From: Croceivirga sp.
GTDB taxonomy: Bacteria > Bacteroidota > Bacteroidia > Flavobacteriales > Flavobacteriaceae
Reading direction: 5' to 3'
Length of the DNA: 64,000 nt
Assembly: GCA_028284285.1 (NCBI GenBank)
Contig: JANQSA010000035.1
Span: 1 to 64,000, forward strand
Numbering within the stretch: the first letter of the stretch is position 1; each line of letters opens with the position of its first letter. Made by a program: the position numbers and the translations under genes. Below the pieces are notes generated by a model. The model was not told the origin of the DNA. It did not search any database and saw only the letters and a list, made by a program, of their open reading frames with translations. This document shows positions 1 to 64,000 of this stretch, piece by piece.

Positions 1-17
1 ACCTAAAATTAATAATC

Positions 18-557
18 ATGAAAACGACCCTTAGATTAGTATTCGCAACATTCCTTTTGTTTTTAACTGGCTGTTCCAGTTTGCAGGTATCCAGTGAAAC
101 GGCCAAAGAAGCCGATTTGAACAAGTATAGTTCCTACACACTTGCCGACACCGAAGAGGGCTTTCTAGTCCATGTAAATCCTACCCAAAAGATGCAACTA
201 GAGAAAGCCATAGAAGAACAGGCCCAGGCCATTTCAACTGTGAAGAACAATTCTGGAGTCACGGGTCCTGATGTATTGATTAACTATTTCGTAGTAGTTG
301 ATACTAAAAGAGATCTAGACACCTACACCAATTACTACGGCCTCAGAAGGTGGCGATATCAGATCACAGAGGTAGAAGTGAGGGAATATACCCAAGGAAC
401 CTTAATTGTAGACTTTATTGATGCCAAAACCAAGGAAGTGGTTTGGCATGGTAGCACAACGGGGGTTATCACAACAAATTCCATCGAATTGGAACAAAAA
501 GTAAATGATGCCGTAAAGGCCATCTTCGATAAATACAGAAAAGACCGATCACTTTAA
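18..557 (+). CDS. DUF4136 lipoprotein
   Basis: A 179-residue exported lipoprotein. The N-terminus is a short signal peptide ending in a lipobox (LTGC, Cys near residue 19), so the mature protein should be lipid-anchored in the cell envelope. The rest resembles the DUF4136 family: a 'KYSSYTLAD' segment near the start, a central 'GPDVLINYFVVVDTKRD' strand region, and 'GTLIVDFIDAKTKEVVWHGS' near the C-terminus. The molecular role of the family is unknown. It lies 13 bp upstream of another exported protein on the same strand and probably starts or belongs to that transcription unit. Family assignment is by motif recognition only. Confidence 0.8.
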   Translation: MKTTLRLVFATFLLFLTGCSSLQVSSETAKEADLNKYSSYTLADTEEGFLVHVNPTQKMQLEKAIEEQAQAISTVKNNSGVTGPDVLINYFVVVDTKRDLDTYTNYYGLRRWRYQITEVEVREYTQGTLIVDFIDAKTKEVVWHGSTTGVITTNSIELEQKVNDAVKAIFDKYRKDRSL

Positions 558-570
558 AATCACAGGTGTT

Positions 571-1839
571 ATGAAACGAATATTCAAACTGATAATCGCA
601 GTATTCCTACTGCAATTGTTTACACCTGCATTTGCTCAGGAAAACAGGACTACCCTACGAACTCTGGCAAAACAAGAGCAAGATGTTATTGATGCCATTG
701 TGCTTTACCCTGAAGAAACCAGGGGTCACATCTTTGAAGTGGCGCAGCATCCAGCCTTATTGATTCGCCTTGAAAGTCTCCAGAAAACGTCTCAAGAAGC
801 TTTTCTAAATGCAGTAATGGATCTTGATCGTGATACCCAGGAAAGCTTCTACGAGCTGACCCGATATCCTAGGCTAATTGATTCTTTGGTCCGTTTAAGC
901 AACACCAAGTTCAATAAGAAAACATTGATAGCGTCCTATCCAGAGGAAATTCAGGATGATGTTGCCAATGTGCTTAAAAAGGAGAAAACCTTAGAAGAAA
1001 TCGCTTCATTGAACCAGTCAACTCGATCGCAATTCAAAGAAACCATTGGAAAGTATCCCGAAAATGCACAGGCCAGTATTCGAAAGCTTATCCAAAATCC
1101 AGAATTATTAAGCCTGTTAGTTGACAATATTGACATGACTATTCTAGCTGGGGATATTTACAAAGAGGACCCTGAATGGATTACTGACAAAGCGAGAGAA
1201 TTAAACCTGGATGCGGCCCGAAAACAAGCCGAGGAGCTGAACGATTACAAAAAACAACTTGAAGAAGACCCTGAGGCTTTTCAGGAAATGCAACAAGCTG
1301 CAGATTTATACGCTCAGGACAATAGTATTAGTGAAAAGGAATATAAAGAGCCGACCACAGTAAAGGTAACTTACAGCTATTCTTATTGGTATGGATACCC
1401 CTACTGGTATACCTATCCGTATTGGAGACCAATGCCCTACTATTACTATACAGGATTCTATTACGGACCAGGGGGGACGGTAATCATCATTGGACTTCCG
1501 AGTTATCATTATGTCCATTGGCATTACGTCCATTATCCTCACCGACATGTTCACTTGCATGCTCATTATCACCGTCATTACAGACGACATCCCAGCAGTG
1601 GAAGTGGCCTTAGCGCTGCTTTAAAAATCGAACGGGACAGGAACATTGGTCTTTCTAGAGATAATGGGGAACGTGCAAAACCAAATAGATCAAATCAAGG
1701 AATTAGAAGTGGGAATCCCCCAAAAATTGATTTCAGAGAAAAGGTTACGCAAGATAGAAACTACGAGCAATTCAAAAACAACGATAAGCTAAAAGGAAAT
1801 TGGTCAACCCGAAAAAACAAGGCTAGAAATAGGGGCTAA
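571..1839 (+). CDS. Exported Tyr/His-rich protein of unknown function
   Basis: A 422-residue protein with a cleavable signal peptide (hydrophobic stretch ending at AFAQ, about residue 22). Residues about 25-260 are charged and helical, with repeated motifs around 'YPEE', 'YPEN' and 'L..L..' that suggest a helical repeat. Residues about 268-340 are extraordinarily rich in Tyr, Trp, Pro and His (runs such as YWYGYPYWYTYPYW, then alternating HYHRHYRRH). The tail is basic and Asn-rich. I do not recognise a named domain. The His-rich stretch could bind metal and the aromatic stretch could associate with wall or membrane, but both are guesses. It follows the DUF4136 lipoprotein by 13 bp and is likely co-transcribed. 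Confidence 0.75.
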   Translation: MKRIFKLIIAVFLLQLFTPAFAQENRTTLRTLAKQEQDVIDAIVLYPEETRGHIFEVAQHPALLIRLESLQKTSQEAFLNAVMDLDRDTQESFYELTRYPRLIDSLVRLSNTKFNKKTLIASYPEEIQDDVANVLKKEKTLEEIASLNQSTRSQFKETIGKYPENAQASIRKLIQNPELLSLLVDNIDMTILAGDIYKEDPEWITDKARELNLDAARKQAEELNDYKKQLEEDPEAFQEMQQAADLYAQDNSISEKEYKEPTTVKVTYSYSYWYGYPYWYTYPYWRPMPYYYYTGFYYGPGGTVIIIGLPSYHYVHWHYVHYPHRHVHLHAHYHRHYRRHPSSGSGLSAALKIERDRNIGLSRDNGERAKPNRSNQGIRSGNPPKIDFREKVTQDRNYEQFKNNDKLKGNWSTRKNKARNRG

Positions 1840-1947
1840 TACATTCGGAAAGCCAAATGCCACGATGGGAAGTTCCCAAGTGCACAAAGGCTTGAGTGAA
1901 GGTAAGTTTGACCAAAGAATATGTTTAACAACCTAAAACACAATATC

Positions 1948-2841
1948 ATGAAAACTAAATTGATAACCGTATTGACATTACTGATGGTATACTTTCAGGT
2001 GAACGCTCAAGAAGAAGATTTTAACCTGGCAGGTATATCGTACACCTTTAATCCAGCAGTAAGTTTGGATAATCCTTCAAATCAACAGCTTGGGGAGACA
2101 GAAATCAACATATCTGAATTCAGAGCATTCTTTTTGGCACCTTTCAAATTGAAAAACGATAACACTACCTTGTTTGCTGGTGTTGATTATACCTTCTTGG
2201 GTGGGCCTTTAAATGACCTTCCCAATGATCAAAGCGTAGATGCAAATCTGCATGCCTTGAAATTTTCAGCTGGAATTAATCAAAGATTGAGCAATAATTG
2301 GGCAGTAAGAGCAATAATTTCCCCCACCATTGCATCGGACTTTTCAGGAAGCCTAAGTTCAGATGCGTTTACGCTACAGGCATCAGGACTTGTTAGATAT
2401 ATCACCGACAATGGTATCAAATATGGCTTGGGAGCTGCCTATACCAATGGATTTGGTGAACCACAACTAGTGCCCGTTGGTGAATTCATATACCGCAACG
2501 GCAATTGGGATGTCCTGATCCTGGCTCCTATTCAAGCTGTTATACGTTACCATCTAAACAAAGTGATATTAGGATTCCGAGTAGACCTTCAGGGTAACGA
2601 ATACGCCCTTAACGTTGAGGACACAGACCGGAACATAGGGCAAGTAGAAAGTGTTAAGTTTTCCAGATATAATGTTGGTCCAACGATTGCTACTGATCTA
2701 TCAAAAAGTGTACGCCTTGTCTTATCCGGAGGGCTTTCCTTAGGCAGAAAGCTTACTGCAACTGATGTGAACGGGGATACTGAAGATTACGGATTAGAAA
2801 ATGGGGCATTTCTAAAAGCGAGTTTTCTACTTATTAAATAA
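1948..2841 (+). CDS. Outer-membrane beta-barrel protein (DUF6268-like)
   Basis: A predicted outer-membrane protein of 297 residues. An in-frame ATG exists at 1921, but the one at 1948 directly precedes a good signal peptide (MKTKLITVLTLLMVYFQVNAQ), so I start there. After cleavage the chain shows alternating hydrophobic and polar residues typical of beta strands, with aromatic-rich strand ends and a final Leu/Phe-rich strand (GAFLKASFLLIK). The pattern resembles the DUF6268 beta-barrel family found in Bacteroidetes. Substrate or role is unknown. It sits between the Tyr/His-rich protein and the FGE-like protein on the same strand, 108 bp and 34 bp away. Confidence 0.7.
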   Translation: MKTKLITVLTLLMVYFQVNAQEEDFNLAGISYTFNPAVSLDNPSNQQLGETEINISEFRAFFLAPFKLKNDNTTLFAGVDYTFLGGPLNDLPNDQSVDANLHALKFSAGINQRLSNNWAVRAIISPTIASDFSGSLSSDAFTLQASGLVRYITDNGIKYGLGAAYTNGFGEPQLVPVGEFIYRNGNWDVLILAPIQAVIRYHLNKVILGFRVDLQGNEYALNVEDTDRNIGQVESVKFSRYNVGPTIATDLSKSVRLVLSGGLSLGRKLTATDVNGDTEDYGLENGAFLKASFLLIK

Positions 2842-2875
2842 CTACAATCACTTCTTTAACCCTTATTGAAACAAG

Positions 2876-3772
2876 ATGAAAAAGTATATCCATTTGATCC
2901 TATTAACGTTCTTTTCCGGTGCGCTTATAAGTTCTTACAATTCAAAAAAGGAATTGACTCCGGAAGGTATGGTAAAAATTCCCGGAGGGAAAAGCATTAT
3001 AGGTTCCAATGCAGTATTTGCGCAGGAAGGACCAATTCATGAAAAAGTCACCAAGGCATTTTATATGGACATTCATCCGGTTACTGTGGCCCAGTTCCGA
3101 AAGTTTGTACAAAAAACCGGATATGAAACGGAAGCAGAAAAATTCGGAAGCGCAGGAGTATTTCAAATGGAGACAGGCCGATGGACCTTGGTTAATGGTG
3201 CCAACTGGATGTTTCCACAGGGTCCTAAGGGTGAAAATGCAAAGGATAACCATCCTGTCACACAAGTGTCTTGGGATGATGCCAAAGCCTACTGCAAATG
3301 GGTTGGTAAACGTTTGCCCACAGAACAGGAATGGGAACATGCCGCCAGAAATGGGGGATTAATAAGAACAGCAAAATATCCCTGGGGTTCAGATACCCTT
3401 ATGAAAGATGGAGTCTACCAGGCCAATGTTTGGCAAGGCGCCTTTCCATTGTATAATAGTCAAAAAGATGGATATGAATATACTTCTCCCGTAGGGGCTT
3501 TTGGTGAATCCCCTCTAGGGTTGCAAGATATGGCAGGAAACGTCTGGGAGTGGTGTGCCAATTGGAAAATTCCATACAGCCAAAATCCAAAGGAATTTAC
3601 TCCTAATGCTCAAAGCGAGAAGGCCCAGCGCGGAGGTTCTTTCTTATGTGATCCCATGGTCTGCCACGGATTTAGGGTCTCTGGAAGAAGCGGATCTACC
3701 CCGGAAACCTCACTTATGCATGTGGGCTTCCGTTGTGTAAAAGATATTTCAAACCAACAACACCAGAAATGA
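2876..3772 (+). CDS. Exported formylglycine-generating-enzyme (SUMF1) family protein
   Basis: A 298-residue protein with an N-terminal hydrophobic signal and a full FGE-sulfatase domain: 'MVKIPGG..IIGSN' near residue 32, 'DIHPVTVAQFRKF', 'HPVTQVSWDDAKAYCKWVGK', 'RLPTEQEWEHAARNG', 'YPWG', 'GLQDMAGNVWEWCANW' and 'RGGSFLC....C.GFR....GFRC'. Cys258 and Cys263 match the spacing of the copper-binding catalytic pair of true formylglycine-generating enzymes (Cys336/Cys341 in human FGE), which many non-catalytic family members lack. True activity would convert a Cys in sulfatases to formylglycine. No sulfatase is visible in the window. The stop overlaps the DUF983 start (ATGA), so translation is probably coupled. 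Confidence 0.82.
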   Translation: MKKYIHLILLTFFSGALISSYNSKKELTPEGMVKIPGGKSIIGSNAVFAQEGPIHEKVTKAFYMDIHPVTVAQFRKFVQKTGYETEAEKFGSAGVFQMETGRWTLVNGANWMFPQGPKGENAKDNHPVTQVSWDDAKAYCKWVGKRLPTEQEWEHAARNGGLIRTAKYPWGSDTLMKDGVYQANVWQGAFPLYNSQKDGYEYTSPVGAFGESPLGLQDMAGNVWEWCANWKIPYSQNPKEFTPNAQSEKAQRGGSFLCDPMVCHGFRVSGRSGSTPETSLMHVGFRCVKDISNQQHQK

Positions 3773-4125
3773 TGATAAAAGACATTTTAACCAATAAATG
3801 CCCCCATTGTGGCAAAGGAAGAATTTTTAACGAAGCTAATATCTACTTCAATTTTAGCAGACCGAAGATGAACGAGTACTGTCCAAATTGTGGGTTCAAC
3901 TATCAAAAAGAACCTGGCTTTTTCTTTGGAGCCATGTATGTGAGCTATGGTCTAACCGTTGCCCAGGGAATTATTACATACCTAATTGCCAGTACTTTTT
4001 TTGAAGAAAAATTTGATTTACGGATAATTGGAATAATTGCCGGTATCTTACTTCTACTTTCCTCTTTTAATATGAGGTTATCTAGGATACTCTGGATATA
4101 TCTTTTCAAAAACTATTCCCGCTAG
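3769..4125 (+). CDS. DUF983 zinc-ribbon membrane protein
   Basis: A 118-residue protein of the DUF983 family. It has an N-terminal zinc ribbon (CPHCGKG near residue 11 and CPNCGFNY near residue 40) followed by two membrane helices (around residues 50-75 and 85-105). The frame is open upstream to 3733, but that region lies inside the FGE-like gene; the ATG at 3769 overlaps the upstream stop as ATGA and gives the family's usual start (MMIKDILTNKCPHCG), with 3772 as an alternative. Function is unknown; some family members are annotated near cytochrome oxidase genes, but no such genes are here. Confidence 0.8.
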   Translation: MMIKDILTNKCPHCGKGRIFNEANIYFNFSRPKMNEYCPNCGFNYQKEPGFFFGAMYVSYGLTVAQGIITYLIASTFFEEKFDLRIIGIIAGILLLLSSFNMRLSRILWIYLFKNYSR

Positions 4126-4147
4126 CATTATTGTGCTGAATAGCTAT

Positions 4148-4186
4148 AAAAAAAGCCCTTCGAATTTGAAGGGCTTCTATTTTTTA
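4148..4186. terminator. Bidirectional rho-independent terminator
   Basis: A perfect 9-bp stem (AAGCCCTTC, six-base loop GAATTT, GAAGGGCTT) flanked by an A-run on the left and a T-run on the right. It can terminate the DUF983 transcription unit from the left and the tRNA transcript from the right. Confidence 0.85.
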
Positions 4187-4187
4187 G

Positions 4188-4269
4188 TGCGGCTGAAGGG
4201 AGTCGAACCCCCACGCCTCTCGGCACTTGATCCTAAGTCAAGCATGTCTACCAGTTCCATCACAGCCGC
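4188..4269 (-). tRNA. tRNA-Leu (anticodon UAG)
   Basis: Read on minus, the sequence folds as a tRNA: acceptor 5' GCGGCTG pairing with 3' CAGCCGC plus discriminator A, anticodon stem CTTGA/TCAAG around loop CTTAGGA with anticodon TAG, a variable arm beginning TGCCGAGAGGCG, and T-arm GGGGGTTCGACTCCC. The length of 82 nt and the extended variable arm fit leucine. The 3' CCA is not encoded. The bidirectional hairpin immediately follows it. Confidence 0.95.
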
Positions 4270-4367
4270 ATTACGGGAGTGCAAATATACTTCAATTTTT
4301 CAATTGCCCCATACCGCTGTTTTAAAAACTTCTTTTTACTATTTTTAGTATCCCAGAAAACTATTCC

Positions 4368-5759
4368 ATGGAAGAAATCAACAACTACATTGAACAACAC
4401 AAAGACCGATTCGTAAATGAACTTATTACCCTCTTAAAGATCCCATCCATCAGCGCGGACAGCGCCCACTCCCAGGACGTTATAGAAACAGCGGAAGCCG
4501 TTGAAAAAGCATTAAAAAATGCGGGTTGTGACCATACGGAGATCTGTGAGACCAAAGGATATCCGGTGGTATATGGGGAAAAAATGGTCGATCCGAAATT
4601 GCCCACTATTCTGGTATATGGCCACTATGATGTACAACCTCCGGACCCCTTGAATTTATGGAATTCCCCTCCCTTTGAGCCAGTCATCAAAACAACGGAC
4701 CTGCACCCAAATGGGGCGATCTTTGCCCGGGGGGCCTGCGATGATAAAGGGCAAATGTTTATGCATGTAAAAGCCCTGGAATTCATGGTAAAAAACAACG
4801 CTTTGCCCTGTAATGTGAAGTTTATGATTGAAGGTGAAGAAGAAGTAGGCAGTGATAGCCTGGCTGATTTCCTGGCAGAGCACAAGGAAAAACTGGACAA
4901 CGATATTATCCTGATCTCGGATACCGGCATGATGGCTAATGATGTACCTTCCATTACCACCGGCCTGCGCGGGCTGAGCTATGTAGAAGTGGAGGTAACA
5001 GGGCCTAACCGGGACCTGCATTCCGGAATTTACGGTGGTGCTGTACCCAACCCGATCAATATCCTATCAAAAATGATCGCTTCCTTGCATGACGATAATA
5101 ACCATATTACCATTCCCGGTTTTTATGACAAAGTGGAAGAGTTGGATACTGCGGAACGCGCCCATATGGCCGAAGCGCCCTTTAGCGTGGAAGCCTACAA
5201 AAATGCGTTGGATATTGATGATGTGTACGGGGAATCGGGGTATACTACTCCGGAACGCTATTCCATTCGTCCTACTTTGGATGTCAACGGGATTTGGGGC
5301 GGGTATACCGGCGAAGGGGCAAAAACCGTCATTGCCAGCAAGGCCTATGCAAAGATCTCCATGCGATTGGTCCCGCATCAGGATCCTGATGAAATCACCG
5401 AATTGTTTGCGACTCATTTTACATCCATTGCCCCCAAAGGGGTCAAAGTGACGGTAACTCCGCACCATGGTGGCTTACCTTATGTGACCCCCACAGATAG
5501 TATTGGTTACAAAGCGGCATCCAAAGCCTATGAAGCCACTTTTGGGAAAACACCTATTCCCGAGCGTACGGGGGGAAGCATCCCTATTGTGGCTTTGTTT
5601 GAAGAGGTTTTGGGAAGCAAGACCATCTTAATGGGATTTGGTTTGGACAGCGATGCCATTCACTCGCCCAACGAGCATTTTGGGGTATGGAATTTTCTGA
5701 AAGGGATAGAGACTATTCCTTATTTCTATAAATATTACACGGAGCTTTCCACTCAATAA
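4368..5759 (+). CDS. M20 family dipeptidase
   Basis: A 463-residue cytosolic metallopeptidase of the M20/M25/M40 family, which removes residues from short peptides using two zinc ions. Visible motifs are 'ILVYGHYDVQPPDP' (zinc His and Asp), 'FARGACDDKGQ' (bridging Asp), 'EGEEEVGS' (catalytic Glu and zinc Glu), 'LRGLSYVEVEVTGPNRDLHSG' opening the lid/dimerisation domain, and a C-terminal His in 'DAIHSPNEHFGV'. Full length for the family with no signal peptide. It is monocistronic: a strong terminator follows directly. Confidence 0.92.
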   Translation: MEEINNYIEQHKDRFVNELITLLKIPSISADSAHSQDVIETAEAVEKALKNAGCDHTEICETKGYPVVYGEKMVDPKLPTILVYGHYDVQPPDPLNLWNSPPFEPVIKTTDLHPNGAIFARGACDDKGQMFMHVKALEFMVKNNALPCNVKFMIEGEEEVGSDSLADFLAEHKEKLDNDIILISDTGMMANDVPSITTGLRGLSYVEVEVTGPNRDLHSGIYGGAVPNPINILSKMIASLHDDNNHITIPGFYDKVEELDTAERAHMAEAPFSVEAYKNALDIDDVYGESGYTTPERYSIRPTLDVNGIWGGYTGEGAKTVIASKAYAKISMRLVPHQDPDEITELFATHFTSIAPKGVKVTVTPHHGGLPYVTPTDSIGYKAASKAYEATFGKTPIPERTGGSIPIVALFEEVLGSKTILMGFGLDSDAIHSPNEHFGVWNFLKGIETIPYFYKYYTELSTQ

Positions 5760-5760
5760 A

Positions 5761-5792
5761 AAACATCCACCCTGAAAAGGGTGGATGTTTTT
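5761..5792. terminator. Bidirectional terminator between convergent genes
   Basis: A perfect 12-bp inverted repeat (AAACATCCACCC, loop TGAAAA, GGGTGGATGTTT) ending in a T-run. It separates the dipeptidase from the convergent flavoprotein gene and can serve both. Confidence 0.93.
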
Positions 5793-5806
5793 AGCGTTTT
5801 CTTAGT

Positions 5807-7009
5807 TTAAGGAAGTTGCGAATACCCGTTTCGGGTTTTCCACATAAAGTACTTTTCAAACAGCACTTTGGAAAAGTCGTAGAAAATGTTGGGGATCATA
5901 ATCGCAAAATTTCGGGGTTTAAACAAATGATCACTCAGAATGATCACCTCTTTTTTACCGGCATCCATTACACAAATCCCCGGAATTTTACCCCAGGCTT
6001 TGGTTTTCAATTTTTGCTTCCCCTTTTCCACCCTTATAATGTTTTCAGCTACAATTTTCCCGGTTTCATCGGAAGGATAACCCGTCTTGGGTCCTGAGAA
6101 CGGTACCTTACCCGGTTCAAAAGGCAGATCCACCTGGACGGCAATACCCGCTGCCCAAACATTAGGCCAATCCTTATGGCGATAGTCTTCTCCAACCGGC
6201 AAATAGCCATTAGAGGTTGGATGAAGCGCTGGAGAATTGGTCACAAAATCCACGCCAAAAAAGGGTGGCATCAGCATGGTAAAACTGCTGGGCAATACTT
6301 CACCGGAACTGAGCACTACACTATTTTCGGTGACTTCCTTCACCCCTACCTCGGTCCGGTATTTAATATTGAACATCTTCATAAACGATTTCAACATGGT
6401 TTCGCCACCAGGCATACCGTCAATTCCAAAATGCCCGAGATAGTTTTCAGGAGTGATCCAGTACAAATCCACTTTTTTTCGAATTCTCTGTTCCCTGAGC
6501 CATTTCTCAATATTAAAGAGGAATTCATAAGCAGCACCCATACATCCGGCATTTTGTGTTGCCCCAATTACTATAGGGCCGGGATTCTTTTTAAAATCTT
6601 CCAGTGCCTTCCTGGTTTTCATGGCCCCCTTGGGTGTGCCAATGTAATGGGCATGTTCCTTAACGCCAGGGGCCACCTCATAATCCACTTTTGGTCCGGT
6701 AGCAATGACCAGGTGGTCATAGGTAAAGTCCCCTTTTTTGGTCTTTACCGTGTTGCTTGCGGGGTCTACACTTAAGGCCTCGGTCTGAATAAACTCCACG
6801 CCCTTCTTCTTTAGTATCACGTCTTTTCTAAACGAAATATCCTTAACCTCCCTGCGGCCTAAAGGCACCCAGATCAAGGAGGGAATAAAAAGAAATAAGG
6901 GGGATTTGTCTATGACCAAAACCCTATGATTTCGTTTTCCTTTGCGTTTAATCTCCAATGCGGCGGTCATTCCGGCAAAATTTCCACCAATCACGACAGT
7001 TGTTTTCAT
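5807..7009 (-). CDS. Sulfide:quinone oxidoreductase-like FAD-dependent oxidoreductase
   Basis: A 400-residue flavoprotein of the NDH-2/SQR superfamily. The frame is open to 7180, but the ATG at 7009 directly precedes the dinucleotide-binding motif (MKTTVVIGGNFAGMTAALE) and leaves the operator region free, so I start there. Other landmarks are 'YDHLVIATGPKVDYE', 'GATQNAGCMGAAYEF', whose Cys matches a redox Cys of SQR proteins, 'VWAAGIAVQVD', and a C-terminal 'GICVMDAGKKEVI' containing another Cys. Likely role: oxidation of sulfide or a related donor at the membrane with electrons to quinone; substrate is not proven. It diverges from blaI, and the operator array at 7105-7167 lies between them. 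Confidence 0.75.
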   Translation of the reverse strand: MKTTVVIGGNFAGMTAALEIKRKGKRNHRVLVIDKSPLFLFIPSLIWVPLGRREVKDISFRKDVILKKKGVEFIQTEALSVDPASNTVKTKKGDFTYDHLVIATGPKVDYEVAPGVKEHAHYIGTPKGAMKTRKALEDFKKNPGPIVIGATQNAGCMGAAYEFLFNIEKWLREQRIRKKVDLYWITPENYLGHFGIDGMPGGETMLKSFMKMFNIKYRTEVGVKEVTENSVVLSSGEVLPSSFTMLMPPFFGVDFVTNSPALHPTSNGYLPVGEDYRHKDWPNVWAAGIAVQVDLPFEPGKVPFSGPKTGYPSDETGKIVAENIIRVEKGKQKLKTKAWGKIPGICVMDAGKKEVIILSDHLFKPRNFAIMIPNIFYDFSKVLFEKYFMWKTRNGYSQLP

Positions 7010-7104
7010 GGCTCCTTGATTTTGTACTCGTAAAACTAATGCTATCGCTAATTGCACACAGCTACCTGAGTCACATAAGGGCCACTTTTTTTGAAAATCA
7101 ATTA

Positions 7105-7167
7105 TTCTACACTTGTAGAAATAAAAATTTATTCTATATTTGTAGAACACATTCTTATTTTGTAGAA
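7105..7167. promoter_or_regulatory. Three BlaI-type operators (TTCTA..TGTAGAA)
   Basis: Three 16-bp copies of one palindrome: TTCTACACTTGTAGAA (7105-7120), TTCTATATTTGTAGAA (7132-7147) and TTCTTATTTTGTAGAA (7152-7167). The last one abuts the BlaI start codon. Their starts are 27 and 20 bp apart. The TACA..TGTA core fits known BlaI/MecI operators. They lie between the divergent flavoprotein and blaI genes and probably give autorepression of blaI-blaR1, and possibly control of the flavoprotein. The repeats are seen; the binding is inferred. Confidence 0.8.
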
Positions 7168-7533
7168 ATGAAACTATCAAATTCCGAAGAAGAATTAATG
7201 AATATCATCTGGAGGCAGAAGCGGGCTTTTATGAAAGAGCTTTTGGAAGCCTATCCCGAACCCAAACCGGCACCAACAACCGTAGCCACTTTGCTTACGC
7301 GAATGATGGATAAGGGTTTTGTGGCCTATAAAAGTTTTGGCCGTTCCAGACAATACTATCCCTTGGTAAAAAAACAGGATTATTTCTCAAAACAACTGAA
7401 AGGATTGATCAAGAATTTCTTTAACGATAGTCCCAGCCAGTTTGCTTCCTTTTTTACACGAGAGACGAATTTGAACAAAGCGGAACTGGAAGAGTTAAAA
7501 AAACTAATAGAGCAAGAGATCAAACGCAAATAA
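7168..7533 (+). CDS. BlaI/MecI/CopY family transcriptional repressor
   Basis: A 121-residue winged-helix repressor: 'MKLSNSEEELMNIIW' helix 1, 'PAPTTVATLLTRMMDKGFVAYK' recognition helix and wing, 'GRSRQYYPLV', and a C-terminal dimerisation and protease-cleavage region. The frame runs open upstream to 6958, but the family begins at this ATG, which immediately follows the third operator copy. It is followed by a BlaR1-type protease-sensor at a 2-bp gap, the standard arrangement in which the sensor inactivates the repressor. In Bacteroidetes such pairs usually control envelope functions rather than beta-lactamase, and no beta-lactamase is here. Confidence 0.9.
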   Translation: MKLSNSEEELMNIIWRQKRAFMKELLEAYPEPKPAPTTVATLLTRMMDKGFVAYKSFGRSRQYYPLVKKQDYFSKQLKGLIKNFFNDSPSQFASFFTRETNLNKAELEELKKLIEQEIKRK

Positions 7534-7535
7534 CT

Positions 7536-9614
7536 ATGCTGGAGTACCTCATAAAATCCGCCGCCTGTATGGCCCTGTTTTTGCTCTTTTACAGATCCTT
7601 TTTGGAAAAGGAAAGCATACACCTGTTCAAGCGATTCTATCTCTTAGGGGCACTCGTACTTTCCCTGGTCATTCCGGTGATCGTTTTTACAGAATATGTA
7701 GCCCCGTCCAACCTGACCCCGGTATCCGGTACCTCCGGAAATATCCTTGGCTCCCCGGATATAAGCAGCACTTCGGCTACCTATGAAAAAATCAATGTCC
7801 CGCTGCTTTTGTGGACCATATATGGCCTGGGTGCCTTACTATTTGGATTTCGATTTTTTGTTCACCTCCACCAAATACTCCATAACATCCGAAAAAAAAC
7901 AAAGATCAAAGAAGGGAACATCACCAAAGTTTTAATGGAAAAAAACCTGCCTCCGCACACCTTCTTCAGGTATATTTTTTTGAACAAAGAAAAATATGAA
8001 ACCAGGGCCATTCCCCAGGAAGTGATCACTCACGAAAAAGCGCATGCCAGACAGTGGCATAGTTTGGACATCCTTTTTGTGGAGCTCCTGAATGTAACGC
8101 TTTGGTTCAATCCGCTGTTGCCGTGGTTTAAGAAAAACATTTTGCTTAACCATGAATTTTTAGCAGATCAGGCCGTATTGGAAAGCGCTACTTCAATTCC
8201 AAAATATCAAAACATCTTACTGTCCTTTTTATCCAAAGGAAGTGAGTATCCATCAGCCGCAATGGCCAACGCCATTAATTATTCATCTACCCGTGCTGAG
8301 CGCAGCCGAAGCATCAAAAAACGTTTTACCGTCATGAAAACAAAAACATCAAAAAAGTCAACTCTTCTGAGAACCCTTATTGTATTGCCTTTTGTAGTCT
8401 TATTAGTGTATGGGTTTAGCGAAAAGCAAATTGTTGAGCGAGAGAGGCTTCCCATTACTCCAGATGTTCCCAACGTTCAAGAAGGGGCTTCCGGAGAACA
8501 AATTGAGGAATACAATACCCTTGCCAGAAAATACAATGCAATGCCCAAAAACCGAATGCCTATTGTACCGGAAGAAGTGGAGCGTTTGGAATACATTTAC
8601 AGTATCTTGTCCGATACACAAAGGGCGGATGTGGAGTCTTTTCCGGATTTTCCTGAGCCACCACCAGGTCCGAAGGCACCGAAACGCTCTAACAACATTT
8701 CGGATGTACAATATGCTTCAAATCGGATAGATAGCATTATCAATACACAAGACCCTTATGATGACGTAAACGGTAACATGTATTTACCCTTATCCGCACC
8801 TACCCCTGTTTTACCCTTGACATATGTAAAAGAAATGGGACAAGAAGGGGCTTCAAGAGCGCAAATGAAAGAGTACAACACGCTTGCCAGGAAATACAAT
8901 GCGATGACCAAAGAGACCTTTTATATCAAAGGAAAAGAAGTAGAACGCATGAAGTACCTCTACAGCCTTATGTCAGACAAGCAGCGGCAAGATGCGGAAC
9001 CCTTTCCGGATTTCCCTGAACCTCCTGCACCGCCTATGCCGCCTGCACCATTAAATGCAATGGAAGTTGAGAAACAAATCGAAGCCGAAGAACCAATCAT
9101 TGAAAATCAAGATGTGATGGCCAAGCTTCAGAAAATGGCCCAACAAAAATCGGAAATGGAAGCACAAATCCAGGTAATGGAAGAGCAACACCTCGCCCTG
9201 GAAAAGCAGGCCCGGGAAATGGAAATCCAGCACGAAAAGATGCAAAGAAAAAAGGCACACCTTACGGAGCAGGACCGGCTGAAAATCGAAGAACAGGCGC
9301 GTAAATTGGAAGCCAAACACCTGGAAATGGAACAAAAGGCCAAGAATATGGAACAACAAGCCAAGGAGATTGAACAAAAGACTTTGGAAATAAAAAGACA
9401 GCATCTAAAGAATCCTCCACCACCGCCCGAACCAAAATCGCCTTTGGAACATATCAGGGAAATGGAGAAAAAAAATGCCATTTTCTACCATAATGGAAAG
9501 GAAATCCCAGCGGAAAAGGCCATAGATCTTTTAAAGAACCACAAGAAGATAAAACTAGAGACCAGCCACGAGAAAGGTACCAGACCAGAGGTACGGCTTT
9601 TTACCAAACGATGA
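7536..9614 (+). CDS. BlaR1-like M56 metallopeptidase sensor with coiled-coil tail
   Basis: A 692-residue integral-membrane protein. The first ~310 residues are the BlaR1/M56 part: membrane helices near residues 5-25, 35-55 and 88-110, the zinc motif 'THEKAHARQWHSLD' (HEKAH), and 'NHEFLADQAVL' providing the further zinc ligand. A last membrane helix lies near residue 280. The periplasmic C-terminal half is unusual: two copies of a segment with 'EYNTLARKYNAM' (about residues 325 and 447) and Pro-rich 'FPDFPEPP', then a long Glu/Gln/Met-rich coiled coil (about 515-630). No TonB C-terminal domain is evident, unlike the second BlaR1 protein of this window. It pairs with the adjacent BlaI. Confidence 0.88.
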   Translation: MLEYLIKSAACMALFLLFYRSFLEKESIHLFKRFYLLGALVLSLVIPVIVFTEYVAPSNLTPVSGTSGNILGSPDISSTSATYEKINVPLLLWTIYGLGALLFGFRFFVHLHQILHNIRKKTKIKEGNITKVLMEKNLPPHTFFRYIFLNKEKYETRAIPQEVITHEKAHARQWHSLDILFVELLNVTLWFNPLLPWFKKNILLNHEFLADQAVLESATSIPKYQNILLSFLSKGSEYPSAAMANAINYSSTRAERSRSIKKRFTVMKTKTSKKSTLLRTLIVLPFVVLLVYGFSEKQIVERERLPITPDVPNVQEGASGEQIEEYNTLARKYNAMPKNRMPIVPEEVERLEYIYSILSDTQRADVESFPDFPEPPPGPKAPKRSNNISDVQYASNRIDSIINTQDPYDDVNGNMYLPLSAPTPVLPLTYVKEMGQEGASRAQMKEYNTLARKYNAMTKETFYIKGKEVERMKYLYSLMSDKQRQDAEPFPDFPEPPAPPMPPAPLNAMEVEKQIEAEEPIIENQDVMAKLQKMAQQKSEMEAQIQVMEEQHLALEKQAREMEIQHEKMQRKKAHLTEQDRLKIEEQARKLEAKHLEMEQKAKNMEQQAKEIEQKTLEIKRQHLKNPPPPPEPKSPLEHIREMEKKNAIFYHNGKEIPAEKAIDLLKNHKKIKLETSHEKGTRPEVRLFTKR

Positions 9615-9754
9615 AAATTCAGCGGATATCCCCATAGTCAGCCATAGCTATGAAAATAAGGAAGGGCTTATGGTTTTATTTCAGATCCTTTCCACACCAA
9701 AATCCCTTTTATGGTTTTTTTTCGAATATTTTCCACTTTTTATCACAGTAGAAG

Positions 9755-10042
9755 GTGTATGCAATGAAAGTAACCACCGATCTGATCCTTCCCTCCCTGG
9801 AATATGTTAAATCCGACTCTTGTTCCATAAAGGAGAAGCTCCAAATAATCGTTGCGAATATCCTGGAGACCCAATATGTTAAACGCAATATTTTGCTGAA
9901 TGTCGGCGACCAGCTGTTCATTTCGGATTTGAAGGATACACCATACCCTGTCCTGTTGGTGGTTTCACAAAGAATGTTCGATATGTCCTTCGTAGAAGAA
10001 AAAGAAGGAAGTGTTCATTTTGTGATGACCGAGTTGGGATAG
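9755..10042 (+). CDS. Small hypothetical protein
   Basis: A 95-residue ORF I do not recognise. It has no signal peptide or membrane segment. The composition is protein-like, with a probable beta-rich centre ('NILLNVGDQLFISDLKDTPYPVLLVVSQRM'). A second ATG is present at 9764. It stands alone between the blaR1-like gene and the DUF4407 gene, 140-155 bp from each. Confidence 0.5.
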   Translation: MYAMKVTTDLILPSLEYVKSDSCSIKEKLQIIVANILETQYVKRNILLNVGDQLFISDLKDTPYPVLLVVSQRMFDMSFVEEKEGSVHFVMTELG

Positions 10043-10196
10043 CAATACACCCCAATTTTCCAGCCCTTTTCTGTAACATTTCACTCAAAACTGCGTTCTA
10101 ATACCATTATCCTTTAGATTTTACTGGCTAAACCAACCCTCCGAAGCCATTTTAAGATCTGGAGAATACCTTTTTCAAACCTAAACGAACACTATC

Positions 10197-11297
10197 ATGT
10201 TACACCATTTTTTTATTTTTTGTTCCGGCGCAGATGCGGATATCTTAGCGACCTGTTCTAAAGGAGAACGCAACAAGTACGTAGGTATAGGCGCTACCGT
10301 TTTTTTTACCGCTGTGATGGCCTTTATCGCCTCCGGATATGCCCTTTATACGGTTTTTGACAATATCTATACTTCTATTTTCTTTGGATTTATCTGGGGT
10401 CTACTGATCTTCAATTTGGACAGATATATTGTTTCTACGATAAAAAAACGTGATTCCTTTAAAAACGAATTACTGCAAGCTGCACCCCGTATTGTTCTGG
10501 CTGTAATCATCGCAGTGGTAATTTCCAAACCGCTTGAGATGAAAATCTTTGAAAAAGAAATTGATCAGGTACTCTTAGAAGAAAAAAATGCCATGACCCT
10601 GGCCAATAAGGAACAGCTGGCACTGCAATATACCCCTACTGTAGAAGCTTTGGAACAGGACATCCGGACATTGAAAGATGAGATTAGTGCGAAAGAGGCA
10701 GAGACCAATGCTTTATACGACACCTATATTTCCGAAGCCGAAGGTACCGCAGGAACAGGCATTTTGGGTAAAGGTCCGGTTTACAAAGAAAAAAGGGAAA
10801 AGCACGATGCTTATCTGGCCGAACTAAGCGCCTTGAAAATAACAAATGGCGAAAAAATCATAGCTCTTGAAAACCAGATCGCTGCATTAGGACAGGATTA
10901 TGAAAAAGCGGTAATTGACAGTCAACCCATTATTGATGGTTTTGACGGCCTCATGGCACGTATCAATGCGTTGGGAAAATTGCCCTGGTTTCCTTCCTTC
11001 TTTATCTTTTTGTTGTTCCTGGCCATTGAAACCGCACCCATCCTGGTAAAATTATTAGCGCCCAAAGGGGAATACGACTACAAATTTGAAGAAGGGGAAA
11101 GCGTAGTGGCTACCTGGGTTACCCAAAAAGTGAAGCAACGCAAATTATTGTTAGAAACCGATGGTGCACTAAACAATCAGATCTATTCGGACATTAAGTC
11201 AGAAGAAGCGCTCTACGCCTATAAAAAGGAGAAGGCAGAAGAATTACTCCGCTTACAGGCCGATGCGTTTCACAATGTTCAAGTGAAAGGGCTTTAG
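10197..11297 (+). CDS. DUF4407 membrane protein
   Basis: A 366-residue membrane protein of the DUF4407 family. Near the N-terminus is 'CSGADADILATCSKGERNKYVGIGA', then hydrophobic segments at about residues 30-55, 62-80 and 95-120. A soluble coiled-coil region follows (about 125-250, rich in Glu, Lys and Ala with 'LEQDIRTLKDEISAKEAE'), then a fourth membrane segment (about 262-285) and a charged cytoplasmic tail. The topology suggests a long coiled-coil loop. The biochemical function of the family is unknown. It converges on the MutS-like gene, whose stop lies 19 bp away. Confidence 0.82.
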   Translation: MLHHFFIFCSGADADILATCSKGERNKYVGIGATVFFTAVMAFIASGYALYTVFDNIYTSIFFGFIWGLLIFNLDRYIVSTIKKRDSFKNELLQAAPRIVLAVIIAVVISKPLEMKIFEKEIDQVLLEEKNAMTLANKEQLALQYTPTVEALEQDIRTLKDEISAKEAETNALYDTYISEAEGTAGTGILGKGPVYKEKREKHDAYLAELSALKITNGEKIIALENQIAALGQDYEKAVIDSQPIIDGFDGLMARINALGKLPWFPSFFIFLLFLAIETAPILVKLLAPKGEYDYKFEEGESVVATWVTQKVKQRKLLLETDGALNNQIYSDIKSEEALYAYKKEKAEELLRLQADAFHNVQVKGL

Positions 11298-11316
11298 TAC
11301 CGGTTAGGCGGCTCCG

Positions 11317-13086
11317 CTATACAATATCCATTTGCTCCAGCAGGAAAGTAGCATTCATGGTCTTGCTTACGCCTTTTTTTAATAAATAATCAAAATAGAG
11401 CTCACCATCTTCAATGGAAGCATCCAGGTAGTAATTGAAGACATGTTTGAAATCCAAAGCGGCAGCACAAAGACTTAGATCATGTGTGGCAATCAACCCT
11501 GTAGCCTTTGCTTTGATCAGCCTCCCCAAAAATCGTTTAGATCCAGAGGCCTTATCCATACTATTGGTGCCTTTTAAAATTTCATCCAGTAATACAAAAT
11601 AGGGTGCCTTTTCCAATAGCCGGATCACTTTTTTCAAACGCTTTAGTTCCGACAAAAAATAGGAATCCCCCTTATACAAAGAGTCCATACTTCTCATACT
11701 TGTCACTAGCTTCCTGGGCCAGTAAACACATTCCTCTGCACAAACCGGTAAACCCAAATTGGCCATCACCATACTAAGGCCTACCGTACGCAAAAAGGTA
11801 CTTTTGCCCGCCATGTTTGAACCCGTGATGATAAAGAAATTGCTATTGTTAATCTCAAAATCGTTTTTAATATTCTTCTCAAATGGGATCAATGGATGTC
11901 CTGCTTTTTTGCATCCCAGTACTACCGGCCCGTTTTGTATCACAGGATAACGGTATAGCGGGTGGTTAAACGAAAAATTACCCAGGCTGTTGTACGCATC
12001 AAAAAAGGCAATTACCCCAAACCAGTCTGCCACATGGGATTTGTGCTCCGTTATCCAGGCCTCAATGAGGTATGCCGTGCGTAGGGCTCCCAGAAAACTG
12101 CCGTTACCTATCAAAGCGTAAAACATATTGTGATTGTAATCCATGGTGTTGAGCAATTTGGCTAATTGTGCTATAGCCATTGATGCCTTTTTGCCATCCA
12201 CTTTTAGTTTTTGTTTTTGGTACCGCAATTGCCCGGCCTTAAAATCCGTTTCTTCTACAATCTTCAACAATTTGGCATACTGTTTAAATGTCGCCTTTAT
12301 ACGGTCGGCTTTGTAGGTAAGTTGCCTTATCCTTGCAAAATAGCGCCCGGTGATGCCCAGGCCGAGAAGCATCCAATATAGCAACGGACTCCATGACCAT
12401 CCTCCCCAAATGGCCAATGCTCCAAAAATCAAAGAAACCCCTAAAAAGAGCCATGGTAAAAAGCGCATTGCATTTGGCACAAAAGGGGTATACCCACTTA
12501 ACCATGCAATGATGTCTGCTGTTTTTGTGCTTTGCTGCATGACCATGGCATGGGCGGTAAAATGTTCCCGCCATTTTTGTTTTTGGGCTAATTCGTCAAT
12601 GGCTTCCTGCTTGCTAACAATAGCCGTTATATCATTAGAGGTCAACAGCCCGGCCAGTAACTGCCTGCCATCTTCAATTTGAGTACGATTTAGATATTGA
12701 AAAAAAGAGCCCTTTCCAAAAAGGTCCAGGTCATGGCTGTATTCATGTTCAGGATCAATATACTCATCGCCTTCCGGCAAGGCTGCGAGCTTGTGTTGTA
12801 ACACCTCTATTTCGGTATGATTTATTTTCACCAAGGCATGTAACAAACGATATTTGGTCTTGACATCCTCATAATACCGTATCAAAAAAAGAAAAAAACC
12901 CATTCCTATCAAGGCAAGAAGTGTGGCCCACAGCACAGTATTTCGAAAAACAAATAACACCATGAGGATGGCAATAAAGACGCCCACCCGGGAAAAGGAA
13001 AGCAATTTTAATCTTCTTTGTACCCGCTCACATTGTCTACTGTAACAGTTTAGGGAATTGCTATAGAAATCATAAAGTTGTTGCAT
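11317..13086 (-). CDS. Membrane-anchored MutS-like ATPase
   Basis: A 589-residue protein with the ATPase domain of the MutS superfamily at the C-terminus: Walker A 'ITGSNMAGKSTFLRTVG', Walker B 'YFVLLDEILKGTNSMD', and 'ATGLIATHDLSL'. It lacks the mismatch-recognition domain. The N-terminal part instead has paired hydrophobic segments near residues 30-68 and 208-245, so it is probably tethered to the inner membrane, with MutS core-like helices between the second pair and the ATPase. Related proteins are common in Bacteroidetes and have no established mismatch-repair role. It is transcribed alone, convergent with the DUF4407 gene. Confidence 0.85.
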   Translation of the reverse strand: MQQLYDFYSNSLNCYSRQCERVQRRLKLLSFSRVGVFIAILMVLFVFRNTVLWATLLALIGMGFFLFLIRYYEDVKTKYRLLHALVKINHTEIEVLQHKLAALPEGDEYIDPEHEYSHDLDLFGKGSFFQYLNRTQIEDGRQLLAGLLTSNDITAIVSKQEAIDELAQKQKWREHFTAHAMVMQQSTKTADIIAWLSGYTPFVPNAMRFLPWLFLGVSLIFGALAIWGGWSWSPLLYWMLLGLGITGRYFARIRQLTYKADRIKATFKQYAKLLKIVEETDFKAGQLRYQKQKLKVDGKKASMAIAQLAKLLNTMDYNHNMFYALIGNGSFLGALRTAYLIEAWITEHKSHVADWFGVIAFFDAYNSLGNFSFNHPLYRYPVIQNGPVVLGCKKAGHPLIPFEKNIKNDFEINNSNFFIITGSNMAGKSTFLRTVGLSMVMANLGLPVCAEECVYWPRKLVTSMRSMDSLYKGDSYFLSELKRLKKVIRLLEKAPYFVLLDEILKGTNSMDKASGSKRFLGRLIKAKATGLIATHDLSLCAAALDFKHVFNYYLDASIEDGELYFDYLLKKGVSKTMNATFLLEQMDIV

Positions 13087-13165
13087 GGCGCGCTAAAACC
13101 CCAAAGATAACTATTCAGCCTACTATAGTTTTCAGGAAATGGTACGGTTTTGCAAATACGGGATG

Positions 13166-14032
13166 TCAAACCGTTGCTTTGGCGAGGGCTTTTAAAGCCA
13201 CTTGCAGGCTGTCTTTCCAATAAGGGATTTCCAGACCAAAAGTCTGTTTGATCTTTGACTTATCCAAAACACTGTATTTGGGACGTTCTGCTGGGGTAGG
13301 GTATTCTTCTGACAAAATGGGTTTCAATTTGATATCACTACCGGTCTTATCAAAAATTGCTTTTGCAAAATCGTACCAGCTGGCCACTCCCTCATTGCTG
13401 TAGTGGTACACCCCGTACTCCTCACTCTTAGCTTTGATTATTGCGAGAATTACTTCGGCCAGGTCTTTGGCATAGGTTGGGGTACTTACCTGGTCATATA
13501 CCACGGAAAGCACTTCCCGTTCACTCGCCAAACGCAACATGGTTTTCATAAAGTTATGCCCGTACTCTGAGTACAACCAGGAAGTCCGAATGATGAAATG
13601 TTCTTTCAATGTATTGACAATAGCGCGTTCGCCATTGTATTTTGTATCTCCATAAAACCCTAAAGGCCTTGCAATATCTTCCTCTTTATAAGGAACATTA
13701 CCATAGCCATCAAAAACAAAATCCGTTGAAATATGGATGAGTACCGTATTATTTTGCTTACAACCCAGGGCTAGATTTCTAGCGCCTGAACTATTGACCC
13801 TCCGGGCAGTTTCCGGTTCTGTTTCAGCTTTGTCTACATGGGTATAGGCTGCGCAGTTTACACAATAGGCAAAGTCTTGAGAAGACAGGGTCTCGCGAAC
13901 AGCCTCAAGGTCTGTGATGTCCAATTGGGTGGACGACTTAAAAAAGAAATCCAATCCATGGGTGTTGGATCCCACCATAGATTGTAACATACTTCCCAAT
14001 TGCCCGGAGGCTCCCGTAATCAAGATATTCAT
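13166..14032 (-). CDS. rfbD: dTDP-4-dehydrorhamnose reductase
   Basis: A 288-residue SDR enzyme for the last step of dTDP-L-rhamnose synthesis. It shows the Rossmann motif 'ILITGASGQLG', the catalytic 'YGDTKYNGE' (YxxxK), 'HISTDFVFDG' and 'RTSWLYSEYG'. The frame opens at 14053, inside rfbC; the ATG at 14032 directly precedes the Rossmann strand and leaves a 10-bp gap to rfbC. It is the last gene of the rfbB-A-C-D operon. The product feeds rhamnose to the neighbouring exopolysaccharide glycosyltransferases. Confidence 0.93.
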   Translation of the reverse strand: MNILITGASGQLGSMLQSMVGSNTHGLDFFFKSSTQLDITDLEAVRETLSSQDFAYCVNCAAYTHVDKAETEPETARRVNSSGARNLALGCKQNNTVLIHISTDFVFDGYGNVPYKEEDIARPLGFYGDTKYNGERAIVNTLKEHFIIRTSWLYSEYGHNFMKTMLRLASEREVLSVVYDQVSTPTYAKDLAEVILAIIKAKSEEYGVYHYSNEGVASWYDFAKAIFDKTGSDIKLKPILSEEYPTPAERPKYSVLDKSKIKQTFGLEIPYWKDSLQVALKALAKATV

Positions 14033-14042
14033 AAGTGCAGTT

Positions 14043-14591
14043 TTAACCGGCAACTAATTCCTTCAGCGTAGGAAGGGCTTTGTCCTTTGCAGCAATAATC
14101 AATTCGGACTCCTCCAGTATCCAATCAATGTTAAAGGTAGAGTCTTTGTACAGTATTCCACCTTCAGCTCCTTTGTTATAAAAATTATCACATTTGTAAA
14201 AGAAAACAGCGGAGGGACTTAAGGTAACGAAACCGTGAGCACATCCCCTGGGGACATACAACTGCTTTTTGTTTTCCGAAGATAAAATGGTTCGCACTAC
14301 GGCTCCATAGGTTTTTGACCCGGGCCTGATATCCACAGCAACATCTAAAACTTCTCCGTCCAAAACACGCACCAACTTGGCCTGAGCATGTTCCCCTTCC
14401 TGAAAATGCAACCCCCGTAAGACACCTTTAGTGGAGAACGACTGATTGTCCTGTACAAAAAAAGGGGTTAGTCCGGTGGCCTCTTCAAATTTTTCCTGAT
14501 TAAAGCTTTCAAAAAAGTAGCCTCTTTCATCCTCAAAAACTCTGGGTATAACTTCAAAGCATCCGTCTATGACTGTAGTTTTTATCTCCAT
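14043..14591 (-). CDS. rfbC: dTDP-4-dehydrorhamnose 3,5-epimerase
   Basis: A 182-residue cupin-fold epimerase converting dTDP-4-keto-6-deoxyglucose to dTDP-4-keto-L-rhamnose. Family landmarks are 'PRVFEDERGYFFESFNQEKF', 'VQDNQSFSTKGVLRGLHFQ' with the catalytic His, 'RPGSKTYG' and 'YVPRGCAHGFVTLS'. Length is normal. It lies 5 bp downstream of rfbA in the rhamnose operon. Confidence 0.95.
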   Translation of the reverse strand: MEIKTTVIDGCFEVIPRVFEDERGYFFESFNQEKFEEATGLTPFFVQDNQSFSTKGVLRGLHFQEGEHAQAKLVRVLDGEVLDVAVDIRPGSKTYGAVVRTILSSENKKQLYVPRGCAHGFVTLSPSAVFFYKCDNFYNKGAEGGILYKDSTFNIDWILEESELIIAAKDKALPTLKELVAG

Positions 14592-14596
14592 GATCC

Positions 14597-15454
14597 TTAA
14601 ATAGCTTCTAATAAACGTTTGCTATAACCGCTCTTCAAAAAAGGTGTTGTCAATTTTTTAAGCTGGTTCCTGGTAATATACCCCATTTTGTAAGCAGAAG
14701 ACTCTATGGCTCCAATTTTCAATCCCTGGCGCTCCTCAATTACCTGCACAAACTGTGCCGCCTGCATCAAAGAGGTAAAGGTACCCGTATCCAACCAGGC
14801 AGTTCCCCGGTCCATGATGCTCACTTTTAGTTTTCCTCGTTTCAGATACTCCCGGTTTACATCTGTGATCTCCAGTTCCCCCCTTGGACTTGGTTGAATA
14901 CTTTTCGCAATATCAACCACATCATTGTCATAGAAATAAATTCCCGGTACCGCGTAATTGGACTTGGGCTTCCGGGGTTTTTCCTCAATAGAAATTACCT
15001 TACCGCTTTCATCAAATTCCACTACACCGTATCGTTCCGGATCATTTACATGATACGCATAGATAATACCGCCCTCGGGATCATTATTGGATTGTAACAA
15101 GGTTTCCAAACCCGTTCCATAAAAAATGTTATCCCCCAAAATTAAAGCTACTTTGTCATCCCCAATAAACTCCTCGCCTATCAAAAATGCTTCAGCAAGG
15201 CCATTGGGTTGTTCCTGGACGGCGTATTCAAAGCGACATCCATATTTTCTACCATCTCCCAACAGTCTTTGGAATAAGGGAAGGTCATGAGGTGTTGAAA
15301 TGATCAATATCTCCCAAATTCCCGACTCCAATAATGTGGAAAGCGGATAATAAATCATGGGCTTGTCATATACGGGCATCAATTGTTTGCTCACGGCTAA
15401 GGTTAATGGATGCAACCGCGTTCCCGAGCCTCCCGCTAAGATGATTCCTTTCAT
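14597..15454 (-). CDS. rfbA: Glucose-1-phosphate thymidylyltransferase
   Basis: A 285-residue nucleotidyltransferase joining dTTP and glucose-1-phosphate, the first step of dTDP-rhamnose synthesis. It carries the signature '[18 protein letters not shown]', '[17 protein letters not shown]', '[11 protein letters not shown]' and '[17 protein letters not shown]'. Slightly short at the C-terminus relative to the usual ~290 residues but intact. Second gene of the rhamnose operon. Confidence 0.96.
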
Positions 15455-15483
15455 TCTTCGTCCTTTAGTAGATTCTGTTTGTG

Positions 15484-16521
15484 CTATGCTAAGCTTGAGT
15501 TCTTATTTTCAACGTATTTATTCAGATACCAGTCGATAGTTTTTTCAATTCCCGTTTCGAAATTTTCATCGGCTACCCATCCTAAGTCATTCGTGATCTT
15601 CGAAGCATCAATGGCATATCTAAAATCGTGTCCCGCCCTGTCTTTTACAAATGTAATCTGCTCTTTGTAGGAGTCACCCTCTGATCTGGCATGTTTTCTA
15701 TCCAGAATTTCACAAACTTTGGTAGCAATGTATAGATTGGTTCGCTCATTATCTCCGCCAATGTTATAGGTTTCTCCCGATTTTCCCTTTTCATAGGCCA
15801 GGGCTATTCCTTTACAATGATCCAGCACATACAACCAATCACGAATATTGGAACCATCTCCATAAATAGGAATTGATGTTCCTTCCAGCGCTTTTCTAAT
15901 AATGGTTGGAATTAGCTTTTCATCATGTTGCTTTGGCCCATAGTTGTTAGAGCAATTAGTAGTAACCACGTTCATCCCATAGGTATGATGGTAACTTCTC
16001 ACTATAAAATCGGAAGATGCTTTTGAGGCACTATAGGGACTATTGGGAGCATAAGGCGTGCGCTCCGAGAATAATCCTTCCTTCCCCAAGGTACCATAGA
16101 CTTCATCCGTAGAAACATGATGAAAGCGAGAGTTGCCATAGGCTTCTTTGTAAATCCCGGGACCTACCATCCAATGCTTTTTGGCTACATCAATAAGGTT
16201 GAAGGTGCCAATAATATTGGTTTGCATAAACGCATCCGGGTTGGATATGGAATTGTCTACGTGTGACTCCGCTGCGAAGTGAATTACCCCTTTAATATCA
16301 AATCGATCAAAAAGGGTCTCTATCAATGGTCTGTCACAGATATCTCCTTTAATAAAGGTATATCTTTCATGTCCCTCCAGTTCCTTTAAGTTTTCCAGAT
16401 TCCCGGCATACGTAAGCGCATCCAGGTTTACAACATGGATTTTTGGATTGTCCGTCAGGTAAAAAGGAACAAAGTTAGAGCCAATGAAACCCGCTCCCCC
16501 AGTGATCAATACATGCTCCAT
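15484..16521 (-). CDS. rfbB: dTDP-glucose 4,6-dehydratase
   Basis: A 345-residue SDR enzyme producing dTDP-4-keto-6-deoxyglucose. It has the NAD-binding '[13 protein letters not shown]', '[14 protein letters not shown]', '[12 protein letters not shown]', '[12 protein letters not shown]' and catalytic 'YSASKASSD'. It is the first gene of the rhamnose operon. The regulatory region at 16545-16614 lies 24-93 bp upstream of its start codon. Confidence 0.96.
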
Positions 16522-16544
16522 AAATAACCATTTAAATTACTTAC

Positions 16545-16614
16545 TTTGTAAATATAATCTTACTTTTTTCAGTCAATTGTATTTATGTTGTGAAAGCCAC
16601 CATTTTGGTGGTAG
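16545..16614 (-). promoter_or_regulatory. Promoter region of rfb operon with LytTR-like site
   Basis: On plus the region contains TTTGTAAATATAATCTTAC (16545-16563), almost identical to 25701-25719 upstream of ugd, and then ATGTTGTGAAA (16585-16595). Exactly 21 bp after the GTTGTGA core (16587) is a weaker copy GTGGTAG (16608). Read toward rfbB this gives TTTCACAACAT, about 27 bp, then an AT-rich -7-like box. The same arrangement stands before three other operons of this locus. Binding by the LytTR regulator at 34397-35107 is inferred. Confidence 0.6.
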
Positions 16615-16743
16615 AACCCTGAAATTACATTTATTATTGCAGATTACCACTACTAGCCGGGATTCTTATCTGTTTTTAATAAGATAATACTACTTCGTCA
16701 AAGTGACTTTTTCTTACTTTCGTAGCGTGAATAGCTATACCCT

Positions 16744-17880
16744 ATGGATCAGCAAGTTACGGAAAAACCCTATATCCTGGCCATTGACGATGAGCAATTG
16801 AATCTGGAACTCCTTCAGTTTATTCTGGAAAAAAATGGTTTTGTGTTCCAGGGGACGCAAGATAACAACTCCTTTTTTGAACTCCTGGAACAACGACTCC
16901 CGGATTTGATCCTACTGGATATTATTATGCCGCGGATAGAGGGTTTTGAGCTTTGCGAAAAACTAAAAAGCTACGATCAATATCAGGATATTCCTGTCAT
17001 ATTTTTGACCGGAAAAGTAAATGTGAAAGACAAAATTAAAGGTTTTGAGGTCGGTGGGGTAGATTATGTGACCAAACCTTTTAACGAACAAGAGCTCATC
17101 GCCAGAATTCAAACCCACGTTGAGCTACGAAAGGCAAAGAACCAAATAGAGCAACAGGCGGAGCGTCTAAGGCAATCCAATGCTTTAAAGGATCGAATGT
17201 TTTCTATCATAGGGCATGATCTTCGTTCCCCTTTGAGTGCTGCGAAATTGAAAATGGATTTTATCATGCGGGGTATCCTTGATCCTACATCGGCGGATTT
17301 CAAAAGTAAAACCGTCTATGAACTGTTAAAGACCATGGATGAGGCTTTAAACCTTCTTCAAAACCTCCTCGGGTGGGCGAAGGCAGAAAGTGATCAAATT
17401 CAGGTGATCCCGGAAAACCTCGATCTGCGTGAAATTGTAGAACAGACATTCCGTCTTTTAAAGCTGGGGAGTGAGCACAAAAAAATCACTTTACGCAACA
17501 ACATTCCTGAATCTACCTTTGTTTATGCCGATTTAAATACCACCAAAACCGTTTTACGAAATCTGCTTTCCAATGCCATAAAATTTACGCCTTATCAAGG
17601 GAAAATCCAGGTGAACTTCAAACTGGAAAAAGATCGGGCAATTGTAGAAGTCCAGGACAATGGACAGGGCATACCCCCGGAAGATATCCCCAAAATTTTG
17701 AATCCTAACGAACATTTCAGCAAACTGGGTACCGAAAAAGAACCAGGTACCGGTCTGGGGCTTGTGCTTTGCCAAAATTTTGTCCGCAAAAACGGCGGAA
17801 CACTTAAAATTAGAAGTACCGTAGGAGCGGGTAGTACATTTTACTTTGACCTACCTATGGGAAAAGAGGTTTCGGTTTAG
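16744..17880 (+). CDS. Hybrid response regulator-histidine kinase
   Basis: A 378-residue soluble two-component protein. Receiver domain about residues 9-125 with phosphoacceptor Asp59 ('LILLDIIMP'), conserved Thr and Lys ('FLTGKV', 'VTKPFN'). A short coiled coil (130-150) leads to HisKA with His158 in 'SIIGHDLRSPLSAAK', then HATPase_c with 'NAIKFTP', 'VEVQDNGQGIPPEDI' and 'GTGLGLVLCQNF'. No membrane segment. It is the only plus-strand gene inside the exopolysaccharide locus, transcribed away from rfbB, and its last 4 bp overlap the end of the convergent glycosyltransferase. The signal is unknown; regulation of the locus is plausible. Confidence 0.9.
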   Translation: MDQQVTEKPYILAIDDEQLNLELLQFILEKNGFVFQGTQDNNSFFELLEQRLPDLILLDIIMPRIEGFELCEKLKSYDQYQDIPVIFLTGKVNVKDKIKGFEVGGVDYVTKPFNEQELIARIQTHVELRKAKNQIEQQAERLRQSNALKDRMFSIIGHDLRSPLSAAKLKMDFIMRGILDPTSADFKSKTVYELLKTMDEALNLLQNLLGWAKAESDQIQVIPENLDLREIVEQTFRLLKLGSEHKKITLRNNIPESTFVYADLNTTKTVLRNLLSNAIKFTPYQGKIQVNFKLEKDRAIVEVQDNGQGIPPEDIPKILNPNEHFSKLGTEKEPGTGLGLVLCQNFVRKNGGTLKIRSTVGAGSTFYFDLPMGKEVSV

Positions 17881-19088
17881 GTCAGCACCCCTTCCGTATT
17901 TCCCCCGCGTTTTGCCCTTTCCCACTTTACAGACTGACCGCCTCGTACGTACCGGACAAAGCCCAAAAAGACAGAAAGGTTCATGATAAAGAAGTAGTAC
18001 GGAATAAAAAGTACTTTTAATCGTATCTGTCGATTTTCCAGGAACCATCCGAGCAAGGCCGCTAGATAGAAAAGTACCTGCCCCCAAAATAATACACTAA
18101 AGATTCCAAAGGACCACAGGCCCTCCGCTATTGCCAGGGCCAGGTTAACAGGAAGGAGCAACAGCAACAATAGCGGTGTCAATGTCCAGCGTAACACACG
18201 ATGGGATAGGTATTGAAAGGAAAGTGTACCATATCGGAAAACGTTCAACAGCGGAGCCAAACGTACAACCGATTGAATACCCCCCGCAGAGATACGGATC
18301 TTCCGTTTCAACTCTTCTTTCACATTGGCGGAAGCATGCTCAATGGCATAGGCTTCCGGGTTGTATTGAATGGTATACCCCTTCATAGCGGTTCTCAGGG
18401 AAATCATGAAATCGTCCAATAAGGTGTCGTGCTCAACTTCCTCCCATAATGCTGTTCGTATGGCAAAAAGCTCTCCAGCTGCCCCCACAACCGAATACCA
18501 TTCCGCATCCCATTTTTTGAGTTGGGATTCGTATTTCCAGTACATCCCCTCTCCTGCTCCGGCCGCACTGTCCGATGTTTTGGAGTGGATCCTTTTCTCT
18601 CCCGAAACACAACCTACTTTCGGATCCCGAAACAGTTTGACGATCTCTTGGATGGACTCCCTGCCAAGACTGGTATTGCCATCGGAAAATATTACGATTG
18701 GAGTTTTCACTTGTTGCATTCCACGGTTCATTGCCGCAATCTTCCCGTTTCTGGCGGGTTCATGCAATACGGTAACATCATCATACTTTTTTAATAGTTC
18801 CGGAGTACCATCATCTGAACCATCGGTTACCCAAAGTTGGGTCACTTTTGCTTTGGGGTAGTTCAAACTCCTGGAATTGTTCACTTTTTCTTCCAGATAG
18901 TCTTTTTCATTATACGCTGCTACAAAAAGTGTGACCTCGGGTTGATACTTCTCATTCCCCTGAAATTGCTTTGCAAGACCTAAAACCCTTCGAATCTTTA
19001 TGATGGCGAACAGTAGTATCCCATAGCCCAAATACGAATAAAAAATAATGGCCAATGCCACCCAGAAAAAAATCTTCAATCCTTCCAT
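17877..19088 (-). CDS. Membrane glycosyltransferase family 2
   Basis: A 403-residue family 2 glycosyltransferase. An N-terminal membrane helix (about residues 5-28) precedes the GT-A domain ('QPEVTLFVAAYNEKDYLEEKV', 'VIFSDGNTSL' with the DxD-like position, 'VGAAGELFAIRTALW', 'LLDDFMISL'). Three or four C-terminal helices (about 285-380) end in a basic tail. The architecture fits a processive or membrane-bound transferase like those making beta-linked polysaccharides. Last gene of the ugd-led operon. Confidence 0.88.
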   Translation of the reverse strand: MEGLKIFFWVALAIIFYSYLGYGILLFAIIKIRRVLGLAKQFQGNEKYQPEVTLFVAAYNEKDYLEEKVNNSRSLNYPKAKVTQLWVTDGSDDGTPELLKKYDDVTVLHEPARNGKIAAMNRGMQQVKTPIVIFSDGNTSLGRESIQEIVKLFRDPKVGCVSGEKRIHSKTSDSAAGAGEGMYWKYESQLKKWDAEWYSVVGAAGELFAIRTALWEEVEHDTLLDDFMISLRTAMKGYTIQYNPEAYAIEHASANVKEELKRKIRISAGGIQSVVRLAPLLNVFRYGTLSFQYLSHRVLRWTLTPLLLLLLLPVNLALAIAEGLWSFGIFSVLFWGQVLFYLAALLGWFLENRQIRLKVLFIPYYFFIMNLSVFLGFVRYVRGGQSVKWERAKRGGNTEGVLT

Positions 19089-19098
19089 AACTTCATTT

Positions 19099-19740
19099 TT
19101 AATGTACCGAAAGGGTCTTTTTGTGTGGTACCTGTTCCCATTCTCCGGTATGATGGTTAAATTGTTTTATGACCCGTGCAGGGTTACCTACCGCTACCGA
19201 GAAAGGGGGAATATCTTTGGTTACTACGCTTCCCGCACCCACCTGGCATCTTTTGCCAATAGTCACTCCCGCCAATACCACCGAATTCGCTCCAATATGC
19301 GCTTCCTCTTCTATTACTGTAGGCCGGATATCCAAAGCTTGTTCGCTGGAGTTCCGGGTACCGTCTGAATAACCGTGATTAAATCCTGAAACAAATACAT
19401 GTTGCCCCAAACCGGAACCGTTGCCCATTTTCACGGGGCCAATGATCACACTACCTATCCCCACACGCACCCGGTCTCCCAGGATAACATCGCCTGAACC
19501 ATTGTTTATTGTGCAATAACTTTCAATAGTAGTCCACTTTCCAATCTCAAACTTTTTCCAGGGGAAAACATCAATTCGACTATTTCTTCTAATGATAGCG
19601 CCCTTACCTCTTTTGTGTTTTAGCGGATTTAAAAACCACCTGACCCATAATCTGGGCCTTGGATTTCGCTCTGGGGCGATCATCCGTAAGACCAGCTGTT
19701 TTAACTTTGGATTGGATTGGATTTTGGCAACGAGTCCCAT
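19099..19740 (-). CDS. Left-handed beta-helix acyltransferase
   Basis: A 213-residue hexapeptide-repeat acyltransferase (WcaF/WbbJ-type). The repeats appear as '[33 protein letters not shown]', '[26 protein letters not shown]' and '[19 protein letters not shown]', with '[15 protein letters not shown]' giving the catalytic His loop. It probably acetylates a sugar of the exopolysaccharide in the cytoplasm. Located 10 bp upstream of the glycosyltransferase and 12 bp after the next one, so clearly within the operon. Confidence 0.87.
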
Positions 19741-19752
19741 ACTACTACCTTT

Positions 19753-20958
19753 TTATGCCGAAGCATTTTTAACTCTTAGGATACAGTCATAAATCGCATT
19801 GACGTTGTTCTCCCAACTGTGCGACAAGCCAAAAGCCCTCCTTTTTTCTTCCAATGCTGCAGAGTTTTCTTGTAACGCTTTTTCTATTAAGCGCACATAG
19901 TCTTCGGGGGTTTCCCCCAAATAGGTATGCTCCTTAAAATATTCCATCGCCTTAGTGGAAGAGGCCACTGTAGGTTTTCCCATCGCTAAATATTCATCCA
20001 CCTTTCTGGGGTAATTCCCCATGGTAGCGTCGTTAATCAGTTGTGGGTTAATCGCAACATCAAAACCCTTGATGTAGTTAGGTAATTGCGAGGCCTCCCG
20101 GCTACCCAAGAAATATACATTGTCTATTTCATGGAGTTGGGAGCTACTGAATTGGTCGTCTTGAGGACCTACAAGGACAATACTCCAATCCGGTCGTTCT
20201 GTTGCAATATGTAGTAAAATGTCAATACTCAATCTTCTACTGCTCAAAAAACCAACGTATCCTATGATGGGTTTTGGAATGGATTGTACATCCTTGGGAA
20301 TACCGATTTTTCTCGAGCGATCATTAAAAAGTGATGTATCACAGCCCTGACCTACCATATATGAATGGGCGGTAAACTTCTTCCCATACTCTGTGTACAG
20401 GGTAGAATTGTTCACTACACAATCTGCATTTTGTATCAATTTAGGCTCTAAACGCACCCCGTTTTTTCTCCAGTACGGATTTTTGGTCAGGTAGTCCCGC
20501 ATATAGTAGACATAAAAAGCAGGTTGTAAAAGATCCTTAATGTATTGCCCCAAAAACATGGAACTGTCATTAAAAATGATATACTCCTGAAATCCCAAAC
20601 GCCGGATAGCTGTTTTTATATCCGTACTGAATCTTCGGGCATTCATCTTGTTTAAAAGATCGAAAAGGAAACGGTTCTTGATGAAATTGATGGATTCTGT
20701 CATCGTTTTTGGATATAGCGTCCATAGTGTATCTCTTAATTGTATCAAATCGCTTTCCTGCCCTTTTTTTATTTGTAGTCTTTTTTGGATTTTTTTCGTG
20801 TGCCTTTCCCGATATCGCGATACCCGATCCATAGGAGGATTTGCATATAGCACTCGATTGTTTTTGGCCATTTCAAGGGCAATGTTTTTGCAGTTACTGC
20901 CAATTTCTATATCCCAGGCCTGAATGCCCATTACAATTATGTCCTGTCCTTTGATCAT
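19753..20958 (-). CDS. Glycosyltransferase (GT-B type)
   Basis: A 401-residue glycosyltransferase. The N-terminal half contains 'IIVMGIQAWDIEIGSNCKNIALEMAK' and 'RVLYANPP'. The C-terminal half has the GT-B donor-binding features 'IGYVGFLSSRRLSIDILLHIA', 'IVLVGPQDDQFSSSQL', 'NVYFLGSREASQLPNYIKGFDVAINPQ' and 'PRKVDEYLAMGKPTVASSTKAM'. It resembles the glycosyltransferase group 1 / TuaH-like proteins. Its start overlaps the end of the next gene by 4 bp (ATGA), so the two are translationally coupled. Confidence 0.86.
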   Translation of the reverse strand: MIKGQDIIVMGIQAWDIEIGSNCKNIALEMAKNNRVLYANPPMDRVSRYRERHTKKIQKRLQIKKGQESDLIQLRDTLWTLYPKTMTESINFIKNRFLFDLLNKMNARRFSTDIKTAIRRLGFQEYIIFNDSSMFLGQYIKDLLQPAFYVYYMRDYLTKNPYWRKNGVRLEPKLIQNADCVVNNSTLYTEYGKKFTAHSYMVGQGCDTSLFNDRSRKIGIPKDVQSIPKPIIGYVGFLSSRRLSIDILLHIATERPDWSIVLVGPQDDQFSSSQLHEIDNVYFLGSREASQLPNYIKGFDVAINPQLINDATMGNYPRKVDEYLAMGKPTVASSTKAMEYFKEHTYLGETPEDYVRLIEKALQENSAALEEKRRAFGLSHSWENNVNAIYDCILRVKNASA

Positions 20959-22115
20959 ACCGCCGCGTTTAACTCACTATAAACATCCTCATATAGTTCC
21001 AAAACATTCCGGGCCATGACTTCCCAGGAAAAGTGCTTTGCCCTTTCAATGCCCCTTTCGGCTAATACTTTTGCCAATACTTCATCCTCTACCAAATGTT
21101 GCATTGCCCCTGCAATTTCCTTTGGGTTGAACGGGTCTACAATCAAGGCAGCGTCTTCTCCTGCTACTTCGGGCATGGAGGAAGTATTGGAAGTAATAAC
21201 CGGTACGCCACAAGCCATACCTTCCAGGATGGGGATACCAAAACTCTCTCGTAGTGAGGGATAAAGAAAGATAGAACACTGGCTAATTAGTGCCGGAAGA
21301 ACCGTGTTGGGCACATAGCCGGTCAGGTGGATTTGTGAACGTAACTCCGACGCATGTATGGACTGTAACAGCCGTCTTAGCTCGGACTCGTCATAATCCA
21401 ACATCACCAAACTGTACTTTCCCGGATACACCTTGTTGAATTCGGCAAAAGCCTGCAAAACCCCAATGGTGTTTTTTTTGGGATCGGTATTCCCTAAAAA
21501 GAAAAAAAAATGATCCGGCAAACGGTACTCTTTTTTTATGTTGGCTAAAGTGTCCTGGTCCGTAACCCTTTTAAAATGATTCCCCACCCCATTGTAGATA
21601 GCGGTTAAGCGATCGTCCGTAAATCCGAAATGATCATCGATCCTATCCTTTTCGTAATGGGAAACCGTAATTACCTTTTTGCTCTTTTTGATCACCGGGG
21701 GAACAAAATACCTACGGTACATATTCCCTAATTTTTGATACCAGGAGCCTTCTTTTTTAAAAATGCTGATGCTTTCCAGATAAATGATATCGTGCAGTGT
21801 GGTCACCAGGGGTACTTTACAAAACAACGGGCCTGTATTGCTTGTACAATGCAGTACATCACAACCCTGCTGAAAAGCCGCTTTAGGCAATGCGATTTGC
21901 TCCCATCCGGGATATCCCCATTTTGATTGTAATTCTACCACCTTAAAATTCGGTGCCTCCGGAATACAGGTATTATCTTCATCTGGTTTTACAAAAACGA
22001 CATACTCGTTTTTGCGATCTATTTGTTGTAGATTTTTGATGAGCTCTAAAGCCACCATGTCCATACCATGCTTTTTTTTCCTAAAAAGCCGTTGTCCTTC
22101 TATTCCGATTTTCAT
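20955..22115 (-). CDS. Glycosyltransferase family 4 (group 1)
   Basis: A 386-residue GT-B glycosyltransferase. The frame is open to 22325, but the upstream part overlaps the neighbouring gene; the ATG at 22115 gives the family start 'MKIGIEGQRLFRKKKHGMD'. Landmarks are 'LVTTLHDIIYLES', 'VITVSHYEKDRI', 'FFFLGNTDPKKNTIGVLQAF', 'IHLTGYVPNTVLPALISQC' and the E-x7-E motif in 'RESFGIPILEGMACGVPV'. It sits 17 bp downstream of the membrane glycosyltransferase. Probably adds one sugar to the repeat unit. Confidence 0.92.
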   Translation of the reverse strand: MKIGIEGQRLFRKKKHGMDMVALELIKNLQQIDRKNEYVVFVKPDEDNTCIPEAPNFKVVELQSKWGYPGWEQIALPKAAFQQGCDVLHCTSNTGPLFCKVPLVTTLHDIIYLESISIFKKEGSWYQKLGNMYRRYFVPPVIKKSKKVITVSHYEKDRIDDHFGFTDDRLTAIYNGVGNHFKRVTDQDTLANIKKEYRLPDHFFFFLGNTDPKKNTIGVLQAFAEFNKVYPGKYSLVMLDYDESELRRLLQSIHASELRSQIHLTGYVPNTVLPALISQCSIFLYPSLRESFGIPILEGMACGVPVITSNTSSMPEVAGEDAALIVDPFNPKEIAGAMQHLVEDEVLAKVLAERGIERAKHFSWEVMARNVLELYEDVYSELNAAV

Positions 22116-22132
22116 GTATTTATTTTGAAAAT

Positions 22133-23332
22133 TTAGACTGTCCCGTGTTGGGTATGAATAAATTTTTTGTTTGCCCCTTTTAATTTGAACAGGGATAAAA
22201 ACATAAGCCCGAAAGCCCTGGGTAAGGAGAACATGGCACGTGCTGTTTCCTTGGTATAAAACTTTCTTGGGATAGCCATTACAAATGCTAAAACCACCAG
22301 GAGGAAAGTTACCGACCATATCCAAGGCGATATGAGCAACCCACTTTTTTGAAAAAAGAATTGTTCACCGATATATCCCAGGGTAATGAAAAAGACGAAC
22401 CCCAATAACAATATCCGGGGTGGGGAAATCATTTGGTAGACCTTGTCGACAAAATCAAGGTTACCTTTTACCAACAGTTCCCGAACTCCTGAAACGGCAA
22501 ATCGCTTGAAATAGATAAACTGGGCAGATAACCATCGCTTCCGTTGATTGGCAAAAACCTCAGTTTTCTGAACCTTCTCATCCAACACCAAGGCATCCTC
22601 CAAATACGCTATGGTATTCCTTTCCTTAAGTAGCTTTAGTTCCAATTCCTTATCAAATCCGCCAACCGCATTTACTTTGGCCATAGTGGCCTTGAAAAAG
22701 TGATATTCAAATGCCATCCCGGAACCGATCAGGGCAGAAGAAAGCCCCAAAACGCGATGGCCCTTTCTAAAAATATGGTTGTTAACCTCTTCGCTAATGG
22801 CGTCTAAAATGGCAAAGGGAGTGTTGGTGTTTTTGGCAATTCTATGCCCTTGTACCACTTTATACCCTGTGTTGAAAGCTTCATTGATACGTTCCACAAA
22901 ATCAAACTCCATGATGTTATCCGCATCCAGGATCAAAGCCACATGATAATTATCCCCAATTACCTCCATGGCTTTGTTCAATGCCTTGGATTTGGTACTT
23001 TTTTCAAAACTGACCTCCACTAATTTTACTGGCAGTTTTCTAAGTTTATGCAATGTGATGTCCTTAAAGGAATCTGCAATGATAACCACATCATAGAGCG
23101 CTTCCGGATAGCTTTGTTCCAAAGCCCTACGGGCCACCTCAACAATTACGTTGTCCTCTTTATATCCGGGAATGAGTACGGCAAACCTTCGTTGTTCGTT
23201 AAATATGTTTTCCCGTTTTTTAGGGTTGAAAAGACCCGCCAAAGCAAAGACAAAAACATAGAGGGATGCAATTCCAAAATAGGCCAATAGTACGATTTCC
23301 AGAACATTGACCATAATTTGAATTGCATCCAT
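22133..23332 (-). CDS. Membrane glycosyltransferase family 2 (cellulose-synthase-like)
   Basis: A 399-residue membrane-bound GT2. N-terminal helix about residues 10-33, GT-A domain with 'RFAVLIPGYKEDNVIVEVA', 'VALILDADNIMEFDFVERI' (DAD catalytic motif), 'GSGMAFEYHFFKA' and 'YLEDALVLDE', then 'QRKRWLSAQF' (Q/RxxRW motif of processive transferases). Two C-terminal helices lie near 305-325 and 335-355. The QxxRW motif suggests chain elongation rather than a single addition, but the acceptor is unknown. Second position after uxs in the ugd operon. Confidence 0.9.
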   Translation of the reverse strand: MDAIQIMVNVLEIVLLAYFGIASLYVFVFALAGLFNPKKRENIFNEQRRFAVLIPGYKEDNVIVEVARRALEQSYPEALYDVVIIADSFKDITLHKLRKLPVKLVEVSFEKSTKSKALNKAMEVIGDNYHVALILDADNIMEFDFVERINEAFNTGYKVVQGHRIAKNTNTPFAILDAISEEVNNHIFRKGHRVLGLSSALIGSGMAFEYHFFKATMAKVNAVGGFDKELELKLLKERNTIAYLEDALVLDEKVQKTEVFANQRKRWLSAQFIYFKRFAVSGVRELLVKGNLDFVDKVYQMISPPRILLLGFVFFITLGYIGEQFFFQKSGLLISPWIWSVTFLLVVLAFVMAIPRKFYTKETARAMFSLPRAFGLMFLSLFKLKGANKKFIHTQHGTV

Positions 23333-23356
23333 CGCTATACTTATTTAAAACTTAAC

Positions 23357-24325
23357 TTATGAATTCACCAACTGCTTAATGGACTGCTCCTGAAGCATTT
23401 CGTCAAAATAGGCTATGGTTTTTTGCAGCCCGGTACGCAAATCGACCGAAGGCTCCCATCCATTCAACTTTTCTTTGGCCAGGGTAATATCCGGCTTACG
23501 CTGCATGGGATCATCCGATGGTAATGGTAAATGGATAATTTTTGATTTGGAACCGGTCAGATCAATGATATTCTCTGCCAATTCCAACATGGTAAACTCC
23601 CCCGGATTCCCAATATTGACCGGGCCGATAAAATCATCTTCGGTAGCCATCATTTTGATCATGCCTACTACCAGATCATCTACATATTGAAAACTTCGGG
23701 TTTGGGTACCATCACCAAAAACCGTGATGTCTTGTCCCTGTAACGCCTGCATGATAAAATTGGATACCACACGACCGTCATCCGGTTCCATTCGGGGGCC
23801 GTAAGTGTTGAAGATTCGAATGATCTTGACTAAAACACCGTTAGACTGATGGTAGTTCATAAACAACGATTCTGCACAACGCTTCCCCTCATCGTAGCAT
23901 GAACGTATTCCAATGGGATTTACATGCCCCCAATATTCCTCTGGCTGCGGGTGTACTTCAGGATCCCCGTACACTTCGCTTGTTGAGGCTTGTAAAACCT
24001 TCGCTTTGATACGCTTTGCCAGCCCTAACATATTGATAGCACCTAAAACAGAAGTCTTGATCGTTTTGATGGGATTGTATTGGTAGTGTACCGGTGATGC
24101 GGGACAGGCCAAATTGTAAATCTCATCTACTTCTATAAAATAAGGTAGGGTAACATCGTGCCGTATCAGTTCAAAATACGGGTCATTCATCAGGTGTACG
24201 ATCTTACTTTTTCTTCCAGTGAAATAGTTATCCATACAAACCACCTCATGCCCCTGCTGTAGTAATTGTTCACATAAGTGTGATCCGACAAATCCCGCTC
24301 CCCCGGTAACCAGAATCCTTTTCAT
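23357..24325 (-). CDS. uxs: UDP-glucuronate decarboxylase (UDP-xylose synthase)
   Basis: A 322-residue SDR enzyme closely resembling UDP-xylose synthases: '[19 protein letters not shown]', '[15 protein letters not shown]', '[21 protein letters not shown]', '[20 protein letters not shown]' and catalytic 'SCYDEGKR' (YxxxK). It converts UDP-glucuronate, made by the adjacent ugd product, to UDP-xylose. The pair therefore supplies glucuronate and xylose donors to the polymer. Confidence 0.93.
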
Positions 24326-24334
24326 ATTAAATAA

Positions 24335-25687
24335 TTATGCCGTTATCGTTTTCTTTTCATCATTGTGGATAACTTCCCTACCTATACTGTAGTAATTAAA
24401 CCCTTGTTCGGCCATTTCTTCTGGATCATACACGTTTCTTCCGTCAAAAACAGTCTTTTCGTTCATTAACTTCTCAAGGATTCGGAAATTGGGCATTCTA
24501 AACTCCGACCATTCCGTAACCAAAATCAACGCATCAGCATCAACACATACGTCGTATTGGTCCTTGGCATACTCAATGCCGTTACCTAGTATCCGCTCTG
24601 CTTCATGCATAGCTACCGGGTCATACGCACGAATATTGGCCCCTAAGGCCTTTAATTGTTCTATTATGACCAGGGAGGGCGCTTCCCGCATATCATCGGT
24701 TTTTGGTTTAAAGGCCAGGCCCCACATCCCAAATTGTTTTCCTTTCAGGTTGTCACCAAAATGCTGCTTAATCTTCTCAACCAAAGTGGTTTTTTGCCGA
24801 TAATTAACCGCCTCTACTGCCTTTAATACTTCCAAAGAGTGACCATGTTCATCTGCAGTTCTCACCAAAGCCTGAACATCCTTTGGGAAACAGCTTCCGC
24901 CATATCCCGTTCCCGGATAGATAAACTTGTTGCCTATTCTTGAATCCGAGCCAATTCCTTTTCGAACCAGATCTACGTTAGCACCAACCAATTCGCAAAG
25001 ATTTGCGATATCATTCATAAAACTGATCTTTGTAGCCAGCATAGAATTGGCCGCATACTTTGTCATTTCCGAAGAAAAGATGTCCATGAACAATAACGGG
25101 TGTCCATTCATCAAAAACGGTTTGTACAAGCGACGCATTACCTTTTCAGCCCGTTTACTCTCTATTCCCACAACAATACGGTCAGGTTTTAAAAAGTCGT
25201 CTACAGCACTCCCCTCCTTTAGGAACTCTGGGTTAGAAGCAACGTCAAATGAAATACGGATGCCTCTTTTTGCCAATTCTCCCTCCACCGCAGTCTTGAC
25301 CTTATAGGAGGTCCCTACGGGGACGGTGCTTTTGGTAATGATCACCTTGTAGTCTTCCATATGTTGACCAATTTCCCGGGCAACACCCAGAACATATTTT
25401 AGATCTGCACTACCATCTTCATCAGGAGGTGTTCCCACCGCAATAAATATGGCGTCCGCTTCTTTAATTCCTTTTTCAAGGCTGGTTGTGAAGGAAATCC
25501 TTCCTTTATCTATATTTCGCGCCAACAAGGTATCTAACCCAGGCTCATAAATGGGAACCTCTCCGTTTCGGAGCATTTCCACCTTTTTTTTGTCAATATC
25601 TATACAGACCACGTTTATTCCCGTTTCTGCAAAACAGGTGCCCGTTACCAAGCCCACGTAACCTGTACCAACAACAGCTATGTTCAT
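24335..25687 (-). CDS. ugd: UDP-glucose 6-dehydrogenase
   Basis: A 450-residue NAD-dependent dehydrogenase oxidising UDP-glucose to UDP-glucuronate. It has 'MNIAVVGTGYVGLVTGTCFAE', 'FIAVGTPPDEDGSADL', 'ITKSTVPVGTS', 'NPEFLKEGSAVDDF' and the catalytic Cys in 'GTGYGGSCFPKDV'. Full length. First gene of the operon that continues through uxs and five transferase genes to 17877; its promoter region carries the best LytTR-like repeat pair. Confidence 0.96.
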   Translation of the reverse strand: MNIAVVGTGYVGLVTGTCFAETGINVVCIDIDKKKVEMLRNGEVPIYEPGLDTLLARNIDKGRISFTTSLEKGIKEADAIFIAVGTPPDEDGSADLKYVLGVAREIGQHMEDYKVIITKSTVPVGTSYKVKTAVEGELAKRGIRISFDVASNPEFLKEGSAVDDFLKPDRIVVGIESKRAEKVMRRLYKPFLMNGHPLLFMDIFSSEMTKYAANSMLATKISFMNDIANLCELVGANVDLVRKGIGSDSRIGNKFIYPGTGYGGSCFPKDVQALVRTADEHGHSLEVLKAVEAVNYRQKTTLVEKIKQHFGDNLKGKQFGMWGLAFKPKTDDMREAPSLVIIEQLKALGANIRAYDPVAMHEAERILGNGIEYAKDQYDVCVDADALILVTEWSEFRMPNFRILEKLMNEKTVFDGRNVYDPEEMAEQGFNYYSIGREVIHNDEKKTITA

Positions 25688-25700
25688 TTTTAATTATTTT

Positions 25701-25772
25701 TTTGTAAATATTATCTTACAAATTGAGCTTCCGAAAATAATGTTGTGAAACATATGGGTTACGTTGTAAACC
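25701..25772 (-). promoter_or_regulatory. Promoter region of ugd operon with LytTR-like direct repeats
   Basis: On plus: TTTGTAAATATTATCTTAC (25701-25719), then AATGTTGTGAAA (25739-25750) and a second copy TACGTTGTAAA (25760-25770). The GTTGT cores begin at 25742 and 25763, exactly 21 bp apart. Two 9-bp half-sites with a 12-bp spacer are the known layout of LytTR-family binding sites. Read toward ugd the proximal copy lies about 27 bp before an AT-rich -7-like box. Binding by the local LytTR protein is inferred. Confidence 0.68.
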
Positions 25773-25786
25773 AAGGGATCAAAACA

Positions 25787-26683
25787 TTAATGAATTACTT
25801 TATGATGCCTGACATTCCAAATAATAGCATTCCAAAACGCCTGTAAATGCCGGTATTCTCTTTTAAAAAGGAAGGTCAATGTATTTTTTGGGATGGATAC
25901 CAACGCCTGAAACACCAAACTCACTGTCAATTGCAAAGTGGTAAAGTTCCTTCTGGCAAACAGTATTCTGTTTCTGGATATGTAATAGGTTTTTAAGGGG
26001 CTGAACTTACCTGTGGAAAGCGATTCTTTATGGAGAATATAGGACCTGGGCTGATAGTATACTTTGTATCCCGCGCGCTTGACCATTTCCGCCCAATCGT
26101 GCTCTTCATAGTACAGGAAATAGATTTCGGTCATAAGGCCCACTTCATCAATAATTCTCCGGGGAACCATCATAGCTGCCCCATGTATGGATGCGGTTTC
26201 CATCGGTTGATCATAGTCTCCGTTATCCTTCTGATGGTATCCAATACTGTTATTGCGTATGGTCCAATGATTCATTGGAGTATACCCTGCATATTGAATG
26301 AGGGTGTCATCCCAATGAAATTTGATCTTTGGACTTACCATTCCTATGGAAGGATCCTTTTCGAAAGTTTCCACCAAAGGAGCGATGCAATTTTCCGGAA
26401 CAATGGTATCGTTATTGATAAAAAGCAGGTAATCCCCCCTGGCTTCCTGAACGCCAAGATTGTTTCCCCCGGCAAATCCCAGGTTTTTATCACTTTTAAT
26501 AAGGTGTACCTCGGGAAAGTTTTCCTTAATGACATCCGGATTATCATTAGGAGAAGCATTATCTACTACAATTACCTCAACATTCTTGTACCTCAGGTTT
26601 TTTAATGATTCAAGCATCTCCAGGGTCACGCCAGATTCATTGTAATTGATGGTTATGATGGAAACCAATGGTTGTGTTTTCAT
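25787..26683 (-). CDS. Glycosyltransferase family 2 (rhamnosyltransferase-like)
   Basis: A 298-residue soluble or peripheral GT2 of the WbbL/RfbN type: 'VSIITINYNESGVTLEMLESL', 'VIVVDNASPNDNP', 'NLGFAGGNNLGVQEARGDYLLFINND' (catalytic NND), 'MVPRRIIDEVGLM' and 'YYEEHDWAEMVKRAGYK'. Such enzymes often transfer rhamnose, consistent with the rmlBACD operon nearby, but specificity cannot be read from sequence. It overlaps the polymerase gene by 4 bp and ends the export/assembly operon. Confidence 0.9.
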   Translation of the reverse strand: MKTQPLVSIITINYNESGVTLEMLESLKNLRYKNVEVIVVDNASPNDNPDVIKENFPEVHLIKSDKNLGFAGGNNLGVQEARGDYLLFINNDTIVPENCIAPLVETFEKDPSIGMVSPKIKFHWDDTLIQYAGYTPMNHWTIRNNSIGYHQKDNGDYDQPMETASIHGAAMMVPRRIIDEVGLMTEIYFLYYEEHDWAEMVKRAGYKVYYQPRSYILHKESLSTGKFSPLKTYYISRNRILFARRNFTTLQLTVSLVFQALVSIPKNTLTFLFKREYRHLQAFWNAIIWNVRHHKVIH

Positions 26684-28158
26684 ACTACTTTTGTTTCCGT
26701 TTCTTCTAAAAGTCCTTTTTGTTTTAAAATGTACTTATCCATTTTCGGGGCAATGAACATAAACACCATTCCGGTATACATAAGGATACAGGTGGGGAAT
26801 TGCCCAAACACTCCGTTGCCATAGGATGCTCCCATTATTCCAAACATGCCGCAGACCAGTGCGGCAATTTGTCCCCGGAGCCAGGGATCTTGAATTTTAA
26901 ACATCACGTTGTACGCCCCTGTGATCAAAACAAAAAACAAAATGAACAAGTGTAAGTAGAGTCCGACTACACCCGTATCTGCCCAAATTGCTACAAACCA
27001 ACTATCGGTTGCCGTATTGGCTAAAAACGTATTTGGAGAAAAGCGTTGCCCCCAATTACCGGTTGAACCTATACCCCCGCCAAAAGGCCGTGAAGCTAAA
27101 TAGGCCTTTAACTTTTTTTGATTGGCCAAACGTACCTGCAACGATGCATCGTTAGGGTCGAATGCCGTTCGCATTCTTCTGATCTGCTGATTATTGTTAC
27201 CAATAGTGGTATACTTAAAAAACACAAAAACACCAATCCCCAGAAGGACTCCGGCAACCAGGATCGGGATATTCTTTCGTAAGATGAGATACATAACACC
27301 CCCTGCCGCAGGAACAGCAATAGCCCCTCTTGTTCCGGAAATCATCATCCCATACAAACCTGCCAAAGCCACTATCCCACAGAAAATTCGAAATTTCTTG
27401 TCTTTTGCAAACAAAGCCAAAACCCCGAATACCACCCCTGCATGTCCCTGGGAGGCTCCAAATTGACCAGCGTCGGAATAGAAAGAGAACACCCGTAGTT
27501 TTCCGAAAAGAATATGCGTGAGGGACCCTCCATTGTCCAGCCAACGTTGTTCAAAAGGATCCGGGCCAAATATCACTTGCTGAAATCCTTTTAATGTTCC
27601 CAAAAAAGACATTATCCCCCATATGACGAAAAAGAGTTTTAAATCCTTTGGCTTATCGAAGAGGATGAAAAGTAGTGGTATAATCATCCATTGATACAAT
27701 GCTAATCCCCTCATGGCATAGAACCAGGCCGCAAAACTAACTGCCTCAGGATTGACTGCCTGAAAAAGGGCATAGCCCAACCAAACCGAGGCCAATAGCG
27801 TAAGTTGTGACCTTGCTTTACTCCATGGCACTTTGATTTTGAAGGCTTTAAAGAATAATACCAAGTACATGAGGAATAACAAGCCATCTATCAATAATCC
27901 CCAGGTCATGGGCACATATCTACCCAATCCCAATATCAGGAAATTAAGGACAAAAATGGTGAGCAAGCCCAGTTTAGGTTTTTGAAAAAGCACTCCCAGG
28001 TACACTATCCCAATAGGAAGTATCATGATCCCAATACCGGCAACTACTCCTTTGGTTGCCGTTAAGTGCGCACTGAGAACGGCTATGGATAGCAATATTG
28101 CCAGAGGCAGCGGTTGCTTTAGGCGATCTGTACCATATGTTCTTTCAAAAGGATTCAA
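26680..28158 (-). CDS. O-antigen polymerase/ligase-like membrane protein (Wzy-like)
   Basis: A 492-residue polytopic membrane protein with about 11-12 hydrophobic segments. It resembles the O-antigen ligase/polymerase superfamily: a long periplasmic loop follows 'RSQLTLLASVWLGYALFQAVNPEA', with 'GTRGAIAVPAAGGVMYLIL' and 'RPFGGGIGSTGNWGQRFSP' (the typical G-rich 'GxGxG' region). Predicted to polymerise repeat units at the periplasmic face. It overlaps both neighbours by 4 bp (ATGA), so polymerase, flippase and transferase are translated together. Confidence 0.85.
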   Translation of the reverse strand: MNPFERTYGTDRLKQPLPLAILLSIAVLSAHLTATKGVVAGIGIMILPIGIVYLGVLFQKPKLGLLTIFVLNFLILGLGRYVPMTWGLLIDGLLFLMYLVLFFKAFKIKVPWSKARSQLTLLASVWLGYALFQAVNPEAVSFAAWFYAMRGLALYQWMIIPLLFILFDKPKDLKLFFVIWGIMSFLGTLKGFQQVIFGPDPFEQRWLDNGGSLTHILFGKLRVFSFYSDAGQFGASQGHAGVVFGVLALFAKDKKFRIFCGIVALAGLYGMMISGTRGAIAVPAAGGVMYLILRKNIPILVAGVLLGIGVFVFFKYTTIGNNNQQIRRMRTAFDPNDASLQVRLANQKKLKAYLASRPFGGGIGSTGNWGQRFSPNTFLANTATDSWFVAIWADTGVVGLYLHLFILFFVLITGAYNVMFKIQDPWLRGQIAALVCGMFGIMGASYGNGVFGQFPTCILMYTGMVFMFIAPKMDKYILKQKGLLEETETKVV

Positions 28159-29501
28159 GGGCTTATATGGGCTTTGAGATTTTTAAAGAAGAATATGCCT
28201 TCGGGAAGAATATGCCGCGACTCTATTTGAATTTCCTTTCTCAAAAAATAGAATCCCAAAAAGATCCCCAATACCGTAAAGAAAACGGTACCAATTGCTA
28301 CAGCCACCAAACTTTCCAATACAAACACAGCAATAAGGTCAATCACAATATTGGAAATGGTCATAAAAATGACCTTATACAAATTCAACTTTGGCCGGTT
28401 GATGCTATCCAAAAGCACCCCTGTAAACCGATCAACGGGTAACAAAAGTGTGTAGACCGTAAAAACACGGAACACAAGTGTTAAGATGGGTAGGGAATCT
28501 TTGTACTCCGCACCGCCCAAAAAGACAATGAGATGATCGGCAAAAACAAAACAGCCAAACGCTATGGGAATGAACAATAGCGTTACAGCTCCGGAATACG
28601 CATAAAAGGTTTTACGCACCCCTTCCAGATCCCCAGCCAGACTTTTCTTGGACATTCTCGGGTAGGCAGTCATGGTAAAACTCCTCAGTGGAATACCTAA
28701 CAAATCTGTTAGTTTTAAAGGGATGGCGTACATAGCCACACCGGCAGACCCCAATACGGGGCTCAGGGCAATAATCAGCGTATCGGCACTTTTTAACAAA
28801 CTGGAGCCTACCAGGGTTCCCATGGAATACTTTCCAAAGCTTATAAGCTCTTTTTCCGTAGCACTATCGGCATACCTGAGATAGCTGAGACCATCCCACT
28901 TTTTTAGGGAACACCAAACGCTTGAGATCAAATTGACCAGCAGGTAAACCCATACAATTTCAAGCAGCCCCAACTTAAAAACCCATAGGTTTAAGACCAG
29001 GAAGAGCACGAAAAGTCCAATGTTAGCCAATCGTACCAATAGCATACGATTGAAGTTCTGCTCCGCCTGAAAAAGCGCAAAAGCGGTATTCCATCCCAGG
29101 TTAAAAAACGCCAACACAGGATACCAAAAGAAGAACAATTGATACCCTTTATTCATGTCCAATTCCAGACCAAAAGCAATTCCGGCCACAGACCAGCACA
29201 CCATCACAATTAATGCGAGCAGCAGGAGATTGATCTTGTAACTGGAGCCTAAAAACGTCTTGAATGCTTCTCTGTCCGCACCGGACAATACTCTTACCGT
29301 AGACGTTCTGGTAAGGCCAAAACGCAACAGATCAACAAAAGTGGCCAGGGTAATGAACAAAACCCAATCTCCAAATTGCTCCTTTGGCAGTTGCCGCGTT
29401 AACAGCATAAAACTGACCAAACCAAAAAAGGCAATGACCAGATTTGTGAGCAATGAGGATACGTTTTTTTCTTTCCCGATTTTTTTAATCGTAGTCCTCA
29501 T
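28155..29501 (-). CDS. Polysaccharide flippase (Wzx/MATE-like)
   Basis: A 448-residue protein with about 12-14 hydrophobic helices, of the polysaccharide transporter family. The N-terminus 'SLLTNLVIAFFGLVSFMLLTRQLPKEQFGDWVLFI' is a typical Wzx start. It should flip lipid-linked repeat units from the cytoplasm to the periplasm. It sits directly between the chain-length protein (1-bp overlap) and the polymerase (4-bp overlap). Confidence 0.88.
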   Translation of the reverse strand: MRTTIKKIGKEKNVSSLLTNLVIAFFGLVSFMLLTRQLPKEQFGDWVLFITLATFVDLLRFGLTRTSTVRVLSGADREAFKTFLGSSYKINLLLLALIVMVCWSVAGIAFGLELDMNKGYQLFFFWYPVLAFFNLGWNTAFALFQAEQNFNRMLLVRLANIGLFVLFLVLNLWVFKLGLLEIVWVYLLVNLISSVWCSLKKWDGLSYLRYADSATEKELISFGKYSMGTLVGSSLLKSADTLIIALSPVLGSAGVAMYAIPLKLTDLLGIPLRSFTMTAYPRMSKKSLAGDLEGVRKTFYAYSGAVTLLFIPIAFGCFVFADHLIVFLGGAEYKDSLPILTLVFRVFTVYTLLLPVDRFTGVLLDSINRPKLNLYKVIFMTISNIVIDLIAVFVLESLVAVAIGTVFFTVLGIFLGFYFLRKEIQIESRHILPEGIFFFKNLKAHISP

Positions 29502-31735
29502 CAGGCTACACTTTTTTTGGTGAAAAATCGTAATTGAACCACTTTTTTAATCTGGCGTCGAATTACGGAGCGTTTCCTGGGAAGATCCCCTACTACGGTT
29601 TCCATTTCCAATACTTTAACCCCGTTGAGGATGATGGTGGGTTCCGGACCGGTTGTCGCTTCATTGAACAATGCCAATGCATTCTTATCGGCCTCCCCCC
29701 AGGCCCTGTTGGCCCGGGTCACCAGGAAAGTATGATCCATAGTAGAAGCGAGCTTTACCGGAAATGGATTCCTGATAATTCCGGGTATCTCCAATATCAC
29801 AAAGTCAAAAACCGAATACGCTTCAATGGCTCCCATGACGTCAAATTCATAGATGTCGGCTATTTTATACAATTGGTCGCTTATAGGGTATACTACTCGT
29901 GTGTAGTACTCCCTCCCCAATTCAAAATCATAATCGTCGTAAGTAATGTGTAGCACCTTATACCCCAACTCACAGAGCTTGGCTATTACATGTTTACAAA
30001 CAAAGGTTTTCCCTTCATTCTCCTGGGTGGAAAAAAACAAATTGACAACGGGCTCTCCGGACTTTTCTTTCTTGAACTGGTTGAGCAGTACATTTCGGGA
30101 AATCGCATTTACCGCCTTGTTCTGTAAATACGCATAATCTATTTTCTTTTCCCTGGCACTGATTACCGGAAAAATTGAAGAAACGGAAAGGCCAATTTTG
30201 TCTTCTGCCCTCGATGCTGTTTTCAAATTACCATCCAGGAGTTCTAAGATAAATATGGTAAAGGCCACTAATATAAACCCGGCTATCCCCGCCACGGCGA
30301 CCAACATTAACCGTTTGCTTGGTAGGGGACTGATGGGAAAAAACGGAACCTCAATCAGCTTTAGGTTAGACTTTAACTCAACGTTTTGTTGTCTTAATTT
30401 GGCCAGTCCCAGACTGTGTAAAAGGCTTAGATATTCCCGTTCTGCAATATCTATTTTCCGCTCCAGACGCTTCATAGTTGCGCCCAAAGGTGAAAAGACC
30501 TGATAGAGTTTTTCGAACTCCAGTCGCTTCTGATCCATGACCCTCAGTTGTGCCCTGGTACCTTCATACGTTATGGTGTTTGCGAGCCAATCCGTTAAAA
30601 TATCTGTGGAGGCCAGACTTTTTTCATCATACTCAGTGACAAATAACTGGTCAACCTCGCCTTGTAATGCCGTTTTTAGCTCGGCAGACCGCCTGGTGAG
30701 AGCTGTTACTTCCTTGGCATTTTTTTCTTTAGCTTCCTCTTCTGCTTCAACAGCAAGCGATTTCATGGAAAGGTCAAAATTGACATTGGCTAATTCGTTA
30801 CGAAGTGCTACAATCTGCTGGCTGGAAAGTCGTTTCTTTTCGTGTGTCTCCAGTTTGGATTCCAATGTTTGCAACACCGCTTCAGCAGCATGATGACGGA
30901 TGTACACCTTCTGATATTCCAACTCAAAATGTTCTTTTTCGGAAGCAATATGTTTGGTCTGTTCGTAGTAATTGATAATATTATGGGTTCTGTTAAATGC
31001 AAGTAGCTCATCTTCCGCTCCTCTCAGATCCACTGTTGAATTTTGTAGTTGGCCTTCAAAATATTTAACCACTGCATCGGACTGGTTGACTTTGATATCA
31101 GCATTCAACTTTACAAATACCTCGCATAGGATGAGCAGTGTATTTTGACAAATGGCCGGATCGTCCCCTTCAAATTCAATGTCCACAAAGTCACTGCTGA
31201 GAATTCTTTTGACCCCTATGCGTTCTACTATTTTCTCGATGCTATAATCAGGATGTTTTAAGTTAATGAGCTTATAGATAAAATTGGTGTGGTTCGATTC
31301 CTTTAATTGCCTGAAATTGTCATAGGTTTTGGCCACATCCCCTTTTACCACCAATGCCTTAACTTCCTCAGGAACCAGCTCCATAAGTGCCGCAAACTTC
31401 TCTTTTGAAATGATCTTGGTATCCGCACTATCCAAGGTCATATGTTGCGCGAATAGTTTTAGCGCTACGGTTTCAATGGTTGTTCTCGCTTTTATAAGGT
31501 TCAAAAGATTATCATACGCGGTGTTGGTAGCCCTGAAGTCCAGTTTAGTATTATCCAGTTCTATGGTGGAACCTGAGGCAATTCCGGTGTATACCCGGGC
31601 TTTGGAATTATAGACTTTTGGTTCGTTCTGGGTAAGGTAAAAAACCAGGGAAGCCAGGATTACCGGGACCGCAACCAATAGCGTAGCATGGTTTAGCAAT
31701 AATCTAACAAAGAAAAGCAGGTTAAACTTCTTCAT
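29501..31735 (-). CDS. Chain-length determinant protein with degenerate tyrosine-kinase domain (Wzc/GumC-like)
   Basis: A 744-residue inner-membrane protein. Helix near residues 10-30, a Wzz-like periplasmic region with long coiled coils (about 230-440), 'PFFPISPLPSKRLMLVAVAGIAGFILV' at the second helix (about 475-500), and a cytoplasmic P-loop domain (about 565-744). The nucleotide-binding motifs are weak: 'FFSTQENEGKTFVC' replaces the usual Walker A, 'HITYDDYDF' stands for Walker A', and 'FVILEIPG' has Glu where Walker B has Asp. There is no C-terminal tyrosine cluster. It likely controls chain length and export without autokinase activity. Confidence 0.85.
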   Translation of the reverse strand: MKKFNLLFFVRLLLNHATLLVAVPVILASLVFYLTQNEPKVYNSKARVYTGIASGSTIELDNTKLDFRATNTAYDNLLNLIKARTTIETVALKLFAQHMTLDSADTKIISKEKFAALMELVPEEVKALVVKGDVAKTYDNFRQLKESNHTNFIYKLINLKHPDYSIEKIVERIGVKRILSSDFVDIEFEGDDPAICQNTLLILCEVFVKLNADIKVNQSDAVVKYFEGQLQNSTVDLRGAEDELLAFNRTHNIINYYEQTKHIASEKEHFELEYQKVYIRHHAAEAVLQTLESKLETHEKKRLSSQQIVALRNELANVNFDLSMKSLAVEAEEEAKEKNAKEVTALTRRSAELKTALQGEVDQLFVTEYDEKSLASTDILTDWLANTITYEGTRAQLRVMDQKRLEFEKLYQVFSPLGATMKRLERKIDIAEREYLSLLHSLGLAKLRQQNVELKSNLKLIEVPFFPISPLPSKRLMLVAVAGIAGFILVAFTIFILELLDGNLKTASRAEDKIGLSVSSIFPVISAREKKIDYAYLQNKAVNAISRNVLLNQFKKEKSGEPVVNLFFSTQENEGKTFVCKHVIAKLCELGYKVLHITYDDYDFELGREYYTRVVYPISDQLYKIADIYEFDVMGAIEAYSVFDFVILEIPGIIRNPFPVKLASTMDHTFLVTRANRAWGEADKNALALFNEATTGPEPTIILNGVKVLEMETVVGDLPRKRSVIRRQIKKVVQLRFFTKKSVA

Positions 31736-31737
31736 CC

Positions 31738-32481
31738 CTAAATCTCTATTTTAATGCCCACGATCCCCTCCAGGGTGGACAATGCCATTTCATACTCCGA
31801 TTTCTGAAACTCCAGTGCCTTCAGGGATTCATTTAGCATTTGTTGTAAACGGGTATATTCCGTGATATCGATTATCCCATTCGTAAAATTTTTATCTGCA
31901 TTTAGGGCCTGTAACTTGTAACTCTCCACAATTGAACTGGATACCAAAAGCATGCGATGCGCCCGGACTACTTCATGAAAACGTTGGGTCACCAGCATTT
32001 CAAGTTCCCTGATAGCAAACTCCTTCTCGTACTTTGCCCTTTCCACCTCGGCTTTTGCGGTTTTCACTTCTATACCCCTATTGAAAATAGCATGTAAAGG
32101 CATTTTCATGGAAACACCCATATTATACCGGCTTTGTTCCAGGGTAAAAAGAACCTGGCTGGCCAGGGGGTCGCCGGCGATTTGCTCGTTGTTGAGATTA
32201 TCAAAAACCCCATACCCGTATGAAGCATCCAAATAGATGCTATTCAACCATGATCTTCCGGTGACTTTAACTCTCCCCTCCCAATATTTTGCATCCGCAT
32301 CAAAATATTTTAATCTTGGAGAGTTTTCTTTTGCCACTTGGATCAGGCTATCAATTGAAGGCAACCTCCTGACGATATCATTCTTTTCAAATCCCTGCTC
32401 TACAAATTCATTGAGGGATTGTGACATTGATATGTTGGCAATCAGCAGGACTGCCCCTAGTAACCCGAATCTTTTCCTCAT
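31738..32481 (-). CDS. Half-length TolC-like outer-membrane protein
   Basis: A 247-residue protein with a signal peptide (ending near SMSQS, residue 20). The body matches one repeat of the TolC/OEP fold: 'SIDSLIQVAKENSPRLKYFDADAKYWEGRVKVTGRSW', a strand region 'IYLDASYGYGVFDN..', then two long amphipathic helices. TolC proteins normally have two such repeats in about 430-480 residues; this one has only one. It lies 2 bp before the chain-length gene. No Wza-type export protein (SLBB domains) is in the locus, so this may take part in export; that is inference. Confidence 0.75.
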   Translation of the reverse strand: MRKRFGLLGAVLLIANISMSQSLNEFVEQGFEKNDIVRRLPSIDSLIQVAKENSPRLKYFDADAKYWEGRVKVTGRSWLNSIYLDASYGYGVFDNLNNEQIAGDPLASQVLFTLEQSRYNMGVSMKMPLHAIFNRGIEVKTAKAEVERAKYEKEFAIRELEMLVTQRFHEVVRAHRMLLVSSSIVESYKLQALNADKNFTNGIIDITEYTRLQQMLNESLKALEFQKSEYEMALSTLEGIVGIKIEI

Positions 32482-32483
32482 TC

Positions 32484-33719
32484 CTATACATTTTCTTTTT
32501 GGAATACTGCTCTAAAGGTTCGTAGCACTATCCAAAGGTCTATCAAGAAAGCATATTTGCTGTTGGCATATTCTACATACTTGATATCCAGTTTTTTTCG
32601 CTCTTCGGGAGACATTTTAGAACTCCTCCCTCTTGCCTCTACCTGCCAAAGCCCCGTAATTCCGGCTGGTCCGTTAAAGCGTGCTGTCCATTCGTCTGTT
32701 GTAAGCATCTCGGCTTCGTAGAGTGGCAACGGCCGATTGCCCACTATGGACATATCTCCTTTTAATACGTTGATTAATTGCGGTAGTTCGTCGATACTTA
32801 GCTTTCGTATTATCTTTCCGACTTTGGTAATCCTCGGGTCATTGTCAAACTTGACAAAAGCACTCTCCTCGTTCTTTTTACGCTTCGCATTATGCGCTTT
32901 TTCATTGACTTCAGTGTCATCCCCAAACAATTTGGTACCCTGCTGTTCATTTCCATCTTCGTCAATTGCGGCCTCAGGTATAACCTCCTTAGTATCATGA
33001 ACGTATTGATTCAAATGCTGAAATTCTTTTAAACGCTTGTCCGCGTCGGGATACATAGAACGCAATTTCAAAAAGTTAAAGATCTGGTAACTGGTTCCCA
33101 CTCGTTTGGAAATGTAGTACACTTTCCCTTTAGATTCCAGCCGTATCGCAAGAATGACCAACAGTAGAAATGGGGAGGCCAGAAGGAGTACCGTGCTCGC
33201 TACAATAATATCGAAGGATCTTTTCCAGAATCCTATCTTATATCGTTGGGCAGTACTGTTTTGTCCTTCAGATATCTGCTCTTTCCTTAGGTTTTGTTTC
33301 AATTCCTTGAGAAAGCTAATCCGTTCCAGTACCTGGTGGAAACGGATAGGATGTAAAAAAATATCGTCAAAACCATTCTCAAGTGTTTTAAGCTTCTCTT
33401 TTTTAGTCACTTTATTGGCAAGTGCGATCAAAGGAATTTTCTTGCCAGGATCAAATACCTTTATCAAATAGTGTTGAAACTGTTTGCGATCTTTTGCGGT
33501 TATCGTATTCTCGCATAAGATCGCATCAACCGCTTTCTGAGTATTGATCCATTTATCACTATGAAAGTTGCTGTGATTGTGCAACCACTTTATTGCATCT
33601 TCAGTAGAATCTACGGTATTCACTGTAACCTGCCGGGAAAAACGGTGAAACTCTTCCCCAAATCGCTTGTTTGAACCAATATAAAGGAGGGTAGTGGTTT
33701 TGTTTACCAGTACTTCCAT
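32484..33719 (-). CDS. Initiating sugar transferase with degenerate receiver domain
   Basis: A 411-residue polyprenyl-phosphate sugar-phosphate transferase. Residues about 1-135 fold like a response-regulator receiver ('TLLYIGSNKRF', 'AVDAILCEN', 'KIPLIALANKV', 'GFDDIFLHPIRFHQVLERI') but the phosphoacceptor position is Glu70, the acidic pocket is replaced by Gly-Ser, and the conserved Lys is His123. The transferase part follows: membrane helix about 168-192, 'KRVGTSYQIFNFLKLRSM', 'LSIDELPQLINVLKGDMSIV' and 'GITGLWQVEARG'. A charged insert of about 50 residues lies between. It starts the lipid-linked repeat unit. Directly downstream (2 bp) of a true receiver protein. Confidence 0.88.
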   Translation of the reverse strand: MEVLVNKTTTLLYIGSNKRFGEEFHRFSRQVTVNTVDSTEDAIKWLHNHSNFHSDKWINTQKAVDAILCENTITAKDRKQFQHYLIKVFDPGKKIPLIALANKVTKKEKLKTLENGFDDIFLHPIRFHQVLERISFLKELKQNLRKEQISEGQNSTAQRYKIGFWKRSFDIIVASTVLLLASPFLLLVILAIRLESKGKVYYISKRVGTSYQIFNFLKLRSMYPDADKRLKEFQHLNQYVHDTKEVIPEAAIDEDGNEQQGTKLFGDDTEVNEKAHNAKRKKNEESAFVKFDNDPRITKVGKIIRKLSIDELPQLINVLKGDMSIVGNRPLPLYEAEMLTTDEWTARFNGPAGITGLWQVEARGRSSKMSPEERKKLDIKYVEYANSKYAFLIDLWIVLRTFRAVFQKENV

Positions 33720-33721
33720 AC

Positions 33722-34087
33722 CTACTGACGGATTAGTAACTTATCAACGCGGATAAGGAGTTCCTCAGGATTAAAGGGTTTTACCAAATAGTCATCCGCA
33801 CCAAGTCGTAAGCACTCAATACGATCACTACTGCTATCCCTGCAACTAAGCACGATAATTGGGATATCTGAGAATACTCCGGTCTGCCTAACCCGTTTTA
33901 TAAGTTCAAATCCATCCATTACCGGCATTTCCAAATCAGTAATGATCAGATCCGGCATATTGCCTTCGTGTAACCACGAAATTGCGGCAAGTCCATTTTC
34001 AACGGTAATAACATCATACGATTGTCCCAAAAACTGCGCTACCAATTCGCTTAAGGATTGCTTATCGTCAACAACAAGAATTTTCAT
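33722..34087 (-). CDS. Single-domain response regulator (CheY-like)
   Basis: A 121-residue receiver domain with no output. Asp51 ('LIITDLEMPVMDG') is the phosphoacceptor, Asp7/Asp8 the acidic pocket ('ILVVDDKQ'), with Ser in 'IIVLSCRD' and Lys in 'YLVKPFNPEEL'. It is the first gene of the export/assembly operon, 2 bp ahead of the sugar transferase with a pseudo-receiver. A phosphorylation-dependent effect on the transferase or export complex is plausible; the partner is not shown by the sequence. Confidence 0.93.
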   Translation of the reverse strand: MKILVVDDKQSLSELVAQFLGQSYDVITVENGLAAISWLHEGNMPDLIITDLEMPVMDGFELIKRVRQTGVFSDIPIIVLSCRDSSSDRIECLRLGADDYLVKPFNPEELLIRVDKLLIRQ

Positions 34088-34116
34088 AGTTAATAGTTGT
34101 AATATTATAGTTTTTG

Positions 34117-34180
34117 AAAAGTAAGACTATTACTACTTTTACTAAATTGTATGTTGTAAAACCAAGGCAATCTGTTGTAA
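34117..34180 (-). promoter_or_regulatory. Promoter region of export/assembly operon with LytTR-like direct repeats
   Basis: On plus: AAAAGTA (34117-34123; TACTTTT on minus, a Bacteroidetes -7-like box), then 27 bp, then ATGTTGTAAAA (34151-34161) and a second copy CTGTTGTAA (34172-34180). The GTTGTAA cores start at 34153 and 34174, exactly 21 bp apart. The layout matches the ugd promoter and the single site at the H-NOX promoter. It lies 30-93 bp upstream of the response-regulator start codon. Confidence 0.68.
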
Positions 34181-34396
34181 TTACTATCCCGTTGTAGGTT
34201 ATGTTTTTCTCCAGAACAGTTTCTTATCGTCCGGGAGTACTCCTAAACCACTTACACTACTGATTGCTTTTTCCGAATTCCGAGTACGTTTTAAACGCTG
34301 TCCGGACTTAGGATATAATTTGTTTTGGGAAGCGACGCTGCTATTAATTTGGAATGTTCCCTAATTTCTAAAGCCATTTTCCTGATTTTACTTGAC
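34181..34396. other. Intergenic remainder between LytTR gene and export operon
   Basis: Non-coding sequence following the LytTR-like repeats. A further GTTGTAGG at 34191 is not in 21-bp register with the others. I see no hairpin terminator for the upstream LytTR gene, so read-through into the export operon cannot be excluded. No ORF of note. Confidence 0.5.
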
Positions 34397-35107
34397 TTAT
34401 AAAAGGTTTAAGCGTTGCATTAAATCCGGACGGTGCGATCTGCTTATGGGAATTACGCTGCGCTCAATTAAAACGCTATTATCTTGAATATCAATTATCT
34501 TAGTGAGATTTATGATATAAGATCGGTGGATTTGCATGAAACGGGAATCCGGTAATTTCTCCTTGATTTTCCTTAGGGTCGCGTGTACCCTGTAGGTGGT
34601 AGTTATGGTCTTAATCTCTATATAATCCCCTTTAGCCGCTATAATTAGGATCTCTCCCCAATGCAACTTGATCAATCTCTTGTCGATATTGATATACAGG
34701 CTATCTTCCACCATATCTTCTTCAGTCCCAGAATCCCCATTTGCCATCGCCGGCTGGTACGCATTTTTTAGCTTTCCAATTGTTTTTCTAAATCTTTCCG
34801 GATGAATCGGTTTTACCAAATAGTCCACAATACACTCGTATTCATAGGCTTCAATGGCAAATGCCTTATCTGACGTAGTTAATACCACTTTCGGGGGATT
34901 CTTAAGAGTTTGTATGAAATCCATCCCTGTAAGAAAGGGCATTTGGATGTCCAGGAAAATGACATCAACGGAATGCAGATTCAAATACTTAAGGGCTTCA
35001 ACGGCATTGGGAAACTCCCCAACCATTTCAAGCATCGGTGTATTTTCGCAAAATTCCGTAATTATAGCTCTTGCGGAACCTTCATCGTCGATAACTATAC
35101 ATTTCAC
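34397..35107 (-). CDS. LytTR-family response regulator
   Basis: A 236-residue DNA-binding response regulator. Receiver about residues 1-118 with Asp53 ('DVIFLDIQMPFLTGMDF'), Thr in 'VVLTTSDKAF' and Lys99 ('VDYLVKPIHP'). The LytTR DNA-binding domain covers about 136-236 with 'SLYINIDKRLIKLHWGEILIIAAKGDYIEI', 'RVHATLRKIKEKLPDSRFMQIHRSYIINL' and 'IPISRSHRPDL'. It is the last gene of the H-NOX/kinase/FIST/kinase/Hpt run, 1 bp after the Hpt gene, and so is the natural output of that cascade. The LytTR-like repeats at four operons of this locus are its proposed targets. Confidence 0.95.
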   Translation of the reverse strand: MKCIVIDDEGSARAIITEFCENTPMLEMVGEFPNAVEALKYLNLHSVDVIFLDIQMPFLTGMDFIQTLKNPPKVVLTTSDKAFAIEAYEYECIVDYLVKPIHPERFRKTIGKLKNAYQPAMANGDSGTEEDMVEDSLYINIDKRLIKLHWGEILIIAAKGDYIEIKTITTTYRVHATLRKIKEKLPDSRFMQIHRSYIINLTKIIDIQDNSVLIERSVIPISRSHRPDLMQRLNLL

Positions 35108-35108
35108 C

Positions 35109-35432
35109 TTAGGAAATCTTTATAATGAAGTCTTCAACGGTATTAAGAATACCGGAAAACTCTTCCATTAGCGTCGTTTTACCTTTTTTTAGGTCCTCTT
35201 CATACTTTATAGCTGTTTTGTAGCCGTCGGTGAGGCCCAGAATGCCGAACTTATGTTTCATCTTATGCACTACTTTGGCAGATTCTTCCCATGCGCCATT
35301 TTCCAAATGCCGTAGGTAATCTTCTTTTTCCTGCGGAAACTCAGCCTGGATAATTGCGATAAACTTTTTCTCGAATTCGTTGTTACCTCCCGCTATCTCC
35401 TTGATGTATTTTAGATTTGGAACTTCTGCCAT
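35109..35432 (-). CDS. Histidine phosphotransfer (Hpt) protein
   Basis: A 107-residue helical protein with the Hpt signature 'SAKVVHKMKHKFGILGL', phosphorylated His56. The frame is open to 35495 inside the kinase gene; the ATG at 35432 overlaps the kinase stop by 1 bp (TAATG) and gives a normal Hpt size, so I use it. It would carry phosphate from the upstream kinases or a receiver to the LytTR regulator or the CheY-like proteins. It lies between a histidine kinase and the LytTR gene. Confidence 0.9.
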   Translation of the reverse strand: MAEVPNLKYIKEIAGGNNEFEKKFIAIIQAEFPQEKEDYLRHLENGAWEESAKVVHKMKHKFGILGLTDGYKTAIKYEEDLKKGKTTLMEEFSGILNTVEDFIIKIS

Positions 35433-36481
35433 TATTTTTTGAGTTTTATCGTAAAATAAAAAGTGGTGCCTACCCCTTCCTCCGAAGAAAGCCATATATC
35501 ACCTTCATAGTAATTAACGATCTTCTTTACCAGTGCCAGACCGATACCCGTGGCATTAGCGTCATTCTCCAGTTTTTTGAACATATCAAAAATTCCCCGT
35601 TGCAAATGCTTTGGAATTCCTTTTCCATCGTCTGCAATACAGAATAACCAATGCGCTTCCTGTTCCCGTGCTTCCAGGGTGACCAATCCGGTTTTATTGT
35701 TTTCAGTGGCTGTTATTGCATTGGTAATCAAATTCTTGAAAAGCTGTTCCAGCCTGTATTTTCCGGTGTGCAAGGTGGGTAGTGTTCCCTTAATTTTGAT
35801 TTTTACATTATCCGGAACAAAAATGGTACGTTCTATCTCACGCACTAATTTATTCAGATCTACATTCTTTGTTTTTTCCTCTAAAGCATCAATAGTGGCA
35901 TGTTTCAAAATCCCATCAATAAGGCTATCCATTTTGGTCAAGTTTTGGAATATGAGTTCAAAACTACCCTTGCAATTCGCTTTAAAATCCTCACAGCTAT
36001 CGTCAAACAACCATGTCACCAGGGAATGGATATTCCGGATAGGTGATTTTAAATCGTGAGAGACCATATGTGCATAATTGTTCAGCGATTCGTTTTGTTG
36101 TTCCAAATTCTGGAGGAGATGGTCTTTTTCTGCTGTGATCTCTACTATTTTATTGGTCTGATTTTCAATATTTTCGACCAGCTTTTGCGGATCAAAACCC
36201 AATTCTCCCTCCATGGGTTGCGCTCTGTTCTCCATACATGCTACTGCCCTGCTTAATGCTCCTAATATCTTGCGTTGACTCTCTGTTTCTTTATTTAATT
36301 GCTTATTGGCTTCATATAGTTCTTTGGAACTCAATGAGGTGGCCCGTTGAATCATGGCCAACTTGTCATCATAATCGGAATAGGACTTATCCACGGACGA
36401 AAAAAACTGCTCCAACTCAGGACTATGGCTTAGCCCGTCGGGTAAAAACTTTCTTATCTGACGTTTCAACAATGGGTGCAT
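35432..36481 (-). CDS. Soluble histidine kinase associated with FIST sensor
   Basis: A 349-residue kinase with no membrane segment. Residues 1-80 are helical ('LKRQIRKFLPDG', 'YDDKLAMIQRATSLSSKELYEAN'), followed by a coiled coil. HisKA has His142 in 'YAHMVSHDLKSPIRN', and HATPase_c has 'NLITNAITATENN', 'FCIADDGKGIPKHLQ' and 'ATGIGLALVKKIV'. The catalytic half is clearly paralogous to the PAS kinase two genes upstream. Its start lies directly behind the FIST gene stop, so the FIST protein is its probable sensor partner. Confidence 0.92.
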   Translation of the reverse strand: MHPLLKRQIRKFLPDGLSHSPELEQFFSSVDKSYSDYDDKLAMIQRATSLSSKELYEANKQLNKETESQRKILGALSRAVACMENRAQPMEGELGFDPQKLVENIENQTNKIVEITAEKDHLLQNLEQQNESLNNYAHMVSHDLKSPIRNIHSLVTWLFDDSCEDFKANCKGSFELIFQNLTKMDSLIDGILKHATIDALEEKTKNVDLNKLVREIERTIFVPDNVKIKIKGTLPTLHTGKYRLEQLFKNLITNAITATENNKTGLVTLEAREQEAHWLFCIADDGKGIPKHLQRGIFDMFKKLENDANATGIGLALVKKIVNYYEGDIWLSSEEGVGTTFYFTIKLKK

Positions 36482-37609
36482 TTACTCGCTCATTAGAGTT
36501 AACGTCATGGTTTGGTTATGGAGTTGGCATGCATTTTTGCCCGCAAAAGGCGCCATTTCCCCATAGGAATAAAAACCGGTTATTTTAGCTTGATCCCCCA
36601 CTACGTCGTATACTTCTTCAATTTCCTCTTCGGTCCTTTCTCCCAAAACCAGCCGTCGACCTACACAACTTACCAGAATAGCCAGTTCAGGTTTGTCTTT
36701 GCGATTTCGCATGGCAAACTCTGCCGCGTTGGAAGCACCTTCTGCAATATCATTCATTGTAGACATCATCAATTGCACCTTTGCTTTCATGGGAACGTCC
36801 CCGGCCAATATCATGGAATTAGAGGCTTCGTCTATATTCAGAATCGTACGCACCAATGGTTCTACATCTTTACTTTGCTGTACCGTAAGAGGATATAGTA
36901 ATGCGGCCTGGGGTAATTCCCTGGCTTTGTCGCCCAAATAGGTTTTGTAAAGATCCAAAGCTGGACGACCATCTATCTCATACAGCACATTGTCTCTGGA
37001 CCTGGTAATAGTACGCTCCGGGCCAAAAGGCGTCCACCCCCCGTAGTTAGCATAGGAGATCTCCAAACTATCCCCATAAAACCCTATGGCCACCACTTCT
37101 CCCTGTTTGGGTGCTTCATTATAGGAAGCCAGGGTCTTTTCAAAGCGAGTACCATCACCACAAAGACCTCCGGTAATGGAGGCCCTAAAATTGTCCGCCG
37201 CTTCAAGCCCGCCAATAAGGCTACTGCCATTAACAAAGCTTCCATCGGAAACGATAAATACATGTTGTAATCCTTTCTTATCCAATTGGCTGGAAAGCGC
37301 CTTGCCCATTTTCTCAACATTGGGAAAATCGGCTACATTTTCACGTACTACCCGAAAGGTGGCGGATTCAAATTCAATTGCAGTTATCGCGATAGTTTCC
37401 TCGTAGACTCGAGTATCCAGAATTTCACCGGATGTTGAACCAAAAACCAGTTCCCCGTCGGGATATAGCTTTTTTATCTCGTTGTAGATGGCACCGTCTT
37501 CCAATAAAAATCGGTCACCAAAAACCAACACCAAGGGGTTGGTCAGGGGTTCTGACTCCAGAAACTCCCACTTTCCGTTTTTTGATCTTTTTGCCTGATT
37601 GATTTTCAT
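36482..37609 (-). CDS. FIST-domain sensor protein
   Basis: A 375-residue protein with FIST N ('NPLVLVFGDRFLLEDGAIYNEIKKLYP', 'VFGSTSGEILD', 'SLIGGLEAADNFRASITGGLCGDG') and FIST C ('EIDGRPALDLYKTYLGDKA', 'YPLTVQQSKDVEPLVRTIL'). FIST domains are proposed intracellular sensors of small ligands such as amino acids and are usually genetically linked to two-component proteins. There is no signal peptide or membrane helix. It sits between the two kinases of the cascade, 14 bp after the PAS kinase. Confidence 0.9.
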   Translation of the reverse strand: MKINQAKRSKNGKWEFLESEPLTNPLVLVFGDRFLLEDGAIYNEIKKLYPDGELVFGSTSGEILDTRVYEETIAITAIEFESATFRVVRENVADFPNVEKMGKALSSQLDKKGLQHVFIVSDGSFVNGSSLIGGLEAADNFRASITGGLCGDGTRFEKTLASYNEAPKQGEVVAIGFYGDSLEISYANYGGWTPFGPERTITRSRDNVLYEIDGRPALDLYKTYLGDKARELPQAALLYPLTVQQSKDVEPLVRTILNIDEASNSMILAGDVPMKAKVQLMMSTMNDIAEGASNAAEFAMRNRKDKPELAILVSCVGRRLVLGERTEEEIEEVYDVVGDQAKITGFYSYGEMAPFAGKNACQLHNQTMTLTLMSE

Positions 37610-37623
37610 AATTGCAATATTGC

Positions 37624-40023
37624 TTATTTCTTCAGGGTAAAATAAAATGTGCTTCCCACACCAATTTCACTTTCCAGCCATACTTTGCCCTGATAGCGGT
37701 CTATAATCTTTTTTACTATGGACAACCCAATACCTGTTGAGCGCTCTTTATTCCCAATAGATTGAAAAATCTTAAAGATTTTTTCGTGATATTCTTTAGG
37801 AATCCCCACTCCGTTGTCTTTTATGCTAAACTCCCAATGGGTTGGAGTTTCCTTACTGGCAATTTCAACATAACCCTTTGGTTTATCGATATTCACCACC
37901 GCGTTACTTAAAAAGTTCTGAAACAGTTGGTGAATCTTAACTTTATCTGCCTCAATAACCGGAAGTGTATTGACCACTTTTACGGTAACGTGATCGGGGA
38001 TGTAAATGATTTCATTGATCTCACGGATTACCTCATTCACATCTACGGCAGTATTATCCAGGGTGTCGCTATTGACCGTGGAATATTTCAGAATACCGTC
38101 TATTAACTTGTCCATTCCCTCCACTTTTTCCAGCATCAGGTTCAGATTGTATTTTCCTTTTTCTTCCAGGATGTCTTTATAATCTTCATACAACCAGGTT
38201 GCCAAAGCGGTTACACTGCGGAGTGGAGATTTTAAGTCATGGGAAACCACGTGAGCATATTCTTGTAATCCCTGATTACTTTCTTCCAATTCATTTACCA
38301 GTTTCTGTTTTTGGAACTCCAACTCCTTTTGCTTGGTAATATCCAAATGCACGCCAATGGAACCTACTACCTTACCCATTTCATCATAACGAGGGGCTCC
38401 ACTGACAAGCCAATGCCTTTTTTCTCCGGTCTTTACCCTTACTTCTAATTCGTAAGAGTCGGACTGCCTATTTTTCCGCTTTTCAAACTGCTGGTTAACC
38501 TTATCCAGATTTTCCTGATCCAGGTTCATCAATTCCAAAACATTCTCCCCTACTAATTGCTCCTCGGGAATTCCTATCATCTCGGAATACCTGTGATTTG
38601 CTAATAAGATGTTACTTTCGGCATCAATCTCAATTAATCCAAGATTCATGTTGGCAATGATGCTGCTGTATTTTTCTTTCTGTATTTCCAGATTTTTGCG
38701 GTAGTTTTTTCGAAAGGTAATGTCAGTATAGGTCCATAAGTGTCCCATATAAACATCGTCAATGAACAGCGGTATATAATCCCGCTCAAAGGTCCTTCCA
38801 TCCACCAGTTCCAGTTCATCCGAGAGTACTACCTCCTTTTTTTGCAGAATGAATTCTATTCTTTGCACCATCTGGTCCGGTTCTACAAACAGATCTTTGT
38901 ATTTGTCCAGCGATTTTTTGCAATCCACTCCTTTAAGCTTATCGGGCTCAAAAGGTATTTGGAATAGCTCACAAAATTTTTGATTGGTAAGTACCATCTT
39001 CCTGTTCTCATCTTCCAACAACACCCCGGTTTGGAGGTTAGCGATTAGGGTGGCCAGCCTGCCCTCGGAAGTTCTGAGCTTTTCTTCGGAAAGCCTGTCC
39101 TGAGTGATATCTTCGATCATGGCCACCTTATAATCTATTTCTCCCAACTGATTCCTTACGGTGCTCACCGATGTTTTTCCATAGATAAACTGACCATTCT
39201 TTTTATGGAACCTTCGGACAATGGCAAATTTATCCGATCGTCCTTGCCTGTTGTTCTCTATTAGGTTTTTATAAAGATTGATATCCTCAATGGTAGAGAT
39301 ATCATCAATGGACATTTGCTTCAATTCACTTTCCGCGTACCCCAAAAGCTCTACAAAAGCTTTATTGGCTTGAACAATTTTACCGCTGACCACAAGTAAA
39401 ATCCCTAACGAAGAATTTTCTACTATGATGTCTTGCTGTTTCTTTTGGTTTTCGAGCAGCTTTTTTATTTCAACCTCCTTTGTGATATCTCTTATTACTC
39501 CTTGTGCCGCTATTGGGTTTCCGGCTTTATCATAGATAAGGCTCGCATTAATATTTACAAATCTTTCACCAAGGGTTCTGGTAAGGATTTTTGCACTGTA
39601 ATTTTTAAGCACTCCCACCTGTAACAAAGTTTGAAAAGATGCTGCGGTATATCCTATAAAATCCTTGTGAACAAAATTGGAAAGAAAAACTTCCTCCTTG
39701 GTATGATCAAAACCCAGGAACTCTTTGGCGCTGTTGTTCATATTAAGCACCCGGCTTTTTAAGTCCATAACCACGTAAGGATCAATGATGTTAACAAATG
39801 CTCCATCAATCGTGGCATCCTTTTGGTTCAGAAGTGCCTCCAATCTGCCATTGGCCTCTCTGAGGTGTAATGAAGCATCATAGAGCTCCTTGGATTTATC
39901 CTCCAACAAACGTTCCGCGGCCTTTCTTGCTTTCTTCTCCCGCCGTAGTGCCCGCTGTAAAACCTCTACTTCCGAACTATCCTTGCTGGACAACGATAAA
40001 TTTGACTTCTGTTCCTTGCTCAT
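37624..40023 (-). CDS. Multi-PAS histidine kinase, partner of H-NOX
   Basis: A 799-residue soluble kinase. A coiled coil (about 15-70) is followed by four PAS/PAC modules (about 72-190, 195-320, 325-445, 450-575; e.g. 'NPIAAQGVIRDITKEVEIK', 'DYKVAMIEDITQDRL', 'GSIGVHLDITKQKELE'). HisKA has His595 in 'YAHVVSHDLKSPLRS', and HATPase_c has 'NFLSNAVVNIDK', 'IKDNGVGIPKEY' and 'STGIGLSIVKKII'. The gene starts inside the H-NOX gene (47-bp overlap), so the proteins are made together, as H-NOX/kinase pairs usually are. Input to the PAS domains is unknown. Confidence 0.92.
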   Translation of the reverse strand: MSKEQKSNLSLSSKDSSEVEVLQRALRREKKARKAAERLLEDKSKELYDASLHLREANGRLEALLNQKDATIDGAFVNIIDPYVVMDLKSRVLNMNNSAKEFLGFDHTKEEVFLSNFVHKDFIGYTAASFQTLLQVGVLKNYSAKILTRTLGERFVNINASLIYDKAGNPIAAQGVIRDITKEVEIKKLLENQKKQQDIIVENSSLGILLVVSGKIVQANKAFVELLGYAESELKQMSIDDISTIEDINLYKNLIENNRQGRSDKFAIVRRFHKKNGQFIYGKTSVSTVRNQLGEIDYKVAMIEDITQDRLSEEKLRTSEGRLATLIANLQTGVLLEDENRKMVLTNQKFCELFQIPFEPDKLKGVDCKKSLDKYKDLFVEPDQMVQRIEFILQKKEVVLSDELELVDGRTFERDYIPLFIDDVYMGHLWTYTDITFRKNYRKNLEIQKEKYSSIIANMNLGLIEIDAESNILLANHRYSEMIGIPEEQLVGENVLELMNLDQENLDKVNQQFEKRKNRQSDSYELEVRVKTGEKRHWLVSGAPRYDEMGKVVGSIGVHLDITKQKELEFQKQKLVNELEESNQGLQEYAHVVSHDLKSPLRSVTALATWLYEDYKDILEEKGKYNLNLMLEKVEGMDKLIDGILKYSTVNSDTLDNTAVDVNEVIREINEIIYIPDHVTVKVVNTLPVIEADKVKIHQLFQNFLSNAVVNIDKPKGYVEIASKETPTHWEFSIKDNGVGIPKEYHEKIFKIFQSIGNKERSTGIGLSIVKKIIDRYQGKVWLESEIGVGSTFYFTLKK

Positions 40024-40519
40024 TTAACAATTGCATCGCTACTTCTACATTCTTTTCAAAGTGTTCAAACGTTTTCTGTATCAGACCATGTGCCAGCGCA
40101 TATAACCCCCGGGAGGAGCTGTAGATCATGGTAAGCGAATTATCCGTCCGTTCCAGTATTTTAAAATTGGGTAATTCCGCGTCAGGGTAGAGTTTCTTAA
40201 CCTGAACATGAATGTGATCCTCAATAGAGTAGATTAAGTTCAAGGGGCTCTTGTAACTACTTACCACCTCAGGATGGGCTTTGGAGAGTCCCTCAAAAAG
40301 ATACAGCCCAAAAGAATACAACAAATCATTGACCGGGATTTGAGCAGTACTACTTAAGTGAGAAACCAATTGCAGCATTTCGCTAAACTCATAAGTTCCT
40401 ACAGCGGTGTACGCTCCCCCGGAAGTTAAATCGGAAGATTCAATAATGGTGTCTACCGTATCCAGCCCAAACTGGGTCTCTACCATTTCCAAAAATTCCG
40501 TGAAGACAATTCCTTTCAT
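39977..40519 (-). CDS. H-NOX (heme nitric-oxide-binding) sensor protein
   Basis: A 180-residue stand-alone H-NOX domain (HNOB). Proximal heme ligand His104 in 'EDHIHVQVKKLYPDAELPNF', with Tyr seven residues on and the conserved Pro117, matches the spacing in soluble guanylate cyclase. The heme-propionate motif YxSxR is Tyr133-Ser135-Arg137 ('MIYSSSRGLY'). The distal O2-stabilising Tyr of thermophilic anaerobes (five residues after the Arg) is Leu142 here, so I predict NO selectivity. First gene of the signalling operon; its 3' end overlaps the kinase by 47 bp. Known family members modulate a partner kinase when NO binds. Confidence 0.95.
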   Translation of the reverse strand: MKGIVFTEFLEMVETQFGLDTVDTIIESSDLTSGGAYTAVGTYEFSEMLQLVSHLSSTAQIPVNDLLYSFGLYLFEGLSKAHPEVVSSYKSPLNLIYSIEDHIHVQVKKLYPDAELPNFKILERTDNSLTMIYSSSRGLYALAHGLIQKTFEHFEKNVEVAMQLLNEQGTEVKFIVVQQG

Positions 40520-40539
40520 AATACCTCATATTATGAAAT

Positions 40540-40584
40540 AAAAGTAGGAATTGGACTACTTTGTCAAAAAAGAATGTTGTGAAA
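40540..40584 (-). promoter_or_regulatory. Promoter region of H-NOX operon with LytTR-like element
   Basis: On plus: AAAAGTA (40540-40546; TACTTTT on minus), 27 bp, then ATGTTGTGAAA (40574-40584). The element and spacing equal those of the export operon. The second copy is weak: GTTAGG begins at 40596, 20 bp on. It lies 21-65 bp upstream of the H-NOX start codon, in the 77-bp gap after the receiver gene. Suggests feedback control of the cascade by its own LytTR regulator. Confidence 0.58.
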
Positions 40585-40596
40585 TGCCGTTTTTTG

Positions 40597-40995
40597 TTAG
40601 GCTTTGATCAATTCGCTTATTTCCCAGTAATCAAAAACTTTCTTGATTTTGGACTCGTAATCCTCATATTTCAAGGGCTTTATCACATAGCCAGCGATAC
40701 CAATCTTAAAACATTCTAACAAATCTGCCCTATTCTCCGATGTGGTTAAGATGATAGTGGGTAGATATTTCAGGCGCTCATCGGATTTTAAGATCGTTAA
40801 GAATTCTATACCACTCATCCTGGGCATATTCAGGTCTAACAAAATAATATCAGGAAGGTCTCCCTCTCTTAACATCTCCAGCGCCTCTTCTCCATTTTTT
40901 GCCTCCACGATAGTATGCTTTAGCTGAAACTTAGCAATTGCTCTTTGCAATTTCATAGATTCAATCATATCATCCTCTATAAACAATACTTTCAC
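40597..40995 (-). CDS. Single-domain response regulator (Rcp1/CheY-like)
   Basis: A 132-residue receiver. Acidic pocket 'VLFIEDDMIESMKLQRAI', phosphoacceptor Asp54 in 'IILLDLNMPRMSGIEFL', Thr in 'IILTTSENRADLLECF' and Lys in 'YVIKPLKYEDYE'. The helix pattern is of the Rcp1 type found with soluble kinases. It lies just upstream of the H-NOX gene but has its own position before the shared promoter element, so it may be a separate unit or a branch target of the same kinases. Confidence 0.93.
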   Translation of the reverse strand: MKVLFIEDDMIESMKLQRAIAKFQLKHTIVEAKNGEEALEMLREGDLPDIILLDLNMPRMSGIEFLTILKSDERLKYLPTIILTTSENRADLLECFKIGIAGYVIKPLKYEDYESKIKKVFDYWEISELIKA

Positions 40996-41139
40996 GAGTG
41001 AACTTTTAGTTGTGGTACAAAATTCAATTAAACCTAATCAATCAACTGCTATCGGAGGGCAAAATGTGATTTTCCTTCGATGAACGGAAAAAAATTTCGA
41101 TGAAAATAATCATTTTTTTCCTACAACACCTATTTAACC

Positions 41140-41499
41140 CTAGTACAATCCCTTTAATTCTTCCCGCGCAGTTTTGGGTAACTTGGCTACTACCAGATCA
41201 TAAGAATGGTCAATAAGCTCCCAAACCTGTTGCGGAGGTACTTGTTCTATGAGTACCGTATTCCAATGCCTTTTATTCATATGATACCCTGGCAGTATAC
41301 TTCCATCATGGGTCTCCCTAAGTTCAGCAGCCCGTACCGGATCACATTTTAAATTGATTTGGGCGGGTTGGCGCTCTAAAGGGAGTAACGCATAGATCTT
41401 TTCCATCACCTTAAAGACCAGGGTTTCACTATCAAAAGGAAAAGCCTCGGTAGTCCCTTTTTTGGCCAAACAGTATTCTCTGACTGATTCTATGTTCAT
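41140..41499 (-). CDS. MmcQ/YjbR family protein
   Basis: A 119-residue protein of the YjbR (CyaY-like fold, putative DNA-binding) family: 'MNIESVREYCLAKKGTTEAFPFD', 'VFKVMEKIYALL', 'INLKCDPVRAAELRE', 'GYHMNKRHWNTV' and 'LIDHSYDLVVAKLPK'. Full length. The start overlaps the stop of the upstream Dabb gene by 4 bp (ATGA). The precise role of the family is not established. Confidence 0.92.
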   Translation of the reverse strand: MNIESVREYCLAKKGTTEAFPFDSETLVFKVMEKIYALLPLERQPAQINLKCDPVRAAELRETHDGSILPGYHMNKRHWNTVLIEQVPPQQVWELIDHSYDLVVAKLPKTAREELKGLY

Positions 41500-41891
41500 T
41501 GGTTTACGTCAATAGCATCATATACTACTACCTTCTGCCATAGCTCTTTGCATTCCTCAATAAAAACAAGATGGGCCTCTTCTTCCTGATAGGATTGTTG
41601 CGCTTCTGCAGATTCAAACGTCACAATAAGATTGTAAGTAAAAGAATCATCTACTACATCCCTTACCGCTTTTGGAGGGGTTCCCACAAAATTGGTCTTC
41701 GCATATTGGGAAGTATTCAAGAACTTTCTTAAAGATGTTTCAAATCGTTTCCGGTCTTCCTGGCTATCCGGGTGCTTTAACCAGATGTAAACACAATGCG
41801 TAAAATTAGGATCAAACTCCCTGGTTTCTTGCTTTTGAGCAATGCTAAGGATAGGCAGCATTAGAAGGAACAAAAGGATTACTTTTTTCAT
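41496..41891 (-). CDS. Exported Dabb-domain protein
   Basis: A 131-residue protein with a signal peptide ('MKKVILLFLLMLPILSIAQ') followed by a dimeric alpha/beta barrel (stress-responsive Dabb) domain: 'FTHCVYIWLKHP', 'FETSLRKFLNTSQYAKTNFVGTPP', 'TYNLIVTFESAEAQQSYQEEEAH' and 'KVVVYDAID'. The domain is related to olivetolic-acid-cyclase-like and heat-stable proteins; the substrate is unknown. Translationally coupled to the YjbR gene. Confidence 0.85.
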   Translation of the reverse strand: MKKVILLFLLMLPILSIAQKQETREFDPNFTHCVYIWLKHPDSQEDRKRFETSLRKFLNTSQYAKTNFVGTPPKAVRDVVDDSFTYNLIVTFESAEAQQSYQEEEAHLVFIEECKELWQKVVVYDAIDVNQ

Positions 41892-41962
41892 CTGTTTAAA
41901 ATTTTATAATACCCTGAAATTAAAGCTATTCCAAAATTCATTACAGATGGAACCGCTTCGCT

Positions 41963-41984
41963 CCTGCCTGTCCGGCAAGGCAGG
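41963..41984. repeat. Short GC-rich inverted repeat
   Basis: CCTGCC, ten bases, GGCAGG in an otherwise AT-rich intergenic stretch. It resembles the scattered CCTGCC..GGCAGG palindromes seen in some Flavobacteriaceae intergenic regions. There is no T-run, so it is not a clear terminator. Only one copy is noticed in this window. Confidence 0.45.
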
Positions 41985-42045
41985 TTCGCATAAACTTGTT
42001 TTAATCATCTTCGGTAGGGTATGCTTAAAAAAGTGTATGCTCATT

Positions 42046-42675
42046 TCATATACTATTCTCTACTATTTTTTGTTTGTCTTCAGGCAATTCCAGGGCTGAA
42101 TAATCCAGCTTCCAGCCTATGGTTTCCACTATTTTCTCTATCATTAATACAGCCTGTAGTGCCTCTTTCCTGGCCGTGTCAATAAGCCCGCTCTCCGGAA
42201 TTTTCTCCCGAATGTGTTCTTTTGCCTGTGAGTTCAGATCCGTAAGGTCGCCTGAAGAGAAGGAATTGAACAATCCGCTCTTAATGTCATAAAACTGAAT
42301 ATCGGGTTCAATGGACAACACCTCGGGTTCCGGAAATTGATCCAGAACAATACGCTTTGTAGCAGTATCGGCACGTAGTTTTAGTTTCTGAAGGTCGTAA
42401 CCTACCTGGGCTTTGGCATTAATAACCACCAGTGCCTTTTTTTTACTGCTCAGAATATTCAGAAAGCCGTCCTTACTATTTTCATACTTGTATATCTCCG
42501 CAAAATCGCCTTCTACAGATACCAATTTGCAAACGCTTTTTATTCTGTCCAGGATTACCGTAGACTGATGTTCTACCAGTTCTCTTTTCTTTTTTCTGTT
42601 CAAAAAAGAATACCCCCAGTACATTAGAATAGCCCCTAAAATAAGGCCCAGTATGGCTTCAACAATACTATCCAC
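42046..42675 (-). CDS. DUF4230 membrane-anchored protein
   Basis: A 209-residue protein with one N-terminal membrane helix ('ILGLILGAILMYWGYSFL', about residues 7-25) and a soluble domain of the DUF4230 family: 'ILDRIKSVCKLVSVEGDFAEIYKYEN', 'SSKKALVVINAKAQVGYDLQKL' and 'KRIVLDQFPEPEVLSIEPDIQFYDI'. Function unknown. Transcribed alone, with about 150 bp of non-coding sequence on each side. Confidence 0.85.
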   Translation of the reverse strand: MDSIVEAILGLILGAILMYWGYSFLNRKKKRELVEHQSTVILDRIKSVCKLVSVEGDFAEIYKYENSKDGFLNILSSKKKALVVINAKAQVGYDLQKLKLRADTATKRIVLDQFPEPEVLSIEPDIQFYDIKSGLFNSFSSGDLTDLNSQAKEHIREKIPESGLIDTARKEALQAVLMIEKIVETIGWKLDYSALELPEDKQKIVENSI

Positions 42676-42835
42676 TTGCTGTTACTATTTTTTCCAGGAT
42701 AGGAACACAATCCCTTGCATAGTCAAAAGTGATCCGAAGTTCCCGTATCCCGAACTAAAAATAAGGCAAAAACTGCCAAATTAGTGTGCACTATCCGCTA
42801 AACCAAAAAACAACAATGCCCAACTTCCGAATCTT

Positions 42836-43597
42836 TCAATTCTCTTCTTCCTGTACAATCTTATAAATAATGGGTCGGCTGGGACTGGCATCGTTTTCCA
42901 TTGGAGCCAGCTGAAGGTTTAAAAAGTAGGTACCATCCCGTATGGGATTTGGCACATATATCAACTCTGTGATAGTAGCCTGCATTCTTATTTCCCCATG
43001 AATATCCCAAAAAGCTTTATGGGCTAAAAGTTTTCCTTGATCATTCTCTTTATCCACAGAAGGCAAATCCACCAGTAAATGCTGCACTCCCATCTTTCTC
43101 AGCAAAACGGCGGCTTCTTCCGATAGGTAAGGGGGATTCGTATGGGAATATTTCCTGTTGCGCTTTTCCCTGGTATTCGGTAATGTTCTAAGGATTACCG
43201 CCTCTCTTTTTTTGTCTTTCAAAACGTGGGCCAATTGTTTCCCGGATATCACAAAGTCGTTTCCAAGCTTTTCCGGAGCAACCGTGATTACTTCCGCCAG
43301 GAAAAAGAAGCGTTGCAATTGTCCATTTATCGAGTATACATGTTCTGTGATATGACCAACGCATTCCGTATGCGTTATATGGGCGTGAGGGTTAAACCAA
43401 ATAGTATTAAAATTCACTGCAGCCCCCATTTTTACGCTACCCACAAAATCGCCATCTTCATGGGGTAAAATTTTTGCGGGCGGGAGGTACCATGCATTTA
43501 TCCCGGAATCATCTCCTTTAAGTGCGATAGACAAATCCAAAGGTTTGGACAGGTCTATTTGGTAAGAGCGGGAGTTATGGATAAGCGTCGCAATCAT
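42836..43597 (-). CDS. Cyclase family protein (kynurenine-formamidase-like)
   Basis: A 253-residue putative metal-dependent hydrolase of the cyclase family. The active-site motif is a variant: 'FNPHAHITHTECVGHI', that is HxxxTHxExxGH in place of the usual HxGTHxDxPxH, with Glu for Asp. Other features are 'AVILRTLPNTREKR', 'VQHLLVDLPSVDKENDQG' and 'HKAFWDIHG'. Full length, no signal peptide. It overlaps hemW by 4 bp. The substrate is unknown. Confidence 0.82.
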   Translation of the reverse strand: MIATLIHNSRSYQIDLSKPLDLSIALKGDDSGINAWYLPPAKILPHEDGDFVGSVKMGAAVNFNTIWFNPHAHITHTECVGHITEHVYSINGQLQRFFFLAEVITVAPEKLGNDFVISGKQLAHVLKDKKREAVILRTLPNTREKRNRKYSHTNPPYLSEEAAVLLRKMGVQHLLVDLPSVDKENDQGKLLAHKAFWDIHGEIRMQATITELIYVPNPIRDGTYFLNLQLAPMENDASPSRPIIYKIVQEEEN

Positions 43598-44748
43598 TCT
43601 TTTAAATTAAGCATAAACAGATCACTCGCAATCCCATCCACCAAAAACTTCCCTTTTTTAGTGGATAAAAGGGTGGTGCCATCCCAAAATAGTAAATGAT
43701 CTTCCACATACTTTTGGGATTGCTTTTGCAAATACGCACTGTACAACTTCCCAAAATCCGCTTCTACCTTTTCCAGAGACACCCCCCAAATGGTACGCAA
43801 TCCCGTCATCACATATTCATTATAGCGATCGGTTAAGGAGAGGAATTCATATTCAAAAGGCAACCTGCCTTCACCCAATTGCTGCATATACCTGATATTA
43901 TTTCTGATGTTCCACCCTCTACGCTTCCCGTCAAAGGAATGAGCGGAAGGTCCTATGCCCAAATACGGTTTTCCCTGCCAGTAGGCGGTATTGTTCTTTG
44001 AGAAGAAACCCGGTTTCCCAAAATTTGAAATCTCGTAGTTAACGTAGCCTTCGGCCGCCAATCGCTCTTCCAACAGATAAAATTGGCTTTGTGCCTGTTC
44101 GTCATCAACATCATCAACAATTCCCTTTTGAATAAAATGGTATAGTGCGGTTTTGGGTTCCACGGTTAAGGCGTAACTGGAAATATGGGCAAGGGCAAAA
44201 GACAATGCTTTTTCAATGTTTTGTACCCAACGCGCATTCTCCATACCGGGTATTCCATAAATCAGATCCACCGATATATTGTCAAAATAGGCTTTGGCAG
44301 CAGTAATACAATTTTCTGCTTCCCTTGCATTATGTGCCCTGTTCATCAATTTAAGATCCTCATCAAAAAAAGATTGCACCCCAATACTTAGCCGGTTAAT
44401 GCCGGCTTCTTTATAGGATTTTAGAACCGCATCATACTGCCCTGACTCAGACCACAAGTCATCCGGATTGGCCTCCAACGTAATTTCGGGGATATTGATA
44501 ACCCTGTAGTTTTTATAAATGGTCCGGATAAGGAATGCTATTTCTTCCACTTCCAAAATGGAGGGGGTGCCTCCGCCAAAATAGATAGTCTCTATGGACT
44601 TTCCTTCCATTTCACCACTGCGAAGCACCATCTCCTGGGCCAGGGATTCCACCATTTCCTGCTTTCTCTTGAGATTTGTGGAAAAATGAAAATCGCAATA
44701 GTGACACGCCTGTTTACAGAAGGGAATATGGATGTAGATACCGGCCAT
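43594..44748 (-). CDS. hemW: Radical SAM heme chaperone HemW
   Basis: A 384-residue radical SAM protein with the cluster motif 'GIYIHIPFCKQACHYCDFHF' (CxxxCxxC), 'TIYFGGGTPSILEVEEI', 'TLEANPDDLW', 'RLSIGVQSFFDEDLKLMNRAHNAREA' and 'ISVDLIYGIPG'. It matches HemW rather than HemN in length and in the Phe after the third Cys. HemW inserts heme into respiratory proteins. Coupled by a 4-bp overlap to the downstream cyclase-family gene. Confidence 0.92.
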   Translation of the reverse strand: MAGIYIHIPFCKQACHYCDFHFSTNLKRKQEMVESLAQEMVLRSGEMEGKSIETIYFGGGTPSILEVEEIAFLIRTIYKNYRVINIPEITLEANPDDLWSESGQYDAVLKSYKEAGINRLSIGVQSFFDEDLKLMNRAHNAREAENCITAAKAYFDNISVDLIYGIPGMENARWVQNIEKALSFALAHISSYALTVEPKTALYHFIQKGIVDDVDDEQAQSQFYLLEERLAAEGYVNYEISNFGKPGFFSKNNTAYWQGKPYLGIGPSAHSFDGKRRGWNIRNNIRYMQQLGEGRLPFEYEFLSLTDRYNEYVMTGLRTIWGVSLEKVEADFGKLYSAYLQKQSQKYVEDHLLFWDGTTLLSTKKGKFLVDGIASDLFMLNLKE

Positions 44749-44825
44749 AGTATTTAATACAGCAGCAATTTCAATAATTATACCGGTTGATTAACCATTT
44801 ACTCATAGTGTTAAGCGTAGAAAGA

Positions 44826-45383
44826 TCACTTTTTATTGATCTTATCCGCATTTTGTTTTACAAAGGCTTCCCATCCCGTATACCGCACACCGGGGTCTAT
44901 TTTACCTTCATTGTAAAAATGACAGACGGCTGCGGCGAGTCCATCGGTACTATCCAGGTTTTTGGGCAGGGAGGGCAATCCCAGGAGCCCCTGAAGCATT
45001 TTGGCTACCTGTTCCTTACTGGCATTCCCATTCCCGGTGATCGCCATTTTTATTTTCTTGGGCAGATATTCGGTAATGGGAACTTGTCGGGATAAGCCTG
45101 CAGCCATAGCTACACCCTGAGCTCTTCCTAACTTGAGCATGGATTGTACATTTTTGGCATAAAAAGGCGCCTCTATGGCTATCTCATCCGGATGGTGGTG
45201 ATCTATCAATTCCAAAGTACGTTCGTAAATAAGTTTCAGCTTAATATATGGATCTTCGTATTTACGTAAATGAAGTTCATTCATTTGCACAAAGTGCATT
45301 TTTTTATTTACCACCTTTATGATCCCGAACCCCATGATAGTGGTTCCGGGATCTATGCCTAATATGATCTTTTCAATAGCCAA
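44826..45383 (-). CDS. ruvC: Crossover junction endodeoxyribonuclease RuvC
   Basis: A 185-residue Holliday junction resolvase. Catalytic acidic residues are in 'ILGIDPGTTIMGFGII' (first Asp), 'DEIAIEAPFYAKNVQSMLKLGRAQGVAM' (Glu) and 'NLDSTDGLAAAVCHFYN' (Asp pair). Full length. It lies 1 bp downstream of a small lipoprotein gene. Confidence 0.96.
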   Translation of the reverse strand: MAIEKIILGIDPGTTIMGFGIIKVVNKKMHFVQMNELHLRKYEDPYIKLKLIYERTLELIDHHHPDEIAIEAPFYAKNVQSMLKLGRAQGVAMAAGLSRQVPITEYLPKKIKMAITGNGNASKEQVAKMLQGLLGLPSLPKNLDSTDGLAAAVCHFYNEGKIDPGVRYTGWEAFVKQNADKINKK

Positions 45384-45384
45384 T

Positions 45385-45861
45385 TCAGTTCCCGGTATTT
45401 AAAACAAGAGGCAACCGCACTCTTACACTCACCGGAACTCCTCTTTTTAACGCAGGAGCTACGGTAGTCAGATCATTTAACAGATCTCCCACATCTTTTC
45501 CAAAATTGGGGATCTGTTGGATACTATTCCCTTCATCCACCTCTAAAAGCGTAATAAACCCATGCTCATCAATCAACAGATCAATGTATAGGGTATCTGC
45601 CAAATCGTTTTCCACTTCGTACGCCAGGTCTTTAAATGCATTGTTGAGATAGGAGAGCATGGTCCGTTGGAAGCATTCCCTTTGTTCCGTTTTTGAGGTG
45701 GTTTCATCACAGTTCTCAAAAAGGGGATATTGGTCTACATCATTCCAATCTATGGTCAACAGTTCCTCATTGACCAAACGTTGTGTTTGTTCTTCCCTGG
45801 ACAGGAAAAAGTCACAAGAAACCAAAAAAATCGATAGAAAGAAGCACCACCACCTAAGCAT
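45385..45861 (-). CDS. Putative lipoprotein
   Basis: A 158-residue exported lipoprotein: hydrophobic N-terminus ending in lipobox 'LVSC' (Cys16). The mature part has 'YPLFENCDETTSKTEQRECFQRTMLSYL' and a C-terminal half with 'LYIDLLIDEHGFITLLEVD' that faintly resembles the TonB C-terminal fold found in Bacteroidetes BlaR proteins (compare 'FTIDNKGNVVDI' at 47.5 kb). The role is unknown. It is linked to ruvC by a 1-bp gap. Confidence 0.75.
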   Translation of the reverse strand: MLRWWCFFLSIFLVSCDFFLSREEQTQRLVNEELLTIDWNDVDQYPLFENCDETTSKTEQRECFQRTMLSYLNNAFKDLAYEVENDLADTLYIDLLIDEHGFITLLEVDEGNSIQQIPNFGKDVGDLLNDLTTVAPALKRGVPVSVRVRLPLVLNTGN

Positions 45862-45904
45862 ACCGCCCCTAGAATTTGGCTGAAATTACGATATTTTAGA
45901 GAAT

Positions 45905-47050
45905 TCAGTCTTTGGAAAAATGGATTTCCGCTTTGAGTTCGGCAATCCGTTTATCTGCCCTTTCCTTTAAAAATGGCATTGAATTGTTGTATTGCTCTAC
46001 GAATTTTTGGTAGTTAGTCAATTTCAAATTAGGGTCTTTGTAGTATTCGTCCGCAAGCGTACAGAATTGGAAGTAAAACAAGGGGTTCTCGGTGTTTTCT
46101 TCCCATGCTTTATGGTAATACTCCATGGCTTTTTTGGTTTGACCCCGTAAACGGGCAATGCGCCCAAGGTCTGCATACTCCATAGAAAAATCTACACTAC
46201 GCTCCCTGATGTACTTGTTGATGTAGTATTCCGCACTATCCAATTGTTTTTCTCTTAGAAACACTTCAGCCAAACTATTATACCCCTCCACTTTGTAGTT
46301 TTCGACTTTAAGAAGTTGGTAGTACTGTTCTTTGGCCTCATCATATTGCCAATTCCTAAAATAACTGAATCCCAATTTTTGACGGATAAAGGGTTTGTTT
46401 TCTCCTAATTCCAACAGTCTTTCAAAATACGGGATGGCCTTTTCATATTGACCATCGTTAAAAAAGGCCAAAGCTTTGAGGTGTATCAATGCTACATCGT
46501 CATCATAGAACCGTAAACCGGCATCGATATAGGGCAACGCAGAGTCCTTTTGCTGGATACCCACATAAAATTTTCCTAACGCATACAAACTTCGTAAGTG
46601 TGTGCTGTCGCTTTTCAACGCATTCGTAAAACTAAAGTTCGCCGCAATTTCATCCCCATTTTGCTGTTGAACTCTCCCCAGATAGTAGTGATATTCGGGA
46701 TTGATACTATCTTTTCGAATAAGCTCGTTAAAAGCAGTATAGGCAGAATCGTAGGCTTTTGTTTTCAATAGCAGTTTGCCCAATTCAAATCCGGCAATTT
46801 CCGAATTGGTGCCCTTCTTCAAGACCGATTGGTACTGCCGTATCGCCTTTTCATAATTACCAATAGCGGTATAGGCTCTGGCAATTTGAATCCCGGAAGT
46901 TGCATCCCCAATTTTGGAATATTCGTTTATGGCCGCAGCATAATTGCCCAAAAGGTAGAGACTATCTGCGACACTCGAAACAGCAGACTGTGCGGCTACT
47001 TTTAAGGACACAACAACAAGAAATGGCAGCAGAAATTTTTTCAACATCAT
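45905..47050 (-). CDS. Exported TPR-repeat protein
   Basis: A 381-residue protein with signal peptide ('FLLPFLVVVSLKVAAQ') and about eight tetratricopeptide repeats from residue 30 onward, e.g. 'YAAAINEYSKIGDATSGIQIARAY', 'GNYEKAIRQYQSVLKKG', 'GQYEKAIPYFERLLELGENKP' and 'GQTKKAMEYYHKAWEENTENP'. Probably a periplasmic scaffold for protein interactions. It follows the blaR1-like gene by 21 bp and may be part of the BlaI-controlled unit. Confidence 0.9.
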   Translation of the reverse strand: MMLKKFLLPFLVVVSLKVAAQSAVSSVADSLYLLGNYAAAINEYSKIGDATSGIQIARAYTAIGNYEKAIRQYQSVLKKGTNSEIAGFELGKLLLKTKAYDSAYTAFNELIRKDSINPEYHYYLGRVQQQNGDEIAANFSFTNALKSDSTHLRSLYALGKFYVGIQQKDSALPYIDAGLRFYDDDVALIHLKALAFFNDGQYEKAIPYFERLLELGENKPFIRQKLGFSYFRNWQYDEAKEQYYQLLKVENYKVEGYNSLAEVFLREKQLDSAEYYINKYIRERSVDFSMEYADLGRIARLRGQTKKAMEYYHKAWEENTENPLFYFQFCTLADEYYKDPNLKLTNYQKFVEQYNNSMPFLKERADKRIAELKAEIHFSKD

Positions 47051-47071
47051 TTAACGGTCAACCCCCTTTGA

Positions 47072-48715
47072 TTAAAGTTTAAAGGTTATGGGAAGGGAAA
47101 AAGGTACATTCACTGCTTTCCCTTTATGCCTTCCGGGTTGCATCCTGGGCAAACGCGCAATAATACGTTCTACCTCAGCCTCCAGCAAAGGACTGGGGCC
47201 CCTTTTTTTGATATCCGTAATATTTCCATCAGTATCAATAGTGAACATAACGGCCACCCGGCCCTGAATCCCCAGATCTCTGGCTTCTTGGGGATAGTTG
47301 AAGTGCTTCCGAATATGTTCTTGAACCCTTTCCAAAAAGCAGCCCTTAGTATCAGAGGTATTTTCACAGCCTGGAAAAACAGGTGCATGGTCCAGTTGGG
47401 CAAATGGCGTCCAATCCTTTCCGCGCTGCCCGAACTTTTGGATTTCTAATGACAATGCATTCTCATCAGATAACCGAAATACTACGGGTATGGAAAACGG
47501 AACGTTTACAGATTCACCCTTATGCTCTCCGGGTTGCATCTTTGGTAAACGTTGGATAATCCGTTCTACTTCCTCTTCCAAAAGGGGATGCGGTCCTCGT
47601 TTCCGAATATCAACAACGTTCCCTTTGTTATCAATAGTAAACATCACAGATACACGCCCCTGTATCCCCTGGTCTTTCGCTTCCTGGGGGTAGTTGAAAT
47701 GTTTCCGGATATGCTCCTGTATGTTTTCCATGAAACAGGCCTTGGTATCTGCCGCACCTTCACATCCGGGAAAAATGGGCACCTGTTCAATTATGCCAAA
47801 GGCAACTTCAGATTCCAGCCCTGCTTTTATGGTAACCGCCTGCCCTTCTTCTTTGCTGCTTTGTTCGCAAGAAGTATAGGCCAACATCCCCAATGCCAGG
47901 GGTAAGAACAAACCATATTTTAGTCGATATACCTTTTTTGATTTCTGTTTTGTCAACATAGCGATTCTTTTATTTAGTTGTGATTTTTTATAAAACGGAT
48001 TGATAAAACTGGTACGATGCGTTTGAAACGTCTCGGAAAGCAATAGCTGGTACTGTTTTTTTCTATTCTTTTTGGCTACCTGGGCGTCCGCAATAAACTC
48101 ATGTAGTTCCGCCATGCGGCTTTGATACACATAGGTTAGCGGGTTGAACCAAAACAGGATCCGCATCAATTCGAAAAAGAGAAGGTCCAGCGAATGCCAT
48201 TGCTTGATATGGACGAGTTCATGTGCCAGGATTTGAGGCTGCTTCTCCTTTGCAATGGTATCGCCCAAAAACACCATTTTAAAAAACGAAAAGACTATGC
48301 CGCTTTTTTGAACCATCACTTTGGTAAAGTGGGGATAGTGGGTTACAATTCCTTTTTGTCTTAACCGTAGAATGCGATACAGCTTTGCCAAAAACCAAAA
48401 GGTCATGACTGTGGCGCCGAGGAGGAAAATCCAGTGGTAAATAGAAAACACTTCCCAAAACAACGGTGTTTCCATTGCACTCATCCCAATGGTATCCGGC
48501 TGCGAGACAAAAGGGGTATGATACAATAGGTTCTCCGGGGAGATTTCCGTTTTTAGCGCCTCTATTTTTATCCGGGGCAGTATGAGCGATAGCAAGAAAG
48601 CAGCCATCAGATACCCCCTGTTCCATTGAAAAAAGGTTTCCTTTTTCAAAAAGAGGTCGTAGGTGAGTAAAAATACCCCTTGAATAACAAGGACTTCCAA
48701 TAAATAACGTATCAT
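47072..48715 (-). CDS. BlaR1-like M56 metallopeptidase with two TonB-like C-terminal domains
   Basis: A 547-residue membrane sensor-protease. M56 part: helices near residues 5-22, 35-50 and 90-110, zinc motif 'LAHELVHIKQWHSLD' (HELVH), 'LHEFIADAQVA', and a further helix around 270. The C-terminus carries two near-identical TonB_C domains (about 310-420 and 437-547), each with 'PxFPGCE', 'HIRKHFNYPQEA' and 'GIQGRVxVMFTID'. Such domains are typical of Bacteroidetes BlaR1 proteins and may contact the TonB system or cell wall. It overlaps the upstream blaI by 4 bp. Confidence 0.92.
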   Translation of the reverse strand: MIRYLLEVLVIQGVFLLTYDLFLKKETFFQWNRGYLMAAFLLSLILPRIKIEALKTEISPENLLYHTPFVSQPDTIGMSAMETPLFWEVFSIYHWIFLLGATVMTFWFLAKLYRILRLRQKGIVTHYPHFTKVMVQKSGIVFSFFKMVFLGDTIAKEKQPQILAHELVHIKQWHSLDLLFFELMRILFWFNPLTYVYQSRMAELHEFIADAQVAKKNRKKQYQLLLSETFQTHRTSFINPFYKKSQLNKRIAMLTKQKSKKVYRLKYGLFLPLALGMLAYTSCEQSSKEEGQAVTIKAGLESEVAFGIIEQVPIFPGCEGAADTKACFMENIQEHIRKHFNYPQEAKDQGIQGRVSVMFTIDNKGNVVDIRKRGPHPLLEEEVERIIQRLPKMQPGEHKGESVNVPFSIPVVFRLSDENALSLEIQKFGQRGKDWTPFAQLDHAPVFPGCENTSDTKGCFLERVQEHIRKHFNYPQEARDLGIQGRVAVMFTIDTDGNITDIKKRGPSPLLEAEVERIIARLPRMQPGRHKGKAVNVPFSLPITFKL

Positions 48716-49074
48716 TCTTCTTCCTCTTTGATTTTTTGAAGGATTTCCTCCAATTCTTTTAAACTGATATCATTTTTCTTCACAAAAAACGATACCATAC
48801 TCTGAAACGACCCCTGGAAATAGCCATTCACCAATGTGGTAATGCTCTGATTACTGTAATCTGATTTTTGGATCAACGGAAAATAAACATGGCCTTTCCC
48901 CACTTTTTCATGGTCTACAAAGCCTTTATCTTCCAGAATGCGCACTATGGTAGAAACCGTATTATAGGCAGGTTTGGGCTCCGGCAGCACATCTAAAATA
49001 GCCGCTACATTAGCCTTTTCCAGTTGCCAAAGTATTTGCATTACCTCCTCCTCTGCTTTTGTGAATTGCTTCAT
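48712..49074 (-). CDS. BlaI/MecI/CopY family transcriptional repressor
   Basis: A 120-residue winged-helix repressor: 'MKQFTKAEEEVMQILWQLEKANVAAILDVL', 'KPAYNTVSTIVRILEDKGFVDHEKVGKGHVYFPLI' and a C-terminal dimerisation region. It partners with the BlaR1-like protein encoded immediately downstream. Three perfect palindromic operators (49077-49143) lie directly before its start codon, so autorepression is very likely. The operator half-site (AACTAA) differs from that of the first BlaI system (TTCTAC), implying separate regulons. Confidence 0.93.
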   Translation of the reverse strand: MKQFTKAEEEVMQILWQLEKANVAAILDVLPEPKPAYNTVSTIVRILEDKGFVDHEKVGKGHVYFPLIQKSDYSNQSITTLVNGYFQGSFQSMVSFFVKKNDISLKELEEILQKIKEEEE

Positions 49075-49076
49075 TC

Positions 49077-49143
49077 AACTAAGTTTTTAGTTAACCGTAA
49101 TGCTAATATAACTAAATTTTTAGTTTAAACTAATTATTTAGTT
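49077..49143. promoter_or_regulatory. Three BlaI-type operators (AACTAA....TTAGTT)
   Basis: Three perfect 16-bp palindromes: AACTAAGTTTTTAGTT (49077-49092), AACTAAATTTTTAGTT (49110-49125) and AACTAATTATTTAGTT (49128-49143). Starts are 33 and 18 bp apart. They cover the promoter region of the minus-strand blaI, the first only 2 bp from its start codon. The DUF456 gene diverges 83 bp further on and might be co-regulated. Confidence 0.85.
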
Positions 49144-49226
49144 AAAAACCACCAGAAAGTAACTATCGGTGAATTGGGTTGTAACAAATTCCCACTACCT
49201 TTGTCTAACCATCAAACCCGGATTCT

Positions 49227-49739
49227 TTGGATATCGTACTGCTTCTCATTGGATTTTTATTGATGCTCACCGGTATTTTAGGCAGTTTTTTACCGGTTTT
49301 GCCCGGTCCTCCGGTAAGCTGGATCGGATTGCTACTGTTATACCTCACTAAAGCGGTTCCCGATAATTGGTGGGTGTTGGGCATCACTTTAGCCATTGCA
49401 CTGATTGTCACGGTGCTGGATTACGTGATCCCGGCTGCCGGAACAAAGAAGTTTGGCGGAAGTAAAGCGGGGATGTGGGGCAGTATTATTGGGCTCCTGG
49501 TGGCTATCATCTTCCCTATTCTGGGTCCTTTTGGTATCATTATCTGGCCCTTTGTAGGGGCATTGGTAGGCGAACTAGCCAATAATGCCGACCAAAAAAA
49601 GGCACTGAAAGCAGCGTTTGGTTCCTTTGTTGGCTTTTTAACCGGAACCTTCCTTAAATTTTTAATTGCGGTGGTCTATGCCGGATTGTTTATTTGGAAG
49701 GCCATTGAATATGGCCCGGAGCTATTTTCCTTTTCCTAG
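49227..49739 (+). CDS. DUF456 membrane protein
   Basis: A 170-residue integral-membrane protein of the DUF456 family, with glycine-rich hydrophobic helices throughout ('LLIGFLLMLTGILGSFLPVLPGPPVSW' at the N-terminus, 'GMWGSIIGLLVAIIFPILGPFGIIIWPFVGALVGE' in the middle). The reading frame begins with TTG at 49227, which gives the conserved N-terminus; the first in-frame ATG (49263) would delete half of helix 1, so TTG is preferred. Function unknown. It diverges from the BlaI/BlaR1 operon. Confidence 0.85.
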   Translation: MDIVLLLIGFLLMLTGILGSFLPVLPGPPVSWIGLLLLYLTKAVPDNWWVLGITLAIALIVTVLDYVIPAAGTKKFGGSKAGMWGSIIGLLVAIIFPILGPFGIIIWPFVGALVGELANNADQKKALKAAFGSFVGFLTGTFLKFLIAVVYAGLFIWKAIEYGPELFSFS

Positions 49740-49751
49740 GGCCTGTTAACA

Positions 49752-50309
49752 CTAATCCAACCACCTCACTTTTTCCGAAACAGCGCCTCGCTCTACAAGG
49801 GGCGGCTCTTCATCATAATACCCCATATAAAAGAACCCCAGACATCTTTCTCCTTCATTTAATGCAAAAAATTCATCCATGTATCGGATCAATCCGGGGG
49901 AACTCCAATAACTTCCAATCCCCATAGCCGTACAACAGAGCCACATATTCTGTACCGCCATGGCAGTAGCGGCAACTTCTTCCCATTCCGGAAGACGTTC
50001 CTGAGGATCCCTTTGCATGCAAATAGCGATAACCGTTGCGGACCGTTGTGGATTCTCCTGCAACTTTTTAATCTTTATCTGTTTGGGCCTGGGGTCGGTC
50101 TCCTGGTATTTTGTAGATAAGAACTCTCCCAGCCTGGTCTTGGAATCTCCTTGCAACACCTTAAAACGCCAAGGTTCCGTCCTTCTATGGGTTGGTGCCC
50201 AATTGGCAGCTTCCAACACTTTTTCCAGATCAGTTTTAGCTATTGGACGATCATTAAACTGTGGAGGAAACACAGCACGTCTTTTGGGAATGAGTTCAAA
50301 AATATCCAT
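49752..50309 (-). CDS. Nitroreductase family protein
   Basis: A 185-residue FMN-dependent oxidoreductase: 'IPKRRAVFPPQFNDRPI' (FMN-phosphate Arg pair), 'VLEAANWAPTHRRTEPWRFKVL', 'AVQNMWLCCTAMGIGSYWSSPG' and 'CLGFFYMGYYDEEPP'. It resembles the YdjA-type minimal nitroreductases. Substrate unknown. Convergent with DUF456 and divergent from hutH. Confidence 0.9.
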   Translation of the reverse strand: MDIFELIPKRRAVFPPQFNDRPIAKTDLEKVLEAANWAPTHRRTEPWRFKVLQGDSKTRLGEFLSTKYQETDPRPKQIKIKKLQENPQRSATVIAICMQRDPQERLPEWEEVAATAMAVQNMWLCCTAMGIGSYWSSPGLIRYMDEFFALNEGERCLGFFYMGYYDEEPPLVERGAVSEKVRWLD

Positions 50310-50366
50310 TTGGTATCGTTTATTTTTTCTTTGCCTAAAGGTAGGCCTAATCTCAAACTTTAGCCA

Positions 50367-50374
50367 TACTTTTA
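50367..50374 (+). promoter_or_regulatory. Possible -7 box of the hut operon
   Basis: TACTTTTA, 22 bp before the hutH start codon, fits the Bacteroidetes -7 consensus TAnnTTTG at six or seven positions. No convincing -33 element or operator is seen. Weak, position-based evidence. Confidence 0.3.
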
Positions 50375-50396
50375 ATCCTACGAAAACGATTTCTTA

Positions 50397-51974
50397 ATGC
50401 CACAAACAAGTGCAAACTTTCAGCTTGGGAAAGATTACTTATCCGCTGCCAAGGCCTTACAAATGGTACGTGGTCAATTAGAAGGCACGCTATCAAAATC
50501 CACCCGAAAGGCTATTCGGGAAAGTGCGGATCATGTGGAAAAGATAGTAGATCGCGGTGCCCCGGTCTATGGTATTAATACCGGTTTTGGCCCTTTGTGC
50601 ACCACAAAAATTTCCCGGGAGGCTACCCGGATATTACAAACCAATATTCTGCAAAGCCATAGTGTTGGTGTGGGAACACCCATCGCTGACGATCTGGCAA
50701 AATTAATGCTGGTACTTAAAGCGCATGCGCTGGCCAAAGGGTATTCCGGCATACGGCCTTCTACTATGGAGCGTATATTATGGCATATTGAAAACAACGC
50801 CATACCAGTGGTTCCTTCTCAGGGATCTGTAGGCGCTTCAGGCGACTTAGCCCCGCTCTCTCATCTCTTCCTGCCCCTGATCGGGTTGGGTAAAGTCAAC
50901 TTCAACGGAACAACACTCCCAACTGAAACCCTGTTTCGGAAAACCGGGCTCGCTCCTCTGGAACTGGGCCCAAAAGAAGGACTGGCGTTGATCAATGGCA
51001 CACAGTTTATCGCAGCCCATGCTACGCTCGCCCTGGAAAAACTGCATAATTGCCTGAGACAAGCCGACGTCATTGGCGCGATGATGCTGGAAGGTTTGCA
51101 AGGCTCTATACGGCCATTTAGCAAAAAATTACATGACCTGCGCCCCTTTGTGGGCAACCAACACGTTGCCGGAAGGATCCGTACGTTGCTGAAAGGCTCG
51201 GAGATATTGGAGAACCATATCAACTGCGAGCGCGTACAGGACCCCTACTCCCTGCGATGTATCCCTCAGGTGCATGGTGCCTCCAGAAATGCCTGGCTTC
51301 ATCTTAAGGAACTGCTGGAAATAGAGTTGAATTCCGTAACGGACAACCCCGTGATCCTGGATAGTGATACTGCCATTAGCGGGGGAAATTTTCATGGGCA
51401 ACCGATGGCCCTGGCTTTGGACTATGCTGCCCTGGCCGCCGCAGAATTGGGCAATGTTTCCGATCGCCGAATCTATTTGGCCCTGGAAGGCGGCCACGGA
51501 GTACCACAACTATTAATGCAGGATACCGGTATTAATTCCGGTTATATGATGCTCCAGTATACTTCTGCCGCCCTGGTCAGTGAAAACAAAAGCCTTTGTT
51601 TTCCCGCAAGTGCAGATAGTATCCCTACATCCCTGGGACAGGAAGATCATGTGAGCATGGGGTCGATAAGCGGTAGAAAGGCATTGCAGATCATTGAAAA
51701 TGTAGAGAAAATTTTAGCCATAGAGTTGCTTACTGCGGCACAGGCGTTTGAATACCGCAAGCCTTTGAAATCCGGGGTCTTGCTGGATAGTGTGCACCAT
51801 TTTTTGCGCACTAAGGTCCCCTTTGCAGCGGAAGACCGGGTTTTCTCAGACGATATCGAAATAGCCATTGACGTTATCCAAAGTGGAGCGATCATCACTC
51901 TAATAGAAACAGTTATGCGGGAGAAGAACATTGTCTGGGATACGCCATTTAGTAACCAATTTGAACTCTTGTAA
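50397..51974 (+). CDS. hutH: Histidine ammonia-lyase
   Basis: A 525-residue lyase that deaminates histidine to urocanate. The MIO cofactor tripeptide Ala147-Ser148-Gly149 is present in 'GSVGASGDLAPLSH', with 'YGINTGFGPLC' near residue 60, 'LINGTQFIAAHA', 'DNPVILDSDTAISGGNFHG' and 'QEDHVSMGSISGRK'. Full length. First gene of hutH-I-U-G, with hutI starting directly at the next base after its stop. Confidence 0.97.
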   Translation: MPQTSANFQLGKDYLSAAKALQMVRGQLEGTLSKSTRKAIRESADHVEKIVDRGAPVYGINTGFGPLCTTKISREATRILQTNILQSHSVGVGTPIADDLAKLMLVLKAHALAKGYSGIRPSTMERILWHIENNAIPVVPSQGSVGASGDLAPLSHLFLPLIGLGKVNFNGTTLPTETLFRKTGLAPLELGPKEGLALINGTQFIAAHATLALEKLHNCLRQADVIGAMMLEGLQGSIRPFSKKLHDLRPFVGNQHVAGRIRTLLKGSEILENHINCERVQDPYSLRCIPQVHGASRNAWLHLKELLEIELNSVTDNPVILDSDTAISGGNFHGQPMALALDYAALAAAELGNVSDRRIYLALEGGHGVPQLLMQDTGINSGYMMLQYTSAALVSENKSLCFPASADSIPTSLGQEDHVSMGSISGRKALQIIENVEKILAIELLTAAQAFEYRKPLKSGVLLDSVHHFLRTKVPFAAEDRVFSDDIEIAIDVIQSGAIITLIETVMREKNIVWDTPFSNQFELL

Positions 51975-53204
51975 ATGTCAACAAAACTACTTATCGGGCC
52001 GTTTACCCAGGTATTACCTATGTCCGGGCTTCCCCTAAAAGGGGCACTTAAGGATGAGGCCTTGGCAGTAGTTGAGAATGGAGGTGTATTGATTTCCGAA
52101 GGGCAGGTGTTAAAAGTAGATACTTTTACCAACCTGTTGCCCGATGCGGATAAAGTCCAGCAGGTGGAGAAGGATGCGGTATGCCTGCCGGGCTTTGTGG
52201 ATGCCCATACCCATATTTGTTTTGGCGGATCAAGGGCCCGGGACTATGCACTTCGCAATTCGGGGAAAACCTATCTGGAAATTGCAAGATCCGGGGGAGG
52301 GATCTGGGACACTGTCCTCAATACCCGTAGGGCCACCGAAGACACTTTAGCCCGTGGAATAGTCCTCCGTGCCGAAAAACACTTGCAACTAGGAGTAACC
52401 ACCCTGGAGGTCAAAAGCGGTTACGGCCTTTCCGTGGAAGAGGAATTAAAGATGTTGAGTGCTATTAAAAGGGCGCATTTGGAAACAGCACAGGATCTGG
52501 TTCCCACTTGTCTTGCCGCCCATATCCCTCCCAAGGATTTTAAAGGTTCCCCTGACCTATATCTTCAGGAAATGAGCCAAACGCTCTTCCCTCAACTGCG
52601 GGCCGAAAAGCTCACACAACGCATTGATGCTTTTGTAGAAGAAGGTGCCTTTTCCCCGAAGGAAATTGAATCGTATCTAAATACTGCTTCGCAAATGGGA
52701 TTTGACATCACTGTACATGCCGATCAATTCTCGACCGGAGGAAGTGCCATAGCAGTAAAATACAAGGCCGTGAGTGCCGACCATCTGGAGGCAAGTACGG
52801 CCAAAGAAATTGAACTTTTGGCCCGCAGTCATACCATAGCCACGGCATTACCGGGTGCATCCATTGGCCTGGGAAGTGATTTTGCTCCGGCAAGAAAACT
52901 ATTGGATGCCGGGGCGTGTTTGGCTATTGCAAGCGATCATAATCCCGGTTCTGCGCCCATGGGGCACTTGCTGGCACAAGCCAGTATTCTGGGAACTTTC
53001 CAAAAACTGTCCAACGCAGAGGTATTGGCTGGAATTACCTTTAGGGCTGCGGCAGCGCTAAAATTAGATGACCGTGGGGTGCTGGAACCTGGGAAAAAGG
53101 CGGATCTGGTTATTTTTCCAACGGGAAACTATCAGGAAATTACCTATCAACAAGGGCAGCTACATCCTTGTGGGGTATGGAAAAACGGACTAAAAGTGGT
53201 TTAG
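51975..53204 (+). CDS. hutI: Imidazolonepropionase
   Basis: A 409-residue amidohydrolase that opens imidazolone propionate to formiminoglutamate, the third step of histidine breakdown. Metal motif 'CLPGFVDAHTHICFGGSRARDY', 'TTLEVKSGYGLSVEEELKML', 'ITVHADQFSTGGS', 'AVSADHLEAS' and 'LAIASDHNPGSAPMGHL'. It starts directly after the hutH stop codon and ends 1 bp before hutU. Confidence 0.96.
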   Translation: MSTKLLIGPFTQVLPMSGLPLKGALKDEALAVVENGGVLISEGQVLKVDTFTNLLPDADKVQQVEKDAVCLPGFVDAHTHICFGGSRARDYALRNSGKTYLEIARSGGGIWDTVLNTRRATEDTLARGIVLRAEKHLQLGVTTLEVKSGYGLSVEEELKMLSAIKRAHLETAQDLVPTCLAAHIPPKDFKGSPDLYLQEMSQTLFPQLRAEKLTQRIDAFVEEGAFSPKEIESYLNTASQMGFDITVHADQFSTGGSAIAVKYKAVSADHLEASTAKEIELLARSHTIATALPGASIGLGSDFAPARKLLDAGACLAIASDHNPGSAPMGHLLAQASILGTFQKLSNAEVLAGITFRAAAALKLDDRGVLEPGKKADLVIFPTGNYQEITYQQGQLHPCGVWKNGLKVV

Positions 53205-53205
53205 T

Positions 53206-55224
53206 ATGAACAAGACGGAAATTGTTGATTTTAAGCATCTCATCCTGCAAGGTATTCCAGAGCAACTCCCTCAAAAAAAACCCTTGCCTGCAGGAGAGAA
53301 TCCGGCACCAAAGCGGAAGGATATCCTTTCCCCTGAAGAAAAAAAACTCGCCGTAACCAATGCCCTACGCTATTTTCCAAAAGAATGGCATGAAGAATTG
53401 GCTTTGGAATTTGCCGAGGAGCTCAAGGCGTTCGGACGTATCTATATGTATCGTTTTCAACCGGACTATGCGATGTATGCCCGGCCCATAGACCACTATC
53501 CGGCGAAAACAAAAGAGGCGGCTGCAATCATGCTTATGATCCAGAACAATTTGGATCCGGTAGTGGCACAGCACCCCAATGAACTTATCACCTATGGCGG
53601 TAACGGCGCCGTATTTCAGAATTGGGGACAATATTTGCTCACTATGAAATACCTGGCGGAAATGAGCGATGCGCAAACCCTGCATATGTATTCCGGACAT
53701 CCCATGGGGCTCTTTCCATCCTCTCCTGAAGCACCCAGAGTGGTGGTCACCAATGGGATGATGATCCCCAATTATTCCCAACCGGATGATTGGGAGCGAT
53801 TCAATGCGTTGGGGGTCACCCAATACGGACAAATGACCGCAGGCTCCTATATGTACATAGGCCCTCAGGGCATTGTTCATGGCACCACGATCACCGTAAT
53901 GAACGCCTTTAGAAAAGTGCTTCCGCCCGGAGAGTCTCCTCAGGGAAAAGTGTTCCTGACCTCCGGATTGGGGGGTATGAGCGGCGCACAGCCCAAAGCG
54001 GGAAACATTGCCAAATGCATTACCGTATGCGCCGAGGTAAATCCGGAAGCCGCAAAAAAAAGACATGCACAGGGATGGGTGGATGAACTCTTGGAAGATA
54101 TCACTGCGGTCGTAAAACGGACAAAAAAAGCCATTGTTTCCCAGGAGATAGTATCGTTGGCGTATATCGGTAATGTAGTAGAGCTCTGGGAACGCTTTTT
54201 CGAGGAAGGTATTTTTGTACACCTGGGATCGGATCAAACCTCCTTGCATAATCCCTGGTCCGGGGGCTACTATCCGGCAGGTCTGACTTTCCGGGAAGCC
54301 AATGAAATGATGGTCAAAGATCCTGAAAATTTTAAGGGCTACGTGCGGGAATCCCTAAGAAGGCAAGTCACGGCCATTAATCAACATACCGGGCAGGGTA
54401 CTTACTTTTTTGATTATGGCAACGCCTTTTTGTTAGAGGCCTCTCGGGCAGGAGCGGCTATTATGACCAAAAATGGGAAGGACTTCAAATACCCTTCTTA
54501 CGTACAGGATATACTGGGACCTATGTGTTTTGACTACGGATTTGGCCCGTTCCGTTGGGTGTGTACCTCTGGTAATGCCAGGGACCTGAAACAAACGGAT
54601 AATCTTGCCCTGGAAGTAATGGAGGCAATTCGTCATTCAGTACCAGTGGAAATACAACAGCAACTGCAGGACAACATCACATGGGTTCGGGAAGCGGAAC
54701 GGAATGCATTGGTGGTAGGTTCCCAGGCTAGGATCCTGTATGCTGATGCCGAGGGGCGTACCAGGATTGCCACTGCTTTTAACCGGGCTATTGCCGAAGG
54801 TAAGATTTCTGCCCCTGTGGTGCTGGGTCGTGATCACCACGATGTAAGTGGCACAGATTCCCCATTTCGGGAAACCAGCAATATCTATGATGGCAGTCAA
54901 TTTACAGCAGATATGGCTACACACAATGTAATTGGCGATAGTTTCCGGGGGGCCACCTGGGTTTCTATTCACAACGGTGGCGGTGTGGGCTGGGGAGAGG
55001 TTATTAATGGAGGCTTTGGGTTGGTATTGGACGGTTCTGAAGCAGCTGAAATCCGTTTAAAGAATCTCTTGTTCTACGATGTGAACAATGGCATTGCCAG
55101 ACGCGCCTGGGCAAGAAATCAGGAAGCCCTTTTTGCAATACAAAGGGAAATGAAACGAACCCCGAAATTAAAAGTAACCCTCCCCAATAGTGTGAATCCT
55201 TCCCTATTGAATAATGTATTCTGA
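53206..55224 (+). CDS. hutU: Urocanate hydratase
   Basis: A 672-residue NAD-dependent urocanase, second step of histidine breakdown. Signatures: 'MYSGHPMGLFPSSPEAPR', 'NYSQPDDWERFNALGVTQYGQMTAGS', 'YIGPQGIVHGTT', 'TSGLGGMSGAQPKA' and 'FRWVCTSGNARDLKQTD' with the active-site Cys region. It is longer than the ~555 residues of enterobacterial HutU and matches the longer Bacteroidetes form. The hutG start lies within or 1 bp after its end. Confidence 0.95.
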   Translation: MNKTEIVDFKHLILQGIPEQLPQKKPLPAGENPAPKRKDILSPEEKKLAVTNALRYFPKEWHEELALEFAEELKAFGRIYMYRFQPDYAMYARPIDHYPAKTKEAAAIMLMIQNNLDPVVAQHPNELITYGGNGAVFQNWGQYLLTMKYLAEMSDAQTLHMYSGHPMGLFPSSPEAPRVVVTNGMMIPNYSQPDDWERFNALGVTQYGQMTAGSYMYIGPQGIVHGTTITVMNAFRKVLPPGESPQGKVFLTSGLGGMSGAQPKAGNIAKCITVCAEVNPEAAKKRHAQGWVDELLEDITAVVKRTKKAIVSQEIVSLAYIGNVVELWERFFEEGIFVHLGSDQTSLHNPWSGGYYPAGLTFREANEMMVKDPENFKGYVRESLRRQVTAINQHTGQGTYFFDYGNAFLLEASRAGAAIMTKNGKDFKYPSYVQDILGPMCFDYGFGPFRWVCTSGNARDLKQTDNLALEVMEAIRHSVPVEIQQQLQDNITWVREAERNALVVGSQARILYADAEGRTRIATAFNRAIAEGKISAPVVLGRDHHDVSGTDSPFRETSNIYDGSQFTADMATHNVIGDSFRGATWVSIHNGGGVGWGEVINGGFGLVLDGSEAAEIRLKNLLFYDVNNGIARRAWARNQEALFAIQREMKRTPKLKVTLPNSVNPSLLNNVF

Positions 55225-55225
55225 C

Positions 55226-56179
55226 ATGGCAAAATATGAGTTCCCCCTAAAAGAAAACTGGTCCGGCAGAGCCTCCGACAAACAACTGTACTTACATGAG
55301 AAAGTAAACTGTATGCCTTTTGATCAATTGGAGAAGGGTAAAAATCAGTTTGCCCTACTGGGTTACGCCTGCGACGAAGGAGTTCGTAGAAATTCAGGTC
55401 GGATAGGTGCCAAAAAAGGACCGGAAGCGATACGGAAAGTATTGGGAAAAATGCCCAATCATCTGAAAAGCGGTCAGCAACTCATTGATCTGGGAAATGT
55501 CTGTTGCCCCGGTAAGGCCATGGAAGCCGCTCAGGAAATGTTAAGCGAAAAAGTCTGTCAGCTATTGGACAAAAATACCTTCCCCATTCTTTTGGGAGGT
55601 GGACACGACATTGCTTACGGCCATTACAACGGTATCAAAAAATACCTGCTTTCCAAAAACAAAAGGCCCTCAATAGGCATTATCAATTTTGACGCCCATT
55701 TTGATTTGAGGGAAGACGATAAAAACGCAAACTCCGGCACTCCATTTTATCAGCTGGCCAATGAGAATGAACCGTTTCATTATCTCTGCCTCGGAATACG
55801 GAAAGATGCCAATGACCGCACCCTGTTTGAGACGGCTTCGGAAATGGACGTGACCTATGTGATGCAGAACACCTTTAGAATTGAATTTGTAAAGGAGATC
55901 AATACCTGGATAAAAGCATTCATCAACACTGTGGATAATGTTTATGTGACTATAGATCTGGACGGATTCTCCTCGGCCTATGCTCCCGGAGTAAGTGCAG
56001 CCTCGCCTATGGGCTTTTCCCCGGATATCGTTTTAGAGTGTCTGGAAACTATTATTGTTTCCGGAAAACTGATGAGTTTGGATATTGCGGAAATGAACCC
56101 CGACTTCGATATGGACCACCGAACGGCCAAATTAGCCGCCTCCCTAATTCATAAGGTCATCCATTCCGAATTTCCCTAA
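55226..56179 (+). CDS. hutG: Formimidoylglutamase
   Basis: A 317-residue arginase-family enzyme hydrolysing formiminoglutamate to glutamate and formamide, completing the hut pathway. Mn-binding motifs: 'ILLGGGHDIAYGHYNG', 'INFDAHFDLRED' and 'VTIDLDGFSSAYAPGVSA'. An ATG at 55214 overlaps the hutU end, but 55226 gives a simple 1-bp gap; the choice is not certain. Last gene of the operon, followed by inverted repeats. Confidence 0.95.
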   Translation: MAKYEFPLKENWSGRASDKQLYLHEKVNCMPFDQLEKGKNQFALLGYACDEGVRRNSGRIGAKKGPEAIRKVLGKMPNHLKSGQQLIDLGNVCCPGKAMEAAQEMLSEKVCQLLDKNTFPILLGGGHDIAYGHYNGIKKYLLSKNKRPSIGIINFDAHFDLREDDKNANSGTPFYQLANENEPFHYLCLGIRKDANDRTLFETASEMDVTYVMQNTFRIEFVKEINTWIKAFINTVDNVYVTIDLDGFSSAYAPGVSAASPMGFSPDIVLECLETIIVSGKLMSLDIAEMNPDFDMDHRTAKLAASLIHKVIHSEFP

Positions 56180-56182
56180 ATA

Positions 56183-56257
56183 AAAAAAGCCCCCCAAAAG
56201 GAAGCCTTTCATTGGCTTGCATTGTTAATGCAACACCGTTCCGAAAAGTATCGGAAC
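56183..56257. terminator. Cluster of inverted repeats after hutG
   Basis: Between the convergent hutG and ROK genes are an A-run, AAGCC..GGCTT, GCATT..AATGC, and a 7-bp stem GTTCCGA (56238) / TCGGAAC (56251). For the ROK transcript arriving from the right, the left-hand A-run would be read as a T-run. Terminator function is likely but the exact hairpin is unclear. Confidence 0.45.
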
Positions 56258-56295
56258 ACAACACAACAGGGCAAAGATAACTAAAGAATTATCTT

Positions 56296-57252
56296 TTAAC
56301 GATGATTCTCCCAAATTAATGCGGCGGCTCCACAGATAGCAGCCGTTTTCCCTTCCATTCCGGATTCCAATATTTTTACTTTTCCCCGGTAAACCTGCAA
56401 TAAAAATTGATCCAAATAACGTTCAAGCGGTTCTAAGATCCATTTACCGCTATTGACCAATCCCCCCATTAAAATAAAGGCTTCCGGTTGTGTAAACGCT
56501 GTAAAATTGGCCAAGGCCTGGGCCATAATTTTGGCAGTATAATCAAAGGCCCGTATAGCAATGGGATCCCCTTCTTCTGCTGCTTTTGTGATATCCTCAC
56601 CATGCAAATCTTTGTAGGCTATACTTCTAAACCGGCTTTCATCCATAAACTGGCTTTGCATATACAGAATAGTACGTTTTAATCCTGTGGCCGAAACATA
56701 GGCCTCCAGACCGCCTTCCACCCCGAGGCCGGTAAGTCTGCCATCCCCTATGGTCATATCCACATGACCTAATTCCCCTGCAAAACCATCGTATCCATCT
56801 ATCAAATGGCCGTTAGCCACTATTCCCGCCCCAAATCCTGTTCCCAGGGTAATCGCAATAAAATCAGTCATGTCCTTACCTCTACCAAAAAGCATTTCCC
56901 CCAAAGCAGCGGCACTTGCATCGTTCATGATTCGCATGGGCATGGGCATTTTCTCCCGCATTTTTTCCAAGAAAGGAACGGTGCCTTTCCAAAGCAAATT
57001 AGCGGCGTTTTCAATAGTACCACGCTTACTGGAAGCATTGGGCGCTCCAATGCCACAGCCAAGAATATTGGGGGTTTCCCTCAATTCCCCGATGAGTTCA
57101 TCCACCATGGTTTTTATCTTGTTCTGGTAATTGTCCAGATCGGGGTATTCCTTTGTTCTAAAAAAAGTCTGCTCCAAACAGTTCCCTTCTTTATCTACCA
57201 GTCCTATTTTTGTTTTGGTACCCCCTATATCTATTCCTATGACTATATCCAT
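56296..57252 (-). CDS. ROK family sugar kinase
   Basis: A 318-residue ROK-family kinase: phosphate motif 'VIGIDIGGTKTKIGLVD', 'GCGIGAPNASSKRG', 'IMNDASAAALGEMLFGRG', 'ITLGTGFGAGIVANG' and 'FILMGGLVNSGKWI'. No N-terminal helix-turn-helix, so it is a kinase rather than a repressor. The CxCGxxGCxE zinc motif typical of ROK proteins is absent: after 'AGELGHVDMTIGDGRLTGLGVEGGLEAYV' there are no cysteines. Probably a glucokinase- or fructokinase-like enzyme; substrate not determined. It diverges from xylB. Confidence 0.88.
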   Translation of the reverse strand: MDIVIGIDIGGTKTKIGLVDKEGNCLEQTFFRTKEYPDLDNYQNKIKTMVDELIGELRETPNILGCGIGAPNASSKRGTIENAANLLWKGTVPFLEKMREKMPMPMRIMNDASAAALGEMLFGRGKDMTDFIAITLGTGFGAGIVANGHLIDGYDGFAGELGHVDMTIGDGRLTGLGVEGGLEAYVSATGLKRTILYMQSQFMDESRFRSIAYKDLHGEDITKAAEEGDPIAIRAFDYTAKIMAQALANFTAFTQPEAFILMGGLVNSGKWILEPLERYLDQFLLQVYRGKVKILESGMEGKTAAICGAAALIWENHR

Positions 57253-57341
57253 GTTTATCTTTTAAGATGTTTTAAAGATAGTTTATCCCTTAATTTTTTT
57301 TGATATTTTTAGCGAAATCCAACTATAAAATCCTCCTTGCC

Positions 57342-58823
57342 TTGTATTATTTAGGAATAGACCTGGGAAGTTCTTCGACAAAGCTAGCTTTAGTAGCATG
57401 TGCTTCGGGAAATGCCATTGGTGTGGTGCATGAACCGGAAAAAGAAATGGCTATTCATGCCCCTCAGCCCGGATGGGCGGAACAACATCCCGATGATTGG
57501 TGGCATTGGGTCTGCAAGGGGATACAGAAAGTAACGAAAGAATATGGTATTACCTCCAAAGACATCAAGGGGATAGGTATTTCCTACCAAATGCATGGGC
57601 TCGTCGTGGTGGATGAAAAAGGGGCCTCTTTACGGCCATCCATTATTTGGTGCGACAGCCGTGCTGTGGCCATAGGCAATATGGCCTACGAAGCAATAGG
57701 TGAAGATTTTTGTACTACCCGCCTGTTGAATTCCCCGGGGAACTTTACGGCTTCCAAATTGCGCTGGGTCAAAGAAAATGAGCCCGCGGTGTATAAAAGA
57801 ATTTACAAATTCCTCCTTCCCGGAGACTATATTGCTTACCGGCTTTCCGGAGTGATGAACACTACAATTCCCGGGCTTTCTGAAGGTATTTTTTGGGACT
57901 TTCAATCGGATGCGATTTCAAGTACTTTAATGGACTATTTTCAAATTGATCCCGCCTTAGCTCCCGATCCGGTGGACACTTTTTCAGAACAGGCTCAGGT
58001 TTCTGCGCAAGGCGCAAGAGAGAGCGGGTTAATGGAAGGAACACCCATCCTTTACCGTGCCGGAGATCAGCCTAATAATGCACTATCCCTTAACGTGTTG
58101 CATCCGGGTGAAATAGCCGGCACAGGAGGCACTTCCGGGGTGATGTATGCGGTTACGGAGAACCACCGAGTAAAAGAATGTGCCCGGGTGAATCATTTTG
58201 CTCATGTGAATTACCAAATTGGTCAGAAAAAACGAATAGGAAAACTCTTGTGCGTCAACGGTGCAGGAATTATGTATCGCTGGCTCCGCCAAAACCTTTC
58301 GGTGGGTTCCTATGAAGAAATGAACCAATTGGCCAATACTGTGGAAATAGGCGCGGACGGGGTGTGTTTGCTGCCCTTTGGCAATGGCGCTGAGCGAATC
58401 CTGTACAACAGGGATATTGGTGCACGTATCCTGCACCTTAACCTAAATAGGCATACTACCTCCCATCTATGCCGTGCCGCACTGGAAGGTATTGCCTTTT
58501 CCTTTCTCTATGGTTTTGAGATGATGCGGTCCGATGGAATTGAAGCAAAAGTAATCCGGGCGGGTAATGATAATCTCTTTCGTTCAGAGATATTTGCTTC
58601 TGCAATAGCCACGCTTATCGGGAAGGAAATTGAGATCTACAACACCACTGGGGCCATTGGAGCGGCAAGAGCCTGCGCGCTGACGGATCACGACTTCTCC
58701 AGATTGTCAAATTTTATGCGCAACGACCATGTAAAGACCTACACTCCAGCAAAGGACACCTCAGCATATCAACAGGCCTACCAAAACTGGAAAAAAGAAC
58801 TGGAACAAATCATAAACCACTAA
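57342..58823 (+). CDS. xylB: Xylulokinase
   Basis: A 493-residue FGGY-family kinase phosphorylating D-xylulose. Motifs: '[17 protein letters not shown]', '[15 protein letters not shown]', '[13 protein letters not shown]', '[14 protein letters not shown]' and '[20 protein letters not shown]'. No ATG is available before the phosphate-1 motif; TTG codons are at 57300 and 57342, and the second gives the family's normal N-terminus. It lies 11 bp before xylA, giving an operon for xylose catabolism; no transporter or regulator is visible alongside. Confidence 0.92.
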
Positions 58824-58834
58824 AGCATTACACT

Positions 58835-60160
58835 ATGGCAATACTGGGAGAAAAAGAATATTTTAAAGGTATTGGAGATATCCCGTTTGAGGGTAAGGAC
58901 TCTGATAATCCGTTGGCGTACAAATTTTACAATCCGGATCAAATGGTAGCCGGGAAAACCATGCGGGAGCATTTTAAATTTGCTATGGCCTACTGGCATA
59001 CGCTCTGCGGTACCGGGGGAGACCCTTTTGGCCCGGGCACCAGGAGTTTTCCATGGATGGCAAGCACCGATCCGCTGCAAGCAGCAAAGGATAAGGCCGA
59101 TGCGGCTTTTGAATTTATCACCAAGATGGGATTTGACTACTTCTGTTTTCACGATTTTGATCTGGTGGAAGAAGCTGACACCTTATCAGAATCGGAGAAA
59201 AGGGTTGAGCAGATCGTGGAATATCTAAAGGAAAAGATGGCTGCTTCAGGGGTAAAACTACTTTGGGGCACCGCGAATCTTTTTTCCCATCCCAGATACA
59301 TGAACGGAGCGGGTTCCAACCCCAACTTTGATGTGGTAGCCAGAGCCGGGGCCCAACTAAAAATTGCGTTGGATGCTACCCTGGCCCTAAACGGGGAAAA
59401 CTATGTCTTTTGGGGAGGACGGGAAGGCTATATGTCCCTGTTAAATACCCGAATGCAAATGGAACAAGACAACATCGGCCGCTTGATGCGTATGGCCAGG
59501 GATTATGCGAGAGGCCAGGGATTCCATGGCACTTTCTTTATTGAACCCAAACCCATGGAACCCATGAAGCATCAATACGATTTTGATGCGGCCACTTCAA
59601 TCAACTTTATTCGCGAACAAGGCCTTGAGGCAGATTTTAAGCTCAACATTGAAGTAAACCACGCCACCCTGGCCCAACATACCTTTCAACATGAACTACA
59701 AGTGGCGGCCAATGCCGGTATGTTAGGCAGTATAGATGCTAATCGAGGGGACTACCAAAACGGGTGGGATACCGATCAATTCCCAAACAACGTGCTGGAA
59801 ACCGCAGAGGCCCTGTTGGTATTCCTGAAAGCGGGCGGGCTTCAGGGCGGAGGTATTAATTTTGATGCAAAGACCCGAAGGAATTCCACCGACCTTGAAG
59901 ACATTTTTATCGCCCACATTGGTGGAGCGGATACCTTTGCACGGGCCCTTTTGGTGGCAGATGCTGTTATGCAAAACGCTCAGTACAACCACCTCTTAGA
60001 TCAACGTTATGCTTCTTTTTCTTCGGGCAAAGGTGCCGATTTTGTTTCGGAAAAACTGCAGCTTACCGATCTGTATGATTATTCAAAAACCGTTGGAGAA
60101 CCAAAACAGATCAGTGGCAAACAGGAGTTATTTGAGAATATTTTGAATCAGCACCTGTGA
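58835..60160 (+). CDS. xylA: Xylose isomerase
   Basis: A 441-residue class II xylose isomerase converting D-xylose to D-xylulose. Signatures: '[25 protein letters not shown]' start, '[15 protein letters not shown]' with catalytic His and Asp, '[16 protein letters not shown]', '[16 protein letters not shown]' (metal Glu) and '[20 protein letters not shown]'. Full length. Second gene after xylB. Confidence 0.97.
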
Positions 60161-60258
60161 AATAGAGACTGAATCAAGTATATGTCATCTCCAGCTTGTA
60201 CCACAACATCAATACCTAAAGGGTGTATTCAAGGTGCTTTCTTTTGCCGGCATGTTGT

Positions 60259-60462
60259 CTACACGTTCCCGCAAGGGTTATACGTTTCCGACTCAGCCAG
60301 ATTAAACAATGAGATGCTATCCAACACTTTTTGATCATCAATGATCACTTGTTGGTTTTTAACCGGATACGAATCAAATACCAGGGCGTGCTTCTGCAAG
60401 AAGCGAACACAATTAAAAAAACAGTAGGGCAATAGGTTTGTAGATACATATTTTAACTCCAT
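60259..60462 (-). CDS. Doubtful small ORF in the gap after xylA
   Basis: The 60161-60597 gap holds one ORF of 67 residues with no recognisable domain ('MELKYVSTNLLPYCFFNC' start, 'NQQVIIDDQKVLDSISLFNL' near the end). Composition is protein-like, but there is no homology cue or clear ribosome-binding site, so it may be a decayed gene fragment or chance. Nothing else is visible in this gap. Confidence 0.25.
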   Translation of the reverse strand: MELKYVSTNLLPYCFFNCVRFLQKHALVFDSYPVKNQQVIIDDQKVLDSISLFNLAESETYNPCGNV

Positions 60463-60597
60463 TTGGATATTTAATTTGTATCTACAGAAAATTTTATCAA
60501 ACAGCCTAGATTAAATAGATTTGATATAATTCAATTATTAAATTTTATTTGTAACATTAATCAAAAACCAGGAACGAATGTAGCGAAGAAACTATAT

Positions 60598-61551
60598 TTA
60601 GAAGTTAGCTTCCAAAACGGAGATATTTGGCCTTAATACGGTTTCGTTTCCCGTTCCGGAACCGATGGCAGCAACTTTTATTTTTTTCCCGGGACTTATC
60701 GTAACCGTTCGAATTGATTCCTTACCTCTTGTTTTGTATTTGACCTTATACTTGACTTTTATTGTTTTAGATATATGATTATTTTTTAGGTAATAATTAG
60801 TTCCTGAAGCCGATGTGTTTTTGCCGTGCCAATCTTCGTGGGTTTTCTCAATGTACTGTCGGGCTGTTGATTTGTTTATCTTCTTAAATTCTTTTGAATC
60901 TTTAGGTACGATTGTCATTTGGGCAAAAGTTGTTTCATCGCCATCATAAAAGAGATACGTATCATTTCTAAAATACCTTGTGGCCGCATTTACTTTAGTA
61001 GAAGGGTACCTATTGCCCCCTAAGATGTTCACAGCGGATATATCCCCCCATTGTTTTGTGTAAACATGCCATGTAGTATACCACTTTCCGTCATTACTGA
61101 ACAAATAGAAATAATTTTTTAAATCTGAATATATAGCTCCAACATCGGTTAACGGGCAGCCACCACCACCGAAACTATAAAGATCATATGTGGTTGGGGA
61201 CCAGGAGTTGTCCTTTGGAGTATAAACAGCGTATTTATCACCATCAAAATTGAATACATATAACTTTCCACCGTCGGGGTCAAATGTTAATGCTCCTATT
61301 TGGTTAAAAGGACAGTTGTAGCCCCCCATATCAGATACATCAACTGAATTCGAATGCTTACCAGTCTTTTTGTTCAATATCGAATATTTTTTTCCGTCTT
61401 CACTAACAAGGTAAATATTATTCCAATTATCAGTTGTTATCGCTCCAATTTTATTGAAGGGATGTTTTATGTCAATGTAACGCCAATCAATAACAATTTG
61501 TGCATTTATATAAACTCCATAAAAAACTAAAAGAAAGAGAATTCTATTCAT
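60598..61551 (-). CDS. Exported four-repeat protein, hemopexin-like
   Basis: A 317-residue protein with signal peptide ('ILFLLVFYGVYINAQ'). Four repeats start near residues 31, 81, 133 and 183 (period 50-52), each with a Pro-x-x-x-[IV]-x-A-x core and a '[LF]YLxxxDGxxY' strand: 'PFNKIGAITTD', 'PFNQIGALTFD', 'PLTDVGAIYSD', 'PSTKVNAATRY'. Repeats of this length and pattern resemble hemopexin-like blades, so a four-bladed propeller is likely. The C-terminal part (about 235-317) is a separate basic, beta-rich domain. Binding partner unknown. Stands alone. Confidence 0.6.
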   Translation of the reverse strand: MNRILFLLVFYGVYINAQIVIDWRYIDIKHPFNKIGAITTDNWNNIYLVSEDGKKYSILNKKTGKHSNSVDVSDMGGYNCPFNQIGALTFDPDGGKLYVFNFDGDKYAVYTPKDNSWSPTTYDLYSFGGGGCPLTDVGAIYSDLKNYFYLFSNDGKWYTTWHVYTKQWGDISAVNILGGNRYPSTKVNAATRYFRNDTYLFYDGDETTFAQMTIVPKDSKEFKKINKSTARQYIEKTHEDWHGKNTSASGTNYYLKNNHISKTIKVKYKVKYKTRGKESIRTVTISPGKKIKVAAIGSGTGNETVLRPNISVLEANF

Positions 61552-61826
61552 TATTTGAACATTGTTTAATTATTGTATTTAAACAGTTACTTAAGATTTT
61601 GGGCGAAGGATTGTCTTATGATCTCATTTTGCAACATATATTTTATACACTTTGGTTAAAGGTATTTAAACATCCATTTTCATTAAATACCCACAAAAGG
61701 GTATTTTTCCAGTGCCTAGTTGAAATAGTTCTCCTTTTCCACCGTTTTTTTGAACTTTGTCAAAGGGAATTACCACCTGCTACTATCTGTCAGCAGCAGA
61801 ATTTGTATCGCCTGTGATAAGGGTGA

Positions 61827-62417
61827 TCAAAATCTCCATCCGAAATTCAAACCTCCCCTTGCCTGGACTTCCTGTCCTATATTTTCGTCGTCCGGCAATC
61901 CAAGATTTCTGCCAACCCCGAAGCCGAGGTCAACCAAAAAACCACTCTGGCTTATCCATTTCCAGCCGATTCCCGCTCCAATAGAGGTATCAAAAAAACT
62001 TTCGTTTGTTACAGAGTCATCTACACTACTGAAAATGGGCTCTTTAAAAGTGAAGAATTTGACAAAACCTTCTGCATAGAAGCCTTTTGCCCCGTAGTCC
62101 TGTTTGGAAAAGAAATACTGACGGTAGTACGGGGTCAGAGAGAAATTTTCGTACTCTGAATAATCGTCAAAGTCGTCCTCATCGTCAAGCGAAACAAACA
62201 AATCGATCCCTACCCCCGAATATCTTCCCAAAATATACTCGTACCTTGGGTTCAATGCAGGAATGGCAATAGCCGAGATGACATCTATACTTACCTCGTT
62301 TCTTTTGGCAACAGCAAATTTTGCGATCCTTTTCTGTGAATCTGTAGGTTCATCCTCTTGTGAATGAACAGTAAATGAAAATAATAGGGCAAAAGAAATA
62401 AAAAGAAGGTTTTTCAT
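61827..62417 (-). CDS. Outer-membrane beta-barrel protein
   Basis: A 196-residue predicted beta-barrel. The ATG at 62417 precedes a good signal peptide ('MKNLLFISFALLFSFTVHSQ'); the upstream ATG at 62462 adds only an uninformative 15 residues, so I start at 62417. Alternating strands follow: 'NEVSIDVISAIAIPALNPRYEYIL', 'GVGIDLFVSL', 'FSLTPYYRQYFF', 'GFYAEGFVKFFTF' and 'GAGIGWKWIS', ending in 'RGGLNFGWRF' with the terminal Phe expected for BAM-dependent insertion. DUF3575-like; function unknown. Confidence 0.78.
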   Translation of the reverse strand: MKNLLFISFALLFSFTVHSQEDEPTDSQKRIAKFAVAKRNEVSIDVISAIAIPALNPRYEYILGRYSGVGIDLFVSLDDEDDFDDYSEYENFSLTPYYRQYFFSKQDYGAKGFYAEGFVKFFTFKEPIFSSVDDSVTNESFFDTSIGAGIGWKWISQSGFLVDLGFGVGRNLGLPDDENIGQEVQARGGLNFGWRF

Positions 62418-62583
62418 ACTTGATTCTCTTAATTGTTCGAAAGATAACCATCTCCCATTCAATGTTCCTATTTCATACTGGTTTTACTGAAATTTCCGAT
62501 TTAAACATATCAGCCTCTTTCCCTCATTTTCACATTTTGCAATATGTTAAACATTTGAAGGAATCGTGATAGTATCGCCTGGT

Positions 62584-63165
62584 TTACATAGTTGATAAAA
62601 CAGAGGTATAAATGACCGACCAAATCAAACCTAAAACCAATGTAATAACAGCTAACGTAATCATTGTTTGTTTGCGTTTTACAGCAAGTCCGAGAAAATA
62701 AATATCACTGGTTATTTCGTCATAAATCCTTTTTCCGTTTTTGGTTATGTTTTCAAACTCGGATCGAAATTCACTTAATGTCTTATCCGCAAAATTTCCA
62801 GCATACAAACTTCCGTTATATCCACTCTGTTTGTATTTTTTCCCGGCATACTTGTGGGGTAACATCCCAATAAGAGCAAATGCCATAGAGATAACGCAAA
62901 AATAGATCAAGGATGAAACAAAAATCCTAAGCATCTCTTTCTCTAATCCACCTACATGATTGGTTACGCCGAACAATACGGTCATTAATATGAAATTGAT
63001 GGTTAAAACTATTGCAGCTTTGGTATCCACCATTCTCAGGAGCGTATAATGGTTTCGGGAAAGCGTTCGATATAGGGTATCCAAGCCTTTTGCATCACGC
63101 CTTAGGTTGGCTTTGTTTTTTTTCTTTTTAGGTTTCGGATCTTCCGGCTTGTCAATTATTTCCAT
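62584..63165 (-). CDS. Pycsar-effector-like (DUF5706) transmembrane protein
   Basis: A 193-residue membrane protein. A basic cytoplasmic N-terminus precedes 'LYRTLSRNHYTLLRMVDTKAAIVLTINFILMTVLFGV', the typical start of DUF5706 proteins (the transmembrane effector of Pycsar anti-phage systems, which depolarises or perforates the membrane on cCMP/cUMP signal). Further helices lie at about 80-102 and 168-190, with a soluble helical segment between ('NFADKTLSEFRSEFENITKNGKRIYDEITSDIYFLG'). No pyrimidine cyclase gene is seen beside it, so defence function is uncertain. Confidence 0.65.
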   Translation of the reverse strand: MEIIDKPEDPKPKKKKNKANLRRDAKGLDTLYRTLSRNHYTLLRMVDTKAAIVLTINFILMTVLFGVTNHVGGLEKEMLRIFVSSLIYFCVISMAFALIGMLPHKYAGKKYKQSGYNGSLYAGNFADKTLSEFRSEFENITKNGKRIYDEITSDIYFLGLAVKRKQTMITLAVITLVLGLIWSVIYTSVLSTM

Positions 63166-63571
63166 TATTGTATCAATCCTTTATGAATGGGAAAGGTTGT
63201 TGGCATTATTGGTATCTGGCAGATATACTGTAAATTCCTAATTACTATCCTAAGCTAACTTAAAACTACTACTTTTTAATGGTAACCGGATAGTCCCGGA
63301 TCATTAAATGAATTGCTGATTTTACCATAGAAAATGGGAAAATTGAGAATAATTTGCTATCCTTTGATCCAATCTTAAATAGCTGTTTTCCAACGCACTA
63401 TCCTTTTTCAAGGAAGCCTTACAGGGATAGCTATCATCTCGCCATTACGAACTTTTCCATAGGTTAAACTTCTCTTAATAATGTAATGTTTTGGGAATTT
63501 TCACGTCCAATTCGGCGTGTAAAGAGGGGTGCTTATTGCAGCCATCACAACGAATACAAAAGGAAGTAAAG
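63166..63571. other. Long non-coding gap
   Basis: About 400 bp upstream of the 40-residue ORF, with stop codons in all frames. I see no RNA gene, inverted repeat or clear promoter. 'AGGAAG' at 63561-63566 is a possible ribosome-binding site for the ORF at 63572. Confidence 0.5.
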
Positions 63572-63694
63572 ATGAAAGATACAAAGCGACAAATCAATAA
63601 GAACGGTGCTATTCTTGACAGGTTATTTACCCGTCATGAGAACTGGAAAAACCACCGAAGGCATACCGGACTGAAATTAATCCGGTTTGCTTAA
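63572..63694 (+). CDS. Small basic protein of 40 residues
   Basis: An ORF of 40 residues beginning at an ATG with an AGGAAG-like ribosome-binding site six bases upstream. The sequence is strongly basic (Lys/Arg/His-rich; 'MKDTKRQINKNGAILDRLF' followed by 'TRHENWKNHRRHTGLKLIRFA') with no hydrophobic segment. A strong terminator follows 16 bp after the stop, which supports a real transcription unit. The frame remains open upstream to 63491, but that start lacks support. No family recognised; might be a nucleic-acid-binding peptide. Confidence 0.5.
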   Translation: MKDTKRQINKNGAILDRLFTRHENWKNHRRHTGLKLIRFA

Positions 63695-63710
63695 GGCAAA
63701 GGAGCAGTAA

Positions 63711-63734
63711 AAAGAGGGCTTTTGCCCTCTTTTT
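63711..63734 (+). terminator. Rho-independent terminator
   Basis: A perfect 9-bp stem AAAGAGGGC, loop TTTT, GCCCTCTTT followed by further T residues. Placed just after the 40-residue ORF; the flanking A-run lets it also act on the minus strand for the gene entering from the right end. Confidence 0.85.
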
Positions 63735-63844
63735 CGTTTAACCCCCTCCTTATTTGGAACTATTGATATTTTCAAACACTTTGTTTCAAAGGTCAAGGCC
63801 ATCCATTCCAATGAGATCATCCCGCTTGTAGGGGCAGACCCTAC

Positions 63845-64000
63845 CTATAGGCCCTCCAAAACAGTTACATCACCTGGTTTCAACTTTTCCGGTCTATCTC
63901 TAAAGGATTTATGAAATTCTTCGGCTGAACGTAATCCTATGGCATAACCTCCGGTAAATCTAGCAGCACGTTTTTCTGCTGTTTCCAGATCTGATATCAA
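63845..64000 (-). CDS. C-terminal end of an unidentified protein (partial)
   Basis: An open frame enters from the right edge and ends at a TAG (63845-63847), giving the last 51 residues of a protein. Readable segments are 'LETAEKRAARFTGGYAIGLR', 'SAEEFHKSFRDRPEKLKPGD' and the end 'VTVLEGL'. Codon use and amino-acid composition look genuine. I do not recognise the family; the start lies outside the window. Confidence 0.6.
   Translation of the reverse strand: MISDLETAEKRAARFTGGYAIGLRSAEEFHKSFRDRPEKLKPGDVTVLEGL

Follow-up and report, generated by a model that had tools for sequence, protein, structure and literature searches.

Genes of the locus

The window, which is the whole stretch of 64,000 nucleotides from Croceivirga sp. 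analyzed here, carries genes for sugar-nucleotide supply and polysaccharide export together with a predicted H-NOX cascade. The genes relevant to this analysis are as follows.

15484..16521, minus strand: rfbB (gene name from the preliminary description), dTDP-glucose dehydratase-like (Pfam PF16363, PF01370)
24335..25687, minus strand: ugd, UDP-glucose dehydrogenase family (Pfam PF03721, PF00984, PF03720)
33722..34087, minus strand: RRx, stand-alone receiver, first gene of the export operon (Pfam PF00072)
34397..35107, minus strand: local LytTR response regulator, receiver and LytTR domain (Pfam PF00072, PF04397)
36482..37609, minus strand: FIST-domain protein of the H-NOX operon (Pfam PF08495, PF10442)
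39977..40519, minus strand: H-NOX protein, predicted haem-NO-binding domain (Pfam PF07700)
40597..40995, minus strand: RRy, stand-alone receiver, first gene of the H-NOX operon (Pfam PF00072)

The H-NOX operon ends in a small putative Hpt-like ORF (no Pfam match) and the local LytTR gene.

A shared element at four promoters

The preliminary description had placed the motif ATGTTGTRA at the promoters of rfbB, ugd, the export operon and H-NOX, 53-64 bp from the start codons. Indeed, exact copies begin at 16585, 25740, 34151 and 40574 (plus-strand reading) at all four promoters and at these distances. Their gene-strand sequence is TTYACAACAT, with a flavobacterial -7 box some 27 nt downstream. 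The whole window contains six matches against 1.27 expected, a number reached in none of 100 shuffles, and the two further matches are intragenic (16428, minus strand, in rfbB coding sequence; 37262, plus strand, in the FIST gene). The promoter elements are listed below, with the relatives in which each is conserved.

16585..16616, minus strand: rfbB promoter tandem TTCTACCACCA-N10-TTTCACAACAT (G002, G004, G005, G006, G008)
16548..16556, minus strand: rfbB -7-like element TATATTTAC, by the TAnnTTTG consensus (accessible text of PMC9723704)
25740..25771, minus strand: ugd promoter tandem GTTTACAACGT-N10-TTTCACAACAT (G002, G004, G006, G008)
25704..25712, minus strand: ugd -7-like element AATATTTAC, imperfect
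34151..34182, minus strand: export operon promoter tandem AATTACAACAG-N10-TTTTACAACAT (G002, G004, G005, G006, G008, L062, L063)
34116..34123, minus strand: export operon -7 element TACTTTTC
40574..40584, minus strand: H-NOX promoter, single half-site TTTCACAACAT (17 of 45 genomes scored)
40540..40546, minus strand: H-NOX -7 element TACTTTT

LytTR operators are built from a pair of repeats near the promoter, each about 9-11 nt long and separated by 11-13 nt, with critical spacing (PMC4847170, PMC4064291, both as far as accessible), and the accessible part of PMC11347149 gives 9-bp repeats 10-13 bp apart. Repeats of this kind are present at ugd, at the export operon and, as a variant, at rfbB, and not at H-NOX, which has one good copy and no recognizable second one. 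The second copies, proposed to lie 21 bp away, are clear at ugd (ACGTTGTAA, 25761-25769) and the export operon (CTGTTGTAA, 34172-34180), while that of rfbB, described earlier as having one mismatch, reads GTGGTAG on the plus strand, with one mismatch in the GTTGT core and two over GTTGTAA; its gene-strand form TTCTACCACCA resembles the ACCAC-type distal half-site found at other sites of the same type. Within the window alone, two tandem matches (up to 3 mismatches) stand against 0.39 expected and 7 of 100 shuffles reach two, statistics that are too weak to decide.

The -7 box consensus of Flavobacteriaceae sigma-A promoters is TAnnTTTG (PMC9723704, accessible text), and such a box, each time lacking the final G, is present at the export, H-NOX and rfbB promoters. 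As had been noticed before, two of the four promoters, those of the export operon and H-NOX, have TACTTTT exactly 27 nt downstream of the site; TATATTT of rfbB lies one base further, and ugd has an imperfect AATATTT at 27 nt. The gene-proximal half-site would thus cover roughly -48 to -40, some 27 nt before the sigma-A -7 box and with its partner 21 bp further upstream, a predicted position that is activator-like. When the genome of the organism was scanned for TTNACAAC-N24..34-TANNTTT, 12 of the 27 matches, including the two window sites that prompted the spacing test, had a gap of exactly 29 nt, and no other length among the 11 had more than three (binomial P 1.5e-6; P 8e-4 when the 43 matches of the reversed control are taken as evenly distributed).

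Conservation and genome-wide distribution

In orthologous promoters the repeats and their spacing are kept and the spacers have diverged. Besides the tandems retained in the relatives listed above (at the rfbB promoter of G001 the site was not found), 17 of the 45 genomes scored, the own genome among them, have TTTCACAACA (9 or more of 10 letters) in front of H-NOX. These comparative data argue against a chance origin of the sites. Genome-wide, a scan of the own genome with the 21-bp period (up to 2 mismatches) gave 18 places against 5 in the reversed control, and the off-spacing scan with 22 bp gave 3 against 9. These counts do not suggest that the motif is equally common at unrelated genes, and the LytTR-type 21-bp geometry proposed earlier holds. 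A tandem profile search, which misses single-copy and ACCAC sites, found only ugd and the export operon as strong matches in this genome, the next one having E 0.32. The four sites form one conserved element of LytTR geometry common to these promoters, and, judging from sequence comparison, a LytTR protein is very likely the class of regulator reading it. The candidate regulon of sugar-nucleotide supply, export and H-NOX operon put forward in the preliminary description is borne out to the extent that this element occurs at all of them.

Which LytTR protein may read the sites

The local LytTR (34397-35107) had been named as the regulator, and if it bound these sites it would link the H-NOX relay directly to polysaccharide synthesis. 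It belongs to the same protein class, and its gene adjoins the export promoter. However, its operon carries a different direct repeat:

41075..41105, minus strand: TTTCATCGAAA/GTTCATCGAAG, in front of RRy, where the H-NOX operon begins; the local LytTR is proposed to act here

This ATTCRTCKACA-type repeat has a 20-bp period here and 21 bp in most relatives, and one of its type lies upstream of the local LytTR operon in 53 of 57 loci, namely 21 of 23 from genomes with a second LytTR protein (C11 type, below) and 32 of 34 from the rest, which lack it or, in the case of L100 and L104, are untested for it. The eight orthologs of the local type that were compared have very similar C-terminal DNA-binding-domain segments; two of them (L068, L080) come from genomes lacking the C11 type. 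It is this different repeat that occupies the start of the operon, and the TTTCACAACAT site is at an internal promoter. None of the polysaccharide promoters has an ATTCRTCKACA-type repeat; the three matches that exist lie at other places, a number to be compared with 0.90 expected and equaled or exceeded by 4 of 100 shuffles.

The second LytTR protein is encoded elsewhere in the genome:

G000:C11:121081-121836, unlinked to the window: second LytTR response regulator (C11 type)

It is 24% identical to the local LytTR, and it is accompanied by two predicted small RNAs and a TPR/HisKA_2 histidine kinase. In the own genome (G000) the three promoters beside it, those of small RNA 1, small RNA 2 and the kinase, all bear sites of the same type. 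Tandems are found at 10 of 12 C11-type loci in the genus and G011, and the other two (in G009 and G011) each have one beside the gene according to the pattern ACMAC-N16-ACAAC-N29-TANNTTT. In other genera many C11-type loci carry the same or TACACAACAA tandems, and some have none by eye or script.

The same pattern gave 65 matches (7 in the reversed control), spread over 12 of 12 genomes with a C11-type LytTR, kinship not being corrected for, and 0 matches (2 in the control) in 13 of 13 genomes without it, where absence was called at E 1e-60 and three of the 13 are below 90% completeness. Among these 13, G012 and G015 possess a local-type LytTR and still show zero tandem matches genome-wide. 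Likewise, the H-NOX site is present in 17 of 21 genomes with the C11 type (not found in G007, G010, L073 and L094) and in 0 of 24 without it (Fisher 5e-9, kinship not corrected), where the receiver gene mostly adjoins the H-NOX gene directly and the site has no room. Since the genomes with the C11 type are probably one clade, this co-occurrence may rest on few events.

Given the absence of the H-NOX site from the 24 genomes lacking the C11 type, the different repeat before the operon of the local LytTR and the tracking of the motif with the C11 type, the local LytTR is probably the wrong regulator. We regard it as unlikely that this protein binds the sites, and the idea that the H-NOX relay drives the polysaccharide genes through its own LytTR finds no support. 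One further locus speaks in favor of the local type: the hpt-LytTR pair of L103, which is of that type, is immediately preceded by a TTYACAAC tandem, an arrangement that would also fit autoregulation by the local-type protein; its genome contains the C11 type as well, the 20.7-kb locus gave no H-NOX match, and the autoregulation reading is weakened by the upstream-repeat and co-occurrence tests.

Shared or overlapping use of the sites by both LytTR proteins, or by several paralogs, with promoters integrating two pathways, is more improbable still. The half-sites do vary (ACAAC or ACCAC; AACAT or AACGT), a common consensus is reportedly missing for LytTR sites (PMC4847170, as far as accessible) and the own genome gives 30 matches to a LytTR query at E 0.001, some of them perhaps through the receiver domain alone; against this, the sites show no tendency to co-occur with the local LytTR. 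The fixed distance to the -7 box could also suggest a UP-type or core promoter element that RNA polymerase recognizes directly, as opposed to an activator site, but such an element would hardly be confined to few places in the genome, arranged in a 21-bp tandem and missing from all 13 relatives without the C11 LytTR, and we give this explanation almost no weight. Taken together, the H-NOX, export, ugd and rfbB promoters probably carry LytTR-type sites whose cognate protein is the C11 LytTR and not the local one.

A proposed scheme for a C11 regulon with predicted small RNAs

In the scheme that we propose, the TTYAC(A/C)ACAW half-sites, as direct repeats with a 21-bp period, would be LytTR-type sites (one half at H-NOX). 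The C11 LytTR, phosphorylated presumably by the adjacent TPR/HisKA_2 kinase, would turn on the small RNAs and its own kinase, dTDP-sugar and UDP-glucuronate synthesis, the export/polymerisation operon and the internal promoter of the H-NOX cascade, and the LytTR of that cascade would act on the ATTCRTCKACA-type repeat before its own operon. Sites, spacing, conservation and co-occurrence are computed; binding, activation, phosphorylation partner and physiological output are inferred from them. The H-NOX relay thus looks co-regulated with the polysaccharide genes.

The small RNA is predicted in several small copies in Flavobacteriaceae, with a 22-nt exact core. At Rfam gathering thresholds only a tRNA was detected in the window, L182, L183, L184 and L103, and a relaxed search of the small-RNA stretch gave 11 sub-threshold matches, none below E 0.77. 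When the window was searched with the complement of the small RNA 1 core, nothing matched at up to 3 mismatches. The core sequence is absent from the literature searched, and in the accessible part of that literature, which leaves most subscription journals and preprints outside, these sites and the RNA are nowhere described. The C11 LytTR appears, from the sites at their promoters, to drive a family of undescribed predicted small RNAs.

More tentatively, and with a good deal of doubt, one may picture a LytTR/small-RNA regulon across many Flavobacteriaceae genera that has captured the H-NOX cascade and the polysaccharide operons, possibly as a Csr/Rsm-like titration circuit operating alongside the polysaccharide genes. 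In this picture a single LytTR would turn on several copies of a small RNA with a nearly constant 5' segment, the complement of which contains an ATG-rich, start-codon-like stretch, together with a second sort of RNA carrying CCCAAAT elements and an mRNA for a conserved 33-37-aa protein whose leader has a similar element.

Relation to known systems and significance

In repeat length, spacing and promoter proximity the sites are like the operators of AgrA, VirR, PlnC/D, YpdB and AlgR, as far as the accessible sources describe these, but the half-site TTYAC(A/C)ACAW was not met in the accessible parts of PMC4847170, PMC4064291 and PMC11347149, and the sites here sit on a Bacteroidetes TAnnTTTG promoter. 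AlgR, which acts on the exopolysaccharide genes for Pseudomonas alginate, is a LytTR regulator (PMC4064291, accessible part), and its site CCGTTCGTC resembles the local ATTCRTCKACA repeat. The polysaccharide promoters here carry a different site, however, and the structure of the locus is unrelated.

In the AgrA-RNAIII and VirR-VR-RNA systems a LytTR regulator drives regulatory RNAs together with surface genes. The same combination is predicted here, but with several small RNA copies around an exact core, and protein, RNA and targets all differ. NosP is a FIST protein, and nitric-oxide signaling to biofilm through H-NOX and NosP has a parallel in this locus, where H-NOX and a FIST-domain protein also occur beside histidine kinases; here, unlike there, both sensor-type proteins are encoded in one operon ending in the putative Hpt-like ORF and LytTR.

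To our knowledge, few transcription-factor regulons have been defined in marine Flavobacteriaceae. The present analysis supplies a searchable operator, ACMAC-N16-ACAAC-N29-TANNTTT, corrects the tempting assignment of the sites to the nearest LytTR gene and brings to light predicted small RNAs without Rfam match in the loci searched. It also offers a candidate regulator with a list of targets, in which polysaccharide assembly and the H-NOX/FIST cassette would stand under one switch.

Promoter Architecture

The preliminary description had reported ATGTTGT(G/A)A at the promoters of rfbB, ugd, the export operon and H-NOX (16585, 25740, 34151 and 40574), and both the exact sites and their distance of 53-64 bp from the start codons were recovered from the promoter sequences; all of these genes lie on the minus strand, where the element reads TTYACAACAT. 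Its further claim of a second, in-register copy at 21 bp holds for ugd and the export operon, while rfbB carries a variant form and H-NOX one copy only, a half-site by the criteria used.

In-register copies at 21 bp
ugd promoter: TTTACAACGT
export operon promoter: ATTACAACAG
rfbB promoter, variant form: TTCTACCACCA

Within the window the single 9-mer is enriched (6 against 1.27 expected, reached by 0 of 100 shuffles), and the tandem alone gives 2 matches, which 7 of 100 shuffles reach and which is not decisive alone. Upstream of the export tandem, at a distance of 17 bp and out of register, is a third CTACAACG copy (34190-34197). Across the source genome, a scan allowing up to 2 mismatches found 18 tandems with the 21-bp period against 5 for the reversed control, compared with 3 against 9 at the off-spacing of 22 bp.

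For Flavobacterium psychrophilum, the -7 box is given as TAnnTTTG at -12 to -5 (PMC9723704). Both the export and the H-NOX promoter have TACTTTT at 27 nt, in keeping with this flavobacterial element, which would place the gene-proximal half-site at about -48 to -40; in rfbB a TATATTT stands one base farther away, and the -7 box of ugd is imperfect. In a scan of the source genome for TTNACAAC with TANNTTT 24-34 nt further on, 12 of the 27 matches had a gap of exactly 29 nt, two of them being the window sites that had prompted the test; of the 11 gap lengths covered, none of the others occurred more than 3 times. The reversed control gave 43 in the same range, and at a rate of 43/11 the P value for 12 is 8e-4.

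Conservation in Relatives

In the neighbourhoods of 19 relatives the cassette runs receiver, H-NOX, PAS kinase, FIST, kinase, Hpt-like ORF, LytTR, and it is kept within the genus and, with some losses, across the family. In the window the corresponding operon (34397-40519), which combines H-NOX and a FIST-domain protein with two kinases, a small Hpt-like ORF and LytTR, has an arrangement retained in several genera, and the export operon comes next after the cassette in the relatives G002, G004, G005, G006, G008, L062 and L063. In orthologous promoters the half-sites and the 21-bp step are constant and the spacers vary, the site being conserved in 8 genomes for export (source genome counted), 5 for ugd and 6 for rfbB; it is absent from the rfbB promoter of G001, where rfbB stands directly behind LytTR. 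Upstream of H-NOX, TTTCACAACA was found in 17 of 45 genomes scored. In the 12 H-NOX promoters compared, the preceding receiver gene has its stop codon at a constant distance from the half-site (40584-40607 in the window, likewise in relatives), and this stop codon may belong to an unusual second half-site.

A Second LytTR Regulator

With the local LytTR (34397-35107, minus strand), the reader proposed in the preliminary description, as query, the source genome G000 gave 30 matches at E 0.001, part of them perhaps through the receiver domain alone. A second LytTR response regulator, recognized by Pfam, lies outside the window on contig C11, and transcripts with the same promoter type are predicted elsewhere.

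Features outside the window
G000:C11:121081-121836: C11 LytTR response regulator
G000:C11:121930-122320 (= L182:4930-5320): predicted small RNAs with LytTR-type promoters
G000:C61:194209-194372, minus strand: predicted small RNAs with LytTR-type promoters
G000:C3, about 175,790-176,021, minus strand: short mRNA for a conserved protein (L184; also L244, L281, L293, L295)

Two predicted short transcripts and then a TPR/HisKA_2 kinase follow the C11 LytTR, with promoter tandems TTCACCAC/TTCACAAC, TTCACAAC twice and TTCACCAC/TTGACAAC, respectively, and in all three the distance to a TANNTTT box is the same. A crude search for terminators predicted one for the first transcript and none for the second, and one for several second-type copies in relatives; the opposite strand carries a 97-aa ORF. 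Orthologs of this LytTR at 86-96% identity occur in G001-G011, in G021 and, among the 44 genomes of named records that were searched, in 13 (counting L090, the same genome as G010), with an additional one at 74% in L073. Tandems stand behind the gene in 10 of 12 genus and family loci and beside it, one each, in the remaining two; the same or TACACAACAA tandems recur in other genera, some loci of which (e.g., L223, L231) have none with the patterns used.

The strongest comparison, drawn from sequence, is that of promoter architecture with and without this regulator. ACMAC-N16-ACAAC-N29-TANNTTT gave 65 matches in 12 of 12 genomes with a C11-type LytTR (reversed control 7), a few of which look like chance or coding matches (e.g., G007:C15:109049), and 0 in 13 of 13 genomes without the type at E 1e-60 (control 2), 3 of these being less than 90% complete. 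G012 and G015 possess a local-type LytTR and no architecture match. For the H-NOX site the count is 17 of 21 among genomes that have the C11 type and 0 of 24 among the others (Fisher 5e-9, taking no account of kinship; carriers of the type probably form a single clade). This count covers genomes whose H-NOX match reached 45% identity, apart from L086, L100 and L104 (not in the C11 search) and L090. Receiver and H-NOX genes mostly abut in genomes without the type. The L103 locus would fit either regulator, the C11 or the local LytTR. In L080 (Psychroserpens), a ugd-uxs-receiver-export polysaccharide cluster stands directly behind a local-type LytTR, and a C11-type match is absent at E 1e-50.

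A Candidate Site for the Local LytTR

The C11 and local LytTR proteins share 24% identity, and a search with a profile of both domain types reached the LytTR-domain structures of ComE (E 1e-5) and AgrA (E 0.002). The C-terminal segments of the local type, whose end we take from AgrA to face DNA, are closely alike among 8 orthologs compared, including 2 whose genomes lack the C11 type. An ATTCRTCKACA-type direct repeat lies upstream of the operon-first receiver gene (RRy, 40597-40995 in the window) in 53 of 57 loci, 51 at exactly 21 bp, called at P 0.05 or less over 200 single-letter shuffles per locus; the consensus derives from the same loci, so these P values are optimistic. Divided by regulator, the count is 21 of 23 for genomes that have the C11 type and 32 of 34 for the rest, among them L100 and L104, which the C11 search did not cover; loci were scored if their receiver match reached 50%, L090 and L094 excepted. 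In the window, where it heads the H-NOX operon, the repeat reads TTTCATCGAAA/GTTCATCGAAG (41075-41105) with a 20-bp period, a pattern with 0.01 chance matches expected at up to 2 mismatches, and it was looked for at the polysaccharide promoters and not found. This repeat is a candidate site for the local LytTR.

LytTR operators pair two repeats of 9-11 nt across a spacer of 11-13 nt and have no common consensus (PMC4847170). The AlgR site, CCGTTCGTC (PMC4064291), resembles the ATTCRTCKACA-type repeat, not that at the polysaccharide promoters.

Predicted Small RNAs and a Proposed Mechanism

The 22-nt core of small RNA 1, TTTTCATTTTCATATAGTGTTC, has 58 exact copies in 22 of 149 family genomes (control 0). 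Of 40 copies fetched, 18 passed a strict ACAAC-gap-TANNTTT test; in 17 of these the gap is 29 nt, and in 14 there is a partner at 21 bp. Many of the 22 that failed show visible variants. L182 and L183 have no match in Rfam at gathering scores. In 5 genomes a promoter of the same type precedes the C3-type short mRNA, which encodes a conserved protein of 33-37 aa (about EIQVY..DF.SG......KLFML) and whose leader carries CCCAAA in four and TCCAAA in the fifth; the longer predicted RNAs in L298, L294 and L296 (G011:C16) have repeated CCAAATC-like elements behind such promoters. AgrA drives the regulatory RNA RNAIII, and against known LytTR systems the small-RNA side of the proposed C11 regulon is the less expected one.

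We propose that the activated C11 LytTR, whose activation, phosphorylation and signal we infer, would bind the 21-bp repeats as a pair just upstream of the core promoter and recruit sigma-A polymerase. Outside the window its targets would be the predicted small RNAs and its own kinase, with a second TPR kinase and secreted or surface protein genes as weaker candidates; within it, they would be the export operon, ugd, rfbB and, through an internal promoter, H-NOX, so that the H-NOX cascade would itself be a target alongside the polysaccharide genes.
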